Source of the DNA: Methylopila sp. M107 | Lineage (GTDB): Bacteria > Pseudomonadota > Alphaproteobacteria > Rhizobiales > Methylopilaceae | NCBI RefSeq assembly: GCF_000384475.1 | Contig: NZ_ARWB01000001.1 | Coordinates: 2,894,176 to 2,958,175, forward strand | Direction: 5' to 3' | Length of the DNA stretch: 64,000 nucleotides | Part shown: piece by piece, positions 1 through 64,000 of the stretch | Position numbering within the stretch: position 1 is the stretch's first letter | How the letters are laid out: each line of letters begins with the position of its first letter | Notes under the pieces: generated by a model | What the model was told of the DNA's origin: nothing | Seen by the model: the letters and a program-made list of their open reading frames with translations, nothing else | Databases searched by the model: none | Translations under genes and position numbers: made by a program

Positions 1-11
1 CCGCTTTCGCA

Positions 12-1340
12 GTGCTGATCCTTGGGGCCGCGCTCGGCGCGGGGGGAGACGTGCGCGCCGAAGACACGCTCGTCCCACCCGCCGCCGTGCCGGACGCGAC
101 GGCCGAGCAGCGGCGGGCGCTCGAGAGCGCGCGCGAGGACCTAAAGGAGACCGAGGAGCGCCGCCAGCGGCTCGCCGCCGAGGTCGAGGCGCTGAGGGGG
201 GAGCGCGCCAAGCTGCAGGCGGGGCTCGCAGGGGCCGTCGCGTCGATCCGGGAGAAGGAGCCGGCCGTTGAGGACCGCACCCGCCGGATCGGCGAACTCG
301 GCGAATCGGAGCGTCAGCTGAAGGTTTCGCTGCTCGCGCGACGCGAGGTGCTGGCCGAGGTGATCGCCGCCCTGCAGCGCATGGGCCGCCAGCCGCCGCC
401 GGCGTTGCTGGTTCGCCCCAACGACGCGCTGGAGGCGCTGAGATCCGCGATCCTGCTCGGCGCGGTCGTGCCCGACATGCGCGCCGAGGCGGAGGCGCTC
501 GGTTCGGACCTGCGCGAGATGGCGCGTCTGAAAGACATGCTGACCGGCGAGCGCGACGCTCTGTCGAAGGAGGTCGCTGACCTCGCAGGCCAGCGCGAAC
601 GGCTCGCCGCCCTGACGGAAGAGCGTCAGCGGCAGGCGCAGGCGCGCTCGTCCGACCTTGACGGAGAGGCCGGTAAGGCGGTCGAGATCGCCCGCAGCGT
701 CGGCGACCTCGAGGCGCTGATCGGCAAGATGGAGGCCGATCAGGCCCGCGCGGCGGCCGAAGCGGCCAGGGAGGCCGAACGGCAGGCGTTGAAATCCGAG
801 GCCGAAAGACTGGCCGCCGAGAAGGCCGCTCTTCAGCCGTCGGCCAAGGTCGACCCCGCCTCTTTCGGCGACGCCGCAAGGCTCAGTCCCGCGATGCCGT
901 TCGAGAAGGCGCGCGGCCTGCTGCCGCTCCCGGTCTCGGGCAAGACCATGCTCGGCTTCGGCGACAAGGACGTTTCCGGATCGCCCGCCAAGGGCGTGTC
1001 GATCGCAAGTTCGCCGGGCGCGCCCGTCACGGCGCCGGCCGATGGATGGGTGGTATATGCGGGGCCGTTCAGAACTTACGGTCGACTCTTGATCCTGAAC
1101 GCGGGCGGCGGCTATCATGTCCTCTTGGCGGGAATGGAGCGCATCACGGTTGGCCTGAACCAGTTCGTACTCGCTGGCGAGCCAGTGGGGACCATGCGCA
1201 GCGCCGCGGGCGCGACGGAAAAACCCGCGACGGCGTCATCAGAAAGACCCGTTTTATATATCGAGTTCCGTAAAGATCGCGGCTCGATAGACCCCTCGCC
1301 CTGGTGGGCCGGGGCGCCAGGCGAGAAGGTAGGCGGATAA
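12..1340 (+). CDS. EnvC-like murein hydrolase activator, degenerate LytM/M23 domain
   Basis: This is probably a periplasmic activator of peptidoglycan amidases at the division septum. The first roughly 260 residues are a long Ala/Glu/Arg-rich coiled coil (from about residue 30). The last roughly 130 are a LytM/M23 fold, with segments such as VTAPADGWVVYAGPF, GGGYHVLLAGM and VLYIEFRKD. The usual zinc-binding HxxxD and HxH residues are not seen, which fits EnvC-type activators that bind but do not cut murein. The reading frame is open to the left edge, and the GTG at 12 lies inside a signal-peptide-like stretch ending in VRAED. The true start is therefore probably just outside the window and the gene is 5'-partial here. 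Its stop overlaps the start of ctpA by one base (TAATG), so the two are co-transcribed. Confidence 0.85.
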   Translation: MLILGAALGAGGDVRAEDTLVPPAAVPDATAEQRRALESAREDLKETEERRQRLAAEVEALRGERAKLQAGLAGAVASIREKEPAVEDRTRRIGELGESERQLKVSLLARREVLAEVIAALQRMGRQPPPALLVRPNDALEALRSAILLGAVVPDMRAEAEALGSDLREMARLKDMLTGERDALSKEVADLAGQRERLAALTEERQRQAQARSSDLDGEAGKAVEIARSVGDLEALIGKMEADQARAAAEAAREAERQALKSEAERLAAEKAALQPSAKVDPASFGDAARLSPAMPFEKARGLLPLPVSGKTMLGFGDKDVSGSPAKGVSIASSPGAPVTAPADGWVVYAGPFRTYGRLLILNAGGGYHVLLAGMERITVGLNQFVLAGEPVGTMRSAAGATEKPATASSERPVLYIEFRKDRGSIDPSPWWAGAPGEKVGG

Positions 1341-2668
1341 TGCGCAAGGTTTCCCTGGTGCTCTTCGGCGCCGTCATCGGCGCCACGGCGGCCGGCATGG
1401 CCTCGCAGCCGCGAGCGTTCTTCGGAACGGTCGCGGAAGCGGCCGGAGCGAGCGACACCTACAAGCAACTCACTCTGTTCGGCGACGTGTTCGAGCGCGT
1501 GCGCGACGACTATGTCGAGAAGCCGGAGGATTCCAAGCTCGTCGAAGGCGCGATCAGCGGCATGCTGGCAGGCCTCGACCCGCATTCGAGCTACATGGAC
1601 GCCAAGGCGTTCAAGGAGATGCGGACCAACACCGACGGCAAGTTCGGCGGCCTCGGCATTCGCGTCCAGATGTTCGAGAAGCAGATCCGCGTCGAGGGCG
1701 CGATCGACGACACGCCGGCCGCGAAGGCCGGCATCCGCGCCAAGGACATCATCACCCAGCTCGACGGCCAGGCGATCGACGGGCTGAGCCTTGAACAGGC
1801 CGTCGACAAGATGCGCGGCGCGATCGGCACGCCGATCACGCTCACCATCCAGCGCGAGGGCGTCGAGAAGCCGGTCGAGGTCAAGCTCGTCCGCGCCGAG
1901 ATCAGCCTCGATTCGGTGAAGTGGGAGGTCGTCAACGACGACATCGGCTACCTGCGCATCAGCCAGTTCAACGCCACCACTTTCGAGCAGATGAACAAGG
2001 GCCTCGACCAGATCGAGGACAAGGTCGCGAACGACAAGCTGAAGGGCTTTGTGCTCGACCTGCGGAACAATCCGGGCGGCATGCTCGACCAGGCGATCGC
2101 GGTCTCCGACGCGTTCCTGGAGCGCGGCGAGATCGTCACGACGCGCGGCCGCAACGCCGAGGAATCGCAGCGCTACAATGCGCGGCCCGGCGACCTCGCC
2201 AAGGGCAAGCCGGTGATCGTGCTGGTCAATGGCGGCGCGGCCTCGGCCTCGGAGATCGTGGCCGGCGCCCTGCAGGACCACAAGCGCGCCACCGTCCTCG
2301 GCACGCGCTCGTTCGGCAAGGGGTCCGTCCAGACCATCATCCCGCTCGGCGGCAATGGCGCGATCCGCCTGACCACCGCGCGCTACTACACGCCGTCCGG
2401 CAAGTCGATCCAGGCGAAGGGCATCGTGCCCGACATCGAGGTGAAGCAGGAACTGCCCGACGAGATGAAGGACAAGGACTTCGACACCAAGGGCGAAGCC
2501 GGCCTCAAGGGCCACCTGAAGAACGGCGACGACGAAGCCTCGGGCTCCTCGGCCTATGTTCCGAGCGAGCGCAAGGACGACAAGCAGCTCAACTACGCCT
2601 TCGACCTGCTGCACGGCATCCAGTCGAACGCCGCCTTCCCGCCCTCGGGCAAGACCAGCGCGAACTGA
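1340..2668 (+). CDS. ctpA: S41 family carboxy-terminal processing protease (CtpA)
   Basis: This is a periplasmic Ser/Lys protease that trims or degrades proteins from their C-termini, often acting on murein hydrolases. It has 442 residues: an N-terminal signal/anchor (about 1-30), a PDZ domain (about 90-175) and an S41 catalytic domain. By comparison with algal D1 processing protease, the catalytic pair is Ser302 (in GGAASASE) and Lys327 (in SFGKGS). The ATG at 1340 is chosen because it overlaps the envC stop (TAATG) and follows a GAGAAGGTAGG ribosome-binding site; an upstream in-frame start at 1304 lies inside envC. Co-transcription with EnvC fits a joint role in cell-wall remodelling. A strong terminator follows. 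Confidence 0.95.
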   Translation: MRKVSLVLFGAVIGATAAGMASQPRAFFGTVAEAAGASDTYKQLTLFGDVFERVRDDYVEKPEDSKLVEGAISGMLAGLDPHSSYMDAKAFKEMRTNTDGKFGGLGIRVQMFEKQIRVEGAIDDTPAAKAGIRAKDIITQLDGQAIDGLSLEQAVDKMRGAIGTPITLTIQREGVEKPVEVKLVRAEISLDSVKWEVVNDDIGYLRISQFNATTFEQMNKGLDQIEDKVANDKLKGFVLDLRNNPGGMLDQAIAVSDAFLERGEIVTTRGRNAEESQRYNARPGDLAKGKPVIVLVNGGAASASEIVAGALQDHKRATVLGTRSFGKGSVQTIIPLGGNGAIRLTTARYYTPSGKSIQAKGIVPDIEVKQELPDEMKDKDFDTKGEAGLKGHLKNGDDEASGSSAYVPSERKDDKQLNYAFDLLHGIQSNAAFPPSGKTSAN

Positions 2669-2695
2669 TCTTCCGCATCATCCGCTCCTGACGAA

Positions 2696-2726
2696 CCCCT
2701 CTCCGCAGACGCGGGGAGGGGTTTTT
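2696..2726 (+). terminator. Rho-independent terminator after ctpA
   Basis: An 11-bp GC-rich stem (2696-2706 pairs with 2711-2721, with one G:U pair) is followed directly by TTTTT at 2722-2726. It lies 28 bp after the ctpA stop and separates the envC-ctpA operon from the deacetylase gene. Confidence 0.85.
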
Positions 2727-2812
2727 CATGGGGCGCAGGCGAATTGCGCGAAGTTCTGCGGCGGCGCGCGCGCGAATCTTCTAATGTCCCATGCGGACCG
2801 CGGGCGGACCTC

Positions 2813-4021
2813 ATGGCGGATCAGGATCTCGAAAAACCTCTCAAGGCGCGCGACAGCGTCAAGGCTGGCGCGCGCCGCGTTCGGTTCGACGGCGTCCTGA
2901 CGCTGGCCGCCGCGGTCGCCGTGGCGCTTGGCGTCGCAGGCGCATGGGCGCTGTTCGTCCACGATCCGCTGGGCGGCGAGCCCATTGCGACGGCCGCGAT
3001 CGAGCGTCGCGCGCCGGCGCGTCCCGCGGGCGAGAACGCCGCGCCGGCGACGCCGGCGCCGATGAAGCCGGCCGCCGCAGACGGCGCGCACGAGACCTCG
3101 CGAGAGGGCGTCCCGGTCGTCAATCCCGGCGATCCGATGCCGAAGGCGGGGCCCGTCATCATCCGCGTGCCCGGCGCCGAGGGCGCGCCGGCGTCCCGTG
3201 CGGCCGCGGCCGCGCCGTCCGGACCGCTCGGCGCGGTCCAGAACGCCATGCTCGAGGACAGCCGGTACGGCGCGCTGCCGCGGATCGCCGCCGACGGGCG
3301 GCGTCCGATGGACGTCTACGCCCGGCCGCAGGCGGCCGTGAAAACTCCGCGGGTCGCGCTGATCGTCGCCGGCCTCGGCGTCGGCAAGGAGGCGACCGCG
3401 GAGGCCCTGAAGCTCCTGCCGGGCGAGGTGACGCTGGCCTTCTCGCCTTACGCGGCCGACATCGCCGATCAGATCACGGCGGCTCGCAAGGACGGCCACG
3501 AGACGCTGATCCAGGCCCCTATGGAGCCGTTCGCCTATCCGTCCAACGATCCGGGCCCCCAGACATTGCTGACGAGCCTGCCGGCCCCGGCCAATCTCGA
3601 TCGGCTGAGATGGGCGCTCGGTCGCGCCTCCGGCTATGTCGGCGTGGCGCCGCTCGCGGGCGGGCGGTTCCTCCAATCCGACGACGCGCTTGCGCCGGTG
3701 TTCACCGAACTCGCCCGACGCGGGCTGATGTTCGTCGCGCAGGGCCAGCAGGAAAGCCGCTTCGCGGTGCTGGCGGAACAGTCGGGCCTGCCGGCCGCGC
3801 GCGCCTCGATCCCGATCGACCAGAACCCGGACGCAGAGGCGATCGACGCGGCGCTCGCGGACCTCGCGCGCGAAGCGAAGCAGACCGGCGCCGCGATCGG
3901 CTTGTCCGGCGCGACGCCGCTCGCGCTGAAGCGGATCGAGGCGTGGCGGGCCGGCCTCGCCGCGCAGGGCGTCACGCTTGCGCCGCTCACCGCCGTGCTG
4001 AAGCCGCAGGGCCCGTCGTGA
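2813..4021 (+). CDS. Divergent polysaccharide deacetylase family protein (DUF610)
   Basis: This 402-residue protein belongs to the divergent polysaccharide deacetylase family (DUF610/PF04748), commonly found beside envC and ctpA in Proteobacteria. Its biochemical activity is not established. One transmembrane segment (about residues 25-45) anchors it. An Ala/Pro-rich periplasmic linker follows to about residue 180, then the NodB-like fold (RVALIVAGLGVGKEAT, then LIQAPMEPF, and GATPLALKRIEAW near the end). The ATG at 2813 (MADQDLEK) is preferred over an upstream start at 2744 that would lie almost on the terminator. The stop TGA overlaps the GTG start of rppH (GTGA), so the two are translationally coupled. 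Confidence 0.85.
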   Translation: MADQDLEKPLKARDSVKAGARRVRFDGVLTLAAAVAVALGVAGAWALFVHDPLGGEPIATAAIERRAPARPAGENAAPATPAPMKPAAADGAHETSREGVPVVNPGDPMPKAGPVIIRVPGAEGAPASRAAAAAPSGPLGAVQNAMLEDSRYGALPRIAADGRRPMDVYARPQAAVKTPRVALIVAGLGVGKEATAEALKLLPGEVTLAFSPYAADIADQITAARKDGHETLIQAPMEPFAYPSNDPGPQTLLTSLPAPANLDRLRWALGRASGYVGVAPLAGGRFLQSDDALAPVFTELARRGLMFVAQGQQESRFAVLAEQSGLPAARASIPIDQNPDAEAIDAALADLAREAKQTGAAIGLSGATPLALKRIEAWRAGLAAQGVTLAPLTAVLKPQGPS

Positions 4022-4542
4022 GCCGCGCCGATCAATCCCCGGACGGGTCCGGCGGAACGACGTTGCCGCTGCGCCGCTGCGTCGGCGTGGCGCTGTTCAA
4101 CCCCAAGGGCCTCGTCTTTGTCGGGCGCCGCAAGTCGCAAGGGGTCGAGCCCGACTCGGCTCCGCATCGCTGGCAGATGCCGCAGGGCGGCATCGACCGC
4201 GGCGAGGAGCCGCTCGACGCCGCCCGACGCGAATTGCAGGAGGAAACCGGCGTCAGCTCGGTCGAGCTTCTCGGCGAGGCTCCGGGATGGTTCGACTACG
4301 CCTTCCCGCCGGAAATCCTGGCGCGCACCCGCAACGGCAAATATTCGGGCCAGACCCAGCTCTGGTTCGCGTTCCGCTTTCTCGGAGACGACGGAGAAAT
4401 CAACCTCTCGCCGCCCGGCCACAAGCCGGAATTCGACGCCTGGCGCTGGGCGCCGCTCGCCGAAACCCCGGGCCTGATCGTGCCGTTCAAGCGCAACGTC
4501 TACGCCCAAGTGACCAAGGCCTTCGCGCGCTTCGCCGATTGA
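4018..4542 (+). CDS. rppH: RNA pyrophosphohydrolase RppH (Nudix)
   Basis: RppH removes pyrophosphate from 5'-triphosphate RNA ends and so starts mRNA decay in the cytoplasm. The 174-residue protein has a complete Nudix box (GGIDRGEEPLDAARRELQEE, continuing TGV), the WQMPQGG motif before it, and the RppH-typical WFDYAFP and WRWAPL segments. The GTG start overlaps the stop of the deacetylase gene (GTGA). The GTG is supported because the preceding sequence in this frame is only out-of-frame deacetylase coding sequence. The same gene order is common in Rhizobiales. Confidence 0.95.
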   Translation: MSRADQSPDGSGGTTLPLRRCVGVALFNPKGLVFVGRRKSQGVEPDSAPHRWQMPQGGIDRGEEPLDAARRELQEETGVSSVELLGEAPGWFDYAFPPEILARTRNGKYSGQTQLWFAFRFLGDDGEINLSPPGHKPEFDAWRWAPLAETPGLIVPFKRNVYAQVTKAFARFAD

Positions 4543-4849
4543 GCCAGATCGCCCGGTTGGCGAGGCGGTCGGTGTTCGGCGCCGCTGCGTCTCCGCCGAC
4601 TGCGGAAGCTTTAGCCGCAGCCAAATTCCTCGATCTAGAGTTGACGGTTTCGCCGCGAACAATCCAAGATAACCGCCAAGTGATCGCCGCGCGGGCCGGC
4701 GGAAACCATGTGGCGAATTCTCGTTGGCGCCGTCGTTTCAAAGTATGCCATTCATCGCCGAATGGCGTGATGGATGTATGCCAGTACAACGTATAGTAAA
4801 ACTCCTAATCGTCGAGCAGTAGTGACGAACAGAAGAATTCATAGACAAA
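4543..4849. other. AT-richer intergenic region before the PAS protein gene
   Basis: This 307-bp stretch is clearly AT-richer than its surroundings, most strongly from about 4735 to 4930, continuing into the start of the next gene. It contains a short perfect inverted repeat (GCCATTC at 4747-4753, GAATGGC at 4760-4766), which could be an operator or a weak hairpin. No confident gene or consensus promoter was seen. The local base composition may mark a transferred or fast-evolving segment. Confidence 0.5.
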
Positions 4850-6061
4850 ATGGAAGATAATATATCAAACGATAACATCCCTCTGTCCGTGATTTTGTGG
4901 GATGCTCTTGATGTGTTGCATATGCCGGTATGCCAGCTGAGCGACGCGGGAGTCATCTTGCGGTTCAATCAGGCGTGGAGGTGGCTTGTCGAGGACGCAT
5001 TCGAAGGGCAGCCGTTGATCCAGTCGATCTTGCCCGAGGACCGCTATCACGCGCTGTCGCAATTCCGTTCGATCGATGAGGAGCAGGAAGCGCAGGATAT
5101 CGAGTGCCGCGTGATGACCGGGCGCAATTCCTCGCGCTGGCATTTGCTCAGCCTGCGCCCGTCTCAGGACGGATGGCTCTGCGTCGCGACGGACATTCAC
5201 GCGTTGAAGCATCGCGAGGCGGAACTCGAGCGGCGCGCGGCGGTGCAAAGCCAGATGCTCGACGTCAGCGTCGACTGCATCAAGCTGATCTCTCTGGACG
5301 GCGCGCTTTTGCATATGAACAAAGCGGGGTGCCAGGCGCTTGGCGTGGAGGAACAGTCCGGCTTCGGCATGCCGTGGCTGGGACTGCTGCCCGAGAGCGT
5401 CAGGCGCGACGGCGAGCAGGCGTTGCGCGCCGCCAGGACGGGCCGCTCCGCCCGCTTCGCCGGAAGCAGCGTCCTGGACGGCCAGGAGCCGCAGTATTGG
5501 GACAACATGCTCTCGCCGGTGCTGGGCGCGAAGGGCGCGGCGACCGCGATCTTGTGCGTTTCGCGCGAAGTCACGGCCGAAAAGAAGGCGCTGACCTCCC
5601 TGCAGGCCAGCCGCGACAGGCTCGCAATGGCGGCGCGCGTAGGTCGTCTCGGCATCTGGGACTACGACATCGAGCTCGATCGGCTGCATTGCGACGAGAA
5701 CTGGTACCGCATCATGGGCCGGGACCCGGCGACGCCGATCACCTCGATCGCGGAGTTCAGGCCGCTGATCCACCCGGATGACGTCGAGAAGGCGACCGAG
5801 GTCTCGAATACGATCGCGGACCTCGCAAGCTCCGAACGCGACTACTCGGTCGAGTTCCGAATCATTCGCCCGGACGGGGAGATACGCTGGCTGCGTTCGG
5901 AGGCCGGCCTGGAGAAGACAGATGGGCGCGTGAGCCGCGCCATGGGCTTTGTCGTCGACATCACCGAGGCGAGGTATGGCGGCGTCGCGCTGCTCGGCCT
6001 CCAGCAGTTTCCGAGGGAGGAAAGCCTGGCGTTCGCGTCGCGGCGCAGGGGCGATCGCTGA
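4850..6061 (+). CDS. PAS domain protein with three PAS modules and no output domain
   Basis: This 403-residue cytoplasmic protein is built of three successive PAS folds: about residues 15-120, 125-240 and 255-378. The first two end in coiled linkers (ALKHREAELERR, TAEKKALTSLQAS). The third is of the PAS_3 type (GIWDYDIELDRLHCDENW, IHPDDVEKA, DGEIRWLRSEA, VVDITEAR). Such proteins normally continue into a histidine kinase, GGDEF or other output domain after DITEAR. Here only about 28 unrelated residues follow and the gene stops 36 bp before a convergent gene. It is either a sensory adaptor or a truncated sensor kinase. The first 25 codons are AT-rich compared with the rest. The ligand is unknown. 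Confidence 0.75.
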   Translation: MEDNISNDNIPLSVILWDALDVLHMPVCQLSDAGVILRFNQAWRWLVEDAFEGQPLIQSILPEDRYHALSQFRSIDEEQEAQDIECRVMTGRNSSRWHLLSLRPSQDGWLCVATDIHALKHREAELERRAAVQSQMLDVSVDCIKLISLDGALLHMNKAGCQALGVEEQSGFGMPWLGLLPESVRRDGEQALRAARTGRSARFAGSSVLDGQEPQYWDNMLSPVLGAKGAATAILCVSREVTAEKKALTSLQASRDRLAMAARVGRLGIWDYDIELDRLHCDENWYRIMGRDPATPITSIAEFRPLIHPDDVEKATEVSNTIADLASSERDYSVEFRIIRPDGEIRWLRSEAGLEKTDGRVSRAMGFVVDITEARYGGVALLGLQQFPREESLAFASRRRGDR

Positions 6062-6097
6062 ACGGCGCTCGCGTCCGATGACGCCAAGCGTGGCCGC

Positions 6098-6601
6098 TTA
6101 GCCGCCACGCTCGACCCGCGGCTCGATGCGCTGACGGCCGCCGTCGACGACGCGACGAGACACGATCCGGTCGCCGGGACCGACGCGTCCAAGCGCGACG
6201 TCACGGTCCGGCAGCACCACGGTCGCGCGGTCGTCCACCATCACGATGAGCTGTCGCTCGGCGGCGATCGCGGCGCGGGACCATTCGCGGAAGGTCGCGT
6301 GATAGGGCGCGCGCCGCCAGGCGTCCGGCGCGCCGGGGTCGACCTGAACCAGCAGCACCGCGCCGTCGGCGCTCGGCGCCATCACGAACTTGGCGCGGTC
6401 CGGGCGCCACTCGGGCCCAAGATTCTCGCGCTGCAGCCAGAGGCAGTTGAACGTGCGGCACTCGTCGGGGCGCGTCTCGTAGATCCCGCAGCCCTTGCCG
6501 ATTTTGCAATGCGGACACCAGCGGCCAAGCGGCTTCTCGAGCGCCGCGATCCCCATCACCTTGCAGCACAGGGTGCAGCCGCCGCAGTCGCGCGCGCTCA
6601 T
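6098..6601 (-). CDS. YkgJ family cysteine-cluster protein
   Basis: This 167-residue protein is of the YkgJ/Fe-S cluster type (UPF0153-like). The N-terminus carries CGGCTLCC, followed by WCPHC, GCGIYETRPDECRTFNC and LWLQ, a set of cysteines expected to bind zinc or an Fe-S cluster. The role of the family is not well defined. The ATG at 6601 is chosen because the product then begins just before the first Cys motif; a GTG at 6661 would add 20 Arg-rich residues. The gene is convergent with the PAS gene and divergent from the acyl-CoA synthetase gene. Confidence 0.8.
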   Translation of the reverse strand: MSARDCGGCTLCCKVMGIAALEKPLGRWCPHCKIGKGCGIYETRPDECRTFNCLWLQRENLGPEWRPDRAKFVMAPSADGAVLLVQVDPGAPDAWRRAPYHATFREWSRAAIAAERQLIVMVDDRATVVLPDRDVALGRVGPGDRIVSRRVVDGGRQRIEPRVERGG

Positions 6602-6759
6602 GCCGTCCGCCTCTCGGAGCGCTTCGGTCGAGCGGGCTGTTCCGCCGCGACGTCGCCTCACCCGTACTTATTGCCTAACCGGTCGAACACAAAAACATGG
6701 ATGCCGTCGCCGTTCTCGGGCAAGAGCGTGCTGCAACGCAACATGGCTGGACGATCCCG

Positions 6760-8376
6760 ATGTCCGAGGATCTCGCGACCTATGACCGCCTGCGCCGGGA
6801 GTTCCGCTGGGAAACGCCCGCCCGCTTCAACATCGCCGAGGCGATCTGCGATCGCTGGGCGCGCGCCGAGCCCGGTCGCGTCGCGATCTGGACCAAGCGG
6901 ACCGGCCAGGCTCTGACCGCAACGACGTTCGGCGAACTCGCCACGGCCTCGCAGGCCCTCGCCGCAGCATTGGCGAAGCGCGGCGTGCGGCGCGGCGACC
7001 GGATCGCGATTCTGCTGCCGCAAAGCGTCGAGGCGATGGTCGCCCATGTCGCGGTGTCGCGGCTCGGCGGCGTCGCCATGCCGCTCGCGCTCGCCTTCGG
7101 GCCGGACGCGATCTCGTACCGGATGACGGATTCGGGCGCAGCCGCCCTCGTGACGAACGCGTCGGGCCTCGCCAAGCTTGGCGAGATCGACGAGCCGTTG
7201 AGCGATCTGCGCGTGATCGTCTGCACCGACGGCGCTTCGGGCGGCGCGCTCGACTACGCCGCGCTGATCGCAGCAGGCGGCGAGGTTTTGGCCCCGGACA
7301 CGACGCCCGACGATCCGGCGCTGATGATCTACACCTCGGGCACCACCGGCGCGCCCAAGGGCGCGCTGCATGGCGGGCGCGTGCTGCTCGGCCATGTGCC
7401 CGGCTTCCGCTACACCCATGACGGTTTTCCGAAAGAGGGCGACCTCGGCTGGACGCCGGCCGACTGGGCCTGGGCCGGCGGGCTGCTCAACCTCGCAATG
7501 CCGTGCCTGCACGAAGGCGTCGCGGTCGTGGCGCAGGCCACGATCAAGTTCGACCCGGCGGCCGCCTTCGCGCTGATCGAGGAGGCGGGGATCAGGAACG
7601 CCTTCATCCCGCCGACCGCGATGCGGCTGATGGCGCAGGTCGAGCGTCCGCGCGAGCGTTTTCCAAAGATGGCGCTGCGCACGCTTGTCTCGGCCGGCGA
7701 GCGGCTTGTCGAGGCGTCCTACGACTGGTCGCGCGAGGCGCTCGGCGTGCAGGTCAACGAGGTCTACGGCCAGACCGAATGCAACTACGTGCTGGCCTCC
7801 GCAGTCTCGCACGGGGTTTCGCGGGCGGGGCGTACGGGCCGGCCCGTGCCCGGCCACGAGGTCGCGCTGTTCGACGCCGAGGGCAGGGAGGTTCCGCCCG
7901 GAACGCCGGGCGAGATCCGCGTGCGGCGGCCCGACCCCGTGATGTTCCTGAAGTACTGGAACATGCCGGAGGCGACGGAGGAGAAGTTTTCCGGCGACTG
8001 GCTGCTGACCGGCGACCAGGCGGTGATGGACGAGGACGGCTATTTCCGCTTCCTCGGCCGCGACGACGACGTCATCACCTCGTCCGGCTATCGCATCGGC
8101 CCGAGCGACGTCGAGGACTGCCTGACCAAGCACCCGGCGGTCGCGCTTGCGGCGGTCGTCGGCAAGCCGGACGAGATGCGCACAGAGATCATCAAGGCGT
8201 TCGTCCAGCTGAAGCCGGGCGTGGAGGCGACGGAGGCGCTGGGGGACGAGCTGAAGCGTTTTGTGCGGGAGCGGCTCTCGGCGCACGAATATCCGCGTGA
8301 GGTGGCGTTCGTGGACGAACTGCCGCTGACGACGACGGGGAAGATCATCAGGCGGGAGCTGCGGGGGAGGGGATGA
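6760..8376 (+). CDS. Acyl-CoA synthetase (AMP-binding, medium-chain/ACSM-like)
   Basis: This enzyme activates a carboxylic acid with ATP and CoA through an acyl-adenylate. The protein (538 residues from the ATG at 6760) has the adenylation motifs in order: IYTSGTTGAPKGA (phosphate loop), VNEVYGQTECNYV, LLTGDQAVMDEDGYFRFLGR, and a C-terminal TTTGKIIRREL holding the catalytic lysine. The N-terminus (FNIAEAICDRWA) resembles acetyl- or medium-chain acyl-CoA synthetases; the substrate cannot be read from sequence. An alternative in-frame ATG at 6697 would add 21 residues. The gene stands alone, divergent from the YkgJ gene, with a convergent neighbour downstream. Confidence 0.88.
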   Translation: MSEDLATYDRLRREFRWETPARFNIAEAICDRWARAEPGRVAIWTKRTGQALTATTFGELATASQALAAALAKRGVRRGDRIAILLPQSVEAMVAHVAVSRLGGVAMPLALAFGPDAISYRMTDSGAAALVTNASGLAKLGEIDEPLSDLRVIVCTDGASGGALDYAALIAAGGEVLAPDTTPDDPALMIYTSGTTGAPKGALHGGRVLLGHVPGFRYTHDGFPKEGDLGWTPADWAWAGGLLNLAMPCLHEGVAVVAQATIKFDPAAAFALIEEAGIRNAFIPPTAMRLMAQVERPRERFPKMALRTLVSAGERLVEASYDWSREALGVQVNEVYGQTECNYVLASAVSHGVSRAGRTGRPVPGHEVALFDAEGREVPPGTPGEIRVRRPDPVMFLKYWNMPEATEEKFSGDWLLTGDQAVMDEDGYFRFLGRDDDVITSSGYRIGPSDVEDCLTKHPAVALAAVVGKPDEMRTEIIKAFVQLKPGVEATEALGDELKRFVRERLSAHEYPREVAFVDELPLTTTGKIIRRELRGRG

Positions 8377-8384
8377 CGCGCCGC

Positions 8385-8609
8385 TCAGGCGCGAGCGTCG
8401 GTCGCCGGTTCGTCAGGCTTCGTCCACCACGCAGAAATCTTCCCGATGACGATATGGGCGGCATAGATGCCAAACACGGCGATGGCGGCCCGTGTGACCT
8501 TGCCGTCTGCGCCCACGACGACCAAGAAAACGCTGAACGTGCCGATCAGCCAAAGAACTTCGTATCTGACGCGGTCCATTGTAACGACGTCGTCCGCGGA
8601 CTGATGCAT
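8385..8609 (-). CDS. Small hypothetical two-helix membrane protein
   Basis: This 74-residue protein has two likely transmembrane helices (about residues 17-33 and 40-57) and a charged C-terminal tail. Its ATG lies one base after the stop of the cupin-like gene, and the last codons of that gene (AAGAAGG) form a good ribosome-binding site, so it is probably the third gene of the flippase-acyltransferase operon. An internal ATG at 8579 gives a 64-residue form. No family was recognised. Confidence 0.6.
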   Translation of the reverse strand: MHQSADDVVTMDRVRYEVLWLIGTFSVFLVVVGADGKVTRAAIAVFGIYAAHIVIGKISAWWTKPDEPATDARA

Positions 8610-8610
8610 C

Positions 8611-9564
8611 TCACGCCGCCTTCTTCTCGTCCGCAGCCTTATGCGCCGCGTCGTAGTAGTTCGCCTTCTCGCCGAACACGACGCGCCTCAGCAGCCGCCG
8701 CATCGTCTCGCTTTTCCTCAGCGGCTCGATCGCCGCGCGCGCGGCCGTGTAGGCCGCGACCTTCAGCCCGTCGAGCGCCGGCTTCTCGCCCGGGGCCGCC
8801 TGCGCAAAACCCTTCTCGCGCAGCCATGCGTTCATGAAGATCAGCTTGTTTCGCTTCACAACCGCGTCCGAGCGCCAGGTGATCGCCATCGAGACGGAAT
8901 AACTGTCGCCGGTCCGCACCCAGTGCGGGACCTGGTAGGGCACGAACACGCCCTCTCCGGGCGACAGCTCGTAGACCTTGGCGCGCGCCTCGAAGCGCTC
9001 CTCATAAGGCAGGTTGCGGTGCTTCGAGGGCGCGCTTTCGAGCAGCTCTTCCGAGACCAGCGAGCGGTCCTCGTTGTCGAACAGGTGGAAGAACTTCGGG
9101 CCGTGGATCTGGACGAAGAGGTTGTCCTCGTTGTCGCAATGGAACGGCGTCGTCGAGTTGGCGGAGGAGACGAAGATGAAGCCCTCGAGCTCGCGAAAGC
9201 CCGCCGCTTCGAGCGTCTCGAAGCCGAGCTGGCGCGCCATCGAGGCCAGCGCCTGCTCCATCAGCTCGCGATAGGCCGGAACCTCGTCGACGCGCTTCAG
9301 CACCATCCAGGCGCCGGCAGTCTCGATCTGGCGCACGACCTCGTCGGGGGGGAGGTCGACCAGCGGCGTGTCCTCGGCCTTCTGGTTCACCGAGACCGCG
9401 CCCGAATTGTACTCGATCCGGTCGCGGGGCAGCGCCTTCGTCAGCTCGATCAGCCGCGGCAGCTGCAGCAGCGGGTGATGGCTGAGCGAATGCCGGATCG
9501 GGAAATGTCGGAGCGGATAGCGGGTCGCGAGATCGCTCGCGTCGGCGCTCAGGGATGCGGACAT
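8611..9564 (-). CDS. Cupin-like (JmjC-type fold) protein
   Basis: This 317-residue protein has a cupin/JmjC-like double-stranded beta-helix: TTPFHCDNEDNLFVQIHGPK carries an HxD-type iron ligand pair, and GVFVPYQVPHWVRTGDS carries the distal His. This suggests a non-haem Fe(II) dioxygenase or a sugar/peptide-binding cupin; the substrate is unknown. The ATG at 9564 shares its first base with the stop of the upstream flippase-acyltransferase gene (TGATG); a GTG at 9567 is an alternative. The tight coupling implies a joint pathway, perhaps modification of a surface glycan or peptide. I infer this from context only. Confidence 0.7.
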   Translation of the reverse strand: MSASLSADASDLATRYPLRHFPIRHSLSHHPLLQLPRLIELTKALPRDRIEYNSGAVSVNQKAEDTPLVDLPPDEVVRQIETAGAWMVLKRVDEVPAYRELMEQALASMARQLGFETLEAAGFRELEGFIFVSSANSTTPFHCDNEDNLFVQIHGPKFFHLFDNEDRSLVSEELLESAPSKHRNLPYEERFEARAKVYELSPGEGVFVPYQVPHWVRTGDSYSVSMAITWRSDAVVKRNKLIFMNAWLREKGFAQAAPGEKPALDGLKVAAYTAARAAIEPLRKSETMRRLLRRVVFGEKANYYDAAHKAADEKKAA

Positions 9565-12218
9565 CACGGTCTCTCCGTCAGCCGGCGGTAAACGTCGCGG
9601 ACGCGGGCGCGGGCGGCGCGGCGGAGGCGCTCGGCCTGGACGGCGAGCCTCAGCAGGCGGCCCGCGGGCGCGCGCAGCGGGACCATGTAGTCGCCGATCG
9701 ACAGCCGGTCGCGCCAGATGTGGTCGATCATCGGGTGGTCGGCGATCGCGGTCGAGTCGACCTCGTCGATCCCGTCATCCTCAATGAGCCGACGCGTCAG
9801 TTCGAGCGTCAGCTGCACGCCCGGCGACCACCGCGCGTGCCGCTCGCCATAGGCGATCTTGTAATACCAGGCCTGCCGGCCCGACTGCAGGACGAGGCCC
9901 GCCGCGACCGACTCCTCGCCGACGAACAGCTCGATGATCCGGGCTTCGCCCTTCGCGGCGCGGCGGCCGAACAGGTCGTGGATGAAGGCGAGCTGCTCTG
10001 GGTGATTGCGCATCGCGGAGCCGCCTCGGCCCTTCCAGCCACGCGCCTCGAGCTCGAGGAAGCGTTCCAGCGCGGCCGCGATCTCGTCCGGCGCGCGCGC
10101 CTCGCGGAACGTGACCGGCCCCTCGTCGCCGAGGCGGCGCAGCTGGCGGCGATATTCCTTCAGCTTCTTCGGCGAGACGGAGGTCGCGAGGAAGGTCTCC
10201 GCGTCGACGCCCTTGCGCAGCACGGCGCGGCCATGGCCGTCGACCCGCTCCATCGAATGCCCGGCCTGGATGGCGGCCTTGCGGAGCGCGTCCGTCGCCG
10301 CGCCCTCGTCCGGCAGGAAGCGGAACAGGAAGAGCGCAAGGCCCGAATTCTCCAGCCCCTCGATCAGGCCGCGCGCCGCGAGATCGGCGCGCTCGCGATC
10401 GATGACCGGCGTGCCGAGGGCGCCGAAATAGCCCCAGAGCGCCGAAGACAGACCGGGAAGCAGCGGCAGGATGCGCCGCCCGATGACGGGCGCCACGCAG
10501 ATCAGCCGCAGTTCGGCGGAGGTCCGGTCCCACACGGTCGCAAGCTGCACGTCGCGGCCGTAGGGCATGTTGCGCGCCGCGACCGCGAAGTCGGCCTCGC
10601 CGAAGATGTTGCGGCTGAGCGCGCGGGTCGCCAGCGCTTCCCAGGCGGCCCTGTGGGTCGAGAGCTGCTCGATGCTCACCACCTCGAAGTGAAAGTCCTT
10701 CTGGATCTCGCCCGGCATGGCGGCTTCGAGCGCCGGCGCGAACGGCGGCGACAGCGGCGGCGACATGGCGTCGGTCAGCGCGTCGCCCGTGCTGGTGAGC
10801 GGATAGAGCGGCTGAGCCGGCGCTGGCTTGCGGCCCCAGGGCAGGGCGCCGAGGCCGAGCCGCTGGCGCGTTACGATGAACAGCGCGGCGGATTCGAAGA
10901 CCTGCGTGACCGAGGTCGCGATCGCGGCCCCCAGCATGCCGTAGGAGGGGATCAGCGCGAAGCAGAGCGCGATGTTGAGCCCGAAGGCGCAGCCATAGAT
11001 CGCGGCGCAGACGTTCTGCTGGCCGAGCATGTTGAGCAGGCGCTCGAGCGGCCCGACGACGGCGCGCGACATCAGCCCGAAGCCGATGACGAACAGCAGG
11101 TAATAGCCGTCCGTGAAGTCGCCGCCGAACAGCCAGAGCATCGGCCAGCCGAACGCCAGCAGCCCGGCGCAGCCGACAAGCGAGGGCCAGAACGTCCAGC
11201 GCGCGGCGTCGCGCACCATGGCGTCGAGCTTCTCGCGGTCGCCCGCCACAGCATATTCGGTGAAGCGGTGCGCCACCGCGGCCGAGACCGAGAAGGAGAT
11301 GAAGGCGACGAGCGACATCACCTTCACGCAGGCGTAATAGACCGCGACGTCGTGCGGCGGCCGGAACATGGTCAGGATCAGCACGTCCGCATAGGCGAGC
11401 GAGAGGTAGAAACCCTCGACCAGGAAGATCGGCAGCGACACTTTCATCCATGTCGCCGCCTCATAGGCGCGCGGACCCTTCTCGACGCGGCCCTTGAGGC
11501 GCCTGCCCAGCATCGCGAGCTGCGCCACCGCCGTGATCCAGGTCGCGATCAGCGACGCCGCCATCGCGGTCGGCGCGGTCGCCGGAAAATGCGTCGCGCT
11601 GAGCAGGCCGAGCAGGCCGAGGATCAGCAGCGGCCGGACGAAATAGGCCGGCGCCAGCGCGACGTCGATCCAGTTGTTGGTGCGCGCGATGCCGTCCTGC
11701 ACGTCGGTCAGCACGTACATCGGCACGCAGAACATGGCGAGGAACAGCGGAACGACGGCCCAGCTCTCGAGGTGCTCCTGGAACAGCCAGATCGCCAGCA
11801 GACCGGTCACGGCGACGCCCGTCGCCATCGCGAGGGCGATCAGTCTGGAGCCGATCAGGAAGCCGCGCAGGTGGTCGCGGTCGCCCGTGTCGGCATATTG
11901 CGGGATGAAGCGCTGCGGCGCGGAGGCGAGCCCGAAGCTCGTGAGGCCGCCGAGCAGCAGCACCCAGGTCCAGACATAGACGTAGACGCCGTATTCGGTC
12001 TGGCCCATCCAGCGGGCGAGCAGGATCTGCGACGCGAAGGCGATGACCGCGTTGACGACGCGGATCAGGAAGGCCGACCCCGCCATCTTCTGCGCGACGG
12101 CTGTGTCCGACCCATCGGCCTTCAGAGCGCGCAGGCGGGCGGCGAGGCGCGACAGCGGCCCTGTCTTCCCTGCTTTGCGCGTCTGATCCACGCCAAAATC
12201 CATCAGCATGTTCGGCAT
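9564..12218 (-). CDS. Fusion: MATE/Wzx-like flippase + FemAB/CelD-like GNAT acyltransferase
   Basis: This 884-residue protein has two parts. Residues about 40-465 form a polytopic membrane domain of the oligosaccharide/polysaccharide flippase type (about 12 helices), opening with KMAGSAFLIRVVNAVIAF and ARWMGQTEYGVYVYVWTW. After a Pro-rich linker (about 470-505), residues about 520-860 form a soluble acyltransferase of the GNAT/FemAB-like kind (CelD/BcsL type), with SPKKLKEYRRQLRRL, RFLELEARGWKGRGG and WYYKIAYGERHARWSPG. The two activities are usually encoded separately. One polypeptide could couple translocation of a lipid-linked glycan with its acylation or aminoacylation at the inner membrane. 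The gene starts an operon with the cupin-like and small membrane protein genes. Three in-frame ATGs (12218, 12209, 12203) lie close together. Confidence 0.82.
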   Translation of the reverse strand: MPNMLMDFGVDQTRKAGKTGPLSRLAARLRALKADGSDTAVAQKMAGSAFLIRVVNAVIAFASQILLARWMGQTEYGVYVYVWTWVLLLGGLTSFGLASAPQRFIPQYADTGDRDHLRGFLIGSRLIALAMATGVAVTGLLAIWLFQEHLESWAVVPLFLAMFCVPMYVLTDVQDGIARTNNWIDVALAPAYFVRPLLILGLLGLLSATHFPATAPTAMAASLIATWITAVAQLAMLGRRLKGRVEKGPRAYEAATWMKVSLPIFLVEGFYLSLAYADVLILTMFRPPHDVAVYYACVKVMSLVAFISFSVSAAVAHRFTEYAVAGDREKLDAMVRDAARWTFWPSLVGCAGLLAFGWPMLWLFGGDFTDGYYLLFVIGFGLMSRAVVGPLERLLNMLGQQNVCAAIYGCAFGLNIALCFALIPSYGMLGAAIATSVTQVFESAALFIVTRQRLGLGALPWGRKPAPAQPLYPLTSTGDALTDAMSPPLSPPFAPALEAAMPGEIQKDFHFEVVSIEQLSTHRAAWEALATRALSRNIFGEADFAVAARNMPYGRDVQLATVWDRTSAELRLICVAPVIGRRILPLLPGLSSALWGYFGALGTPVIDRERADLAARGLIEGLENSGLALFLFRFLPDEGAATDALRKAAIQAGHSMERVDGHGRAVLRKGVDAETFLATSVSPKKLKEYRRQLRRLGDEGPVTFREARAPDEIAAALERFLELEARGWKGRGGSAMRNHPEQLAFIHDLFGRRAAKGEARIIELFVGEESVAAGLVLQSGRQAWYYKIAYGERHARWSPGVQLTLELTRRLIEDDGIDEVDSTAIADHPMIDHIWRDRLSIGDYMVPLRAPAGRLLRLAVQAERLRRAARARVRDVYRRLTERP

Positions 12219-12434
12219 CGACCCCGCTCAATCCGACCGTGATACGCGAGATCGGCTTAAGGGCGGGTTCGGGAACAGGATTAACGGCGAGCTGCCTAAA
12301 CCGCTCGAATTCTATCCGGTTTCGCGCCTGAGCGTGACTGCGGCGGCGGATCCGGCCGCATTCGGCGGCGGCGACGGATCAATTGCTCGTCATGCGCGGC
12401 GGGTTTGCGGACCGGACCTCCGCCGAACGGCCGG

Positions 12435-12989
12435 TCAACCGGAGAAGCCGCCCTCGGCGAGAAAGCGTCTCTCGTCCGATGTCGAGGAGCGGCCCAAAAT
12501 GTCGTTCCGGTGCGGGAAGCGGCCGAAGCGCGCGATGACGTCGGCGTGGGTCTGCGCATAGCGCACGCCCTCCGGCTCGTTCATGGCGGCGAACAGGGAG
12601 ATGCACAGCGCCTGCGCGGCCGGATCTTCGGAATGCTCGAACGGTAGGTAGAAGAACCAGCGCATGCCCTTCGCCACGCGCCGGTCGAAGCCGCGCGCGA
12701 GAGCCGCCTCGGCGACGGCGAGCGCGATGGCGTCGGTCGCGAACGCCCGCGGCCCGCCGCGAAACATGTTGCGCGGCGCCTGGTCGAGCAGGATCAGCAG
12801 CGCGAGCGCGCCTTCGGGCGTCTCGTCCCAGTGGTCGAGCCCGCCGCCCGCGGCGGCCTCGTGCAGGCGCCCTAGCCTCGCCCGCGTCAGCGCGTCGAAG
12901 GCGGGATCGACGGCGAACCAGCGGTCGAAGCCGGCGGCCCGCCAGAAGGCGGCGACGGCGAGGGCGGAGCGGGGGGCGCGGCGCGTCAT
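12435..12989 (-). CDS. DUF924 family protein
   Basis: This 184-residue protein matches the DUF924 (UPF-type, TPR-like alpha-helical) family. Typical segments are VAAFWRAAGFDRWFAVDPAF, LALLILLDQAPRNMFRG, MRWFFYLPFEHSED and RFGRFPHRNDILGR. The function of the family is unknown; the conserved Asp/Arg/His-rich segments have been taken to suggest an enzyme. The gene is alone, facing the L,D-transpeptidase gene on the other strand. Confidence 0.9.
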   Translation of the reverse strand: MTRRAPRSALAVAAFWRAAGFDRWFAVDPAFDALTRARLGRLHEAAAGGGLDHWDETPEGALALLILLDQAPRNMFRGGPRAFATDAIALAVAEAALARGFDRRVAKGMRWFFYLPFEHSEDPAAQALCISLFAAMNEPEGVRYAQTHADVIARFGRFPHRNDILGRSSTSDERRFLAEGGFSG

Positions 12990-13221
12990 CGATGCTGTGT
13001 CCAGGAATCGCCTGCCCGCCTGCGTCCGCGATGCAGGACCGTGGGAACGCTTTCGGCCAGCGTGGTAAAGCCGATTTTAACCCTGTGTCCGGCAAGCATC
13101 ATATGGAGGACGGTCGTTTTTTGGCGCGGTTTGCGCCGGAGGTCGGCCCCAATCCTTCTGCGTGATCAAGTTCTGTATCGGCGCGGGCTCGTCCGCGCAT
13201 GTGTTGAGCGCGAGTAACCTC

Positions 13222-14016
13222 ATGACCCCCCGCACCCTGATCGCCGGTTTTCGCGTCGCCGCCGGCCTCGCGCTGCTTTCCCTCGGCCTTGCAGGCTGCT
13301 CCACGGTCGAGGGCGGGCTGATGGAGGTCGGCCTCGGCCGGCATGACAGCGCGACCGTCGAGCGCTACGGCGCACGCCCCGACGAGCGCTTCCCGCTTCC
13401 GGCGACCGACATCTCCAAGGTCGACGAGCGGTGGTTGCGCCAGCGCGTCCGCTTCATCGGCTCCGAGGCGCCCGGGACCATCGTGGTCGACACCCAGGCC
13501 CGGTATCTCTACCTCGTGCAGGACGGCGGCAAGGCGATCCGCTACGGCATCGGCGTCGGCAAGGCCGGGCTCGCCTTCGAGGGCGAGGCGCGCGTCGGCC
13601 GCAAGGCCGAGTGGCCGCGCTGGACCCCGACGCGGGACATGATCGACCGCGACCCGAAGCGCTATGGCGACTATGCGGGCGGCCTCGACGCCGGACTGAC
13701 CAACCCGCTCGGGCCGCGCGCGCTCTACCTCTACCAGGGCGACCAGGACACGCTGTTCCGCATCCACGGCACGACCGAGCCCTGGTCCATCGGCAAGGCG
13801 GTCTCGAGCGGCTGCATCCGCCTGCTCAACCAGGACATCATCGATCTCTACGATCGCGTTCCGACCAACACGCAGGTGGTGGTGCTGCAGGACGACGACG
13901 GCCCCGCTTATGTCGGGTCCATCGGCCGGGACAACCGGGATCTGCGGGACAACCGGAACACCCGGGCTCCCCGCGACAACCGCGACTTCCGCGCTCGCGC
14001 CTACGACGACGCGTGA
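13222..14016 (+). CDS. L,D-transpeptidase (YkuD) lipoprotein
   Basis: This enzyme cross-links peptidoglycan (3-3 links) or attaches proteins to it. The 264-residue precursor has a lipoprotein signal with lipobox LAGC (Cys26), so it is membrane-anchored in the periplasm. The YkuD domain spans about residues 85-215 and includes the catalytic motif with His182 (RIHGTTEP) and Cys198 (SSGCIRL). The C-terminus holds an Asn/Asp/Arg-rich repeated tail (RDNRDLRDNRNTRAPRDNRD), probably disordered. The ATG at 13222 is chosen because it gives a normal signal peptide; a GTG at 13162 would add 20 residues. Confidence 0.92.
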   Translation: MTPRTLIAGFRVAAGLALLSLGLAGCSTVEGGLMEVGLGRHDSATVERYGARPDERFPLPATDISKVDERWLRQRVRFIGSEAPGTIVVDTQARYLYLVQDGGKAIRYGIGVGKAGLAFEGEARVGRKAEWPRWTPTRDMIDRDPKRYGDYAGGLDAGLTNPLGPRALYLYQGDQDTLFRIHGTTEPWSIGKAVSSGCIRLLNQDIIDLYDRVPTNTQVVVLQDDDGPAYVGSIGRDNRDLRDNRNTRAPRDNRDFRARAYDDA

Positions 14017-14030
14017 GGCGCGGCGTCGGC

Positions 14031-14129
14031 GTCATCCCGGGCGTCAGGCCCGGGATCCAGAAACGCTGACGTTTCGAGCCATTCGGGGATGTACCCGTCT
14101 CTGGATGCCGGCCCTGCGGCCGGCATGAC
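14031..14129. repeat. Palindromic intergenic repeat (GTCAT...CATGAC type)
   Basis: Two hairpins lie back to back between convergent genes: GTCATCCCGGGC with GCCCGGGATCCAG (14031-14062), and CTCTGGATGCCGGC with GCCGGCATGAC (14097-14129). The layout, with GTCAT at the outer left, ATCCAG/CTGGAT inside and ATGAC at the right, is shared with elements at 28 kb and 32 kb. It probably also acts as a bidirectional terminator. Confidence 0.85.
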
Positions 14130-14139
14130 GGTCAACGCC

Positions 14140-15948
14140 CTACAGCCGCAGCCGTTTCGCCGCGATGTCGTCCCAGAGCTTTGCGTCGAGGGCCACGTAG
14201 CGGCGCTCGACCGGATGAGAGACGTAAAGCGGGTCCGGCGTCGCGCCGGGGTCGGCTCCCTCGCGCACAAGGTCCATCTTGCGCGGCTTGAAGGTGCCGG
14301 TGACGTCGACTTCCCGGCCGAGCCTCAGGAAAACCGGCCGCGCGAAGGCCGGCAGGCTCCCCTCGATATGGGCGAGCAGTCCGCCGAGGTCGACGCCCTC
14401 CGCCTCCGGCACGATCTGCGCCATGCCGGCCTTGCCGTCATATCCGGGAACGGCGACGCCGTAGACCGTGACGTCCTTCACGCCTGGAAAAACCGAAATC
14501 GCTTCGGACACCTCCGAGGTCGCGACGTTTTCGCCGCGCCAGCGGAAGGTGTCGCCGATGCGGTCGACGAAGAAAAAGTAGCCGCGCGCGTCGCGCCGCA
14601 TCAGGTCGCCGGTGCGGAACCAGCGATCGCCGGGCTCGAACGCGTTCTCCAGGATCTTGCGCTTCGTCGCCTCCGGATCGGCGTAGCCCTCGTAGCGCGC
14701 CGACGGCTTCTTCGGATCGTTGAGGATCAGGCCGATCGCCTCGCCGGCCTCCTCGGGCCCGCACTCGATGCAGAAGCCGTCCGCCCCGCGCACCGGCTCG
14801 CCGGCCTCGACGTCGAAGCGGATCACCTTCACGGGGAACTTGTGCTTCATGTACCAGCAGATGCGGCCGATCGAGCCGGTGGTGCCGTCGAAGTTGAACA
14901 GCGCGACGTTGCCTTCGGTCGCGGCGTACCATTCGAGGATCAGCGGCATGCGGAAGCGCGTCTGGAACGCCTCCCAGACGTCGGGCCTCAAGCCATTGCC
15001 GCAGACGAGCCGAAGCGTGTGGCGTTTCTCGGCTTGCGTTTCGGGCGAGTGGACGAGGTAGCGGCAGAGTTCGCCGATATACTGCGCGAGCGTCGACCGG
15101 GTCTCGACGACGTCGTCCCAGAACCGGCTCGCCTGGAATTTTTCGCGGATCACCACGGAGGCGCCGGCGATCAGCGGCGCGGCCGCCGCGATCACGCCGC
15201 CGGCCGTGTGATACATCGGCAGGCAGTCATACATCCGGTCCGACGCCCTGATCCCCATGGCGCCATAGAACCCGTGGGTGATGGCCATCAGCCGGTAGTG
15301 GTTGATGTTGGCGGCCTTCGGCATGCCGGTGGTTCCGCTCGTATAGATGTAGAGCGCTCGGTCTTCGATCGTGATCTCGGGGAGATCTCCCGGCGGCAGC
15401 GCGTCCTTCGGCAAGGCGTCGACCGCTTCGTCGACACGCCGCCAGTCCTGCGAACCCGCACCGTGGCGCCAGACGTCGGGCTTGCGCGCGCAGCTGACGA
15501 AGGGCTCGGCCGAGACGTAAGCGTCCTCGTGCTCGGCGCCGACAATCACGAGCTTGGGGTCGACAATCGAGACATTGTAGGCGAGCGGGGCGCCCCTCAA
15601 ATTGGTGTTGAGCAGCGCGACCGCGCCGCCGACGCGTAGAATCCCTATCCATATGGCCAGGTATTCCGGCCGATTGGCCATGAGCAGCGCGACCGTGTCG
15701 CCCTTGACGATTCCGTTCTGCTTCGCCCAGCGGGCGTAGGCGTTGGCGCGGCCGTCGAGCTCTGAATAAGTGAAGGTCTCGCGGTGGGAGATCAGGGCCG
15801 TGCGGTCGCCGAAACGCGCGGCGAGTTCGGCCACGACATGCGGGAAGACGCGGCGGCGATTGCGGCCGATCGGCATCGTGGCGCGCAACGCGCGGAGGAT
15901 GCCGGTCAGGCAGCGAACCTCCCGCGTGAGCCGCGATGTTTCAGCCAT
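14140..15948 (-). CDS. Long-chain acyl-CoA synthetase (FATP/FadD6-like)
   Basis: This 602-residue enzyme activates long-chain fatty acids to acyl-CoA. The adenylation core motifs are YIYTSGTTGMPKAANINHYR, EWYAATEGNVALFNF, RWFRTGDLMRRDARGYFFF and VDRIGDTFRWRGENVATSEV. This is the signature of very-long-chain acyl-CoA synthetase/fatty-acid transport proteins rather than classic FadD. The C-terminal lysine segment is VTGTFKPRKMDLV. The gene stands alone between a palindromic repeat and the CobW gene. It is a possible, but unproven, supplier of acyl-CoA for the ceramide synthase encoded at 36.7-37.8 kb. Confidence 0.9.
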   Translation of the reverse strand: MAETSRLTREVRCLTGILRALRATMPIGRNRRRVFPHVVAELAARFGDRTALISHRETFTYSELDGRANAYARWAKQNGIVKGDTVALLMANRPEYLAIWIGILRVGGAVALLNTNLRGAPLAYNVSIVDPKLVIVGAEHEDAYVSAEPFVSCARKPDVWRHGAGSQDWRRVDEAVDALPKDALPPGDLPEITIEDRALYIYTSGTTGMPKAANINHYRLMAITHGFYGAMGIRASDRMYDCLPMYHTAGGVIAAAAPLIAGASVVIREKFQASRFWDDVVETRSTLAQYIGELCRYLVHSPETQAEKRHTLRLVCGNGLRPDVWEAFQTRFRMPLILEWYAATEGNVALFNFDGTTGSIGRICWYMKHKFPVKVIRFDVEAGEPVRGADGFCIECGPEEAGEAIGLILNDPKKPSARYEGYADPEATKRKILENAFEPGDRWFRTGDLMRRDARGYFFFVDRIGDTFRWRGENVATSEVSEAISVFPGVKDVTVYGVAVPGYDGKAGMAQIVPEAEGVDLGGLLAHIEGSLPAFARPVFLRLGREVDVTGTFKPRKMDLVREGADPGATPDPLYVSHPVERRYVALDAKLWDDIAAKRLRL

Positions 15949-16080
15949 GCGTGCGCCGTCCCCAAGGCTCCGCGCCCCTGCGGGTCCGATTCGAAGGGAG
16001 GACCGCGGGCGTCTCGTTTGTGGGCGGCATGAAGCCCGCGGGGAGGAGGGCTGTCCAGTAGCCGGACGTTCAGGAAGCCG

Positions 16081-17235
16081 TCAGCCGAGCAGCCCGCCGC
16101 CGCCGCGCGGGGCGAGCGGATTGTCGAGCAGCGCCGCCCGGTCCGCCCGGTCGGGCGCGATCTGGCCCGCGAAGGCGGCGTAGAGGCCGGCGATCAGGTC
16201 CGCCGGCAGGTTCTCGCCGATCGCGACCAGGCGGGTGCGGTCGTCGCCGTCGGGCCAGGCGTCGAGGAAGCGCGGTTCGGCGAAGACATGCCGCACGCCC
16301 TGCAGCACGAGCGGGCGGGAGGGATCCTCGGCGATCCTGACGAGCCCCTTCAGCCGCAGCAGTTTTGGGCCATGCGCGGAGCGCAGCAGCTCGACGAAGA
16401 GGTCATAGGCCGCGAGGGAGAGCGGGGCTTCGCTGGTCATAGAAACCGCGGAGATTGAGCCGTGCGAAGGTCGCGCCTCTTCACCTCTCCCCGGTGGGGA
16501 GAGGTCGACGCGAAGCGGCGGGGGAGGGAGCGCCGCCCCATCCGGAAAGCCCTGCTCCCCCTCACCCGCGAGGCTCCGCCTCGCGACCTCTCCCCACCGG
16601 GGAGAGGTGAAGAGCTGCGCCTCAGCGATTAGTGTCTGCGCACTGGCCTCCTGGGCCTCCAGCACCGTCGCCAGCGGAGCGAGGCGCGCGACCGTCGCCC
16701 GCGCCTCGTCGATCTGCGCCGGGCTGGCCACATCGGTCTTCGAGAGCACGACAAGGTCCGCCATGGCGAGCTGGCGCTCCGCCTCGACATGCTCCGCAAC
16801 GGCGTTTGGCCCTTCGACGGCGTCGAACACCGTCGTGACCGAGGTCAGCCGGTAGCGCATCGCGAGATAGGGGTGGAGCGTCAGCGTCTGCAGGATCGGG
16901 ATCGGATCGGCGAGCCCGCTGGTCTCGATCACGAGCCGCGCGAAGGGCGGGATGCGGCCGTTGTCGCGGGCGCGAAGCAGGTCTTCCAGGGTGTTGATCA
17001 GGTCGCCGCGCATCGAGCAGCAGAGGCACCCGCCCGCGAGCGCGACGATCCCGTCCGCGACATGCTCGACCAGCAGATGGTCAATCCCGATCTCGCCCGC
17101 CTCGTTGACCACGACGGCGGCGTCGGACAGCGACGGGTCTTGCAGCAGGCGGTTCAAAAGCGTGGTCTTGCCGGCGCCGAGGAAGCCGGTGAGCACGCCG
17201 AGCGGGATCGGGGGAGGGGGGAGCTTGGGAGGCAT
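16081..17235 (-). CDS. CobW/COG0523 family GTPase with an in-frame repeat insertion
   Basis: This is a metal-chaperone GTPase of the CobW/YjiA/ZNG1 class, 384 residues. The P-loop is GFLGAGKTTLLN, the metal site GGCLCC, the guanine motif SKTD, and the C-terminal CobW_C domain runs from about residue 265 (LKGLVRIAEDPSRPLVLQGV). Between the two domains, residues about 208-253 are encoded by a palindromic repeat (16479-16612) related to one at 49.7 kb, so the linker is repeat-derived. The ATG at 17235 begins MPPKLPPPP; a TTG at 17265 would add ten residues. The metal cannot be assigned; cobalt and zinc are both possible. Confidence 0.9.
   Translation of the reverse strand: MPPKLPPPPIPLGVLTGFLGAGKTTLLNRLLQDPSLSDAAVVVNEAGEIGIDHLLVEHVADGIVALAGGCLCCSMRGDLINTLEDLLRARDNGRIPPFARLVIETSGLADPIPILQTLTLHPYLAMRYRLTSVTTVFDAVEGPNAVAEHVEAERQLAMADLVVLSKTDVASPAQIDEARATVARLAPLATVLEAQEASAQTLIAEAQLFTSPRWGEVARRSLAGEGEQGFPDGAALPPPPLRVDLSPPGRGEEARPSHGSISAVSMTSEAPLSLAAYDLFVELLRSAHGPKLLRLKGLVRIAEDPSRPLVLQGVRHVFAEPRFLDAWPDGDDRTRLVAIGENLPADLIAGLYAAFAGQIAPDRADRAALLDNPLAPRGGGGLLG
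16479..16612. repeat. Palindromic repeat inside cobW, read through in frame
   Basis: A perfect 29-bp inverted repeat (16479-16507 and 16584-16612, core CCTCTCCCC(G/A)) encloses about 76 bp. The same element type occurs at 49681-49814 between genes. Here it lies within the CobW coding sequence without breaking the frame and encodes residues about 208-253. Confidence 0.9.
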
Positions 17236-17544
17236 CAGCCGCTTATACGCCGGGAGAGCGGCCAAGGCAGGCTCACTTTCTTGCTCTCCGCGAAACAGGC
17301 GGCGCGATGAAAGCTGGAATCGGAACTTCGGCGGATCTGGGTCCCGGACGACGTTCCGTAGGCGCCGACATCAGGAGTTCAGACTGGACCGCTTCGGCCG
17401 TCATGCCCGGCGGAGCCGGGTATCCACGACTTCCTGAGATCGCAGAGCTTTAAGCCGGAGTCGTGGATACCCGCGAAGGCGGGCATGACGGTTGCGGTTG
17501 ACGGTCGCCGCCGCGCTCAAAGCGGCCGAAGTCAAACGCGCCGA
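17236..17544. other. Intergenic region between dacA-like and cobW genes
   Basis: This 309-bp gap lies between two minus-strand genes. It holds the palindromic repeat at 17400-17489 and otherwise no gene that I can support. The 65 bp next to the CobW start may hold its promoter, but no clear -35/-10 pair was recognised. Confidence 0.5.
17400..17489. repeat. Palindromic repeat, family A
   Basis: The element runs from GTCATGCCCGG to GGGCATGAC, with inner arms GGGTATCCACGACTT and GTCGTGGATACCCG. The same family occurs at 42895-42986 and, inside a gene, at 43703-43789. It separates two same-strand genes and could stabilise or terminate transcripts. Confidence 0.9.
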
Positions 17545-18819
17545 TCAGAGCGCCCCGGCCGGCTTCGCGCCGACGGCCGCGGAGGACTTGATCCCGACGG
17601 CTGGCTCCAGCTCGATCTTTACGCGGCCGGTCTTGGTTTTCGCCGGCGCGGGCTTCTTGGTGGCGGCGGGCTTGCCCTTGGCGGGCGTCGTCGCCGACTT
17701 CGCGGCCGCCGGCTTCTTCGCGCCTGGCGTCGCGGCGAGCGCGGGAGCCTTGGCGGCGGCCGGCGCGTCCTCGTCGACGCCGCTCGGTTCGGCCGGCGTG
17801 TCGGGCTTTCCGGGCGCCGGCGTCGCATAGACCATGACGGGCGAAACGGCCGGCTTCGACATCAGCGCCGGCGCCCAGGGGTGGGCCTCGAGCATCAGGC
17901 GGCGCGCCGTTCGGATCTTGGCCCCAGCCTTGCCGCACATCTCCTCGCGCAGGTCGATCGGGAAGGCCTGCGGGGGCGAGGGCAGGGTCGCGAGCGTGCC
18001 GACCGCCTTGGTGGCCGCAAAGCCGCGCTCGAAGGCGTCGACCGCGGTCTCGGAGCGTTCGAGCGGCGAATAGGCGCCGAACACGATGGTGACGAGCCGC
18101 CGCCCGCCGCGCGAGGCGGTCGCGACGACGTTGTAGCCGGACGAGCAGACATAGCCGGTCTTCATGCCGTCCGTGCCGGGATAGCGGCCCATGAGGCCGT
18201 TATGGTTGCGCATGGTGCGCTGGCCGATCTTGATGGCGTCGAGAGCGAACAGTCCCGCCATCTGCGGGTGGTCGCGATAGAGCGCGGTCGCGAGGATCGC
18301 CATGTCGCGCGCGGTGGTGCGCTGCAGGTCGGGGCCGGGCTTCACGGGCAGGCCGTTCGGATTGACGAAGTTCGAGCCCGTCATGCCGATCTGCCGGGCG
18401 GTGCGGTTCATCTCGACCACGAAGGCCTCGACCGACCCCGAGACGCCCTCCGCCAGGATGAAGGCGATGTCGTTCGCCGACTGCACCATGAGCATCTTCA
18501 GCGCGTCGTCGACCGTGACGGTCTGGCCGACCTGGAAGCCCATCTTGCTCGGCGGCTCTTTTTGCGCTCGCTCGGTGTAGACGAGGGACTGCTGGAGCGT
18601 GAGCTTGCCGGCCTTGACGGCGTTCAGCACGACATAGGTCGTCATCAGCTTGGTGAGGGACGCCGGATACCACGGCGTCGTCGCCTCGCGCGCCTCGAGC
18701 ACCTGGCCGGACGCGATGTCCGCGACGAGAAGTGGGGCGGCGGCAGCGTCGGCGGAGCCGACGCCCGCCATCAGCGCGAACACACAGGCCGCGGCGCGGC
18801 GGCGGATCGACGTCGTCAT
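17545..18819 (-). CDS. D-alanyl-D-alanine carboxypeptidase (PBP5/6 family)
   Basis: This periplasmic penicillin-binding protein trims the terminal D-Ala from peptidoglycan stem peptides. It has 424 residues: a signal peptide (about 1-28), then the peptidase S11 domain with Ser54-x-x-Lys57 (SLTK), Ser114-x-Asn116 (SAND) and Lys220-Thr-Gly (KTG). The C-terminal roughly 100 residues are Ala/Lys/Pro-rich (KKPAAAKSATTPAKGK), low-complexity and basic, in place of the usual amphipathic membrane anchor. They may bind teichoic-like or murein polymers or simply be disordered. The ATG at 18819 gives a good signal peptide; a longer frame from 18918 would begin in the neighbouring gene's end. Confidence 0.92.
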   Translation of the reverse strand: MTTSIRRRAAACVFALMAGVGSADAAAAPLLVADIASGQVLEAREATTPWYPASLTKLMTTYVVLNAVKAGKLTLQQSLVYTERAQKEPPSKMGFQVGQTVTVDDALKMLMVQSANDIAFILAEGVSGSVEAFVVEMNRTARQIGMTGSNFVNPNGLPVKPGPDLQRTTARDMAILATALYRDHPQMAGLFALDAIKIGQRTMRNHNGLMGRYPGTDGMKTGYVCSSGYNVVATASRGGRRLVTIVFGAYSPLERSETAVDAFERGFAATKAVGTLATLPSPPQAFPIDLREEMCGKAGAKIRTARRLMLEAHPWAPALMSKPAVSPVMVYATPAPGKPDTPAEPSGVDEDAPAAAKAPALAATPGAKKPAAAKSATTPAKGKPAATKKPAPAKTKTGRVKIELEPAVGIKSSAAVGAKPAGAL

Positions 18820-18892
18820 CAGCAAACTCGACAGTCCCGTTGGTTCCCGCGTCGACAAGCGACCCGCGCGCGCCCCGTTCGGAGAGACATGC

Positions 18893-20743
18893 TTAACCTT
18901 GAGGGGCGGAATTGCCAATCACGGGCGCTCGACCGGCGGCCCTGTCGGGTTTCGCGCCGTGGCTGAGCTCCTGTGCGGCGACGAGCTTGGCGAACTGGCC
19001 GCCGGCGGCCGCGAGTTCGTCGAACGGTCCGCGCTCGACGATCCTGCCGCGCTCGAACACGAGCACGAGGTCGGCGCTGCGCACCGTCGCGAGCCGATGC
19101 GCGATCACGAGCGTGGTGCGGCCCTCGCGGGCGTGCTCCAGCGCCGCCTGCACGCGCTGTTCCGTGCCGGCGTCGAGCGCGCTGGTCGCCTCGTCGAGCA
19201 CGAGGATCGGCGGGTCCTTCAGCAGCGCGCGGGCGATCGCGAGCCGCTGGCGCTCGCCGCCCGACAGCGATGCGCCGCGCTCGCCCAGAATCGCGTCGAA
19301 ACCGTCAGGGAGGCGATGGATGACGTCGAGCACCTCGGCCTTCTCGCAGGCGGCCTCCAGCTCTTCCTGCGTCGCGTCTTCCTTGCCGACGAGCAGATTC
19401 GCGCGGATCGAGCGGGCGAACAGCATCGGTTCCTGGAAGACGACGCCAATGTTCCGCCGAAGTCCGTCGAGCGTCATGTCGCGGATGTCGATGCCGTCGA
19501 TCGTGACCTTGCCCTCGATCGGGTCGAAGGCGCGGTGCAGCAGCGAGAGCGCGGTCGACTTGCCCGAGCCCGTCGAGCCGACAAGCGCGACCGTCTGGCC
19601 GGGCTTGGCCTCGAACGTCACGTCAACCAAAGTCGGGCGCGACGGTTCATAGGCGAAGGAGATGTTCTCGAAGCGGATGTCGCCGGCGAGGCGCCCGGGA
19701 TCGCTCGCGCCGGGACGCTCGGCGACGTCCGGCACCGCGTCCGCGATGTCGAGCATCTCGCCGATGCGCGGCGCGTTCGACATCAGCAGGTTCACGAGCG
19801 CCACCGCCTCGCCGAGTTTGCCGATGGTGAGCGTCGCGAGCGCCGCGAAGGTCACGATGTCGCCGACGCTCGCGAGCCCCTGCGCGTTGAGCCATGCGCC
19901 GCCGACCACGACGCAGAGCACGGTGAGCGTGCCGGCCGCGGGGGTCGCCGCGGTCGCGTAGGCCCACCAGGACAGGACCGGCATCTGCGCGTCGAGCAGC
20001 CGCTGCATGACGGCGCCGAGCGACGCCATCTCGGATCTCATCCGGGCGAAGCTCTGCACCACCGCGACCTGGGCGATGGCGTCGGCGGCCTGCTGGGCGA
20101 CGTCGGAGTGGTAGGCCTCGACGTCCTCCTGACGGGTCTGGGTGTTGCGCATCAGGATGATGAGCGCGATCCCGAACACGATGACGAGCCCGATCAGGAT
20201 CAGGCCGAGCCAGAGGTTGAGCATGAGACTCGCCGGCAGCAGCGCGATCAGGCCGATCAGCGTCGCGCAGCCCGAGCGGAAGAAGGTGAGCCAGACGTCG
20301 GCGAGCGAGTTGGTCCCGACCGCGAGCGCCTTCACGATGCGGCCCGAATGGGTCTTGCGGTGCCAGCTGAGCGAGAGGTTCAGCGTGTGGCCGAACACCT
20401 CCGTCATGGCCGCGAGCCGGCGCCGGTGGGCGAGCCGGTCGGCGTGGAGGCCGACGACCACGCGGCCCGCGATGGCGGCCAGCGCAATGGCGGCCCAGAA
20501 CCCTGCGATCTCGAGGATGCCGGCGCCGCCATGGGTCAGCCGGTCGATGATCTTGCCGAACAGCACGGGCTCGGCGAAGGCCGCGAAGGCGAGCGCGACA
20601 TTGCCCGCCACCATCCAGGCCGCGAGCTTCTTCTCGTTGCCGAGCAGCGCGATCGTCCGGCGGTAGGTCGCGAGCGCGCCGCGGCGGCGAGGCCGCGCGA
20701 ACGGTTTGGCGATGGCTGGCGGGGGGGAGGTCTTCGCGTCCAC
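18893..20743 (-). CDS. Glucan-type ABC exporter, permease-ATPase (ChvA/NdvA-like)
   Basis: This 616-residue half-transporter has an N-terminal transmembrane domain (about residues 30-330, six helices) and a C-terminal ATPase: Walker A GSTGSGKST, signature LSGGERQ, Walker B ILVLDEATSALD, and the A-loop in ISFAYEPSRP. The membrane domain contains ADRLAHRRR, LSLSWHRKTHSGR and AQMPVLSWWAYAT, which resemble ChvA/NdvA, exporters of cyclic beta-1,2-glucan in Rhizobiaceae. No cyclic glucan synthase gene is in the window, so the substrate is inferred. The start is a GTG at 20743 after an AAAAAGG ribosome-binding site. The gene is divergent from the PodJ-like gene. Confidence 0.8.
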   Translation of the reverse strand: MDAKTSPPPAIAKPFARPRRRGALATYRRTIALLGNEKKLAAWMVAGNVALAFAAFAEPVLFGKIIDRLTHGGAGILEIAGFWAAIALAAIAGRVVVGLHADRLAHRRRLAAMTEVFGHTLNLSLSWHRKTHSGRIVKALAVGTNSLADVWLTFFRSGCATLIGLIALLPASLMLNLWLGLILIGLVIVFGIALIILMRNTQTRQEDVEAYHSDVAQQAADAIAQVAVVQSFARMRSEMASLGAVMQRLLDAQMPVLSWWAYATAATPAAGTLTVLCVVVGGAWLNAQGLASVGDIVTFAALATLTIGKLGEAVALVNLLMSNAPRIGEMLDIADAVPDVAERPGASDPGRLAGDIRFENISFAYEPSRPTLVDVTFEAKPGQTVALVGSTGSGKSTALSLLHRAFDPIEGKVTIDGIDIRDMTLDGLRRNIGVVFQEPMLFARSIRANLLVGKEDATQEELEAACEKAEVLDVIHRLPDGFDAILGERGASLSGGERQRLAIARALLKDPPILVLDEATSALDAGTEQRVQAALEHAREGRTTLVIAHRLATVRSADLVLVFERGRIVERGPFDELAAAGGQFAKLVAAQELSHGAKPDRAAGRAPVIGNSAPQG

Positions 20744-20843
20744 GGGCGCCTTTTTACGCGATGGGCGGCTGAGCGCCAGTCCCCCGGGGAAAAGAAGGAA
20801 ATCGGTAACTTTCCCTAAGAGACTGTTACGAAAACGCCGTTGG

Positions 20844-20858
20844 TTAACCGCTTGTTTA
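20844..20858. promoter_or_regulatory. Possible CtrA-binding site upstream of the podJ-like gene
   Basis: The sequence TTAA-N7-TTTA (TTAACCGCTTGTTTA) differs by one base from the CtrA consensus TTAA-N7-TTAA. It lies 103 bp before the PodJ-like start, in the divergent region shared with the ABC exporter. CtrA controls polarity and division genes in alphaproteobacteria. This is suggestive only. Confidence 0.45.
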
Positions 20859-20920
20859 CCGTATCCGTAAAAAGTCGCTGCTGGTCGAAGGGCGCGTCGC
20901 GCCCGCTTCGGCCGCACCGA

Positions 20921-20943
20921 CCTTTCCGGAGAATCCGGAAAGG
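20921..20943. promoter_or_regulatory. Perfect 10-bp inverted repeat with GANTC site in the podJ-like leader
   Basis: CCTTTCCGGA (20921-20930) and TCCGGAAAGG (20934-20943) are separated by GAA. The spacer forms GAATC (20931-20935), a CcrM methylation site. The hairpin ends 5 bp before the GAGGTG ribosome-binding site, so it could act as an operator, as a leader hairpin affecting translation, or as a methylation-sensitive switch. Confidence 0.6.
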
Positions 20944-20960
20944 CGCTCGAGGTGAAGCCA

Positions 20961-23900
20961 ATGAGCGTGAGCGATTCCTGGGGCAGGCGTGAATTTCGTG
21001 GCGGCGGATCTCGCGACAGGTCCGAGGCCGCGCCGAGGCCGGCGGAGCGCGGCGCGTCCGAGCGGTCGCTCGCCGAACTCGCCGACCGTCTGGCCGAGGC
21101 CCGCCAGGCCGGCGACCCCGCGCCCGAAGAGCTCGAGCGGCTGGTCGACATGCTCGCCAGGAACGAGGTCGATCCCGGCGACCGGCTGACCCGCGCTCTG
21201 GAAGGGTTCGCGCGCCTGTCCGAGGAGCGCCGTCGCGTCGCGCGCCCCGAGCGCAAGCCCGAAAGCTATCGCGGCGAGCGTCCCGTTCCGGGCCCCCAGC
21301 CGGGCGACCCGCGTCGCCAGCCGGCGCCGGCTCCGATCCCGAACGAGGTCGAGGCCCATCTCACCGATTTCGCCCGCACCCTGCCGAGCAGCCGGCCGGA
21401 GGCGGGCAAGGAAGCGCCGGCCCGCGCCTACACGCCCGAGCCCCGCCAGGCCCGCGCGCCCGAACCACGTTCCCAGGCGAAAGCCGCCCCCACGCCGCCG
21501 ATCGCCTCGCTGCGCGCGGCGCTCGCTGAAATCTCGGCGCGCCAGAAGACGCTCGACGCCGAAGTCGAGGCGCCTGTCGCCAGGGCCCGCGAGCCCGAGC
21601 CCCGCCGCAGCGAGCCTGCGCCCCGCGCCGCTCCGGCCTATGCGCTGCCCGCGCCAAAGCCGGCGCCCGACCTCTCCGTTCCGTTGCAGGAGCTTCGCGC
21701 CGAACTCGACCGGATGGGGCGCTCCGTCGCCGACCTGCCGACGCGCGCCGAAATCGACCGCATGACGCGGGAGATGGCCGGTCTCGCGCAGCGCCTGACC
21801 GACGACCGCCCGGCGCGGCTCGACCGCGATTCGCTGTCGGCCATCGACCAGCTGGTGTCGGAGGTCGACCGCATGCGCGCCGACGCGCCGAGCCCGCAGG
21901 TCATCTCCAAGCTCGCCGAAGAGGTTCATGCGATCTCGGCGCGCCTCGAAGTGCTCGGCCCGCGCAGTTCGAACGCGATCGACTCGATCGCACGCCGCGT
22001 CGACGACGTCCGAGCCGAGCTCGACCAGTTCCCGCGCGTCGCCGCCGTCGATGCGGTCGCGCATGAAATCCACGCGCTGATCGGCCGGCTCGACGCCCAG
22101 GAGGCGATCGCCAGGCCGACCCGCGAGGCGGTCGTCGGGCTCGCCGGCCGCGTGCAGGCGATGGACGGCCAGATCGCGGCGATCGCCGAGGCCGCCGCGG
22201 CGCGCGACGAGGCGCTGGAGCGCATCAACACGACGATCCGCACCGAGCTCGACGATCTGCCGCGGGCCGCCGCCGTCTCCGACCTCGGCCGGCAGATCGA
22301 CGCCCTGACGGAGGGCCTCAAGTCCCGCTCGGCGATCGGTCCCGCGCTCAAGGCGGTCGAGGGCCTCGCCGACAAGGTCGAGGCGCTCGACGACAAGATC
22401 GCGGCCATCGCGTCCTTCCGGGAGGAAGACGCCGGCCGCCTGACGGAACTGGTGCGCGGCGAGTTTGCGGCAGCGTCCCGTCCCGAGGCGTTCGAAAAGC
22501 TCGGCCGGCGCATCGAGGCGCTCGACGACCGGGTCGCGTCGATCGCGTCGCGTCGCGAGGAGGAGGCCGGCTGGCTCAGCGACTCGCTCCGCGACGAGAT
22601 CGCCGCCGTCGCCCGCCCGGCCGCGTTCGACGAGCTGAGCCGCCAGATCGAGGAGATCAACGAGCGGCTGGCGGAAGACCGTCGCGCCCCGGATCCGGCT
22701 CTGGACTCGCTGACCTTCCGCATCGACGAGCTCGGCGCCCGCTTCGAATCCATGACGACCGCGACCCGGACCCGCGGCGCCGCGCTGGAGCAGATCGAGG
22801 AGTCGATCCGCGCCATCGCCGAGCAGCTGCTCGTCTCCCGTTCGCCGTCGGCCGCCGGATCGAGCGCGCTCGAGGCCGAGGTCGTGCGGCTCGTCGAGGG
22901 GCTCGAGCAGAACGACAACCGCATCGAGGACCTCCACCACGCCTTCACGGGCCTCGCCGGCCGGATCGAGCGCAGCTGCGCCGATCTCGGCGCGCACGCC
23001 GTGCAGTCCGCGGTCGCGGCGGCGCGCGACGTGCTCGGCGCCGAGACCTCGGACGTCCGACTCGAAAGCGAACTCGCCTCCGCGCTCGCCGAACTGCGCG
23101 CCTCCTCGGCGCAGAGCGAGCGCCGGGCCGCCGACGCGCTCGACGCCGTCCGCTCCACCCTCGAACATCTGCTCGACCGCATGGAGAACCAGCCGGAGCC
23201 GGCTCGCCACGAGCCGCCGGTCCCGCCCTATCGTCAGTTCGGACTGCAGACATCCGAGGTCGAGAACGCCACCGAAGCGGCGCGCGCGGCCGCCATGCGC
23301 GCCATGGAGGAGATCGCCGACACGCCGCGGCCGTCGCCGGTCCGCGCCCCTCAGACCGACGAGCCGGACCTCCGCTACTACGGCGATTTCGGTCCCGACC
23401 ATCCGCTGGAGCCGGGCGCCGGCCAGCCGCGCGCCGAAAACGAAACCGTCCAGCCCGCGCCGCAGTCCGCAGCCTCGCTGATCGCCTCGGCGCGCCGCGC
23501 GAAGGCGCAGACGGCCGCCGACCCGCTTGAGGACGCGCCGGCCGTCGGCGGCCCCGAGAAGCGCGCATCGCCGTTCTCCGGCGCTCTCGCGACGATCCGC
23601 AAGAGCAAGCGCCCGATCCTGTTCGGCGTCGCGGCCGTGTTGATCGTCTTCACCGCGATCTATGTCGCGAGCGGCATGACGGGCGAGGCCGAGCAGGCCC
23701 CGCCCGCTCCGCAGTCGCGCGTCGCTCCGGCCGACGAGCCGCGCGTCGGGGCGCTCGGCTCACGCGTGGACGCCGCGCCGAAGACGTCCGAGCTCGCCGC
23801 CGTCGACGATCGCGAAGACGCGAGCGGCGAATTCGCCGCCGCCGAAGATCCCGAACCCAAATCCGCCGAGGTCGCGGCCCAAGAGACTGCGACGCCCGAG

Positions 23901-24815
23901 ACTCCGAAAGTCGAAGCCCCGAAGGCGCCGGTGCTTGCGGAGGCTCCCAAGGTCCCGCCGGCCGAGAAGGCGAGCGAGCCCGTGGCGTCGCAGGCTTCCA
24001 TTCCGCCCCGCGCCCCGGCGCGCGACCTCACCGGCTTCGCCTTCGCCGAGGCGAGCGCCGCGTCGAAGTCCCGCGCAGACTGGAAGATGGCGGAGCCGGC
24101 CGCCACCGGCTCGATCAGCCGCGATCCGTTCGCGCTGCCCGACGCGATCGGGGGCGCGACGCTGAAGAGCCGCGCCCAGGCCGGCGATCCGGCCGCCGAG
24201 GTCGAGGTCGGCGACCGCCTGCTCGACGGCAGGGGCGTCCCCGCCGACGCCGCGGCCGCGGCGCGCTGGTTCGCTAAGGCCGCCGCGCAGGGCTCGGCCC
24301 CCGCGCAGCACCGGCTCGGCAGCCTCTACGAGAAGGGCCGCGGCGTGGCGCGCGACGTCCCGGCCGCCCGCCGCTGGTACGAGCAGGCCGCGGCCTCCGG
24401 CAATGTCCGCGCGATGCACAATCTGGGCGTCGTCCACGCCGAGGGCGGGCTCGGCAAGCCGGACTACGGCGCGGCGATGGTGTGGTTCCGGATGGCCGCC
24501 GAGCGCGGCCTGAACGACAGCGGCTACAATCTCGCGGTGCTCGCGGCGCGTGGGCTTGGCGGCAAGCGCGACATGGTCGAGGCCTACAAGTGGTTCGCGC
24601 TCGCGGCCGAACAGGGCGACGAGGACGCCGCGAAGAAGCGCGACGAGGTCGGCAAGGCGCTTGGCTCCACCATCACCGTCGCCAAGGCCGCGGTGGCCTC
24701 GTTCAAGCCGAAGCCCGTCGACCCCGCCGCCAACGAGCCCGAAACGCCCCCCGGCGGCTGGGATCGCGTCGCGACGCGTGCGAAGGACGGCGGCGCCGGT
24801 CCGGTCGCCCGCTGA
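20961..24815 (+). CDS. PodJ-like polar localization factor (coiled coil, TM, Sel1 repeats)
   Basis: This 1284-residue single-pass protein is probably a cell-pole organizer like PodJ. Residues 1-about 880 are cytoplasmic: a basic, Pro-rich N-terminal third (to about 240), then long heptad-rich coiled coil with repeated units such as LAGRVQAMDGQIAAIAE and LADKVEALDDKIAAIA. A transmembrane segment follows at about 885-905 (PILFGVAAVLIVFTAIYVAS), then an Ala/Pro/Glu-rich periplasmic linker. Four Sel1-like repeats span about 1065-1225 (DRLLDGRGVPAD, GSLYEKGRGVARD, GVVHAEGGLGKPD, AVLAARGLGGKRD). The C-terminal peptidoglycan-binding domain of classic PodJ is not seen. The ATG at 20961 follows GAGGTG; a GTG lies 9 bp upstream. 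It is divergent from the ChvA-like gene. Confidence 0.8.
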   Translation: MSVSDSWGRREFRGGGSRDRSEAAPRPAERGASERSLAELADRLAEARQAGDPAPEELERLVDMLARNEVDPGDRLTRALEGFARLSEERRRVARPERKPESYRGERPVPGPQPGDPRRQPAPAPIPNEVEAHLTDFARTLPSSRPEAGKEAPARAYTPEPRQARAPEPRSQAKAAPTPPIASLRAALAEISARQKTLDAEVEAPVARAREPEPRRSEPAPRAAPAYALPAPKPAPDLSVPLQELRAELDRMGRSVADLPTRAEIDRMTREMAGLAQRLTDDRPARLDRDSLSAIDQLVSEVDRMRADAPSPQVISKLAEEVHAISARLEVLGPRSSNAIDSIARRVDDVRAELDQFPRVAAVDAVAHEIHALIGRLDAQEAIARPTREAVVGLAGRVQAMDGQIAAIAEAAAARDEALERINTTIRTELDDLPRAAAVSDLGRQIDALTEGLKSRSAIGPALKAVEGLADKVEALDDKIAAIASFREEDAGRLTELVRGEFAAASRPEAFEKLGRRIEALDDRVASIASRREEEAGWLSDSLRDEIAAVARPAAFDELSRQIEEINERLAEDRRAPDPALDSLTFRIDELGARFESMTTATRTRGAALEQIEESIRAIAEQLLVSRSPSAAGSSALEAEVVRLVEGLEQNDNRIEDLHHAFTGLAGRIERSCADLGAHAVQSAVAAARDVLGAETSDVRLESELASALAELRASSAQSERRAADALDAVRSTLEHLLDRMENQPEPARHEPPVPPYRQFGLQTSEVENATEAARAAAMRAMEEIADTPRPSPVRAPQTDEPDLRYYGDFGPDHPLEPGAGQPRAENETVQPAPQSAASLIASARRAKAQTAADPLEDAPAVGGPEKRASPFSGALATIRKSKRPILFGVAAVLIVFTAIYVASGMTGEAEQAPPAPQSRVAPADEPRVGALGSRVDAAPKTSELAAVDDREDASGEFAAAEDPEPKSAEVAAQETATPETPKVEAPKAPVLAEAPKVPPAEKASEPVASQASIPPRAPARDLTGFAFAEASAASKSRADWKMAEPAATGSISRDPFALPDAIGGATLKSRAQAGDPAAEVEVGDRLLDGRGVPADAAAAARWFAKAAAQGSAPAQHRLGSLYEKGRGVARDVPAARRWYEQAAASGNVRAMHNLGVVHAEGGLGKPDYGAAMVWFRMAAERGLNDSGYNLAVLAARGLGGKRDMVEAYKWFALAAEQGDEDAAKKRDEVGKALGSTITVAKAAVASFKPKPVDPAANEPETPPGGWDRVATRAKDGGAGPVAR

Positions 24816-24996
24816 AGGCTAAAGGCCGAGGCGCGGACGATCGAAAGGCGCGGCCTCGCCTGCGTCCATCGGCAGTGTCCCCGACTTGATCGCCGGGCTC
24901 TACGGTCTGAGAAACGCGTGCATGCCCCGCATCGCCGGGCATGCCGATTCTTTCTGATCCGCCTTTTGTCCCGGATCAGGCCGCCCGGACGCGCGC

Positions 24997-25914
24997 ATGC
25001 AGGTCTATCTCCCCATCGCGGAACTGCCGGTCGACGTGCTGCTGGTGCTCGCGATGAGCCTCGGCATCGGCTTCGTCTCGGGCATGTTCGGGATCGGCGG
25101 CGGGTTCCTCATGACGCCTCTGCTGATCTTCATCGGCGTGCCGACCGCGGTCGCGGTCGCGTCCGAAGCGCCGCAGATCGCGGCCTCCGCCTTCACCGGC
25201 GCTCTCGCCTACTGGCGACGGCGCGCGATCGACGTGAAGCTTGGGCTGGTGCTGCTCGGCGGCGGCGTCATCGGCAGCGCGCTCGGCGTCGCGTTCTTCA
25301 ACGCCATGCGCGCGGCGGGCCAGCTCGACACCTTCATCGCCGTCTCCTACGTGGCGATGCTGGGCGCGATCGGCGGGCTCATGCTGGTCGAGTCGTTGCG
25401 CGCCTCTTTTCGCAAGGAGGACGAACCGGCCCAGCGCCGCCCGTCGGCGCGGCGGCTCGTGGACCGGTTTCCGCTGAAACTCAGGTTCCGCCGTTCGATG
25501 ATCCATGCGAGCGCGATCCCGCTCGTCGCGCTTGGCGCTTTCATCGGTTTCGCCGGCGCGGTGCTGGGCGTCGGCGGCGGTTTCCTGCTGGTGCCGGCGC
25601 TGGTCTACGTGTTCCGCGTGCCGACCGCCGTGGTGGTCGGCACCTCGCTGTTCCAGATTCTCGTCACGATGCTCGCCTCGACGATGATGCACGCAGTCAC
25701 CAACGGTTCGGTCGACATCGTGCTGGCGACCCTGCTGATGATCGGCGGCTCGATCGGGTCGCAGTTCGGGGTGCGGATCGGCCAGAGGCTTTCGGGGCCG
25801 CGGCTGCGCCTGCTGCTCGCGATCATGCTGCTGACGGTGGCGGGGCGGTTCCTCGTCGACCTCGTGCGCCAGCCGGAAGAGCCGTTCTCGCTGTCGACGA
25901 CGGACCGCGCATGA
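24997..25914 (+). CDS. TauE/SafE family membrane transporter
   Basis: This 305-residue inner-membrane protein belongs to the TauE/SafE (sulfite exporter-like) family. It shows the family's internal duplication: GFVSGMFGIGGGFLMTPLL near residue 27 and GFAGAVLGVGGGFLLVPAL near residue 186, each opening a set of four or so helices. The substrate is unknown; sulfur oxoanions are possible. The gene stop overlaps the start of the next gene (ATGA), so it forms an operon with the TIGR02186 gene, a pairing common in alphaproteobacteria. Confidence 0.92.
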   Translation: MQVYLPIAELPVDVLLVLAMSLGIGFVSGMFGIGGGFLMTPLLIFIGVPTAVAVASEAPQIAASAFTGALAYWRRRAIDVKLGLVLLGGGVIGSALGVAFFNAMRAAGQLDTFIAVSYVAMLGAIGGLMLVESLRASFRKEDEPAQRRPSARRLVDRFPLKLRFRRSMIHASAIPLVALGAFIGFAGAVLGVGGGFLLVPALVYVFRVPTAVVVGTSLFQILVTMLASTMMHAVTNGSVDIVLATLLMIGGSIGSQFGVRIGQRLSGPRLRLLLAIMLLTVAGRFLVDLVRQPEEPFSLSTTDRA

Positions 25915-26684
25915 GGATCGTGCGCCTCGCCGCAGGCGCGGCGCTGCTGGCCCTTGCGGCTCAGGGAGCGCGGGCCGAGGGGCTGATCGTTTCGCTGTCC
26001 TCGGACGAGATCGTGATCGCCTCGAACTATCAGGGCGCGTCCGTGACGCTGTTCGGCGCCGCGCTCGACAGGGACGGCGAGGTGAGCCCCGCCGGAACCT
26101 ACGACCTGGTGGTGACGACGCGTGGCCCAGCGCAGACGTTCGACGTGCGCGAGAAGGAACGGACGCTCGGCTTCTGGGTGAACCGCGAGGGCCGCGAATT
26201 CGTCCGCGCGCCCTCGTTCCTGTCTGTCTTGACCAACCGGCCGATCGCCGAGATCGCGGATCCCGCGGCGCTGAGGCGCGACGACCTCGGCCTCGACGCG
26301 GCCGCGAAGCGCCGGCTCGACGGCGCGGCCGGTCCGAAGCCGGGCGACGCGGACTTCGTCGCTGCCCTCAGACGGCTGCAGGAGGGGCGCGGGCTCTGGC
26401 GCGAGGACCCCCGTGGGGTCGACTTCATCGGCTACTCGCTCTTCCAGGGCGAGATCAGGCTGCCGCCCAACGTGCCGTTCGGCGTGTTCGACGTGGAGGT
26501 GCGGCTGATGCGGGCGGGCAAACTGCTTGCGCGCCAGAACACGACGTTCAAAGTGGTCAAGTCGAACTTCGAGGCGCGGATCGCCGAGGCCGCCGACGCG
26601 AACCGGCTGTTCTACGGCGCCGCCGCCGTCGTCCTGGCGCTGCTGTCCGGCTGGCTCGCAAGCGTTATCTTCCGACGCGACTGA
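25911..26684 (+). CDS. TIGR02186 family protein
   Basis: This 257-residue protein has a signal peptide (about residues 1-23, ending GARA), a periplasmic beta-rich domain (LIVSLSSDEIVIASNYQGAS, RGPAQTFDVREKERTLGFWV, LFQGEIRLPPNVPFGVFDVE) and one C-terminal transmembrane helix (about 233-252). It is typical of the TIGR02186 family, found next to TauE/SafE genes and thought to be its accessory subunit. The function is not proven. The ATG overlaps the tauE stop by four bases. Confidence 0.88.
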   Translation: MRIVRLAAGAALLALAAQGARAEGLIVSLSSDEIVIASNYQGASVTLFGAALDRDGEVSPAGTYDLVVTTRGPAQTFDVREKERTLGFWVNREGREFVRAPSFLSVLTNRPIAEIADPAALRRDDLGLDAAAKRRLDGAAGPKPGDADFVAALRRLQEGRGLWREDPRGVDFIGYSLFQGEIRLPPNVPFGVFDVEVRLMRAGKLLARQNTTFKVVKSNFEARIAEAADANRLFYGAAAVVLALLSGWLASVIFRRD

Positions 26685-26732
26685 GCGTTTCCGCGCCGCC
26701 GGGCGGGCCTGAACGCCGAAAGGGGACTTCGC

Positions 26733-27227
26733 TTGACCCTGATCGCCTCCGAGCCGATCGGCGACGACGCCGAGATACCGGCGCTTCCGCTCTGGCTCGG
26801 GCTTGCGGGGCTCGCGCCGTTCATCGGGCTCGCGCTCGTGGTCGCGCTGCATGGGCCGGACCTGCCCGGCTTCGACGCGGGCCGGGCGCTGCGGGCCTAC
26901 GGGGCGGTGATCCTGTCGTTCCTCGGCGGCGCGCATTGGGGTCTGGCCCTGCGCCATCCGGCGCCCGACACCCGCGCGGCGCTCTATCTCGGCGCGATGG
27001 TTCCGCCGCTCTGGGCGTGGGCGGGCCTGCTGACAGGCGGCGCGGCGGGGCTCGGCATGGTGGCGCTCGGTCTTGCGGCCCAGGGCGTCGTCGACGGCCT
27101 CGCCTCGACCGGCTTCGCCGCGCCGCGCTGGTATCCGCGGTTCAGACTGCTGCTCGCGGCTCTCGCCACGATCGCGACGGCGGCGGCCGCGGCTGTCATC
27201 GGCTCGCAACAGGGATGGGTTTCTTGA
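26733..27227 (+). CDS. DUF3429 family membrane protein
   Basis: This 164-residue protein has about five transmembrane helices and the DUF3429 hallmark VILSFLGGAHWGLALR. The function is unknown. The start is a TTG at 26733 with a GAAAGGGGA ribosome-binding site 7 bases upstream. It follows the TauE/TIGR02186 pair after 48 bp and may be the third gene of that operon. Confidence 0.85.
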   Translation: MTLIASEPIGDDAEIPALPLWLGLAGLAPFIGLALVVALHGPDLPGFDAGRALRAYGAVILSFLGGAHWGLALRHPAPDTRAALYLGAMVPPLWAWAGLLTGGAAGLGMVALGLAAQGVVDGLASTGFAAPRWYPRFRLLLAALATIATAAAAAVIGSQQGWVS

Positions 27228-27329
27228 TAGCCCGCACGCCGGTGACGCGCGCCGGGCTTGGTTCCGCAATCCCAAGCTGATAGCGTCCCGCACTGGCGGA
27301 ATGACCGGCGTTCAAGGGGGCTCGCCAAC

Positions 27330-28037
27330 GTGGGACAGTTTTTCAGGGCCGTGCGCGGCGCGATGGGCGTGACCGCGATGGTCGCCTCCGTCCTTTTCGG
27401 CGCGGCTTCGGCCCGTGCGGCTGATCTCTACGAACCAGCTCCCGCGGCGGCCGCCATGGTCCCGGTCGAGAGCGGCTGGCGCGTCACCAACCCGTTCGGC
27501 CCCTGCGAGATGAACTGCTCGGCCACGATCTTCGTCGGCCGATACATCTCGACGCCGATGACCGACATCTTCATCAAGTTCAAGACGCCGCCGTGGAACT
27601 GGAACACGAAGGACTCGACGCTCGTCAGCGGCGCCTTCAACCGCGAGGTCCTGGCCTACAGGGACCTGTTCGCGTTCGAGACCGAGATCGGCGTCGGCAA
27701 GCGGTTCGGCGCGCAGACCGAGTGGGAGCTGTGGGGCGCGCTCTACGCCCGCTGGAAGAAGTTCCCCTGGAGCGACTATGTGCGCACCACGGTCGCGGTC
27801 TCGACCGGCGTGAACTGGGCCTCCGACGTCTCCCGCATCGAGGAATTGAAGTCGCCGAAGCACCAGTCGGAAGTGCTGCACTACCTGTCGCCGGAAATCA
27901 CCTTCGGCCTGCCGAGCCAGCCGAACCTCGACCTGGTGTTCCGCTTCCATCACCGCTCCGGCGGCGAACTCGGCGCGTTCAACAACACCGGCGGCGGCTC
28001 GCAGTACCAGACGGTCGGCCTGCGCTACCATTGGTGA
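27330..28037 (+). CDS. Outer-membrane beta-barrel protein, PagL/acyloxyacyl hydrolase-like
   Basis: This 235-residue precursor has a signal peptide ending SARA (about residue 30) and a mature part rich in alternating aromatic strands, ending in the aromatic pattern GLRYHW, as outer-membrane barrels do. The segment FRFHHRSGGELGAF has the His-x-Ser arrangement of PagL lipid A 3-O-deacylases, and CEMNCS near the N-terminus may form a disulfide. I favour a PagL-like lipid A deacylase or a related barrel of unknown activity. The GTG at 27330 is chosen for its AAGGGGG ribosome-binding site; an in-frame ATG at 27363 would still leave a short signal. Confidence 0.55.
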   Translation: MGQFFRAVRGAMGVTAMVASVLFGAASARAADLYEPAPAAAAMVPVESGWRVTNPFGPCEMNCSATIFVGRYISTPMTDIFIKFKTPPWNWNTKDSTLVSGAFNREVLAYRDLFAFETEIGVGKRFGAQTEWELWGALYARWKKFPWSDYVRTTVAVSTGVNWASDVSRIEELKSPKHQSEVLHYLSPEITFGLPSQPNLDLVFRFHHRSGGELGAFNNTGGGSQYQTVGLRYHW

Positions 28038-28074
28038 GATAGCGCACGAGGCGCCTCACGGTGGCGCCGCGCTC

Positions 28075-28292
28075 TTGTCGCGGCCCTGAGCCGGGACCCA
28101 GACGCGTCTCGATCTCCCGAAAAGGGCTCGTCATGCCCCGGCTTGTCCGGGGCATCCAGCGTTCAGTCGCGCGAAGCTCGATGATCTGGACTGGATCCCC
28201 CGGACAAGCCGGGGGATGACGAAGCGGGAATGGCGTCTGCGGTCTGGATGGATCTCGCGAGTCTGGGTCCCGGCACAAGGCCGGGACAAGAG
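28075..28292. repeat. Nested palindromic repeat cluster
   Basis: The inner element (28130-28220) runs GTCATGCCCCGGCTTGTCCGG to CCGGACAAGCCGGGGGATGAC with inner ATCCAG/CTGGAT. It is flanked by an outer pair, CCGGGACCCAGAC near 28091 and GTCTGGGTCCCGG near 28261. Only 10 bp separate it from the end of pdeM. It lies between convergent genes and probably ends both transcripts. It is a close relative of the element at 31978-32069. Confidence 0.88.
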
Positions 28293-28302
28293 GCGTTGCG
28301 CC

Positions 28303-29016
28303 TCAATCCGGCCTGAGCGCGCCGCCTGCGATCGCGTAGACGCCGGCGTCGCCAAGCATCCATGCGGTCAGCGCGCCGGGGGCGAACAGGCCGCCGAAGG
28401 CCGCGTCGCGCACGTTGAGCCCGCCCGCATAGGCCCCGAAGGCCGGCAACACGACGCGCGCCCCGTCGGTCGCGAAGCAGCGGCGGCGCAGGCCCCGGCC
28501 CCGGATCGCGATCCGCGCGACGGGGTGCAAGTGGCCGGCGAGTTCGCCCGCCTTCGATCCCTGAGAAGGTTCGTGCCGGAGCGTCAGGGCCCCGAGCGCC
28601 ATCTCGGCGCGGGCCTCGCCGCCGCAGTTCTGCGGAGGCTCGGGGTCGTGGTTGCCGGAAATCCAGATCCAGTCGCGGCCGACCTGCAGCGCCGCGATCG
28701 AGGCGCGATCCGCCTCGCAAAGCCGCCCGGGCCCGCCGCGATCATGAAACGAGTCGCCGAGCGCGATCACGGCGCGGGGGCGGTAGGTCTCGACCAGCCG
28801 CGCGAGGCGCCCGAGCGTGGTCGCGGTGTCGTAAGGCGGCAGCATCTGGCCGCGCCGCGCGAAGCTCGAGCCCTTTTCGAGATGGAGGTCCGCCACGATC
28901 AGCGCGCCGGAGACCGGCTCGTAGAGCGCGCCGGCGGGGTCCGCAACGAGCGCGACGCCGGCCACGCCGAGCGTCGGCTCGATCTCGTCGGCGCGGAGGA
29001 GGGCGGAAAGAATCAT
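28303..29016 (-). CDS. pdeM: Ligase-associated DNA damage response endonuclease PdeM
   Basis: This 237-residue calcineurin-like phosphoesterase has the metal-site motifs in order: VADLHLEKG, ALGDSFHD, WISGNHDPEP and ELAGHLHPVA. PdeM-type enzymes occur with a DEXH helicase, a beta-CASP exonuclease and an ATP-dependent ligase; all three are encoded within the next 7 kb. The set is believed to act in DNA damage repair. The gene lies on the same strand as the helicase and Rmf-like genes, about 100 bp beyond the latter. Confidence 0.92.
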   Translation of the reverse strand: MILSALLRADEIEPTLGVAGVALVADPAGALYEPVSGALIVADLHLEKGSSFARRGQMLPPYDTATTLGRLARLVETYRPRAVIALGDSFHDRGGPGRLCEADRASIAALQVGRDWIWISGNHDPEPPQNCGGEARAEMALGALTLRHEPSQGSKAGELAGHLHPVARIAIRGRGLRRRCFATDGARVVLPAFGAYAGGLNVRDAAFGGLFAPGALTAWMLGDAGVYAIAGGALRPD

Positions 29017-29119
29017 CGCAGGAACGTAGCAGGAACTTTTGGGGGCGGTCCATGCGCCCGGCGCGACGAGCGGCCCGGAGTCGCGGCGGAACGCGGATCT
29101 TCGCGTCCCGCCAGATCTA

Positions 29120-29293
29120 TCAGTCCGGCTGCCGGGAAATCTGCCGGGCCTCGATCCAGCCCTTCAGCCACGCGTCGCGGCGGCTGGCGTCCCGGTAAGG
29201 GCAGCGGCGCATCTCAATGCCAACGGAAAAAGCCTCGCGGCCCTCCTGTACGATCTGTTCCAAACTCTGAACTCCTGTGTGTCTGCGGACCAT
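29120..29293 (-). CDS. Ribosome modulation factor-like small protein
   Basis: This 57-residue basic protein carries CPYRDASRRDAWLKGWIEAR, which matches the Rmf signature (NPY-x-R-x(5)-AWLxGW-x-A). Rmf dimerises 70S ribosomes into inactive particles in slow growth or stress. The N-terminal helix (LEQIVQEGREAFSVGIE) also fits. The ATG at 29293 is chosen; a GTG at 29317 would add eight residues. It lies between pdeM and the helicase gene on the same strand. Confidence 0.75.
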   Translation of the reverse strand: MVRRHTGVQSLEQIVQEGREAFSVGIEMRRCPYRDASRRDAWLKGWIEARQISRQPD

Positions 29294-29345
29294 ATAGGGC
29301 GTTTCGGCCCCGCGCACGAGCGCGCCGTCGCCCGAGGGGGCCGAT

Positions 29346-31886
29346 TCACAGCGACCTGAGGAACGCCGGCGGACCGCTTCGCGGCCCCATCGCCTCCTCG
29401 ACCAGCGACTCAGCCGCCTCTCGCAGCAGCGCGTCCTGGGAAGCGCCGTAGACCGGTTCGCGGCCGACCTCGAGCAGGATCGGCACCGCGAGCGGCGAGA
29501 CGCGGTCGAGCGGGCGGTGCTCGATGTGCATTTTCACCCGCTTCAAAAATTCCGCGACGCGGCCGAGGTCGATCAGTCCGCGCGCGGCGTCCGCGAAGGC
29601 GGCGCGGAGCAGCACGTGCTCGGGCTCGTGGCGGCGCAGGACGTCGTAGATCAGGTCGGTCGACATGGTGACCTGCCGCCCTGTCTTGCGCTTCGCGCCG
29701 ATCACGTTGCGCTCGATCAGCCCGGCGATGATGGCGCAGTTGCGAAATGTGCGCTTCATCAGGGCGCTTTCCGCGAGCCAGGCGTCGAGGTCGTCGCCGA
29801 GCATGTCCTCGTCGAACAGGGCGTCCAGCGACAGCAGCCCGCCCGAGATCATCGCGGACATGTCCGACATGCCCCAGATCGCGATCGCGTAGTCGCTCGC
29901 GACGAAGCCGAGCGGGCGCGCATGGGCGCGCTCCAGCCGGCGCGTCAGCAGCATGCCGAGCGTCTGGTGCGCGAGCCGGCCCTCGAACGGATAGGCGACG
30001 AGAAAGTAGCGGCCGGCTTTCGGAAAGGTCTCGACCAATAGCCTGTCGCGGCCGGGCATGACCGAGCGTTCCGCCTGGAAACCGAGCCATTCGCGGGTCT
30101 GGGTCGGCAGCCGCGCCCAGCGTTCCGGATCGTCCAAAATGGCGCGCACGCGGTCCGCGACGCCGGTGGTGAGCGGCATCCGCCCGCCCACATAGGTCGG
30201 CACCTTGGGCGCTTCCGAGGTCGAGCGGGAAGCGAACACCTCGTTCTCGATCAACGCCTCGTATTTGAGGATCTCGCCGCCGAACATGAAAGTGTCGCCG
30301 GGGGTGAGCGTCTCGACGAAGTACTCCTCGATCTCGCCGATGACCCGCCCGCCGTATCCCGCAGGCCCGACCGCGCCGCCCGCCGTCCGCCGCACCCGCC
30401 CGAGCCGAACCTTCAGGGTCGAGGCCTCGATGATGGTGCCGACATTCATCCGCCAGGCCTGCGCGATGGCGGGGTTCGCCACCCGCCAAAGCCCGTCGGG
30501 CGTGCGCTTGATCTTGGCGAAGCGGTCGTAGCTCTTCAGCGCATAACCGCCGGTGGCGACGAACTGCACGACGTCGTCGAACGTCTGCCGGTCGAGCGCC
30601 GCGTAAGGCGCGGTGGAGATCACCTCGGCGAAAAGCGCGTCCGGGTGGAAGGGCCCGCCGCAGGCGACGCCGAGGACGTGCTGGGCCAGCACGTCGAGCC
30701 CGCCGGGTTTGGCGGCGTCGGCGTCCTGCTCGCCGGCGAGCGCGGCGTCCCGCGCCGCCTCGCACTCGATCACCTCGAAGCGGTTGGCGGGCACGATGAT
30801 CGCCTCGGACGGCTCGTCGAGCCGATGGTTGGCGCGGCCCGTCCGCTGCAGCAGGCGCGACGCGCCCTTCGGCGATCCCATATGCACCACGAGGTCGACG
30901 TCGCCCCAGTCGATGCCGAGATCGAGCGTCGAAGTCGCGACGATCGCCTTCAGCCGCCCTTCCGCCATCGCGGCCTCGACCTTGCGGCGCTGGCCGACGT
31001 CGAGCGAGCCGTGATGCAGCGCGATCGGCAGCGTGTCCTCGTTGATCCGCCAGAGTTCCTGAAACGTCAGCTCCGCCTGCGCGCGGGTGTTCGAAAAGAT
31101 CAGCGTGGTCTTGTGGCTCTTGATCGCCTCGTAGACCTCCGCCATCGCGTGCCGCCCGCCATGGCCGGACCACGGCATGCGCTCGTCGGTCTCGTGGATC
31201 GCGATTTCCGGCGCCGCGCCGCCGGAAATCTCGACGAGCTCCGAGAGCGCATGGCCCGAGCGCGGATCGACCAGCCAGCGCTGCAGCTCCGCCGGCGTCC
31301 GCACCGTCGCCGACAGCCCGACCGTGACCAGCCGCGGCGCGAGCGCCCTGATGCGGGCGAGCGCGAGCGCCAGCTGATCGCCGCGTTTGGTGGGGCTGAG
31401 CGCGTGAAGCTCGTCGATCACGACGCGCTTCACGGTCTCGAACAACCGCTCTGCGCCCGGATCGCCGATCAGCAGCGCGAGCTGTTCGGGCGTGGTGAGC
31501 AGCATGTCCGGCGGCTGCTGCTTCTGGCGCTTGCGACGGCTCGCGGGCGTGTCGCCGGTGCGGCCCTCGACGCGGATGGGGAGGCCCATCTCGGAGATCG
31601 GCGTCATCAGGTTGCGCGCGACGTCGACAGCGAGCGCCTTCAGCGGCGAGACGTAGATGGTGTGGAGACCGTCATTTTCGCCGTGCGGCTCGCTAAGCTC
31701 GATCAGGCTCGGCAGGAAGCCGGCGAGCGTCTTGCCGGCGCCCGTGGGAGCGATCAGCAGCGCGTCGCGGTTTTCGCGCGCGTGGGCCAGCAGCGCGAGC
31801 TGATGCGCGCGGGGCGTCCAACCGCGACTCGCGAACCAGCGCGTGAAGCTGTCGGGAAGTTGTCCGGGGAGCGGAGGGGAGGTCAC
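29346..31886 (-). CDS. Ligase-associated DNA damage response DEXH-box helicase (Lhr-like)
   Basis: This 846-residue superfamily 2 helicase of the Lhr-Core type has motif I LLIAPTGAGKTLAG, Ia YVSPLKALAVD, II VVIDELHALSP, III GLSATVRTP, IV LIFSNTRAQAE, V IVATSTLDLGIDWGDVDLV and VI RLLQRTGRANHRLDEPS, followed by winged-helix and Lhr-type C-terminal domains. It is the helicase member of the ligase-associated repair set and is inferred to unwind or process DNA for the exonuclease and ligase encoded nearby. The product starts MTSPPLPGQLPDS. The gene is divergent from the small membrane protein and exonuclease genes. Confidence 0.94.
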   Translation of the reverse strand: MTSPPLPGQLPDSFTRWFASRGWTPRAHQLALLAHARENRDALLIAPTGAGKTLAGFLPSLIELSEPHGENDGLHTIYVSPLKALAVDVARNLMTPISEMGLPIRVEGRTGDTPASRRKRQKQQPPDMLLTTPEQLALLIGDPGAERLFETVKRVVIDELHALSPTKRGDQLALALARIRALAPRLVTVGLSATVRTPAELQRWLVDPRSGHALSELVEISGGAAPEIAIHETDERMPWSGHGGRHAMAEVYEAIKSHKTTLIFSNTRAQAELTFQELWRINEDTLPIALHHGSLDVGQRRKVEAAMAEGRLKAIVATSTLDLGIDWGDVDLVVHMGSPKGASRLLQRTGRANHRLDEPSEAIIVPANRFEVIECEAARDAALAGEQDADAAKPGGLDVLAQHVLGVACGGPFHPDALFAEVISTAPYAALDRQTFDDVVQFVATGGYALKSYDRFAKIKRTPDGLWRVANPAIAQAWRMNVGTIIEASTLKVRLGRVRRTAGGAVGPAGYGGRVIGEIEEYFVETLTPGDTFMFGGEILKYEALIENEVFASRSTSEAPKVPTYVGGRMPLTTGVADRVRAILDDPERWARLPTQTREWLGFQAERSVMPGRDRLLVETFPKAGRYFLVAYPFEGRLAHQTLGMLLTRRLERAHARPLGFVASDYAIAIWGMSDMSAMISGGLLSLDALFDEDMLGDDLDAWLAESALMKRTFRNCAIIAGLIERNVIGAKRKTGRQVTMSTDLIYDVLRRHEPEHVLLRAAFADAARGLIDLGRVAEFLKRVKMHIEHRPLDRVSPLAVPILLEVGREPVYGASQDALLREAAESLVEEAMGPRSGPPAFLRSL

Positions 31887-31977
31887 GAGACCTCAAATAG
31901 GAAAGCGTAAGCCTCCGGCAAAGCGCGCTTCCGGCCGGGGACAACGCGAAGTTCCGGAACGAACCTTGGCAAGGCTC

Positions 31978-32069
31978 GTCATCCCCCGGCTTGTCCGGGG
32001 GATCCAGGTTTTGCGTATCGCAATGCTTGACGATTGACCCAGGATCCCCCGGACAAGCCGGGGGATGAC
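31978..32069. repeat. Palindromic repeat (GTCATCCCCCGGCTTGTCCGG type)
   Basis: The outer arms are CCCCCGGCTTGTCCGGGGGATCC (near 31983) and GGATCCCCCGGACAAGCCGGGGG (32042-32064), with GTCATC at the left end and GATGAC at the right. It lies upstream of the divergent helicase gene and just after the stop of the 58-residue membrane protein gene. The core arms match the element at 28130-28220. Confidence 0.9.
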
Positions 32070-32086
32070 GAGGTCCGTTGGGCTTC

Positions 32087-32263
32087 TCAGTCGCCCCCGC
32101 CGCCGCCGTCGCAACCGCCGCCGTCGTCGCCTGTGTCGCCGACGAGGCCGGTCCCGGCGGAACCGAAGATCGACGCTACGCAGCAGAAGACAGCGAAGAC
32201 CGCGATCCAAAAGAAAGCGGGGTTTGAGGAGGCTATGTCAGAAAGTGTTCTTACAAAGTCCAT
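32087..32263 (-). CDS. Small membrane protein with Gly/Cys/Asp tail
   Basis: This 58-residue product reads MDFVRTLSDIASSNPAFFW, then one transmembrane helix (IAVFAVFCCVASIFG, about residues 20-34), then a tail of Asp and Gly with one Cys (DDGGGCDGGGGGD). Such glycine-cysteine tails end several membrane protein families of unknown role. The AT-rich 5' half (CTTTCTGACATAGCCTCC) shows codon use unlike neighbouring genes. The ATG at 32263 has no strong ribosome-binding site. The evidence is the clean hydrophobic helix and tail; no homologue was recognised. Confidence 0.5.
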   Translation of the reverse strand: MDFVRTLSDIASSNPAFFWIAVFAVFCCVASIFGSAGTGLVGDTGDDGGGCDGGGGGD

Positions 32264-32420
32264 GTTCGATCGTTACTTAGCACGCGCTAATTTTGCGTTT
32301 CGACGATCCTGAAAATATCGGACAAGTCGGCTGTTCGATTAGTCCGGCGACGCCGGTCGTGAGCGCGATGAAGCGCGCCTCGCCTGTTCTTCGCGCCAAT
32401 CGCGCTTATCTCTCAGCGCC

Positions 32421-33467
32421 ATGCGCCCCGAAGACCTGCTGATCCCGACCCCCAAGGGCCTCTACTGCCCGCCAGCGGACGCCTATATCGACCCGCTTCG
32501 CCCGGTCGACCGGGCGCTCGTCACCCATGGCCACGCCGACCACGCCCGCCCCGGCAACGCCGCAGTCATGGCGACGCCCGAAACCATCGCCATCATGGCG
32601 GCCCGCTACGGCGAGGAGTTTTGCGCCTCGCGCCAGCCCGCGGCCTACGGCGCGCGCCAGACCGTCGGCGAGGTCACGGTGAGCTATCACCCGGCCGGCC
32701 ACGTTCTGGGCTCGGCGCAGATCCTGCTCGAATGGAAGGGGTTTCGCGCCGTCGTCTCCGGCGACTACAAGCGCGCGAGCGACCCGACGTGTCCCGGTTT
32801 CGAGGTCGTGCCGTGCGACCTGTTCGTCACCGAGGCGACGTTCGGGCTGCCGGTGTTCCGCCATCCCGATCCGAAGGCGGAAATCCAGAAACTGCTCGCC
32901 TCGGTCGCGCTGTTCCCAGAGCGCGCGCATCTCGTCGGGGCCTATTCGCTCGGCAAGGCGCAGCGCCTAATGCTGCTCCTGCGCGAGGCCGGATGGGACG
33001 GACCCATTCATCTGCATGGCGCGATGGTGCGGGTGACGGAGGCCTATCGCGCGCTCGGCGTGGACGTCGGCGAGACCATCCAGGTCACGGCGACCGAGCG
33101 GGCGAAGCTCGCCGGCGCGATCGTGATCTGTCCACCCTCGGCGCTGCGCGAGCTCTGGGCGCGGAAGTTTCCAGACCCGGTCGCGGTCGCGGCGTCGGGG
33201 TGGCTGCGCGTGCGGGCGCGGGCGCGGCAGGGCGGGGTGGAACTGCCGCTCGTGGTGTCGGATCACGCTGACTGGGATGAACTCCGCCGGACCATCCTCG
33301 ACACCGGCGCGGAAGAGATCTGGGTCACGCATGGCGAGGAGGACGCGCTGGTCCACTGGTGCGGGACGTCGGGACTGCGCGCGCGGCCGTTGAGGCTGGT
33401 CGGGTATGGCGACGAAGGGGAGGGGGAGGGGGCCCATCAGGAGGAACCGCGTCATGGTCCGGCTTGA
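32421..33467 (+). CDS. Ligase-associated DNA damage response exonuclease (MBL/beta-CASP)
   Basis: This 348-residue metallo-beta-lactamase-fold nuclease of the beta-CASP (SNM1/Artemis-like) group has VTHGHADHARPG as metal motif, YHPAGHVLGSAQI, VVSGDYKRASDP, the beta-CASP segment HLVGAYSLGKAQRL, and VVSDHADWDEL with ITHGE-like WVTHGEEDA. It is a member of the repair set with the DEXH helicase, PdeM and the ligase. The last few codons (RHGPA) are supplied by a palindromic repeat (33451-33536), so the native C-terminus has been replaced or extended. Confidence 0.93.
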   Translation: MRPEDLLIPTPKGLYCPPADAYIDPLRPVDRALVTHGHADHARPGNAAVMATPETIAIMAARYGEEFCASRQPAAYGARQTVGEVTVSYHPAGHVLGSAQILLEWKGFRAVVSGDYKRASDPTCPGFEVVPCDLFVTEATFGLPVFRHPDPKAEIQKLLASVALFPERAHLVGAYSLGKAQRLMLLLREAGWDGPIHLHGAMVRVTEAYRALGVDVGETIQVTATERAKLAGAIVICPPSALRELWARKFPDPVAVAASGWLRVRARARQGGVELPLVVSDHADWDELRRTILDTGAEEIWVTHGEEDALVHWCGTSGLRARPLRLVGYGDEGEGEGAHQEEPRHGPA

Positions 33468-33536
33468 CCGGACCATCCACCTCCGGCCAGGAGCTCGACG
33501 CGAGACGTGGATCCTCCGGTCAAGCCGGAGGATGAC
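33451..33536. repeat. Palindromic repeat family C, copy 1
   Basis: GTCATGGTCCGGCTTGACCGG at the left and CCTCCGGTCAAGCCGGAGG-ATGAC at the right, with GACCATCCAC and GAGACGTGGATCC inside. It contains the exonuclease stop codon at 33465-33467. Copies 2 and 3 lie at 33592-33677 and 34048-34133, around the GIY-YIG gene. Confidence 0.92.
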
Positions 33537-33591
33537 GGCGGCGTTTGAGACGCTCTGTAGCCGTCAGCCGATCGACCGCGGAAGGAACCGC

Positions 33592-33677
33592 GTCATGGTC
33601 CGGCTTGACCGGACCATCCACGCCGGGCGTGGAGTTCGAGGCGAGACGTGGGTCCTCCGGTCAAACCGGAGGACGAC
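33592..33677. repeat. Palindromic repeat family C, copy 2
   Basis: Same element as copy 1 with a GCCGGGCGTGGAGTTCGAGG centre; the right arm has a few changes (CAAACCGGAGGACGACG). It lies 48 bp before the GIY-YIG start and may carry or overlap its promoter region. Confidence 0.92.
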
Positions 33678-33724
33678 GAGCCCTGTTCTGGCGCGCCGGT
33701 TCGACTTCGGCGAAACTGCCAAGC

Positions 33725-34021
33725 ATGGAGAAGGTGTTCTACGTTTACATCCTCGCCAGTCAGCGGAACGGCACGCTCTACATCGGCGTGACGAGCAAGC
33801 TCGTGCAGCGGATTTGGCAGCACCGAGAGGGCGTCGTGAGCGGGTTCACAAAGACGTACCGTGTTCACCGGCTCGTCTGGTTCGAGCAGCACGCGACCGC
33901 CGAAAGCGCGATCCGGCGCGAGAAGCGGTTGAAGACCTGGCTGCGCGCCTGGAAAATCGAGCTGATCGAGTCGACCAATCCGCATTGGGACGATCTCTAC
34001 GATCAGATCGCTCGCCCCTGA
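33725..34021 (+). CDS. GIY-YIG nuclease family protein
   Basis: This 98-residue single-domain GIY-YIG endonuclease has YVYILASQRNGTLYIGVTSK (the GIY...YIG pair as YVY and YIG), WQHREG with the catalytic Arg/His region, and AIRREKRLKTWLRAWK with the Glu helix. Stand-alone proteins of this size are widespread, and their targets are unknown. It interrupts the exonuclease-ligase pair and is flanked on both sides by family C palindromic repeats, which suggests that gene and repeats arrived or move together. The ATG at 33725 is chosen because upstream codons are repeat sequence. Confidence 0.9.
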   Translation: MEKVFYVYILASQRNGTLYIGVTSKLVQRIWQHREGVVSGFTKTYRVHRLVWFEQHATAESAIRREKRLKTWLRAWKIELIESTNPHWDDLYDQIARP

Positions 34022-34047
34022 CCTACGACCGTTTCAATGTGAAACAC

Positions 34048-34133
34048 GTCATGGTCCGGCTTGACCGGACCATCCACGCCGGGCGTGGAGCTCGAGGCGA
34101 AACGTGGGTCCTCCGGTCAAGCCGGAGGATGAC
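34048..34133. repeat. Palindromic repeat family C, copy 3
   Basis: Nearly identical to copy 2, including the GCCGGGCGTGGAGCTCGAGG centre. It lies 27 bp after the GIY-YIG stop and 40 bp before the ligase start, completing a repeat-gene-repeat arrangement. Confidence 0.92.
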
Positions 34134-34172
34134 GACGGTGGTTCGCGAGCAAGTCCAGAGGCGACGAGCCCC

Positions 34173-35861
34173 ATGAACCGCTTCGCCTTCCTGCTCGACC
34201 GCCTGTCCTACGAGCCGCGCCGCAACGCCAAGATCCGGCTGATCGCGGATTATCTGCGCGAAACCCCCGACCCCGAGCGCGGCTGGGCGCTCGCGGCGCT
34301 CACCGGCGCGTTGAAATTCCGGCACGCCAAGTCCGGGCTCATCCGCGGTCTCATCACCGAGCGCGTCGACCCGATCCTTTTCGGCCTGTCCTACGACTAT
34401 GTCGGCGATCTCGCCGAAACCGTCGCGCTGATGTGGCCGGGCGAGACGCGCGCGAACCGGGCGCCGCCGCTGTCGGAAATCGTCGAGGGACTTTCGACCA
34501 CCGCCAAGCTCGACCTGCCAAAGCGGCTCGAGGCCTGGCTCGACGCTCTCGACGAGACTGGCCGCTGGGCATTGCTCAAGCTGATCACGGGTTCGCTCCG
34601 CATCGGCGCGTCGGCGCGGCTCGCCAAGACCGCGGTCGCGGCGCTCGGAGACGGGATCAAGCCGGACGACGTCGAGCTGGTCTGGCCGGGGCTGGAGCCG
34701 CCTTACGAAGACCTGTTCGCCTGGGTCGAGGGGCGGGGCGAGAAACCTTTCGCGGAGGACCCGGCGCCGTTCCGGCCGCCGATGCTCGCCCACCCACTGG
34801 AAGACGCGAACTTTCGAGTGTTCGACCCGAAAGATTTCGTCGCCGAATGGAAGTGGGACGGCATCCGCGTGCAGGCCTCGGCCGGCATGGACCATGAGGG
34901 CCGCCATGTCGCCCGCCTCTGGAGCCGTTCGGGCGAGGACGTTTCAGGCGCCTTTCCGGACCTCGTCGAGGCGCTGACCTTCGAGGGCGCTATCGACGGC
35001 GAGCTGCTGATCCTGCGCGAGGGCCGCGTCCAGACGTTCAATGTCCTGCAGCAGCGGCTGAACCGGAAGAGCGTGACGCCAAAGCTGCTCAGCGAGTTCC
35101 CGGCGCACATCCGCGCCTACGATCTGCTGTTCGACGGCGACGAAGACCTGCGCGCAAAACCGTTCGAGGAGCGGCGCAAGCGCCTCGTGGCTTTTATCAC
35201 GCGCGAGCGCAACCCCGTCGTCGACCTGTCGCCCATCGTGCCGTTCGACGACTGGGACGGGCTCGCGGCGGCGCGGCTCGATCCGGCCTCGGCCGGCGCG
35301 GGCGAGGATGCGGCGGCGGTCGAGGGGCTGATGGTGAAGCGCCGCGACAGCCCGTATGTCGTCGGGCGGCCCAAGGGCCTCTGGTTCAAGTGGAAGCACG
35401 ACCCGATGACGGTCGACGCCGTCATGATGTACGCCCAGCGCGGGCACGGAAAACGCTCTTCTTTCTATTCGGACTACACATTCGGCGTTTGGCGCGACGC
35501 GGAGCAGGGTCAAGAGCTGGTGCCGGTCGGCAAGGCCTATTTCGGCTTCACCGATGAGGAGCTGACCGAACTCGACCGCTTCGTGCGGAAGAACACCACC
35601 AACCGGTTCGGACCGGTGCGCGAAGTGGTCCACACCGATACCCAAGGGCTGGTGCTGGAGATCGCCTTCGAGGGGATCGCGCGCTCGGCGCGGCACAAAT
35701 CCGGGGTCGCGATGCGGTTTCCTCGGGTGGCGCGCATCCGCTGGGACAAGCCGACCGCGGAGGCCGACCGCCTGGAGAGTCTGGAGAAGCTGATCGAGGA
35801 GCGGGAAGCGTCCCCCTCCCCCTTGCGGGGAGGGGTTAGGGGTGGGGGTGGCGCAGGATGA
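34173..35861 (+). CDS. ATP-dependent DNA ligase (damage-response, LigC/LigB-like)
   Basis: This 562-residue ligase has an N-terminal DNA-binding domain (about 1-200), the adenylation domain with nucleophile Lys227 in EWKWDGIRV, then DGELLI, EGLMVKRRDSPY and WFKWKHDPMTVD, and an OB-fold C-terminal domain ending near AMRFPRVARIRWDKP. It is the ligase of the helicase/exonuclease/PdeM repair set. The last about 16 residues (SPSPLRGGVRGGGGAG) are encoded by a palindromic repeat arm (35811-35851). The ATG at 34173 is chosen since upstream in-frame codons lie in the family C repeat. Confidence 0.93.
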   Translation: MNRFAFLLDRLSYEPRRNAKIRLIADYLRETPDPERGWALAALTGALKFRHAKSGLIRGLITERVDPILFGLSYDYVGDLAETVALMWPGETRANRAPPLSEIVEGLSTTAKLDLPKRLEAWLDALDETGRWALLKLITGSLRIGASARLAKTAVAALGDGIKPDDVELVWPGLEPPYEDLFAWVEGRGEKPFAEDPAPFRPPMLAHPLEDANFRVFDPKDFVAEWKWDGIRVQASAGMDHEGRHVARLWSRSGEDVSGAFPDLVEALTFEGAIDGELLILREGRVQTFNVLQQRLNRKSVTPKLLSEFPAHIRAYDLLFDGDEDLRAKPFEERRKRLVAFITRERNPVVDLSPIVPFDDWDGLAAARLDPASAGAGEDAAAVEGLMVKRRDSPYVVGRPKGLWFKWKHDPMTVDAVMMYAQRGHGKRSSFYSDYTFGVWRDAEQGQELVPVGKAYFGFTDEELTELDRFVRKNTTNRFGPVREVVHTDTQGLVLEIAFEGIARSARHKSGVAMRFPRVARIRWDKPTAEADRLESLEKLIEEREASPSPLRGGVRGGGGAG

Positions 35862-35953
35862 GGCGTAAGCGTTTGACGTAGAGCGGCTTCGGCGTCGGCG
35901 GTTCCTTCTGAACCACCCCCACCCCTAACCCCTCCCCGCAAGGGGGAGGGGGA
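35811..35953. repeat. 41-bp perfect inverted repeat closing two convergent genes
   Basis: Arms 35811-35851 and 35913-35953 are exact reverse complements (41 of 41, C-rich: TCCCCCTCCCCCTTGCGGGG at the outer end) around a 61-bp centre. The left arm encodes the ligase C-terminus and the right arm encodes the last residues (PLPLAGRG) of the NTP transferase. The ligase stop is in the centre. It probably works as a bidirectional terminator. Confidence 0.93.
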
Positions 35954-36692
35954 CAGCCTCTTCCACCAACCGTCGCACCAGGATCAGATCCTCCGGCTTG
36001 TCGACGTCGATCGCGGCGCGGCCGAAGGGCATGATGACCGGGCCGGCCGTCAGCCCGCCGGACATGCGCTCGACTTCCGTGGCGACGCGCTCGGTGGTGA
36101 GGCGCCCGGTCGCGGCGGCGAGGATCGCGCGGGGGCCGAGCTTGCGGAGCAGCTTGAGCGGGCGCTTGCGCAGCGCCTCGAATTCCCGCCACAGCTCCAC
36201 GCCGCGAAGCGAATCCATGTCCCGCAGGTAGAACAGGTTGCAGCCGGAAAACCGGCCGTCGGCGAGCTTCAGGAACGTGCGCTTGGTGTCCGGGGTCTCG
36301 GCCATCACCACGTCGGACTTCGCGACCCCGACCGCGACCTGCCTGTCGGGCAGATTGTCGAGGAAGTAGCGCACCCATTCGGGCTCGAGCAGGGCGTGAT
36401 CGGCGGTCGTTATCAGCGCCGGCGCGCCGAGCGCCGTCACGCCCTCGACGACGCTTTCGCTGAGCGTCTTGGCGGATTTTATGACCTCGACGTCGAGATA
36501 AGCGAGCGCGGCCGGGCGGTTCGACGACACCAGGATGCGATCGATCCGGCCGCTCGCGCGCAGCGCCCCGATCACGCGCTCGATCATCGGTACGCCGCCG
36601 ATCGGGATCAGCGCCTTGTGCTCGACGCCGGCGAACTCCGCAAGCTTGTCGCCGCCCTTGCGCACGCCCGCGAGGATCAGGGCGGAGGTCAC
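35925..36692 (-). CDS. MobA-like NTP transferase in the sphingolipid operon
   Basis: This 255-residue nucleotidyltransferase has an N-terminal signature ALILAGVRKGGDKLAEFAGV (NTP-binding loop of the MobA/IspD-like fold), ALIPIGGVPMIERVIGAL, and metal-site TTADHALL. It would attach CMP or another nucleotide to a phosphorylated alcohol or sugar. The GTG start overlaps the stop of the ceramide synthase gene (GTGA), making it the last gene of a five-gene operon (HIT, LptF, LptG, bCerS, this). A role in making an activated head group for a sphingolipid is inferred from context. The C-terminal PLPLAGRG comes from a palindromic repeat. Confidence 0.8.
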   Translation of the reverse strand: MTSALILAGVRKGGDKLAEFAGVEHKALIPIGGVPMIERVIGALRASGRIDRILVSSNRPAALAYLDVEVIKSAKTLSESVVEGVTALGAPALITTADHALLEPEWVRYFLDNLPDRQVAVGVAKSDVVMAETPDTKRTFLKLADGRFSGCNLFYLRDMDSLRGVELWREFEALRKRPLKLLRKLGPRAILAAATGRLTTERVATEVERMSGGLTAGPVIMPFGRAAIDVDKPEDLILVRRLVEEAVPLPLAGRG

Positions 36693-37834
36693 GACGCGGC
36701 GGCCGAGGCCGGCGCGAGCTGCTTCGAATAGACCCGGTAGGTCTTGTAGGCCGAGCCGCCGCCGAGCGCCTCGCCGATGTGGCGCATCGGCTTGTTGGTC
36801 TCGAGCACCCAGGACATCTCGACGTGGCGCACGTTGCGGGCGCGGCCCTCCTCGCGGAACTTCTCGAAGATGTAGAGCGGCAGCATCTGGCCGAGAACGT
36901 TGCGGTGGAACTCCTTGCGCACGCCCATCAGCGGGATGCGGCCCGACCGGTAGGTGCGGCGCTTCAGCCGCCACACCAGCTTCGCCCAACCGAAGGGCAG
37001 CAGACTGCCGTTCAGGTCGCGGATCATCTCGTTGAGGTTCGGCAGCGACAGGCCGAAGGCGGCGGCCCTGCCGTTCACCTCGACGAACCACAGCAGCCGG
37101 TCGTCGAGCAGCGGCTTCATGGATTTCGCCATGTGCTCGAGCTCGTCCTGCCCGAACGGCAGAAAGCCCCAGTTTTCCGACCAGGCGTCGTTGAATATGT
37201 CGACGAGCGTCTTCAGCTCCTCGTCGTAGCGCGACCAGTCCATGTGGCGGATGACCACCTCCGGCGGCTTCGGCCGGGAGAGGAGGCGCTCGATCGACTT
37301 CGGGAACGGCACTTCCGTGTCGTGCAGATAGGCGTACAGATCCATCGCCTTGGCGTAACCCTCCGCCTCGACGCGGGGCCCAAGATAAGGCTTGTCATGC
37401 GGCATCAGCAGCATCGGCGGCGTGTCGAAGCCGTCGATCAGCAGGCCCGTCTCCTCGTTGATCGAGAGGTTGAACGGTCCCTGGACCTCCGTCTTGCCGC
37501 GCTGCTCAAGCCAGCGTTCCGCGGTGCGGAACAGCGCATGGACGACCGCCTGGTCGTCTTCCGCCGCGAGCAGGCCGAACTGCCCGATGGAGCCCAGCCT
37601 CGGGTCGGCCTGCGCGCTGATCCGGCCGACCGGCCGGCCGCCGCGCCGCGCGATCCACAGCCGGTGCTCGATCTTCTGGAGAAGCGGGTTGGCCTTCGGC
37701 GACAAGGCCTGCCGACGCTCGAGGTTGAGCGGCGCGACATAGGCCGGATCGGTCGCATGGATCGCGTTCGGCAGCGCGATGAACTCGCCAAGGTCGCCGG
37801 AGGACTGGACCGGCCGGATCTCGATTCCGCTCAC
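36689..37834 (-). CDS. Bacterial ceramide synthase candidate (bCerS/YghO-like GNAT)
   Basis: This 381-residue acyltransferase-fold protein belongs to the YghO-like family that includes the bacterial ceramide synthase of Caulobacter. Characteristic segments are DPAYVAPLNLERRQALSPKA, GPFNLSINEETGLLIDGFD, MPHDKPYLGPRVEAEGYAKA, FNDAWSENWGFLPFGQDE and ALGGGSAYKTYRVYSK. In that pathway it acylates the sphingoid base made by serine palmitoyltransferase, whose gene lies 6 kb away. The GTG at 37834 overlaps the lptG stop (GTGA), and its own stop overlaps the NTP transferase start. A function other than N-acylation of a long-chain base cannot be excluded by sequence alone. Confidence 0.78.
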   Translation of the reverse strand: MSGIEIRPVQSSGDLGEFIALPNAIHATDPAYVAPLNLERRQALSPKANPLLQKIEHRLWIARRGGRPVGRISAQADPRLGSIGQFGLLAAEDDQAVVHALFRTAERWLEQRGKTEVQGPFNLSINEETGLLIDGFDTPPMLLMPHDKPYLGPRVEAEGYAKAMDLYAYLHDTEVPFPKSIERLLSRPKPPEVVIRHMDWSRYDEELKTLVDIFNDAWSENWGFLPFGQDELEHMAKSMKPLLDDRLLWFVEVNGRAAAFGLSLPNLNEMIRDLNGSLLPFGWAKLVWRLKRRTYRSGRIPLMGVRKEFHRNVLGQMLPLYIFEKFREEGRARNVRHVEMSWVLETNKPMRHIGEALGGGSAYKTYRVYSKQLAPASAAAS

Positions 37835-38961
37835 GCTCCGGCCTCCGCGGGCAGGCCCACCGGGGGCCGCCCCCTGCGCGCAGGCTTCCAGCCGGCGTCG
37901 ATCCGCCAGATCCGGAACGCCCCGATGACCGCGAACGCCGCCACCCCCGACCACGCGCCGATGGTCGGCCGGACGACGCCGGTCAGTCCAAGCGTCGTCA
38001 ACAGCCCGTCGGTCAGCAGGAAGCCGAGGCCGGCGAGCAGCGCGAACGCCATGTGGCGGGTGGAGCGGACGTCGCGCCAGTTGAGGAGCGCAGCCGGCAT
38101 GGCCAGAAGGACCATGACGATCAGTCCGAGAGGCATGGCGTAGACCCGTTCGACCAGCGTTTCATAGAATGGCAGCGGCGCGTTGGGCGTCTGTTGACCG
38201 GCCAGGACCTTGCGGGCCGAGTCGAGCGAGATGCGGCTTTCCGGGCTCAAAGCTCCGAGCACGTCGTCGGGCGTCATCGTGGTCGTCCACACGCCGTCCG
38301 CGGGCGTCTTCTGGCTCAGCGTGTCGCGCGTCCACGAGATCTTCTCGGCGCCCGAGAGCGTCCACTTGCCGTCGCGCCAGCGCGCTTCCCGCGCAGTGGT
38401 GCGCGCGGTGACGATCTTGTCGGGCCCGCGGTCGTAGACGCGCACTTCTTTCAGGCGTCGGCCGCGGTCGCTGACCCGGTCGAAGGTGATGATGTCGTCG
38501 CCGACGCGCAGCCGCGTGATCTTTGTGTCGCGCATGCCTTCCTGCCTGTTCTCCAGCCGCTGCGTGATCTGGATCGCAAGCTTCGACTGGGCGCGCGGCG
38601 CCACGACGTCGATCAGCGTGGAATGCAGGATGACGAGCACGAGCGCGCCGGGCAGCATCATGAGATAGATGTTGAAGACCCCGCGCCCGGCCGAGCGCAT
38701 CGCGGAGATCTCGCTGTTGCGGGCGAACAGCGCGAGCGTGAGCAGCGCGCCGATCAGCGTGCCGAGCGGCATCGCATGGACCAGCAGGATCGGCATGCGC
38801 AGCCCGGCATAGAGCAGGATGCCGCTGACGCCCTCGCCGGCGTCGACGATGTCGCCGGCGTTGTCGACGAGGTCGAGCACTTCCGCGATGAAAGCGAGGA
38901 TCAGGGTCGCGACGATCGCGAGCTTGACGAGCATGACGCTGAGATAGCGGGCGAAGCGCAT
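37831..38961 (-). CDS. LptG-like permease of the LptF/LptG (YjgP/YjgQ) family
   Basis: This 376-residue inner-membrane protein has three N-terminal helices (LVKLAIVATLILAFIAEVLD, MPILLVHAMPLGTLIGALL, IYLMMLPGALVLVILHSTLI), a periplasmic beta-jellyroll (about 110-270) and three C-terminal helices. In canonical LPS export, LptF and LptG join LptB to move LPS onto the LptC-A-D bridge. Here the gene starts 2 bp after lptF and its stop overlaps the bCerS start, so it is built into the sphingolipid operon. It could be the housekeeping copy or a copy dedicated to sphingolipid export. Confidence 0.88.
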   Translation of the reverse strand: MRFARYLSVMLVKLAIVATLILAFIAEVLDLVDNAGDIVDAGEGVSGILLYAGLRMPILLVHAMPLGTLIGALLTLALFARNSEISAMRSAGRGVFNIYLMMLPGALVLVILHSTLIDVVAPRAQSKLAIQITQRLENRQEGMRDTKITRLRVGDDIITFDRVSDRGRRLKEVRVYDRGPDKIVTARTTAREARWRDGKWTLSGAEKISWTRDTLSQKTPADGVWTTTMTPDDVLGALSPESRISLDSARKVLAGQQTPNAPLPFYETLVERVYAMPLGLIVMVLLAMPAALLNWRDVRSTRHMAFALLAGLGFLLTDGLLTTLGLTGVVRPTIGAWSGVAAFAVIGAFRIWRIDAGWKPARRGRPPVGLPAEAGA

Positions 38962-38963
38962 GG

Positions 38964-40166
38964 TCAGCCTCCCGCCGCCTGAGGCTCGGGCGCGGTCCGC
39001 TTGCGCGTCGCGCGCACGAACGCGGCGCGGACGCCGTCGATCGCGCGCGAGATCAGCGTGTCGCCGGGCCGATCCGTGCTGGTCCGGAACAGCAGGACCG
39101 ACAGGCCGAGGAACAGCAGGAACGGCGCCCAACAGGTCACCACCGCGGGCGCGAGGCCCTTGTGGGCGAGCGTCTCCCCGATCTGCAGGGAGTTATGATA
39201 GACGACCATCGCGACGCCGGCCGCCACCATGTTGGCGATGCGCGCGTTCCGGCGCATCGTCATCGAGAGCGGCACGATCAGCAGCGGCAGGAAGGCGAGC
39301 GACAGCGAGCGCGCCAGGCGCCCGTGGAACTCCGCCGAGAGCTCGCGATAATAGCCCTTGGACACCGGCCCGCGCATCTCGCTCCAGAGCTCGAACATGT
39401 CGAGCTCGCGCTCGTTGCCGCCGCGCGGGCGGAACGGCGGCGCTTCAAGGTCGAACTTCTTGTCGAGCACGAACTCCTTGAAGCGGAGCGTGCTCGGCTC
39501 CGGACCGCCAAGATCGCGCACCGCCGCGCCGTTGAAGAGCTTCAGCTGGATCGCGGACTCGTCGGGCGTCAGTTCGAGCCGGCCGGTCGAGGCGGACGTC
39601 ACGACGTCCTGTCCGTCCTTGCGGTTCTGGATGAACACGCCCTTGAGGCCGCGGCCGGTCTTGTCGACTTCGTCGGCCGTGACCGTCAGGCCGTCCTTGA
39701 CGCTGATGAAGGTGGCGGCCGGCGCGTGCGCGCGCCAGGCGTAGGCCGTGCTCTGGTTGATGATCTCGCGGTACACGTAGCGGCAATAAGGCGAGGCGAA
39801 GCCGACCACGAGGATCGAGAGCAGGCTGAGCACGCAGCCGAGGATGATGAGCGGCCGCGTCATCGTGCGGACGGAGACGCCGGAGGCCAGCCCCGCCTCG
39901 AGCTCGGCCCCGAGGCTGAGCTTCGAGATCGCGCTGTAGACCCCGAGCGCGAAACCCGCGGGCATCGCGAAGCCGAGATAATGCGGCACCAGATTGCCCG
40001 CGAGCGCGAACGCGATGAACACCGGCGCGCCCGCGGTCGCCAGGATGTCGATCAGGCGCAGGATGCGCTCGAGCAGCAGCGCGGTGAGCACGATGCTGAG
40101 CGAGATCAGCATCGGCTTCAGCGTGAGCCCGAGAATGTAGCGGTCGAGAATGCGCAATTTCAGCAT
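38964..40166 (-). CDS. LptF-like permease of the LptF/LptG (YjgP/YjgQ) family
   Basis: This 400-residue protein has the same six-helix plus jellyroll plan as LptG: ILDRYILGLTLKPMLISLS at the start, FAMPAGFALGVYSAISKLS, a periplasmic domain (about 125-275), then SLAFLPLLIVPLSMTMRRNA and later helices. A segment GAELEAGLASGVSVRTMTRP matches the cytoplasmic coupling helix that contacts the LptB ATPase. No lptB, lptC, lptA or lptD gene is in the window. The ATG at 40166 shares a base with the stop of the HIT gene (TGATG). Confidence 0.88.
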   Translation of the reverse strand: MLKLRILDRYILGLTLKPMLISLSIVLTALLLERILRLIDILATAGAPVFIAFALAGNLVPHYLGFAMPAGFALGVYSAISKLSLGAELEAGLASGVSVRTMTRPLIILGCVLSLLSILVVGFASPYCRYVYREIINQSTAYAWRAHAPAATFISVKDGLTVTADEVDKTGRGLKGVFIQNRKDGQDVVTSASTGRLELTPDESAIQLKLFNGAAVRDLGGPEPSTLRFKEFVLDKKFDLEAPPFRPRGGNERELDMFELWSEMRGPVSKGYYRELSAEFHGRLARSLSLAFLPLLIVPLSMTMRRNARIANMVAAGVAMVVYHNSLQIGETLAHKGLAPAVVTCWAPFLLFLGLSVLLFRTSTDRPGDTLISRAIDGVRAAFVRATRKRTAPEPQAAGG

Positions 40167-40603
40167 CAGGCTTGCGACCACCGCGACTTGAGCGCCGAGA
40201 CCAGCGCATCGAGCGCCTCGCCCGCGAGGTCGACGCCGGAGGCGAGGTCCGGCGGACCCGGCCAGCCCTTGTCCGGATAGGCGACGCCGGCATGCTCGCG
40301 CGCGCCCTCATAGCGCGGGATCACGTGAAAGTGGACGTCCGGGTCGACCATCATCAGCATCAGATAGTTGATCCGCTCGTAGCCGACATGAGCGCGGAGG
40401 ACGCGCTCGATTGTCCGCACGGCCTCAGCGAGGTCGGCGAAGGCCTCGGGGGAGACGTCCGAAAACGCCGTGGCCTCGTCCCGGCAGACCAGCACCAGCG
40501 AGCCGAGCGTCGGCTGCTTCGGGCGCACGAGCACGGTCCAGCGGCCCGCTTCGGCGATCGCCGTATGGGGAAAGCCGAATTTCTGCATCGTCGCGTTCGT
40601 CAT
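40166..40603 (-). CDS. HIT family protein, first gene of the LptFG-bCerS operon
   Basis: This 145-residue protein has the histidine triad segment as DPDVHFHVIPRYEG, where the first His of the H-x-H-x-H motif is Asp while the two later His remain. HIT enzymes hydrolyse or transfer nucleotides from dinucleotides and nucleotidyl-phosphates. An N-terminal segment WTVLVRPKQPTLGSLVLVCR fits the nucleotide-binding fold. Its position at the head of an operon holding an NTP transferase suggests a role in nucleotide-activated head-group chemistry, by inference only. The ATG at 40603 is followed by MTNATMQKFGF; longer frames run into the divergent promoter region. Confidence 0.82.
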   Translation of the reverse strand: MTNATMQKFGFPHTAIAEAGRWTVLVRPKQPTLGSLVLVCRDEATAFSDVSPEAFADLAEAVRTIERVLRAHVGYERINYLMLMMVDPDVHFHVIPRYEGAREHAGVAYPDKGWPGPPDLASGVDLAGEALDALVSALKSRWSQA

Positions 40604-40749
40604 GTCGTCGTCGTATTCCCGCCCAGGGTCGTCGCAGACGTTCCGCGCCCTTGATAAGGCGCGATCATGGCCGCGGCGCTGGCACCATAAGGATTTCGCC
40701 GCTAAACGACAGGCCGGATAGTCCCGGACGCAATGGAAACGCAACAGGA
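40604..40749. promoter_or_regulatory. Divergent intergenic region between the two sphingolipid transcription units
   Basis: This 146-bp region separates the HIT-LptF-LptG-bCerS-NTP transferase operon (minus strand) from the CDP-alcohol phosphatidyltransferase gene (plus strand), so it must hold both promoters. AACAGGAATG gives a fair ribosome-binding site for the plus-strand gene. No clear consensus promoter or operator was recognised. Confidence 0.5.
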
Positions 40750-41883
40750 ATGACGGAACCGACGATATCTGCGGGTAGCCGCACGGCCATTCTGGTCGGC
40801 GCGTCCACTGTGACGATCTGGGGCATGAGCTCGGCGGAGCGCCTCAAGCGGCAGCTGGAGCGCGCGGGCGTGAAGGACGTGCGGGCGAACGCGGATGGTC
40901 TCGACCCGCAGGCCGATGCGCTGATTCTCAGGCTCGACTGGGCCTATGAGCAGCGTCTCATCGATGCGTTGGCGATTCGCCCCGGCGCATGCCTGGTCTC
41001 GGGCGCGGAGGCGGTCGCGGCCAACGTTCCCGGCGCGAGCGCGCAAGACGCCGCAGGCGCCGTTGCAAGGGGGGAGATGCCGCAAGGAACCGAGGAACTC
41101 GACTCGGAAGGCCTCGGCGGATCCTACAACCGAAAACTCCGCAAGCGCGAGATCGCCTATCTGATCCCGTTGTCGGAAGAGACCGTGGGCGACGTCGAGG
41201 AGCGCAGCTTCGCGGGCTCCTACAAGGGCGTGACCGATTTCGTCACGAAGTTCTGGTGGCCGCGGCCGGCGCGCGCCGTGACGAAGTGGTGCGCCGAACG
41301 GTCGATTTCGCCCAATCAGGTGACCTATCTCGGCCTGTTCCTGATGTTCCTCGCGCTGTTCCTGTTCTGGAACGGCAATTTTCTGCTCGGGCTGATCCCG
41401 GCGTGGATCATGACCTTCCTCGACACGGTCGACGGCAAGCTCGCGCGCGTCACCATGACGTCCTCGAAGTTTGGCGACATCCTCGACCACGGCATCGACC
41501 TGATCCACCCGCCGTTCTGGTGGATCGCCTGGATCTACGGGCTGCCGAAGGCGGGCTTTCCGGTCGACTACGCGGCCCTGATGGTCTGGACCATCATCGG
41601 CGGCTATGTCGTGCAGCGCATCCTCGAGGGCGCTTTCATCCGCCTGTGGGGCTTCCACATGCATGTCTGGCGGCCGTTCGACTCGATGTTCCGGCTCTAC
41701 ACCGCACGGCGCAACCCGAACCTCGTGATCCTGACGCTGTTCACGCTGGTCTGGCGGCCGGATCTCGGCATGGCGGCGGTGTGTATTTGGATCGTGCTGT
41801 CGCTCGTCGTCCACGCGTTCCAGATCGTGCAGGGCGCGGTGGCGAACCGGCGCGCGCCGCTCGTCTCCTGGCTCGACGCGTGA
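40750..41883 (+). CDS. CDP-alcohol phosphatidyltransferase family protein
   Basis: This 377-residue protein has a roughly 150-residue N-terminal soluble domain (opening ISAGSRTAILVGASTV) and a C-terminal membrane domain of about six helices with the full CDP-alcohol phosphotransferase motif: DG-KL-AR-x8-G-x3-D-x3-D in VDGKLARVTMTSSKFGDILD, then HGID. Such enzymes swap CMP from a CDP-lipid or CDP-alcohol for an alcohol. In this locus it is a candidate for attaching a phospho-alcohol head group to ceramide. The separate NTP transferase at 35.9 kb makes the pair resemble a split version of fused cytidylyltransferase-phosphatidyltransferase enzymes. It is followed 24 bp on by the lipid kinase gene. 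Confidence 0.88.
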   Translation: MTEPTISAGSRTAILVGASTVTIWGMSSAERLKRQLERAGVKDVRANADGLDPQADALILRLDWAYEQRLIDALAIRPGACLVSGAEAVAANVPGASAQDAAGAVARGEMPQGTEELDSEGLGGSYNRKLRKREIAYLIPLSEETVGDVEERSFAGSYKGVTDFVTKFWWPRPARAVTKWCAERSISPNQVTYLGLFLMFLALFLFWNGNFLLGLIPAWIMTFLDTVDGKLARVTMTSSKFGDILDHGIDLIHPPFWWIAWIYGLPKAGFPVDYAALMVWTIIGGYVVQRILEGAFIRLWGFHMHVWRPFDSMFRLYTARRNPNLVILTLFTLVWRPDLGMAAVCIWIVLSLVVHAFQIVQGAVANRRAPLVSWLDA

Positions 41884-41907
41884 GCGCAGGCTGATGGGAA
41901 GGGCAAA

Positions 41908-42834
41908 TTGAGCAGGCTCGGGGTCGTCGCAAACGGGCGCAGCTGGAAGAACCGCGAAACTGCGCTCGCTAAGCCCGAGATCGGCGACGCGCTCCATGAG
42001 GCCGCTCGGTCGCCGGACGACTACCCGGCGCTGCTGAGGCGATTTGCGGAGGAAGGCGTGACGGTCGTCGCGGTCGACGGCGGCGACGGCACGCTGCGCG
42101 ACGTTATGAGCGTGCTGCCCTGGGCTTTTGGCGACGCGCTCCCCGCCGTCGCGATCGTGGCGAGCGGCAAGACCAATGTGGCGGCGGCGGATGTCGGGTG
42201 CGTCGCCCGCGCGGCGCTTCCGGCGCTCGCGGAGGCCGCCCGCGCCGGCGCGGCGCTGAAGCACGAGACGCGCCGCCCGATCCTGGTCGAGGTCGGAGAC
42301 GCCCGGATGCTCGGCTTCGTGTTCGGGCTCGGCGCGTTCGAGCGCGCCACGCGGCTGGTCAACGAACGGGTGCACACCAAGGGCGTGGCGCAGAAGCTCG
42401 GCGTCGCCATGGGTGTCGTGATGTCGGGGGCGGCGGCGCTCGGCAAGGACCGCGAACTCTGGCGGAGCGGCGTGCCGCTTGCGCTCTCGATCGACGGGGC
42501 CGAGCCCGAAATGCGCCACTCCTTCGCGCTGCTCGCGACCTCGCTGAACCGGCTGATGCTCGGGCTCTGGCCATTCTGGGGCAAGGGCGAGGGCGGGTTC
42601 AACGTGACGGAGGTCGCCGCCCCCCCACGCCGGCTGATCCGCACGCTCGCGACCGCGGGCATCGGCCGTCCGCCGTCGTGGGCGGCCGACTACGGCTACA
42701 AAAGCGCCAAGGCCGACCGGGTGTCGCTGACGCTGCGCGAGCCGTTCATCTTCGACGGCGACACGTTTGCGGCGGGGCCGGACGGCCGCGTCGAGCTGAC
42801 GGCGGGTCCCGCGATCAGGTTCGTGCGGCTGTGA
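41908..42834 (+). CDS. Lipid kinase (DAGK catalytic domain), ceramide kinase candidate
   Basis: This 308-residue protein of the diacylglycerol/sphingosine kinase fold has VANGRSWKNR at the start, the ATP-binding VAVDGGDGTLRDVMSVL (GGDGT motif), PAVAIVASGKTNVAAADVG, and a beta-rich C-terminal half. In Caulobacter a kinase of this fold phosphorylates ceramide for ceramide phosphoglycerate synthesis, and gene context here suggests the same. The start is a TTG at 41908 with a GGGAAGGGC ribosome-binding site. It lies 24 bp after the CDP-alcohol transferase gene and is surely co-transcribed with it. Confidence 0.85.
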   Translation: MSRLGVVANGRSWKNRETALAKPEIGDALHEAARSPDDYPALLRRFAEEGVTVVAVDGGDGTLRDVMSVLPWAFGDALPAVAIVASGKTNVAAADVGCVARAALPALAEAARAGAALKHETRRPILVEVGDARMLGFVFGLGAFERATRLVNERVHTKGVAQKLGVAMGVVMSGAAALGKDRELWRSGVPLALSIDGAEPEMRHSFALLATSLNRLMLGLWPFWGKGEGGFNVTEVAAPPRRLIRTLATAGIGRPPSWAADYGYKSAKADRVSLTLREPFIFDGDTFAAGPDGRVELTAGPAIRFVRL

Positions 42835-42894
42835 GGGTTTGCGGCCTGTCCGTGATTGCTTCGGTCGGAATGCGTCCTCATTCGCTCCCAGGCT

Positions 42895-42986
42895 GTCATG
42901 CCCGCGCCTGCGCGGGAATCCACGACTTGCTCGCAGATCGCTACGATTCGAAAAAATCGTGGATACCCGGCTCCGCCGGGCATGAC
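42895..42986. repeat. Palindromic repeat, family A
   Basis: GTCATGCCCGCG to CCGGGCATGAC, with inner AATCCACGACTTG and ATCGTGGATACCCGG. It fills most of the 178-bp gap between the lipid kinase and the Tam41-like gene, the next copy of which is inside that gene. Confidence 0.9.
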
Positions 42987-43012
42987 GATCTTTCACGAGA
43001 CGATCGCGCTCG

Positions 43013-44080
43013 ATGACAGCCCCCGCCGCCTCCCTCGTCGCGTTCGTCGCCGAAGAGCTCGACCGCCCCATCCCGACCGCCGTCACGGCCTTCGCGGCGG
43101 AACTTGCGGCGCGCGGAGGGCGAGGCGTCATAGGCGTGCTGTTCTACGGCTCGGCGCTTCGGACAGGCGCCACGGACGGGCTGCTGGACTTCTACATCCT
43201 GCTCGACGAGCTCGAGGCCTGGGACCAGACGGCGTTCCAGCGCTTCGGCAACCGCCGCCTGCCGCCCAACGTGGAGTATGCCGAGACCACCGCCGCCGGC
43301 ATGACGCTGCGCGCCAAGCTCGCGGTGATGACGCTCGCGCAGTTCGTCGACCATGCGCGGGCGCTAAGCCTCGACACCACGATCTGGGCGCGCTTTGCGC
43401 AGCCGGCGGGGCTCGTCCATCGGCGCGACGCGTTTGCGGGGCGGCAGGTCGCCGAGGCGGTCGCGGGCGCCTGCCGGGGCGCCGCGTGGTGGGCCGCGCA
43501 TCTCGGCCCCGAACGCGGAACGCCGGCCGAATTCTGGCGGGCGCTGTTCTCGAAGACCTATGCGTCGGAACTGCGCGTCGAAGGAACGGGACGGCCGGGC
43601 TCGATCATCGACGCCGCCCCCGAACGCTACGACGCGCTGCTCAGGCTAGCCTGGGCCGCGGAGGGGATCGCGTTCGCGGAGGACGGCGAGGGCGCCTCGA
43701 CCGTCATGCCCGGCGAAGCCGGGTATCCACGACTTGGGCTCGCGCCGCCGTCCGAAGTCGTGGATACCCGGCCTTCGGCCGGGCATGACGGCGGTGGTCT
43801 CGGCGCCAGCCCTTCGTTCGTGAGGCCCCGCCTCACCGAAGTCGAGCGCGCCGACGCAAAAAGGGCTTGGGCGACGCGCGCGCGTCTCGCCAAGCCCTTG
43901 AATCTTGCGCGGCTCGCAAAGGCCGCCTTCACGTTTTCAGGCGGGGCCGACTACCTCGCCTGGAAGATCGAGCGGCACTCGGGCCACAAGATCGAGGTCA
44001 CGCCATTCCAGCGCCGACATCCGCTGCTGGCCGCAGGGCCGGTCTTGTGGTCGCTCTGGCGGAAAGGCGTTCTACGCTGA
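43013..44080 (+). CDS. Tam41-like nucleotidyltransferase (phosphatidate cytidylyltransferase-like)
   Basis: This 355-residue protein has a nucleotidyltransferase-fold motif GVLFYGSALRTG followed by DGLLDFYILLD, then LRAKLAVMTLAQFVDHARAL and FWRALFSKTYASELRVE, an order that recalls Tam41, the mitochondrial and bacterial CTP:phosphatidate cytidylyltransferase. It may make CDP-diacylglycerol or, given its place after a lipid kinase, CDP-ceramide. Residues about 231-259 are encoded by an in-frame palindromic repeat (43703-43789). The 3' end overlaps the convergent spt gene by 83 bp. The family match is my own reading and should be taken as likely, not certain. Confidence 0.65.
   Translation: MTAPAASLVAFVAEELDRPIPTAVTAFAAELAARGGRGVIGVLFYGSALRTGATDGLLDFYILLDELEAWDQTAFQRFGNRRLPPNVEYAETTAAGMTLRAKLAVMTLAQFVDHARALSLDTTIWARFAQPAGLVHRRDAFAGRQVAEAVAGACRGAAWWAAHLGPERGTPAEFWRALFSKTYASELRVEGTGRPGSIIDAAPERYDALLRLAWAAEGIAFAEDGEGASTVMPGEAGYPRLGLAPPSEVVDTRPSAGHDGGGLGASPSFVRPRLTEVERADAKRAWATRARLAKPLNLARLAKAAFTFSGGADYLAWKIERHSGHKIEVTPFQRRHPLLAAGPVLWSLWRKGVLR
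43703..43789. repeat. Family A palindromic repeat inside the Tam41-like gene, in frame
   Basis: GTCATGCCCGGCGAAGCCGGG at the left and CCCGGCCTTCGGCCGGGCATGAC at the right, with inner TATCCACGACTT and AAGTCGTGGATA. Its 87 bp equal 29 codons exactly, so reading frame is kept. The encoded stretch (MPGEAGYPRLGLAPPSEV and DTRPSAGHDG) is typical of translated palindromes. Confidence 0.93.
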
Positions 44081-45302
44081 CGTGGCGCGGCGGGAACGGA
44101 TGCACGTTCTCCGGCAGCAGGCCGAATTCACGGCCGACGCGGGTCATCAGCTCGATCGCGTAATCGATCTGCTCGAACGAATGAGCGGCGCTGACCGAGG
44201 AACGCAGATAGGCGCTGTGGCTCGGCGTCGCGGGCGGCAGCGCGAGGTTGAGATACATGCCCTCGTCGACCAGCCGCTTCCAGAACGCGGTCGCAACGTC
44301 GACACGGTCGACGATCACGGCGACGATCGGGTTCGCCTCCGGGCCGACCTGGAAGCCGGCGCTCTTCAGGCCGTTGTAGAAGCGGCGCGCGTTTGCGGTG
44401 AGCTTCTCGCGGCGCTGCGGCTCGGCCCGCATGGTCTCGAGCGCGGCGGTCGTCGAGGCGATGATCGCGGGCGGCAGCGAGGCTGTGAACATGTAGGGGC
44501 GGGCCGCGATCCGCAGGATCTCGAAGCCCTCCATGTTGGAGACGCAGTATCCGCCGACGGAAGCGAGGCTCTTCGAGAAGGTGCCGACCACGAAGTCGAC
44601 GTCGTCCTCGACGCCCTCGCGCTCCGCGAGGCCGCGGCCGTTCGCGCCGAGCACGCCCATGGAATGCGCCTCGTCGACCATGAGGTAAGCGCCGTATTCG
44701 CGCTTGACGTCGACGAACTCCTTCAGCGGGGCCGTGTCGCCCAGCATCGAATAGATGCCCTCGACGACGATCAGCTTGTCGCCGGGCACGTCCTTGAGAC
44801 GGTTCAGGCGCTTGGCGAGGTCGTCCGGATTGTTGTGGCGGAAGCGCACCACCGGCGCATGGCCGAGGCGCGAGGCGTCGTAGATCGAGGCGTGGCTGTC
44901 GGCGTCGATCACGAGATGGTCGTCCTTGCCGACCAGCGTCGAGATCATGGCGAGGTTCGCCTGATAGCCGGTCGAGAACACCATGCAGTGCTTGCGGCCA
45001 TAGAAGTCCGCCAGCGCGCGCTCGAGTTCGGCATGGCCGTCATAGGAGCCGTTCGCGATGCGCGAGCCGGTGGTGCCGGTGCCGTGCTGGCGGATGGCCT
45101 CGATCGAGCGCTCGACCGAATGCGGGTCGAACGTCAGGCCGAGATAGTTGTTGGTGCCGAACAGCAGCGTGCGCTTGCCTTTCAGCACGCCCTCGACGGA
45201 CGAGACGATGTCGTCGAACTTGACCGAAAACGGGTCCGCGCCGCTGGAGCGGAGCTGGTCGTAGCGATCGGCGAGGGGCTTAAACTTGGACAGCAGGGAC
45301 AT
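43998..45302 (-). CDS. spt: Serine palmitoyltransferase (Spt), alpha-oxoamine synthase family
   Basis: Spt condenses serine with a palmitoyl thioester to 3-ketosphinganine, the first step of sphingolipid synthesis. The 434-residue PLP enzyme has NNYLGL, the PLP-stacking His138 (DADSHASIYD), Asp210/His213 (MVDEAHSMGVLG) and the Schiff-base Lys244 (GTFSKSLASVGGY). The family also includes 8-amino-7-oxononanoate, 2-amino-3-ketobutyrate and aminolevulinate synthases; the adjacent dedicated ACP and ceramide-locus genes make Spt by far the best call. The ATG overlaps the acp stop (TAATG). The C-terminus, with a 40-residue Arg/Ala-rich tail, overlaps the convergent Tam41-like gene. Confidence 0.9.
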   Translation of the reverse strand: MSLLSKFKPLADRYDQLRSSGADPFSVKFDDIVSSVEGVLKGKRTLLFGTNNYLGLTFDPHSVERSIEAIRQHGTGTTGSRIANGSYDGHAELERALADFYGRKHCMVFSTGYQANLAMISTLVGKDDHLVIDADSHASIYDASRLGHAPVVRFRHNNPDDLAKRLNRLKDVPGDKLIVVEGIYSMLGDTAPLKEFVDVKREYGAYLMVDEAHSMGVLGANGRGLAEREGVEDDVDFVVGTFSKSLASVGGYCVSNMEGFEILRIAARPYMFTASLPPAIIASTTAALETMRAEPQRREKLTANARRFYNGLKSAGFQVGPEANPIVAVIVDRVDVATAFWKRLVDEGMYLNLALPPATPSHSAYLRSSVSAAHSFEQIDYAIELMTRVGREFGLLPENVHPFPPRHVSVERLSARATTRPALRPAADVGAGMA

Positions 45303-45556
45303 TACGCAGCGCTCCGCAGCGTCTCGAGCGTGTTCAGGAGGTCCTGAACCGTCACGACGCTGGCCATGTCATTCAGCGGAATCGAGATGTCGAACTTGTC
45401 TTCCAGCGCCATGGTGAAATTCATCACGGCGATCGAGTCGAGACCAAGATCATTGACGATATTCATCTCAGGTTTCAGCTCGACTTTTCTGTTCAGGACG
45501 CTCTCTAGGACGTCCGAGACCTCGGTAAGCAACGCTGATTGATTTTCACTCATCAT
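45302..45556 (-). CDS. Acyl carrier protein dedicated to sphingolipid synthesis (AcpR-like)
   Basis: This 84-residue ACP has the phosphopantetheine Ser41 in NDLGLDSIAVMNF (DSI instead of the usual DSL) and an acidic four-helix pattern. In Caulobacter an ACP in this position carries the palmitoyl group for Spt. The ATG at 45556 follows CCAAGGC; a GTG at 45577 would add seven residues. Its stop overlaps the spt start (TAATG), so the two proteins are made in a coupled way. Confidence 0.9.
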   Translation of the reverse strand: MMSENQSALLTEVSDVLESVLNRKVELKPEMNIVNDLGLDSIAVMNFTMALEDKFDISIPLNDMASVVTVQDLLNTLETLRSAA

Positions 45557-45997
45557 TTTGCCTTGGCGATACGCCACTGCAAACTTTAGTCAGGGACCGG
45601 AACCTAGGTAGCCGCCTCCGGTCTGTAAAGTTCACGCAGACGTTCTGGAAACACTAATCAATGCAGCATGTTACAGGCGCGTTTCCTTACTGAATCACGA
45701 GTCGAACGGGCCTCGTAAGAGGGGGCCAGAGCATTGTTAAAAAGGTGTTGCGCAAATGCCCTGAGGCGATTTCAGAGCCCGCGGCCGGCGCCCGCGCGCG
45801 CCGAAATCGCTGCGGCGCCGCGTTTCGCGCCGTGCGCTCAAAAATTCGCCATCGTTTTCAAGCTCTTCGCGGCGGACCTCGCAGCCGATGAGGCGCGAGC
45901 GAGCCGGCGGACGCCGCGCAGGGCCCCCGGATCACAACCGCAATTGCTTCAGCTTTGAAATAATTAGGCGCCGAATGTTACGAACTTCGCGCCGCTC
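45557..45997. promoter_or_regulatory. Leader region of acp-spt, with two GANTC sites
   Basis: This 441-bp region lies between the acyl-AMP ligase gene and acp, both on the minus strand. It is AT-richer near 45590-45760 and contains two CcrM-type sites 2 bp apart, GAATC (45692-45696) and GAGTC (45699-45703). It is expected to carry the acp-spt promoter. A 74-codon plus-strand open frame at 45734-45958 lacks any family resemblance and is not called. Confidence 0.5.
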
Positions 45998-47707
45998 TCA
46001 CGCCTCGTCGGGCAGCGACAGGTAGAGCGCGCGGGCGCGCGACCGGCTGAGCTTGCCGGAAGACGTCATCGGCAGCGCATGCGCGCCGACGAGGCGCACC
46101 AGGACGGGCGTGCCGAACTGAAGGCGCAGCAGCTTGCCGACCTCGTCGATGAGCGTCGCGCGCACGGCCGGGTCGCTCGACCGGGACTGGACCAGCGCGA
46201 CGACCTCCTCGCCTTCGTCGCGGTCGACGGAGAACACCGCGACGTCGCCGGAGCGTACGCCGGGAACGCCCGCCTCGACGGCCCATTCCAGGTCCTGCGG
46301 CCAGACGTTGCGGCCGTTGACGAGGATAAGGTCCTTGGCGCGGCCGGTGATGACGAGCTCGCCGTCGGCGAAATAGCCGAGGTCGCCGGTGTCGAGCCAG
46401 CCGTCCGCCGACAGCGTTTCCGCGGTCGCCTGCGGCTCGCGGAAATAATCGCGCATCAGGCTCGGGCCCTTGGCGTAGATCTTTCCGACGCGCCGCTCCG
46501 GCAGGGCCGCGCCGTCGGGCCCGCGCGCCTCCAAAGCGTGGCCGGGAAGCGCGGGGCCGCACAGCACGAATTCGCGGGTGCGCGCTGCGCCGTCCGCCGC
46601 GATCTCTGCGACGTGGTCGTTCTCGAGCCTGTCGAGATCGATGGTTTCAGTCCTCAGCCCCGGCCCGAGCGGCGCAAAGGACAGCGCCAGCGTCGCCTCC
46701 GCCATGCCGTAGCTCGCGACGTAACGGTCCATGCCGAAACCGTGGGGGCCAAAACGCTCGGCGAAGCGGCGCAGCACGTGCGAGCGGATCATGTCGCCGC
46801 CGATGCCGGCGCAGCGCCAGGACGAGACGTCGAGGTCGCCTAGGTCGAGCGTCGCTGCGCGCTGGGCGGCGAGTTCGAAGCCGAAGCTCGGCGAATAGGA
46901 GATCGTGGCCTTTGCGCGCGCGATCATCTGCAGCCAGAGCAGCGGACGGCGGGCGAAATCGCGGGTCGCGAGGTAGTCGACGGTCAGCCCCGCCACGATC
47001 GGCGACAGCATGAAGCCGACCAGTCCCATGTCGTGGTAGAACGGCAGCCACGAGACGCAGCGGTCGCCCGGCCGCGTCTGAAGCCCGTGCCGGCTGATCG
47101 CGGTCGCGTTCGCCATCAGCGAGCGGTGCGTGACCGAAATGCCCTTCGGGAACCGCGTCGAGCCGGACGAGAACTGCAGGTAGGCGAGGGCGTCGGGGTC
47201 GGGCGCAGGGAGAAGCGCGGTCGAGGGCGCGACGTCGGCGAGGTCAGCGATCGTGCCGACGAGGTTGAGCGGCAGGCCTTTCGCGGCCTCCTTCAGCCAT
47301 TCGGCCATCATGGCGGGCGCGAAGGCGGCGGAGGCGTCCGAAACCTCGATCATCTTGGCGAGATGCGCGATGTAGCCCTCGCGGCCGCCGAAGGCCATAG
47401 GCAGCGGCATCGGGGCGGGCACGACGCCCGCATAGGCGCAGGCGAAGAACAGCCGGACGAAGTCGCCCTCGGTGTCGGCGATCAGCGCGACGTGCTCGCC
47501 CGGCTTCACCCCTGCGCCGAGCAGCTTCGCGGCGAGCGCGCGGGCCTGTTCTACGAGCGCCGTGTAGCTGAGCGCTTCCGTCAGCACGCCCTTGCCGGAA
47601 TGGAAGTTGAACCCTTCCGCCCCGCGCGCGGCCGCTTCGAGCGCGTCGAGGATCGTGGCGGCGCCGACCTTCGCCGGCCGGGTGAGATCGATGGCGTCGG
47701 TCGTCAT
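45998..47707 (-). CDS. Fatty acyl-AMP ligase / acyl-ACP synthetase (AasR-like)
   Basis: This 569-residue adenylating enzyme has YLQFSSGSTRFPKGISVTHR as phosphate loop, YGMAEATLALSF, DGWLDTGDLGYFADGELVIT and GRAKDLILVNGRNVWPQDLE, with the C-terminal TSSGKLSRSRARALY. The FSSGSTRFPKG form and the YGMAEATLAL segment are typical of fatty acyl-AMP ligases, which load acyl groups onto carrier proteins rather than CoA. It most likely charges the dedicated ACP for Spt, as the acyl-ACP synthetase does in the Caulobacter set. The ATG at 47707 lies 19 bp after the ABC exporter gene stop. Confidence 0.86.
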   Translation of the reverse strand: MTTDAIDLTRPAKVGAATILDALEAAARGAEGFNFHSGKGVLTEALSYTALVEQARALAAKLLGAGVKPGEHVALIADTEGDFVRLFFACAYAGVVPAPMPLPMAFGGREGYIAHLAKMIEVSDASAAFAPAMMAEWLKEAAKGLPLNLVGTIADLADVAPSTALLPAPDPDALAYLQFSSGSTRFPKGISVTHRSLMANATAISRHGLQTRPGDRCVSWLPFYHDMGLVGFMLSPIVAGLTVDYLATRDFARRPLLWLQMIARAKATISYSPSFGFELAAQRAATLDLGDLDVSSWRCAGIGGDMIRSHVLRRFAERFGPHGFGMDRYVASYGMAEATLALSFAPLGPGLRTETIDLDRLENDHVAEIAADGAARTREFVLCGPALPGHALEARGPDGAALPERRVGKIYAKGPSLMRDYFREPQATAETLSADGWLDTGDLGYFADGELVITGRAKDLILVNGRNVWPQDLEWAVEAGVPGVRSGDVAVFSVDRDEGEEVVALVQSRSSDPAVRATLIDEVGKLLRLQFGTPVLVRLVGAHALPMTSSGKLSRSRARALYLSLPDEA

Positions 47708-47726
47708 CGGCTCCCTCTCATCCGCC

Positions 47727-49538
47727 TCAGGACGCGGCTTCGGCGGTCTGGGCCAAAGGCGCGGCGCCTTGGGCGGCGGTCGACCACTCCTCGGGGCGCC
47801 TGTCAACCGTCTCGGTCTTGCCGTCGCGCAGGCGCACCACCGTGTCGGAGGCCTTGGCCCAGGCCGGCTGGTGCGAGATCGCGAGCACCGTGAGGCCGGT
47901 GCGGCGCGTCAGCTCGATGACGTTCGCGACGATGTTCGCCTCGGTCGTCGGGTCGAGCGCCGTGGTCGCCTCGTCAAGGATCAGGATTTTTGGCCGGTGC
48001 AGCAAGGCGCGGGCGATCGAGATGCGCTGGCGCTGGCCGCCGGAGAGCCGTGCGCCGCGCTCGCCCACCACCGTCTCGACGCCCTCGGGCAGGCTCGCCA
48101 CGAATTCCGCCGCGCCCGACTGGTCGAGCGCGCGCTGGACGTCCTCGTCGGTGAAATCGGGATGGCCGAGCGTGACGTTGGACTTCAGCGTATCGTGGAA
48201 CAACGTCAGTTCCTGCGGCACGTAGCCGGTGGACTGGCGCCAGGCGATCAGGTCGATCGCCTTCAGCGAGACGCCGTCGATCAGGATCTCGCCGCCGGAC
48301 GGCTCGTGCAGTCCGAGCAGCAGGTCGACGGTCGTGGTCTTGCCGGCGCCCGACGCTCCGGTGATCGTCGTCACCTTGCCCTGAGGCGCGACGAAGGAGG
48401 CGCCGCGGATGATCTCGGCGTCGCCGAACCCGAAGGTCACGTCGCGGAACTCGATCGCCTTCTCGAACTTCGGCGGCAGCCCGCCATGGGACTGCTCCTT
48501 CATGGCGCGGGCGATGTCGATCGTGTCCGCGATGGCGTTGAAGCCGGCCTGCTGGATGCGGACGTTCTGCAGCGCCTGCTGGGCCTTGCCGATGGTCGAG
48601 ACGGTGCGGGCGAGCAGCAGCGCCATCACCACCACCTGGCCGGCCGGCAGCTCCCACACGCCGACCGTGAGGTAGACGCCGAGCGCGAGGAACCCCGCGA
48701 GGATCGGCTCCTGCATCGCCTTGTTGGTGTCGCGCGCCAGCGACTGCTTGCGCTGGGCCTTGCGGATCTTCTCTGCGTCGCGCTCGAACAGCTCCTGGAA
48801 ACGCGCCTGACGGCCCATCGCCTTCATGGGCTTGATGCCGACCAGAAGGTCGGTGAGCCCCGCCACCATGGAGCTGACGCGCTTCTTCTGCAGCCGCGCG
48901 TTCTTCTTCGCGATCGCCATGAAGCGGTTGAGCGTCAGCACCATCAGCAGCCCCGCGCCGAGCGAGACCAGTGCGAGCTGCCAGGAGAAGATCGTGACGA
49001 TCACCACATAGGTGACGACCTGGATCAGTTCGGCGGCGAACTTCGCGGTGGCGTTGTAGGCCTCGCCGGCCTGCATGGCCTCGACCGAGAGCGCGGCCGA
49101 GAACCGGCCGACGGGTTGGCGCACGTAGTAGGACCAGCGGGCGGCGAGCAGCGAGTCGATCAGGTCGAGCCGCATCTTGGTCGCGACGTCGGCGCCGGCG
49201 CGGCCGACGCGGTTCATCGCAAGAATGGTCAGCACCGCCTTGAGCGACATGCCGATGACCAGGATCACCACGAACAGCCCGAGCGTGGGCTCGAGCCCGA
49301 CCGAATGCAGCGCCTCGGCGACCTTGCCGCTGGTGCCTTTGGTCGGCCCGCTGTCCGGCCCGATGGCCGCGACCAGCGGCAAAAGGCTCGCGACGCCGAG
49401 CCCCTCGGCCGCGCCGGCGAGCGCGAGCAGCAACAGCGTCACCACGCTGCGGCTGAGCGGGATCACCCGCGCGATGCGCAGCAAGGTCGACTGGCGGTGC
49501 TTGGGATCGGTCGTCGGAAGGGTCCGGGGATCGGACAT
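47727..49538 (-). CDS. ABC exporter (permease-ATPase) upstream of the acyl-AMP ligase
   Basis: This 603-residue half-transporter has six transmembrane helices (about 25-330) and an ATPase domain: Walker A GASGAGKTTT, LSGGQRQ signature, Walker B ILILDEATTALD, H-loop ISHQPAW. The membrane half resembles MsbA/HlyB-type lipid or peptide exporters; no peptidase domain is present. Being 19 bp upstream of the acyl-AMP ligase gene, it shares an operon with the sphingolipid genes and may flip a ceramide or glycosphingolipid across the inner membrane. The ATG at 49538 (MSDPRTLPTTDPK) is preferred over a start at 49613. Confidence 0.86.
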   Translation of the reverse strand: MSDPRTLPTTDPKHRQSTLLRIARVIPLSRSVVTLLLLALAGAAEGLGVASLLPLVAAIGPDSGPTKGTSGKVAEALHSVGLEPTLGLFVVILVIGMSLKAVLTILAMNRVGRAGADVATKMRLDLIDSLLAARWSYYVRQPVGRFSAALSVEAMQAGEAYNATAKFAAELIQVVTYVVIVTIFSWQLALVSLGAGLLMVLTLNRFMAIAKKNARLQKKRVSSMVAGLTDLLVGIKPMKAMGRQARFQELFERDAEKIRKAQRKQSLARDTNKAMQEPILAGFLALGVYLTVGVWELPAGQVVVMALLLARTVSTIGKAQQALQNVRIQQAGFNAIADTIDIARAMKEQSHGGLPPKFEKAIEFRDVTFGFGDAEIIRGASFVAPQGKVTTITGASGAGKTTTVDLLLGLHEPSGGEILIDGVSLKAIDLIAWRQSTGYVPQELTLFHDTLKSNVTLGHPDFTDEDVQRALDQSGAAEFVASLPEGVETVVGERGARLSGGQRQRISIARALLHRPKILILDEATTALDPTTEANIVANVIELTRRTGLTVLAISHQPAWAKASDTVVRLRDGKTETVDRRPEEWSTAAQGAAPLAQTAEAAS

Positions 49539-49680
49539 GGGCTGTTGCGATATCGCTCCGAAGGTCCGGGCGCTTGCGGCGCGTCCGGCGATGCGGGCCC
49601 TGTCTAGGGGCAATTGGCGCCCGTCTCAAGTTCGCGGGACCGTTGAGACGGGGCATTCGCTTGAATGGCGGAACGCCGCC

Positions 49681-49814
49681 TCTCATCTCTCCCTGGCGGG
49701 GAGAGGTCGACCCGAAGGGGCGGGTGAGGGGGTCCAGCACTCTCCGAAGAGCCCTGATCCCCCTCACCCGCTTGGCTCCGCCTCGCGACCTCTCCCCGCC
49801 GGGGAGAGGTGAAG
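49681..49814. repeat. Palindromic repeat, CCTCTCCCC type
   Basis: Arms TCTCTCCCTGGCGGGGAGAGGTCG (49686-49709) and CGACCTCTCCCCGCCGGGGAGAGGTGAAG (49786-49814) are near-perfect complements around a CCGAAGGGGCGGGTGAGGGG centre. It is the same family as the in-gene copy at 16479-16612. It lies between the divergent ABC exporter and ELM1-family genes. Confidence 0.88.
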
Positions 49815-49864
49815 ATCCGTGCTCTTGCTTCAAGGGACTGACCTGCCCGTTGACGGGCGCCGGC

Positions 49865-50986
49865 ATGCGCTTCATGCACGCGTGCATGGACGCATTCCCG
49901 GCCGATCCCGAAACCGCCTCCGGCCGCACGGTCTGGCTGCTGACCGACGACCGCCCCGGCAACCGCACGCAGGTCGTCGGCGTCGCGCGCGCGCTCGGCT
50001 GGCCGGCGCAGGAGAAGCGGCTCGCGTTCAACGAGCGGCAATCGAGCGCGACGCCGCGGCTCGGCGCGTCGCTCGAGACCCTCGACGACGCCTCGCGGAA
50101 GACGATCGCGCCGCCATGGCCGGACCTCGTGCTCGCGGCCGGCCGGCGCGCCGTGCCGGTCGCGCGCCATGTGAAGGCCGCGAGCGGCGGGCGGGCGCGC
50201 ATCGTGCTGATCGGCCGCAGGACGCCTGCCGAGGGCGCGGACCTCGTGATCCGCTGCAGCTATTTCCGGCAGGCGCCGAGCCCGAACCTGCTGGAGCTGA
50301 CCCTGCCGCCGACCCAGGTCGACGCCGCCATGCTCCGGCGCGTGAAGGCGGAGCAGCCGGACCCTCTGGCCGGGCTGAAGCGGCCCGTCTGCGTGTTTCT
50401 GGTCGGCGGCGAGACCGGCCGCCACCGGTTCGAACCGGACTTCGTCGAGCGGATGGCGCGCGACGTCGCGACTGCCGCCCACACGGCCGGCGCGTCGCTC
50501 GCGATCGTCACGAGCCGCCGCACCGGCGCGGGGGGCGTCGCGGCGCTGAAACGCGGGGCTTCAGAGGCGACGCTGCACGAATGGCGCGCGGACGCGGTCT
50601 CGAACCCGTTCCTCGCGCTGCTCGCCAACGCCGACATCCTCGCCGTGACGGGCGAAAGCGAATCGATGCTGGCGGAAGCGGCCGCCAGCGGAAAACCGCT
50701 CACCATTTATCCGCTGGTCCCGCGGCCGCTGTCGCCGCGCCTGCGCATCCGGGCGGCGATCGCGTCCGCCGCGACCGGGAACGGACCGCTCGCGCCGCTC
50801 TTCGCCAGGCTGATGAACGCGGGCTGGGTCTCGCCGCGCCGGGACCTGTCGGAGCTGCATGTCCTGATCGAACGGCGCGGATGGGGCCGCGTGTTCGACG
50901 GCGCGCTCAACCGCGTCCCGCCGGCGCCCTTCGAGGAAGGAGCAGTCGCGGCGCGGCGGATCGAGGCGTTGTTCGGCTCCGGCTAG
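49865..50986 (+). CDS. ELM1-family putative glycosyltransferase-like protein
   Basis: This 373-residue protein matches the mitochondrial fission ELM1 family (DUF1022), whose bacterial members are putative GT-B-like glycosyltransferases. Segments include WLLTDDRPGNRTQVVGVARAL, VLAAGRRAVPVARHV, LVGGETGRHRFEP, IVTSRRTGAGGVAALK and LAVTGESESMLAEAAASGKP. The role is not established. Its place beside the ABC exporter and sphingolipid genes would fit a sugar transferase acting on a lipid, by inference. Three nearby in-frame ATGs (49865, 49874, 49886) are possible starts. Its TAG stop overlaps the TAG of the next, convergent gene. Confidence 0.82.
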   Translation: MRFMHACMDAFPADPETASGRTVWLLTDDRPGNRTQVVGVARALGWPAQEKRLAFNERQSSATPRLGASLETLDDASRKTIAPPWPDLVLAAGRRAVPVARHVKAASGGRARIVLIGRRTPAEGADLVIRCSYFRQAPSPNLLELTLPPTQVDAAMLRRVKAEQPDPLAGLKRPVCVFLVGGETGRHRFEPDFVERMARDVATAAHTAGASLAIVTSRRTGAGGVAALKRGASEATLHEWRADAVSNPFLALLANADILAVTGESESMLAEAAASGKPLTIYPLVPRPLSPRLRIRAAIASAATGNGPLAPLFARLMNAGWVSPRRDLSELHVLIERRGWGRVFDGALNRVPPAPFEEGAVAARRIEALFGSG

Positions 50987-51177
50987 CGCTGCGTGAGGGG
51001 CGCCGAAAGCTCGGATTCCCGGACGTGCCGGATGCGGCCGTCGCCGAGGCAGCGCACATGGTAGCCGGGCTGGCCCTCCTCCGAGGGCGTCTGCGCGATC
51101 ACTTCGGCCGACTGCGCCTTCGCGCCGATCGGGCTGCCGAGGAAATGCGCGGTCGCGCCGACCTGAAATGCATGCAT
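50983..51177 (-). CDS. Conserved small protein, SH3-like, rhizobial type
   Basis: This 64-residue protein opens MHAFQVGATAHFLG and ends GQPGYHVRCLGDGRIRHVRE-SEL. This matches a small conserved family in Rhizobiales that shares the form Y-R/H-V-x(6)-R-x-V-R-E-S-x-L. The function is unknown; its beta-rich pattern suggests an SH3-like fold. Upstream starts would extend it into less likely sequence. The stop codon pairs with that of the ELM1 gene in a CTAG overlap. Confidence 0.65.
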   Translation of the reverse strand: MHAFQVGATAHFLGSPIGAKAQSAEVIAQTPSEEGQPGYHVRCLGDGRIRHVRESELSAPLTQR

Positions 51178-51403
51178 GACTTTATCCTCGATCTGGAGAG
51201 CGGCTTCTAAATGACGCCGTGGAACCGCACGTCCAGACCGGAGGGGAATTTTTTCAGCTCCGTATAAGGATTTAGTCAAATGACATCTTGATGCGGCGGC
51301 ACTGTAGACGAAGAGCGTTCCTTGGGGAAATTGAGCTATCCTGCGCGCCGGAGTAGTCTGAGCGTCCGTCTCCGGACCGGACCGAGTTTTGGAAAGCCGA
51401 TCG

Positions 51404-52579
51404 ATGTCGGGACGCGCATTCCTGATACTGGCGCTCGTCGTCGCGGCGGGCGCGGGGGTCGGCGTCTACCGCGCGCAGTGGCCGTCCGGCGCGGCCTCGC
51501 CGCCATCCGACAAGCCGAAGCCGCGGATCCCCGTGACGGCGACGGAGGCGAAGCAGGCCGACGTGCCCGTCACCCTGTCCGGGCTCGGCGTCGTCCAGCC
51601 GCTCAACGTCGTGACGGTCCGCAGCCGCGTCGACGGCGCCGTGATCGACGTCGCCTATGAGGAAGGGCGCATCGTCCGGGAGGGCGACCTGCTCGTCCAG
51701 ATTGACCCGCGCCCCTACAAGGCGGCGCTCGACCAGGCCAAGGCCAAGCAGGCCCAGGACGAGGCGACGCTCGCCAACGCCGAGCGCGACCTCGCCCGAT
51801 CTCAGGCGCTCGCGCAGAACGCCTACGCCTCGAAGCAGACGGTCGACCAGCAGCGCGCGACCGTGGCGCAGCTGAAGGCGCAGATCGAGGGCGACAAGGC
51901 GGCGGTCGAGAGCGCGCAGGTCCAGCTCGACTACGCGACCATCCGCGCGCCGATCACCGGCCGCACCGGGTTCCGCCTCGTCGACAAGGGCAATCTGGTG
52001 AAGTCCTCCGACGCCACCGGCATCGTGACCATCTCGCAGATCGAGCCGATCACGGCCATCTTCGCGCTGCCCGAGCGGGATTTTCCGGACATGTCGGCGG
52101 CGATGAAGCGCGGCCCGGTCGACGCGGTCGCGTCCGCGCCCGACGGCCGCGAACTCGCGCGCGGCAAAGTCTCGGTGCTGAACAGCCAGATCGACCAGGC
52201 GACCGGCACGTTCAAGACGAAGGCCGAGTTCGCCAACCGGGACGGGGCGCTGTGGCCCGGCCAGTCGGTCATGATCAGGGCCAAGGTCGACACGCTGAAC
52301 CAGGTCGTCACCGCCCCCGACGACGCCGTGCAGCGCGGACCGCAGGGAACCTACGCCTTCGTGGTCGGCGCGGACGGCGCGGCCGAGCGCCGGCCGATCG
52401 TGGTGCGGCGGCAGGCCGACGGAATCTCGGTCGTGGCTGAGGGGCTGAAGCCCGGGGAGCGCGTCGTCACCGCCGGCGCGTCGCGGGTCAGCGCCGGCGC
52501 GCGGCTCGACGTCTCGGACGCGCGCAGCGCCGAGGCCAATCCGCCCGTCGAGCCGTCCGCCAAGAGCCCGCAGCCGTGA
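51404..52579 (+). CDS. RND efflux periplasmic adaptor (MdtA-like)
   Basis: This 391-residue membrane-fusion protein has an N-terminal anchor (about residues 4-22), a biotinyl-lipoyl-like pair of segments (VRSRVDGAVIDVAYEEGRIV and ATIRAPITGRTGFRLVDKGN), a coiled-coil hairpin (about 95-170) and a beta-barrel domain. It links the RND pump to an outer-membrane channel. No TolC-like gene is in the window. The ATG at 51404 follows a GGAAAG ribosome-binding site. The stop overlaps the start of the pump gene (GTGA). Confidence 0.92.
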   Translation: MSGRAFLILALVVAAGAGVGVYRAQWPSGAASPPSDKPKPRIPVTATEAKQADVPVTLSGLGVVQPLNVVTVRSRVDGAVIDVAYEEGRIVREGDLLVQIDPRPYKAALDQAKAKQAQDEATLANAERDLARSQALAQNAYASKQTVDQQRATVAQLKAQIEGDKAAVESAQVQLDYATIRAPITGRTGFRLVDKGNLVKSSDATGIVTISQIEPITAIFALPERDFPDMSAAMKRGPVDAVASAPDGRELARGKVSVLNSQIDQATGTFKTKAEFANRDGALWPGQSVMIRAKVDTLNQVVTAPDDAVQRGPQGTYAFVVGADGAAERRPIVVRRQADGISVVAEGLKPGERVVTAGASRVSAGARLDVSDARSAEANPPVEPSAKSPQP

Positions 52580-55500
52580 TCCCGGACGGGCAGGCGGCCC
52601 ATTCGGGCGGCGTCTCCGGTCCCTTCATCCGCCGGCCGGTCGCGACATGGCTCGCGATGGCCGCGATCCTGCTCATCGGTCTGGCGGCGTTCATGCGCCT
52701 GCCCGTCGCGCCGCTGCCGCAGATCGATTTCCCGACGATCCAGATCAACGCCTCGCTGCCGGGCGCGAGCCCCGAAACCATGGCGGCCTCGGTCGCCCAG
52801 CCGCTGGAGCGGGAGTTCGCGCAGATCCCCGGCGTCGCGGAGCTGACGTCGGTCAGCGCCGTCGGCGCGACCACGATCACCGCCGAGTTCGACCTCGACC
52901 GCAACATCGACGCCGCCGCGCAGGACATCCAGGCCGCGATCAACTCGGCGAGCGGGGACCTCCCCGCCAACCTCCCCGCGCCGCCGACCTATCGCAAGAC
53001 CAACCCGGCCGACAGCCCGATCCTGCTGATCTCCGCGCGCTCGGACACCATGCCGGTGATCGAGGTCAACGACCTCGTGGACAGCCGCCTCGCCCAGCAG
53101 ATCAGCCAGATCAAGGGCGTCGGGCAGGTGACGATCGGCGGCGAGCAGAAGCCCGCGATCCGGGTCGAGATCGATCCCGCCAAGATCGCCTCGAAGAACC
53201 TGACGCTCGAAGACATCCGCGGCGTGATGGCGACCGTCACCTCCGACAGCCCGAAAGGCGCGATCGACGGCGCCCGCCGCCAGCTCACGATCTATGCCGA
53301 CGGCCAGCTCGCGGAAGCGGCGAAGTGGAACGACGTCGTGCTCGCCTATCGCGACGGCGCCCCGATCCGCGTGCGCGACGTCGGCCATGCGGTCTCCGGC
53401 CCCGAGGACCGGCTGCAGGCCGCCTGGGTCAACGGCAAGTCGGGCCTGTTCCTCGTCATCCGCAAGCAGCCGGGCGCGAACGTCGTCGACACCGTCGACG
53501 CCATCAAGGCGGAGCTGCCCCGCCTCACCGCCTCGCTGCCGCCGGACCTCAAGGTCGAGATTCTCAGCGACCGCACCACCACGATCCGGGCCTCGCTGCA
53601 CGAGGTGGAGCTCACGCTGATCATCACCATCGCGCTCGTGGTCGCGGTGATCTTCGTCTTCCTGCGCAGCGCGCAGGCGACCATCATCGCCTCGCTCGCG
53701 GTGCCGATCTCGCTGCTCGGCGCCTGCGCGCTGATGTACGCCTTCGGCTATTCGCTGAACAATCTCTCGCTGATGGCGCTCGTCATCGCGGTCGGCTTCG
53801 TGGTCGACGACGCCATCGTCGTCATCGAGAACATCTCGCGGCACATTGAGGAGGGCATGAAGCCCTACGCCGCGGCCCTTAAGGGCGCCGGCGAGATCGG
53901 CTTCACGATCGTCTCGATTTCCGTTTCGCTGGTCGCGGCCTTCATCCCGCTGCTGCTGATGGGCGGCATCGTCGGGCGGCTGTTCCGCGAATTCGCCATG
54001 ACGGTCGCGATCACCATCGCGGTCTCGGCGGTCGTGTCGCTGACGCTCGCGCCGATGCTCTCCGCCCGCATGCTGCGCGACGAGCACGGCGCAAAGCACG
54101 GCGCGCTCTATCGCGGGATCGAGGCGTTTTTCAACGGCATGGTGCGGGGCTACGGCCGCGGCCTCGATGTCGTGCTGCGCTTCCAGTTTTTCACGCTGCT
54201 CACCTTCTTCGCGACGATCGGGTTTTCGGTCTGGCTGTTCGTCACCATCCCGAAGGGCTTCTTCCCGCAGCAGGACACCGGCCTCATCACCGGGGCGAGC
54301 GAGGCGGCGCAGGACGTCTCGTTTGACGAGATGGCGCGCCGCCAGCAGGCGCTCGACGCGATCGTCAACGCCGATCCTGCGGTCGAGACGTCGGCCAGCC
54401 TCATCGGCTCGGGCGGCGGCGCGCAGGCCCCGAACGCCGGCCGCAACTTCATTCAGCTGAAACCCCAGGACCAGCGCGACGCGACCGCCGACCAGGTGAT
54501 TGCGCGGCTTCGGCCGAAACTCGCGCAGGTCGAGGGCGCGACCATGCTGCTGCAGTCCGCGCAGGACGTGCGGCTCGGCGGACGCCGCACCCGCACCCAG
54601 TTCCAGTACGTGCTGCAGGACGCCGACTTCGACAGTCTAAAGGCCTTCGCGCCGCGCGCGCTGGAGGCGTTCCGCGGGCTCCCCGAGCTTCGCGACGTCG
54701 CCTCCGACCAGCAGGATTCCGGCGCCACGCTGGCGCTGAAGATCGACCGCGACCAGGCCTCGCGCTACGGCGTCCAGCCCAAAGTGATCGAGGACACGCT
54801 CTACGACGCCTTCGGCCAGCGGCAGGTGGCGCAGTTCTCGACGCAGGTGAACACCTACAAGGTCATTCTGGAGGCTCCTCGCATCGAGCGCGGCGACGTC
54901 GAGACGCTGTCACGGCTCTATGTGCGCGCCGGAAACGGCGAGCAGGTGCCGCTGTCGGCGCTTGCGACATGGACGCGCGACGAGACAGCGCCGCTCACCA
55001 TCAACCATCAGGGCATGTTCCCGGCCGTCACCCTGTCGTTCAACCTGGCGCCCGGCGTGGCGCTCGGCCAGGCGACGGCCGCGATCGAGAACACCATGCG
55101 CGGGCTCGGCGCGCCGGCCTCGATGATCGGCTCCTTCGCCGGCACCGCGCAGGCGTTCCAGAAATCGATCTCGACCGTGCCGCTCTTGATCCTCGCGGCG
55201 CTGGTCGCGGTCTACATCATCCTCGGCGTGCTCTATGAGAGCTTCGTCCACCCGCTGACGATCCTGTCGACGCTGCCCTCAGCCGGCGTCGGCGCGCTAG
55301 GCATCCTCCATCTCGCGGGCTACGATTTCAGCCTGATCGCGCTGATTGGCGTGGTGCTCTTGATCGGCATCGTGAAGAAGAACGGCATCATGCTGGTCGA
55401 CTTCGCGCTGGTCGCCGAGCGGACAGAACACCTGACGCCCGAGGCGGCGATCCGGAAAGCCTGCCTCCTGCGGTTCCGGCCGATCCTGATGACGACCATG

Positions 55501-55731
55501 GCCGCGATGCTCGGGGGCGTTCCGCTGATGCTCGGAACAGGCGTCGGCTTCGAGCTCCGCCAGCCGCTCGGCTACGCGATGGTCGGCGGGTTGGCTGTCA
55601 GCCAGCTGCTGACGCTGTTCACGACGCCGGTCGTCTACCTCTACCTCGACCGCCTGGAGCGCCGGTTTCGCCGCGGCCACGACGCGCGGGAAGCGGACAG
55701 GGGCGGAGAGAAGGCGCAACCGGCGGAGTGA
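52576..55731 (+). CDS. RND efflux pump inner-membrane subunit (MdtB/MdtC-like)
   Basis: This 1051-residue HAE1-type pump has 12 transmembrane helices with two large periplasmic loops (about 45-330 and 560-855). Proton-relay Asp pair is in VGFVVDDAIVVIENISRHIE (TM4) and the matching Lys in GVVLLIGIVKKNGIMLVDFA (TM10). It is closer to MdtB/MdtC than to AcrB. Substrates cannot be told from sequence. A GTG start overlaps the adaptor stop. The gene is followed by a long repeat region. Confidence 0.94.
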   Translation: MIPDGQAAHSGGVSGPFIRRPVATWLAMAAILLIGLAAFMRLPVAPLPQIDFPTIQINASLPGASPETMAASVAQPLEREFAQIPGVAELTSVSAVGATTITAEFDLDRNIDAAAQDIQAAINSASGDLPANLPAPPTYRKTNPADSPILLISARSDTMPVIEVNDLVDSRLAQQISQIKGVGQVTIGGEQKPAIRVEIDPAKIASKNLTLEDIRGVMATVTSDSPKGAIDGARRQLTIYADGQLAEAAKWNDVVLAYRDGAPIRVRDVGHAVSGPEDRLQAAWVNGKSGLFLVIRKQPGANVVDTVDAIKAELPRLTASLPPDLKVEILSDRTTTIRASLHEVELTLIITIALVVAVIFVFLRSAQATIIASLAVPISLLGACALMYAFGYSLNNLSLMALVIAVGFVVDDAIVVIENISRHIEEGMKPYAAALKGAGEIGFTIVSISVSLVAAFIPLLLMGGIVGRLFREFAMTVAITIAVSAVVSLTLAPMLSARMLRDEHGAKHGALYRGIEAFFNGMVRGYGRGLDVVLRFQFFTLLTFFATIGFSVWLFVTIPKGFFPQQDTGLITGASEAAQDVSFDEMARRQQALDAIVNADPAVETSASLIGSGGGAQAPNAGRNFIQLKPQDQRDATADQVIARLRPKLAQVEGATMLLQSAQDVRLGGRRTRTQFQYVLQDADFDSLKAFAPRALEAFRGLPELRDVASDQQDSGATLALKIDRDQASRYGVQPKVIEDTLYDAFGQRQVAQFSTQVNTYKVILEAPRIERGDVETLSRLYVRAGNGEQVPLSALATWTRDETAPLTINHQGMFPAVTLSFNLAPGVALGQATAAIENTMRGLGAPASMIGSFAGTAQAFQKSISTVPLLILAALVAVYIILGVLYESFVHPLTILSTLPSAGVGALGILHLAGYDFSLIALIGVVLLIGIVKKNGIMLVDFALVAERTEHLTPEAAIRKACLLRFRPILMTTMAAMLGGVPLMLGTGVGFELRQPLGYAMVGGLAVSQLLTLFTTPVVYLYLDRLERRFRRGHDAREADRGGEKAQPAE

Positions 55732-55737
55732 ACTCTT

Positions 55738-55935
55738 GATCCTCCTCCATGCGGCACGCATGGGGGAGGGGGACCGCGCGGAGCGCGGTGGAGGGGGCGG
55801 ACGTAGGGCACGACGATCTGGCCTCGTGCGGAAGCGAAGCAAGAGTCGCGCCTTTCGACGAAACCACGGCGCGAGACCGCCCCCTCCACCATGCTCCGCA
55901 TGGTCCCCCTCCCCCGCTGGCGCAGGGGAGGAACC
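55738..55935. repeat. Palindromic element family F, copy 1
   Basis: It opens GATCCTCCTCCATGCGGCAC, continues with GGGGGAGGGGGACCGCGCGG and GGTGGAGGGGGCGGACGTAG, and closes with the complementary CCGCCCCCTCCACCATG, GGTCCCCCTCCCCCGC and GCAGGGGAGGAACC. The ends thus form a long imperfect inverted repeat around a variable centre. Confidence 0.92.
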
Positions 55936-55949
55936 TGGGCGGCGCCGCC

Positions 55950-56156
55950 TGATCCTCCTCCATGCGGCACGCTTGGGGGAGGGGGACCGCGCGGAGCGCG
56001 GTGGAGGGGGCGGACGTAGGGCGCGCGCGGATGCAGCAGCTCTTTTGGCCGGAGCGGGAGTCGCGCTCGCTGGCGAAACCACGGCGCGAGCCCGCCCCCT
56101 CCACCATGGCTCACGCCATGGTCCCCCTCCCCCGCGCAAGGCGCAGGGGAGGAACC
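55950..56156. repeat. Palindromic element family F, copy 2
   Basis: A direct tandem copy of the element at 55738. Outer arms are almost identical, while the centre (GCGCGCGCGGATGCAGCAGC and on) differs. The pattern of fixed arms with variable centre is the same as in the third copy after the next gene. Confidence 0.92.
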
Positions 56157-56362
56157 AAAGGGCGACCTGTTGGCGTCGATCCCGCCGCGTTTGCATCTCT
56201 GCACGACCGCCGCCCGCGCGCTGCCGGTCCCGCATGAAGCTTGTCGCCCGAACCGCATGGACAGTGGAACTGGAGGACGTCTAATCTCTCATCATGATCG
56301 AACGATAGGCAAATCCGATCGTTTCTTCCCGCCGAGTCGTCCGACCGCACGCCCCTCGCTTC

Positions 56363-57676
56363 ATGCGCATGGAGACCCCCGTGTCCGACGATCGCGACGA
56401 CCTCCGCTCCCACTTGGCCGGTTCGGGGGCGCCCGACCGGCGCGCCTTCATCCAGTTCCTCGCGTCGAGCCCGCTGCTGACCTCCGCCGGCGTCAGCACG
56501 CTGGTTGGCGCGCTCACCGCGGGCGGGGGCGCGCTGGCGCAGAGCTATGACGTGCTGCGCGCGCCGGCCTCCAAGGTCGGCGACGTCATCGACAGCCCCG
56601 AACAGGCGCTCAACGTCATGGACTTCGAACCGGCCGCCAAGAAGGCGCTGCCGCCGGCGCATTACGGCTATCTCGCGAGCGGCGTCGACGGCGACGAGAC
56701 TCTGCGCGCGAACCATGAGGCGTTCTCAAAGATCCGCATCCGGACCCGGCGGCTGATCGACGTCCGCAAGATCGACACCAGCATCACCATCCTCGGGCAG
56801 ACATACAACAGCCCGATCATGCTGGCGCCGGTCTCGAGCCAGGGGGCGTTCAATCCGGAAGCCGAAGGCGCGGTGGCGCGAGCGGCGAAGGTGCAGGGTC
56901 ACGGCATGATCCTGTCGACGGTCGGGAGCACCTCGATCGAGGACGTCACCAAGGATCGCGGCGCGCCGGTCTGGTACATGCTCTACCCGACCGACGACTG
57001 GAACGTCACCGAGGCGCTGGTGAAGCGCGCGGAGGCGGCGGGCGCGCCCGCCATCGTGCTGACCGTCGACCGGCAGGGCGGCCGCAACACCGAGACGCTG
57101 TTCCGTCTGCCCCGCGACGACACCCGCGACTGCAAGATGTGCCACGGCGGCGGCTTCGCGAACGAGGTCAGCCGCAAGCCGATGTTCGACGATCTCGACG
57201 TGTCGAAGGTCAACAACCTCTATGGCACCGGCATGACGTGGGAGTTTGTCGACCGCTTGCGCAAGATCGTGAAGGGCAAGCTGGTGCTGAAGGGCATCGT
57301 GACCCATGAGGACGCCAAAGAGTCGCTCAACCACGGCGTCGACGCGCTGATCGTCTCGAACCATGGCGGCCGCGCGGAGGAGAGCCTCGAGGCGACGATC
57401 GACGCGCTGCCCGAGGTGGTGAAGGCGGTCGACGGCAAGATCCCGGTGCTGATCGACGGCGGTTTCCGGCGCGGCACGGACGTGCTGAAGGGGCTGGCGC
57501 TCGGCGCGAGCGCCGTCTGCATCGGGCGGCCCTATTGCTGGGGCCTCGCCGCCTTCGGCCAGCCGGGCGTCGAGGCGGTGCTGAAGATCATGCAGCGCGA
57601 GTTCGAGACCATCATGCGCCAGGTCGGCGCGGTGAAGATTTCGGAGATCACGAGCGAGGACGTCACGCGCGGGTGA
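56363..57676 (+). CDS. Tat-exported alpha-hydroxy-acid oxidizing flavoprotein with CxxCH motif
   Basis: This 437-residue FMN enzyme oxidises an L-2-hydroxy acid such as lactate. The N-terminus has a twin-arginine signal (DRRAFIQFLASSPLL, Arg26-Arg27; cleavage probably near GGGALAQ). Catalytic residues of the family are in place: Tyr in HYGYLASG, WYMLYP, TVDRQGG, LVLKGI (Lys) and VSNHGGR (His, Arg). The insertion DCKMCHGGG (Cys257, Cys260, His261) matches the c-type haem attachment motif, unusual for this family. A periplasmic flavocytochrome passing electrons to a cytochrome is a possibility. The gene is flanked by family F repeats and seems to be transcribed alone. Confidence 0.88.
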   Translation: MRMETPVSDDRDDLRSHLAGSGAPDRRAFIQFLASSPLLTSAGVSTLVGALTAGGGALAQSYDVLRAPASKVGDVIDSPEQALNVMDFEPAAKKALPPAHYGYLASGVDGDETLRANHEAFSKIRIRTRRLIDVRKIDTSITILGQTYNSPIMLAPVSSQGAFNPEAEGAVARAAKVQGHGMILSTVGSTSIEDVTKDRGAPVWYMLYPTDDWNVTEALVKRAEAAGAPAIVLTVDRQGGRNTETLFRLPRDDTRDCKMCHGGGFANEVSRKPMFDDLDVSKVNNLYGTGMTWEFVDRLRKIVKGKLVLKGIVTHEDAKESLNHGVDALIVSNHGGRAEESLEATIDALPEVVKAVDGKIPVLIDGGFRRGTDVLKGLALGASAVCIGRPYCWGLAAFGQPGVEAVLKIMQREFETIMRQVGAVKISEITSEDVTRG

Positions 57677-58024
57677 GGCGGCGGCGCTCCTTGATCCTCC
57701 CCCATGCCTTCATGGGGGAGGGGGACCGCGCGAGAGCGCGGTGGAGGGGGCGGGCGTAGAACTCGACGGCCGACGCGCCTCATCCTAAGCGTCGCCTCCT
57801 CTGTTGCTCCCACGCATCAGCCGAGGAGGCGGAGCACGCGCGAGCCGTGATGGAGACGATCACGTTTCAGGATGAGGCTCGAACGGAGACGGAGGCGCTC
57901 GACGCCCGCCCCCTCCACCGCCTTCGGCGGTCCCCCTCCCCCGCTTCGCGGAGGAGGAACCAGAAAGCGCCCTTTTCGCGAGATATCCCGCAAGGGGGAG
58001 GGGACAGGTCGAGCCCCCAAAACC
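57677..58024. other. Repeat-filled region between convergent genes
   Basis: The 348-bp gap between the oxidase and SURF1 genes is mostly a third family F copy (57692-57960), followed by a short CAAGGGGGAGGGG stretch. No gene was seen. Confidence 0.6.
57692..57960. repeat. Palindromic element family F, copy 3
   Basis: The left arm TGATCCTCCCCCATGCCTTC, GGGGGAGGGGGACCGCGCG and GGTGGAGGGGGCGGGCGTAG pairs with CGCCCGCCCCCTCCACCG, GGTCCCCCTCCCCCGC and GAGGAGGAAC at the right. The centre is about 150 bp and unlike copies 1 and 2. It probably ends both convergent transcripts. Confidence 0.88.
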
Positions 58025-58765
58025 TCACCCGCGCTTGACCTCGTGCCGCGCGATCAGCGCCGCTCCGATCAGCGTCCCCGCCGCCAGCGCGAACCACGTC
58101 AGCGCGTAGATCAGATGGTTGTTGCGGAACGCGATGACGGTAAGCCCGCCGATCGGCCAGCCGCCGGGATTGGGCGTCGCGTCGGCGTCGACGAAATAGG
58201 GCGCGACGGGGCCCTCGAGCCCGCGCTTGCCCGCGATCGCAGCGACGTCGCGCGAGCGCCAGACATCGGCGGCGGGGTCGTTCGACCGCAGGAAGGCGCC
58301 CTTCGGCTCGCTGACGCGCAGCAGGCCCGCTATGGCCGATGGCCCGGCCAGATGGCCCGATGGCCGCATCGACCGGTCGCGCATCTGTGGCGAGACGAAG
58401 CCGCGATTGACGAGGACCGTGAAACCTTGGTCGGTCTTGAGCGGCGTCAGCACCCAGAAGCCGGCGCCGTAGTCGGTGACGGCCTGCACAAGCGTCTCGG
58501 CGTCATGATCGAAGACGCCCGAGAGCTTTACGCGGCGGTATTCGGCTGCGTCCGAGGTGAGCGCCGCCCAGTCTTCCGGGCCCGGAGGCGCGGAAGCGGC
58601 GGCGTGGGCGCGGGTCTCGACCCGCTCGATCAGGTCGAGCTTCCAGGCGCGGCGCTCGATCTGCCAGAGGCCGAGCGACGCGAAGCCTATGGCCAGCAGG
58701 CCGCCGGCCAGGCCGACCGCGGCGAGCTTCGCCCGAGACCGACCGCGCCCGCCGCCCGCCGTCAC
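58025..58765 (-). CDS. SURF1 family oxidase assembly protein
   Basis: This 246-residue protein has two transmembrane helices, near residues 13-32 (AAVGLAGGLLAIGFASLGLWQ) and near the C-terminus (HLIYALTWFALAAGTLIGAA), with a periplasmic domain between them: GLWQIERRAWKLDLI, GFWVLTPLKTDQGFTVLVNRG and GLTVIAFRNNH. SURF1/Shy1 proteins help insert haem a in haem-copper oxidases. It is the last gene of the cyo operon: GTG start overlaps the cyoD stop (GTGA). Confidence 0.93.
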   Translation of the reverse strand: MTAGGGRGRSRAKLAAVGLAGGLLAIGFASLGLWQIERRAWKLDLIERVETRAHAAASAPPGPEDWAALTSDAAEYRRVKLSGVFDHDAETLVQAVTDYGAGFWVLTPLKTDQGFTVLVNRGFVSPQMRDRSMRPSGHLAGPSAIAGLLRVSEPKGAFLRSNDPAADVWRSRDVAAIAGKRGLEGPVAPYFVDADATPNPGGWPIGGLTVIAFRNNHLIYALTWFALAAGTLIGAALIARHEVKRG

Positions 58766-59217
58766 TTGTGCGGCGGTTTCGCCGGGGCGGGCTTCGCGGG
58801 CGGCGCCGTCATCTCGTGCCCGCCGGCCGGCATCGGGGCCATGTTCTGGTGCAGATGCGACATGATCCACATCGAGCCCGACAGCGCGATCACCACCACG
58901 ACGATGGTGAAGATCGCGGCGAGAAGGTTCCAGCCGCCCTCCGACTTCGGGTTCATGTGGAGGAAGTAGACCATGTGGACGAAGATCTGCGCGACCGCGA
59001 AGATCATCACCACGACGGCCGCCGTGATCGGGCTGCGGAACACGTCGCCCATGATGATCCAGAACGGGATGGCGGTCAGGATCACCGACAGGGTGAAGCC
59101 CGTCAGATAGTCCTTCATCGTGCCGTGATAGGCGACGCCGTCATGGTCGTGGTCGTGGCCATGGTCGTCGTGACCGTGCGCGCCGTGCGCGCTGTCGCTC
59201 GCTCCGGCGGCGCTCAT
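58762..59217 (-). CDS. cyoD: Cytochrome bo3 quinol oxidase subunit IV (CyoD)
   Basis: This 151-residue subunit has three transmembrane helices (FTLSVILTAIPFWIIMG, AAVVVMIFAVAQIFVHMVYFLHM, AAIFTIVVVVIALSGSMWIM). The N-terminus is His/Asp-rich (GAHGHDDHGHDHDHDG), which might bind metal and is not usual for the family. The start overlaps the cyoC stop (ATGA). Confidence 0.93.
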   Translation of the reverse strand: MSAAGASDSAHGAHGHDDHGHDHDHDGVAYHGTMKDYLTGFTLSVILTAIPFWIIMGDVFRSPITAAVVVMIFAVAQIFVHMVYFLHMNPKSEGGWNLLAAIFTIVVVVIALSGSMWIMSHLHQNMAPMPAGGHEMTAPPAKPAPAKPPHK

Positions 59218-59867
59218 GCCATCGATCCCATCAGATAGACGAAGGTGAAGACGCCGATCCACACGACGTCGAGGAAGTGCCAGAACATCGACAGGCAAAT
59301 GAGCCGCCGGCGGTTCGCCGGGATCAGCCCGTGCTTCGCGACCTGGACCATCAGCGTGACGAGCCAGATGCAGCCGAAGGTGACGTGCGCGCCGTGGGTG
59401 CCGACCAGCGTGAAGAAGCTCGACAGGAAGGCCGAGCGCTGCGGCGTCGCTCCCTCATGGATCAGGTGGTAGAACTCGTAAAGTTCGAGCGACAGGAACG
59501 CCGCGCCGAACAGCCCCGTGACGAACAGCCAGAAGAGCGTCGTGCCCTTGTGGTTCTGCTGCATTTCCAGCATCGCGAAGCCGTAGGTGATCGACGACGC
59601 CAGCAGGAAGGCGGTGTTGATCGCGACGAGCTTCAGGTCGAACAGGTCGGCGCCCGAGGGCCCCGCCGCATAGTTGCGGCCGAGCACGCCATAGCAGGCG
59701 AACAGCACCGCGAACAGCAGGCAGTCGCTCATCAGGTAGAGCCAGAAGCCGAGCAGCGTCCCGTTCTCGGGGTGATGCTCCTCGCGCAGGTAGAAGGTCG
59801 CGCCCGCGTCGCGCTCCGGCGTTCCGGCGCTGGTGGAGGGCGTGTCCGCCGTGATCGCTGTGCTCAC
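59214..59867 (-). CDS. cyoC: Cytochrome bo3 quinol oxidase subunit III (CyoC)
   Basis: This 217-residue subunit has five transmembrane helices with the COX3-like segments FWLYLMSDCLLFAVLFACYG, LELYEFYHLIHEGATPQRSA and LVGTHGAHVTFGCIWL. The start is a GTG at 59867, 2 bp after the cyoB stop; frames further upstream are in cyoB. Confidence 0.94.
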   Translation of the reverse strand: MSTAITADTPSTSAGTPERDAGATFYLREEHHPENGTLLGFWLYLMSDCLLFAVLFACYGVLGRNYAAGPSGADLFDLKLVAINTAFLLASSITYGFAMLEMQQNHKGTTLFWLFVTGLFGAAFLSLELYEFYHLIHEGATPQRSAFLSSFFTLVGTHGAHVTFGCIWLVTLMVQVAKHGLIPANRRRLICLSMFWHFLDVVWIGVFTFVYLMGSMA

Positions 59868-59869
59868 CG

Positions 59870-61873
59870 TCAGGCCCTCGCCGCGAGCAGGCGGGTGCGC
59901 GCGTTTTCGGTGTCGACCACTTGCGCGGCCGGGATGTGGAAGTCGCGCTTGTAGTTGAAGGTGTGGACGATGGCGGTCGCCACCAGCGCGACGAAGCTCG
60001 CGGCCGCGAGCCACCAGATGTGCCAGATCAGCGCGAAGCCGCAGACCGTCGCGATCAGCGACAGGATGGCGCCAGCCCCGGTGTTCTTCGGCATGTGGAT
60101 CGGGATGAAGCCCTCGGTCGGCCGGACGTAGCCGCGCCGCTTCATGTCCCACCACGCGTCGAGGTCATGGGCGACCGGCGTGAACGCGAAGTTGTAGGCG
60201 GGCGGCGGCGAGGAGGTCGACCATTCGAGCGTCCGCCCGTTCCACGGATCGCCCGTCGTGTCCCTCAGCTCCTCGCGCTTCGTGAAGGAAACGTAGAGCT
60301 GCAGCAGGAACGCCCCGATGCCGGCGGCGATCAGCAGGGCGCCGAAGGCCGCGATCACGAACCAGATCTGGAGCGAAGGATCGTCGAACTTCGACATGCG
60401 CCGTGTCACGCCCATCAGGCCGAGAATGTAGAGCGGCATGAAGGCGAACCAGAAGCCGATCGACCAGCACCAGAACGAGACGTGGCCCCAGAACGGCGCG
60501 AGCTTGAAGCCGAAGGCCTTCGGGAACCAGAAGGTGATGCCGGCGAACATGCCGAACAGCACGCCGCCGATGATCACGTTGTGGAAGTGCGCGATCAGGA
60601 ACAGCGAGTTGTGCAGCACGAAGTCGGCCGGGGGTACGGCCAGCAGCACGCCCGTCATGCCGCCGATCGTGAAGGTGATCATGAACGAGATCGTCCACAT
60701 CATCGGCAGTTCGAAGCGGATGCGGCCTTTGTACATCGTGAACAGCCAGTTGAAGATCTTCGCGCCCGTCGGGATCGAGATGATCATCGTCGTGATGCCG
60801 AAGAACGAGTTCACGCTCGCGCCGGACCCCATCGTGAAGAAGTGGTGGAGCCAGACGAGGTAGCTGAGGATCGTGATGACGACGGTCGCGTAGACCATCG
60901 AGGCGTAGCCGAACAGCCGCTTGCCGCAGAAGGTCGCGACGACTTCGGAGAACACGCCGAAGGCCGGCAGGATCAGGATGTAGACCTCCGGGTGGCCCCA
61001 GATCCAGATCAGGTTCACGTACATCATGGCGCTGCCGCCGAGATCGTTCGTGAAGAAGTTGGTGCCGACATAGCGGTCGAGCGACAGCAGCGCGAGCGTC
61101 GCGCCCAGCACCGGGAAGCTCGCCACGATCAGGATGTTGGCGCAGAGCGCCGTCCAGGTGAACACCGGCAGGCGCATCATGGTCATGCCGGGCGCCCGCA
61201 TCTTCACGATGGTGGCGATCAGGTTGACGCCCGAAAGCGTGGTGCCGACGCCCGCAATCTGCAGCGACCAGATGTAGTAGTCGACGCCGACGCTGGGCGA
61301 AGCGTGGATGCCTGAGAGCGGCGGATAGGCGAGCCAGCCGGTCTGCGCGAACTCGCCGATGAACAGCGACGCCATGACCAGTACGGCGCCCGCCGTCGTC
61401 ATCCAGAACGAGAAGTTGTTCAGGAACGGGAAGGCGACGTCGCGCGCGCCGATCTGCAGCGGCACGACGTAGTTCATCAGGCCCGTGACGAACGGCATCG
61501 CCACGAAGAAGATCATGATCACGCCATGCGCGGTGAAGATCTGGTCATAGTGGTGCGGCGGCAGGTAGCCCTCGGCGCCGCCGAACGCGATCGCCTGCTG
61601 CGCGCGCATCAGCAGCGCGTCCGAAAAGCCGCGCAGCAGCATGACGAGACCGAGGATCATGTACATGATCCCGATCTTCTTGTGGTCGATGGAGGTGATC
61701 CACTCGCGCCACAGCCAGCCCCAGAGCTTGAAATAGGTGAGCGCCGCGAACAGCGCGAGGCCGCCCACGGCGACGCCCGCGAAGGTCGCGAGCAGGATCG
61801 GCTCGTGATACGGGATCGCCTCGAGCGAAAGTCGTCCGAAGAGGAAGCTTTCGGGGGTCTGTGCGCCGGTCAT
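59870..61873 (-). CDS. cyoB: Cytochrome bo3 quinol oxidase subunit I (CyoB)
   Basis: This 667-residue subunit carries the catalytic haem b-haem o3-CuB centre and the proton channels. The haem and copper ligands sit in [31 protein letters not shown] (with the His-Tyr cross-link), LHHFFTMG and [24 protein letters not shown] holds the Arg and Asp near the quinol site of E. coli CyoB. The ATG at 61873 ([15 protein letters not shown]) is chosen; an upstream frame from 61921 would overlap the end of cyoA. Confidence 0.96.
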
Positions 61874-61886
61874 CGGAGCTGGCCTG

Positions 61887-63065
61887 TCATTCCGGGGATG
61901 CCGAGCGGGCGGAACCCGCACTTGCCGAGGACGCCAGGCGGGCGAGGCCCGCGCCTGACTGCGAAGGGTCGAGCGCGGCCCGCTTGCCGATCGGGGCGGC
62001 GAGAGGCGCCTCCACGGTCCGGCCGTCGCGCGGCGCTTCAGGCGTGCAGATCGCCGCGACGTAGCGGACCGGCGGCGCGACGCGGCCGCCCTGCGGCTCG
62101 GTCCGATGGTAGGCGACCGAGAACACGGCGCCGAGACCGGCCAGCCCCATGCCGCCCTGCGCGTCGACCCGCATCATGTCCTTGACGCACATCCGCGCCG
62201 TGTCGACGCAGCGGTTGAGGATCGCGTCGTAGAGGTCGGGCGCGGCGGAGGCGTATTTGCGCGGCGCGACCCGGACGCTCGGCCTTTCGAGCTCGATGAA
62301 GCCCGGGCGGTCGAGCGCCTGGCCCGACGCCTTCACGCTTTCCACCCACTTGTCGAAGTCGGCCTGGTCGAGGCCGTGGAACTTGAAGCGCATGTCCGAG
62401 AAGCCGGCGCCGCTGTAGTTCGCCGAGAAGCCGTCGAACACGCCGGGCTTGTTGATCACGGCGTGCAGCTTCGTCTCCATGCCGGGCATGGCGTAGATCA
62501 TGCCCGCAAGCGCCGGCACGTAGAACGAGTTCATCACGGAGGACGAGGTGATCTGGAACGAGATCGGCGCGTCGACGGGCGCGGCCAGCTCGTTCACGGT
62601 CGCGACGCCGTAGTCCGGATAGAAGAACAGCCACTTCCAGTCGAGCGCGACGGCCTGCACCCGCAGCGGCTTCACGCCCGCGGGAATCGGCCGCGACGCG
62701 TCGAGCCGCGCCAGCGGACGGTACGGGTCGAGCAGATGCGTCGACACCCAGGTGATCGCCCCGAGCGCGATGATGATGACGAGAGGCGCCGCCCAGATGA
62801 CGACTTCGAGGCCGGTCGAGTGATGCCAGTCGGGATCGTATTCGGCGTCCTTGTTCGTCGAGCGGTACTTCCAGGCGAACAGGATGGTGAGCGCGATCAC
62901 CGGTATGATGATGATGAGCATCAGCACGGTCGAGATCACGACGAGATCGCGCTGCTGGGCGGCGATGTCGCCCGACGGCGACATCACGACCATCTCGCAG
63001 CCCGAGAGCGCGAGCAGGGCCGGAATGATCGCTAGAGCGCGGAAAAATCTGGCGAACGGTTTCAT
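61887..63065 (-). CDS. cyoA: Cytochrome bo3 quinol oxidase subunit II (CyoA)
   Basis: This 392-residue lipoprotein subunit has a lipobox LSGC (Cys23), two transmembrane helices (about 44-66 and 90-108) and a cupredoxin domain ([49 protein letters not shown]). The CuA ligands of cytochrome c oxidases are absent, as expected for a quinol oxidase. The C-terminal roughly 110 residues extend past the usual end and are Ala/Ser-rich. It is the first gene of the cyoABCD-SURF1 operon; the ATG is at 63065. Confidence 0.94.
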
Positions 63066-63297
63066 CTTTTTATCGACCCGAGGCTTCGCGCCGTCGCTCT
63101 ACGCCTCTGTTGTGCGATGCGACATTGGACGGTTTGTCCTATGGGCGAGAATGTCGCAAATGGTCTAGATGCGGGCGGCGCCTCCGAAGCGCATTGTAAC
63201 CAACTTCGCGGCCCGAGTTCCAACTGGACCTTTGGCCTCGACGCCGGAAAGCGCTTAGTGTGGCGCCGCGGACGAAACCGAGGAGCGGCATCCGCCG
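63066..63297. promoter_or_regulatory. Divergent promoter region of cyoABCD and the MFS gene
   Basis: This 232-bp region must hold promoters for both directions. No FNR-like palindrome (TTGAT-N4-ATCAA) was found. A GAGGAGCGG ribosome-binding site precedes the MFS start. Confidence 0.5.
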
Positions 63298-64000
63298 ATG
63301 AGCCAGGATATCGCAACGAACCCCGGCGCGATGGACCGCGCCACCGAGTCCCACGGCAAGGTGACGCCGGGCGAGATCGCGCTCGCGGTCGTCATCGGAC
63401 GAACCTCGGAATATTTCGACTTCTTCGTCTACGGCATCGCCTCGGTTCTGGTGTTCCCGAAGCTGATGTTCCCGGAGATGGACCCCGTGATGGGGACGCT
63501 CTACTGCTTCGGCATCTTCGCGCTCGCCTTCGTGGCGCGACCCGTCGGCACGCTCATCTTCATGAAGGTCGGTCAGCTCTATGGGCGCGGCGTCAAGATG
63601 ACGATCGCGCTGCTGCTGCTGGGATCGTCCACGGCCGCGATCAGCCTGCTGCCGAGCTACGCGCAGGTCGGCTACGTGGCCGCCTGGCTGCTCGCGGCCT
63701 GCCGCATCGGACAGGGCCTCGGCCTCGCCGGCGCGTGGGACGGGCTCGCTTCGCTGCTGGCGCTCAACGCGCCGGCGGGAAAGCGCGGCTGGTATGCGAT
63801 GATGCCGCAACTCGGCGCGCCGTTCGGCTTCCTGATCGCCGCCGGCCTGTTCGCCTTCTTCGTGACCTATCTCCCGCAGGAGGACTTCCTGAGCTGGGGC
63901 TGGCGCTATCCGTTCTTCTGCGCCTTCGCCGTCAATGTCGTGGCGCTGTTCGCGCGGCTGCGCCTCGTGCTGAGCCCGGCCTACAGCCAGATGCTGGAAA
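63298..64000 (+). CDS. MFS transporter, metabolite:H+ symporter type (3' end outside the window)
   Basis: The visible 234 residues begin MSQDIATNPGAMDRAT and contain at least five helices. IALAVVIGRTSEYFDFFVYG is the TM1 motif of the ProP/ShiA/KgtP-like metabolite:H+ symporters, ARPVGTLIFMKVGQLYGRGVKM is the loop 2-3 signature (G-x3-G/D-R-x-G-R-K-like), and GLGLAGAWDG matches the TM4-5 region. The substrate is unknown. The gene runs past the right edge. Confidence 0.88.
   Translation, partial: MSQDIATNPGAMDRATESHGKVTPGEIALAVVIGRTSEYFDFFVYGIASVLVFPKLMFPEMDPVMGTLYCFGIFALAFVARPVGTLIFMKVGQLYGRGVKMTIALLLLGSSTAAISLLPSYAQVGYVAAWLLAACRIGQGLGLAGAWDGLASLLALNAPAGKRGWYAMMPQLGAPFGFLIAAGLFAFFVTYLPQEDFLSWGWRYPFFCAFAVNVVALFARLRLVLSPAYSQMLE

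Follow-up and report, generated by a model that had tools for sequence, protein, structure and literature searches.

The closest described relative of the locus analyzed here is the phosphosphingolipid locus of Caulobacter crescentus (CC_1168 to CC_1152), whose published members include LptF/LptG genes and a CofC-like gene (PMC11324152); the same report gives CC_1159 as required for CPG2 and describes Sphingomonas as sphingolipid-forming bacteria without LPS. Caulobacter lacking fur is reported to tolerate the loss of lipid A provided that it has anionic sphingolipids (the title of Zik et al., as quoted in PMC10964400; PMC12275187). According to PMC12275187, loss of lipid A or LPS in the laboratory is known for a few species, and PMC10964400 treats the frequent essentiality of lipid A among Gram-negative bacteria as an unanswered question. 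Within the open-licence literature, we found no paper on sphingolipids in Methylopila and none that by its title dealt with lipopolysaccharide in Hansschlegelia; the genome paper of Chenggangzhangella methanolivorans mentions neither LPS nor sphingolipids.

The window (i.e., the whole analyzed stretch of 64,000 nucleotides from Methylopila sp. M107) carries a Caulobacter-type sphingolipid locus at positions 35925 to 50986. The original prediction of such a locus agrees with the gene order and with the sequence identities to Caulobacter loci, and the core genes keep the order and orientation found there. Every gene that it named (Spt, ACP, acyl-AMP ligase, bCerS, lipid kinase, CDP-alcohol transferase [CpgA], and exporters) is present as an open reading frame on profile, motif, and identity evidence, alongside genes for a HIT protein, LptF/LptG, an NTP transferase, and CpgC, the last of which (355 residues) it had left unnamed. 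The gene strands likewise bear out three transcription units (i.e., HIT-lptF-lptG-cerS-NTP transferase on the minus strand, cpgA-kinase-cpgC on the plus strand, and ABC-aasR-acp-spt on the minus strand), with a divergent ELM1 gene besides. A full set was thought to be unusual outside Caulobacterales and Sphingomonadales, but all 11 core genes lie in one stretch in 20 of 80 named loci, including those of Niveispirillum, Azospirillum, and Solimonas; sphingolipid loci of this type are widespread. Among the genes regarded as extra, LptF/LptG, the CofC-like gene, and the HIT gene are usual members, while the ABC exporter and ELM1 do vary.

We compared 13 genomes (G000 to G012) of Methylopila, Hansschlegelia, and Chenggangzhangella, here treated as one genus, in which G000 is the source genome of the window (a single contig, rated 100% complete). 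The part of the cluster from CpgC to the NTP transferase occurs in all 13, with only partial matches to LptF and LptG in G008 (rated 88% complete, 5% contamination). The part from the ABC exporter to Spt occurs in 12, the exception being G012, where the cluster lies at a contig edge. We rejected a true absence of Spt from G012: contig C27 of that genome begins within cpgC, and the Spt side is therefore probably off the contig.

Four of the five genes of the rhodobacterial ceramide pathway (aasR, cerR, acpR, spt, and cerS) are present, the exception being cerR. Spt (43998 to 45302, minus strand) scores 677.9 bits against NF047599 (NCBIfam SerpalmtaseBetaP; cutoff, 500) and falls below the cutoffs of the KBL, BioF, and ALAS models. 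Its matches to solved proteobacterial SPTs in the PDB (E values, 1e-125 to 7e-130) far exceed the best match to a KBL (5e-68). Thus, the AOS enzyme is Spt, as predicted, and identification as KBL or ALAS was rejected. K244 is invariant across 15 aligned Spts. AcpR (45302 to 45553, minus strand; PF00550, 47.7 bits) carries its serine, within the motif DSIA, at residue 41 when the earlier of two neighboring Met codons is taken as the start, and an ACP match is found in all 80 named Spt loci. The fatty acyl-AMP ligase/acyl-ACP synthetase AasR (45998 to 47707, minus strand) scores 813.8 bits against NF006624 (cutoff, 600). The bacterial ceramide synthase (bCerS or CerS), a CC_1154-like GNAT protein (36689 to 37834, minus strand; PF00583, 25.6 bits), is 50 to 52% identical to its counterparts in Caulobacter loci L068 and L077.

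The locus had looked complete; it is not, since CerR is lacking both there and, by genome-wide search, in all 13 genus genomes. At the CerR position of Caulobacter-type loci, there is only a gap of ~420 bp (45578 to 45997); the gap measures 418 to 602 bp in four named loci of the genus, whereas most other loci have about 1.1 to 1.3 kb here, usually including CerR. The best CerR-like matches in G000 to G012 (121 to 134 bits) were rejected as CerR, since equal matches (121 to 148 bits) occur in Spt-less relatives, while the CerRs of other Spt genomes score 300 to 475 bits. Reading the gene starts in the cluster flanks by eye revealed no substitute for CerR. In G012, an SDR-like gene adjoins a thiolase gene about 6 kb beyond the cluster, a pair that we take to serve PHB synthesis.

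The genes of the CPG/CPG2 headgroup set (CpgA, CpgB, CpgC, and CC_1153-like) adjoin the ceramide genes. CpgA (40750 to 41883, plus strand; PF01066) is a CDP-alcohol phosphotransferase with an N-terminal cytidylyltransferase-like domain; its signature residues (D224, D227, G228, A231, R232, G241, D245, and D249) are invariant in 31 sequences. Its structure model (pLDDT, 92.6) fits the AF2299 structure 4o6n over nearly the whole length (E value, 3e-10; TM score, 0.68), although the identity to this type of CDP-alcohol phosphotransferase is only 18%. The CpgB-type ceramide kinase (41908 to 42834, plus strand; PF00781) has a GGDG motif and 38 to 40% identity to the L068 and L077 proteins. CpgC (43013 to 44080, plus strand) is a CC_1161-like nucleotidyltransferase with the Tam41 fold, but it is only 12% identical to Tam41, the mitochondrial-type CDP-DAG synthase, and has no Pfam match; its substrate, unlike that of Tam41, is expected to be ceramide phosphate. 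The CC_1153-like NTP transferase (35925 to 36692, minus strand; PF12804, 52.9 bits) is CofC/MobA-like, with a weak match to the CofC model TIGR03552, and its position is that of the L077 gene. The HIT-domain protein (40166 to 40603, minus strand; PF01230, 27.5 bits) is 62 to 68% identical to the proteins at the equivalent position in both Caulobacter loci compared (L068 and L077), a position that probably corresponds to CC_1157. From the locus alone, the phosphoglycerate cytidylyltransferase CpgD seemed to be missing; this impression was rejected, since an orthologue (338 bits) lies at positions 2386317 to 2387057 of contig C1 in the source genome. All 13 genus genomes have CpgD (310 to 346 bits), and the motif residues R, K, and D are retained as judged by eye.

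For export, LptG2 (37831 to 38961, minus strand; PF03739, 193 bits) and LptF2 (38964 to 40166, minus strand; PF03739, 199 bits) are the only two LptF/G matches in the source genome. Genome-wide, G002 likewise has two, both in the cluster, while G004, G007, and G010 have four. The ABC exporter (47727 to 49538, minus strand; PF00664 and PF00005), a candidate inner membrane flippase, is present in all 12 genus loci that reach that side; it is MsbA-like but cannot be called MsbA (244.9 bits; cutoff, 602). The ELM1-family protein (49886 to 50986, plus strand; PF06258, 178 bits) is a variable member. It was rejected as a core gene because a copy of at least 55% identity adjoins the cluster in only 7 of 13 genus genomes, including the source genome. 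All 13 keep LptD.

What gives the locus its significance lies outside the window, so that the original prediction recognized the locus but could not reach the key fact: as judged from the genomes, the LPS synthesis genes (i.e., lpxA/I/B and canonical lpxC) are lost in the subclade of the source organism. Eight of the 13 genus genomes, the source genome among them, have no lpxA, lpxI, or lpxB following fabZ and no lptF or lptG between pepA and lptD. These genes are present at the conserved loci in the other five and in the outgroup G013. The absence of LptF/G was assessed genome-wide in two of the eight and at the pepA-lptD locus in the other six. LpxB is undetectable in the same eight and present in the other five (as two fragments in G012) and in all five Spt-less family members. 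Canonical LpxC (308 to 343 bits in the genus and family) is also absent from the eight. Between bamA and fabZ, they retain a decaying, fast-changing lpxD remnant. The five LPS-plus genomes retain canonical LpxC, LpxB, lpxD, lptF, lptG, and lpxA/I/B. LptC (PF06835, searched in 16 genomes) was found in exactly these five of the 13; its absence elsewhere is given no weight, because this short, divergent protein went undetected in G126 as well. A seven-gene tree places the eight on a single branch with support of 100/100. However, a five-gene tree without lptD and bamA groups them at only 53%, and a tree of RseP alone gives 50/27; two separate losses are thus conceivable, and the LPS genes may have been lost twice rather than once.

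From gene content, order, family membership, the absence of CerR, the loss of LPS genes, and the retention of LptD, all read from sequence, we infer the enzymatic steps, the export route, and the replacement of LPS as follows. The product of the locus would be a ceramide converted to an anionic phosphoglycerate lipid (CPG/CPG2 type). AasR would load a fatty acid onto AcpR, Spt would condense it with serine, and bCerS would add the second chain, with the ketone either removed by a reductase other than CerR or retained. CpgB would phosphorylate the ceramide, CpgC would activate the phosphoceramide with CTP, and CpgA, using CDP-glycerate from the distant CpgD, would extend the headgroup. After flipping by the ABC exporter, the lipid would travel by way of LptF2G2 to the Lpt bridge, and LptD would insert it in the outer leaflet. 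In the subclade, LPS synthesis and the LPS-type LptF/LptG would be lost, so that LptF2G2 and LptD now serve the sphingolipid only. Because the key LPS genes are lost and the sphingolipid set is carried, the sphingolipid has probably taken the place of LPS in the outer membrane. We consider it likely that anionic phosphoceramides made by this locus are exported through LptF2G2 and LptD and that, in this genus, they have replaced LPS. The full picture, in which a dedicated LptF2G2 feeds CerR-independent anionic phosphoceramides to the old LptD and an LPS-free, sphingolipid-coated subclade stands beside LPS-bearing sisters, seems to us somewhat better than an even bet.

LPS might instead be gone with the outer leaflet filled mainly by phospholipids, hopanoids, or another glycolipid, the sphingolipid being a minor side line of LptD and LptF2G2. 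The cluster is equally present in the five LPS-plus species and is therefore not a consequence of LPS loss, which suits this alternative; it would, however, require all eight LPS-minus genomes to keep LptD for a minor lipid, and PMC12275187 ties the survival of Caulobacter without LPS to anionic sphingolipids, so that we regard it as improbable. Production of LPS by divergent or unrecognized enzymes is more doubtful still. A divergent LpxC paralogue persists in the source genome (231 bits in Pfam) with its metal-ligand pattern presumably intact, and the lpxD remnant is still in place. Yet the five LPS-plus species have this paralogue alongside canonical LpxC, and it therefore probably has a different role; G003 and G006 have no LpxC match of any kind, LpxB is undetectable in all eight, and the C-terminal part of lpxD is gone in 7 of 7 aligned copies. 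The picture implied by the original prediction, an ordinary Caulobacter-like organism with both LPS and sphingolipids, fits the locus order and the LPS-plus part of the genus, but for the source organism, it is very improbable indeed: its genome, a single contig with a 100% completeness rating, has neither LpxB nor canonical LpxC, and lpxA/I/B, lptF, and lptG are gone from their conserved places, which would demand assembly errors at two loci shared with seven other genomes.

The ceramide step itself is only partly explained, given the absence of CerR. It is possible, though unlikely, that the end products retain the 3-keto group (i.e., oxidized-ceramide phosphoglycerates) instead of being reduced by a substitute enzyme. 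The genus-wide absence of CerR favors this, as does the report that oxidized ceramide accumulates upon cerR deletion in Caulobacter (PMC11087976). On the other side are five acetic acid bacteria that also carry Spt without CerR. The ceramide of Acetobacter malorum, we assume, is reduced dihydroceramide, so that a substitute reductase can exist. That species, outside the searched set, is listed as a ceramide producer in PMC10626005. With CerR absent throughout the genus, a periplasmic CerR cannot be the reductase here, which is relevant to the dispute over the sequence of steps leading to ceramide.

Species with and without LPS genes share one genus, and both groups include cultured strains (Methylopila jiangsuensis on the LPS-plus side; Hansschlegelia beijingensis and C. 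methanolivorans on the LPS-minus side). Therefore, the genes that permit the loss and a change in the cargo of LptD are testable. If the replacement of LPS by sphingolipids is true, the genus would be a natural experiment on what makes lipid A essential or dispensable.

Compared with the C. crescentus locus (PMC11324152), the locus shares Spt, AcpR, AasR, CerS, CpgA, CpgB, CpgC, a CC_1153-like gene, HIT, LptF2, and LptG2, and its order and orientation match Caulobacter L077 in full and L068 up to its cut end. Unlike Caulobacter-type loci, it contains no CerR, CC_1158-like phosphoesterase, LptC2, or CpgD (the last lying about 0.55 Mb away), and it has an ABC exporter upstream of AasR. The subclade has lost LPS genes, whereas the genome of Caulobacter sp. 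AP07, to which L077 belongs, has both LpxC and LpxB. In keeping sphingolipid genes and losing LPS synthesis genes, it resembles Sphingomonas, which has glycosphingolipids. It differs in that the host belongs to Hyphomicrobiales, the locus carries phosphoglycerate-type headgroup genes, and the loss took place inside a single genus, in which sister species retain the LPS genes.

The sphingolipid locus of Methylopila sp. M107 (G000; one contig of 4.45 Mb, rated 100% complete; window, G000:C1:2894176-2958175) spans window positions 35925 to 50986, and the genes originally predicted there were borne out by Pfam, curated models, and tblastn against named loci. The AOS enzyme is indeed a serine palmitoyltransferase (Spt), with 677.9 bits against the NCBIfam model SerpalmtaseBetaP (cut-off, 500); solved Spts ranked first among its matches (E values to 7e-130), with KBLs far lower. 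The acyl-AMP ligase (AasR) scored 813.8 bits against the fatty acyl-AMP ligase model (cut-off, 600), and the remaining genes were identified with Pfam and tblastn against the named loci. The units are HIT-lptF-lptG-cerS-NTP transferase (minus strand), cpgA-kinase-cpgC (plus strand), and ABC-aasR-acp-spt (minus strand), the last of which is divergent from an ELM1 gene. Literature searches on these organisms returned no lipid data. Two more AMP-binding ligases (6697 to 8376, plus strand; 14140 to 15948, minus strand) lie outside the cluster. An 884-residue protein (9564 to 12218, minus strand) combines two domains, a flippase of the MATE/MurJ type and a GNAT, and its C-terminal part reached 169.8 bits against a BspF-type GNAT model, far under the cut-off of 775. 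Genes for an Lhr-type helicase, a metallo-beta-lactamase-fold protein, and an ATP-dependent DNA ligase adjoin one another at 29346 to 35861, a group that presumably resembles a DNA repair cluster.

Eight of the 13 genomes of the genus group (Methylopila/Hansschlegelia/Chenggangzhangella) lack core lipopolysaccharide (LPS) genes. In searches of 29 genomes each for LpxC, LpxB, and LptD, canonical LpxC was found in G004, G005, G007, G010, and G012 (LPS-plus; 323 to 327 bits) and in the Spt-less family members G013 to G017 (308 to 343 bits). It was not found in G000, G001, G002, G008, G009, and G011, which carry a divergent paralogue alone (181 to 238 bits), and G003 and G006 gave no LpxC match whatever. 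The paralogue is present in 6/8 LPS-minus genomes and, as a second copy, in 5/5 LPS-plus genomes. The M107 copy, at L249:8997-9995 (G000:C1:1748996-1749994), stays under the curated LpxC cut-offs (340 of 423 bits and 176 of 187 bits) and keeps the metal-ligand pattern at the positions that we assume for it. LpxB is absent from exactly the same eight genomes; the other five carry it (split into two pieces in G012), as do G013 to G017. LptD was found in all 13. Among 11 genomes searched for LptF/LptG, G000 and G002 have two copies, both in the sphingolipid cluster; there are four in G004, G007, G010, and G234, two in G013 to G016, and zero matches in G126.

The bamA-lpx locus, reached through RseP in 14 genomes, reads rseP-bamA-lpxD-fabZ-lpxA-lpxI-lpxB-gltA in G005 and the outgroup G013; the same lpx block occurs in G004, G007, G010, and G012, with gltA farther away or beyond the stretch. 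In all eight LPS-minus genomes, this locus runs rseP-bamA-lpxD remnant-fabZ, and lpxA, lpxI, and lpxB are absent from it; gltA follows in 7/8 (in G008 it was not seen inside the fetched stretch). At a second locus, pepA-lptF-lptG-lptD-pdxA-ksgA in the five LPS-plus genomes, G013, and G014 is reduced to pepA-lptD-pdxA-ksgA in the eight (pdxA is a partial match in G001). Identical genes are gone from identical places in eight assemblies. One of these is the C. methanolivorans record (G008, L051), a complete chromosome, although its rated completeness is 88% and its contamination 5%.

The lpxD remnant has lost its C-terminal part in 7/7 aligned copies (that of G008, with a broken frame, was excluded), and its IAHN motif, which we take to hold the catalytic histidine, is altered in all seven, with a histidine still there in G002 and G011; the copy at L293:10693-11598, flanked by bamA and fabZ and truncated C-terminally, reads IAPD. 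Within the LPS-minus group, lpxD divergence is 7.7 times the LPS-plus value, and the corresponding ratio is 1.4 to 2.0 for seven neighboring genes, LptD and BamA among them. Outgroup asymmetry, with more change on the LPS-minus side, is 0.316 for LptD versus 0.017 to 0.103 for pepA, pdxA, ksgA, and gltA, and is also elevated for BamA (0.202); this descriptive comparison, not a formal test, fits an altered outer membrane.

A seven-gene tree rooted with G013 places the eight genomes on one branch (support, 100/100). Two separate losses within the genus would accord with the lower support for this group from RseP alone (50/27) or from five genes without lptD and bamA (53%), but the identical gene set is missing at identical places in all eight. 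Because of these shared absences and the seven-gene tree, a single loss is favored over two.

Such losses may have occurred several times in this order. Elsewhere in the order, five Spt-bearing genomes were tested (G021, G023, G039, G052, and G054, taken from eight with E values under 1e-95); LpxC is absent in 4/5 and LpxB in 5/5, and the ceramide reductase CerR is present in 5/5. G023 keeps LpxC without LpxB; G021, G039, G052, and G054, from other families, lack both. At the class level, G097 and G126 have neither; G126, a one-contig alphaproteobacterium with Spt and CerR, also gave no LptF/G or LptD match at the thresholds used. Sphingolipid genes alone do not imply LPS loss, as LpxC and LpxB are both still found in Pararhizobium mangrovi (L054), Caulobacter AP07 (L077), Acetobacter sacchari (L113), and G234, but gene content indicates that the loss recurs among sphingolipid makers. 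All of these genomes of the order and class were chosen for having Spt rather than drawn at random.

CerR (roughly 310 to 330 residues) is encoded between aasR and acp in most of the named loci; it was not found within the four Methylopilaceae loci, where this gap measures 418 to 602 bp. An 11-sequence CerR profile, searched in 27 genomes, matched 9/9 Spt-bearing genomes outside the genus at 300 to 385 bits, while the best scores in the 13 genus genomes (121 to 134 bits) were comparable to those in five Spt-less family members (121 to 148 bits). Of 16 genomes reached via the named loci, seven have CerR (322 to 475 bits) and nine do not, namely, four Methylopilaceae (G002, G004, G008, and G011, also counted among the 13) and five acetic acid bacteria (Acetobacter, Komagataeibacter, and Gluconacetobacter). 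The latter (G357 to G361; L113, L115, L119, L124, and L126) bear Spt and show no genome-wide CerR match above 145 bits; judging from these searches, they form a second lineage where either the ketone persists or a different reductase must act. Therefore, at least two Spt-keeping lineages have lost CerR or never gained it.

Gene content, gene order, the losses, and LptD retention are read directly from the sequences. AasR, AcpR, Spt, and the ceramide synthase bCerS would build the lipid backbone, with CerR's place taken by another reductase or by none. CpgB, CpgC, CpgA, and CpgD could then act as they do in Caulobacter and supply a phosphoglycerate headgroup. Flipping of the lipid may fall to the ABC exporter, and its transport to the surface to LptF2G2 with LptD. 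CpgD, described as a phosphoglycerate cytidylyltransferase in PMC12275187, is encoded outside the locus (338 bits elsewhere in the M107 genome) and is present in 13/13 genus genomes. In Caulobacter, the kinase is a predicted cytoplasmic protein and experiments place CerR in the periplasm (PMC10331486; PMC11087976), which is difficult to reconcile; a CerR-free genus carrying ceramide phosphoglycerate genes offers a direct way into this conflict.

With an alignment of 15 Spts as the query, at least 589 relatives were confirmed across the named genomes. In the best 80 loci, the fetched stretch holds all 11 core genes in at least 20, a lower bound because contig ends interrupt many others; these include Niveispirillum, Azospirillum, Caulobacter, Phenylobacterium, Solimonas, and four Methylopilaceae. 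The original prediction regarded several genes of the M107 locus as extra; most prove to be usual members of such loci, since the Caulobacter locus CC_1168-CC_1152, as described in PMC11324152, includes LptF2, LptG2, the CofC-like CC_1153, and other genes. Caulobacter radicis (L068, with the NTP transferase incomplete at the locus end) and Caulobacter sp. AP07 (L077) share the core genes, order, and orientation of the M107 locus at 32 to 68% identity.
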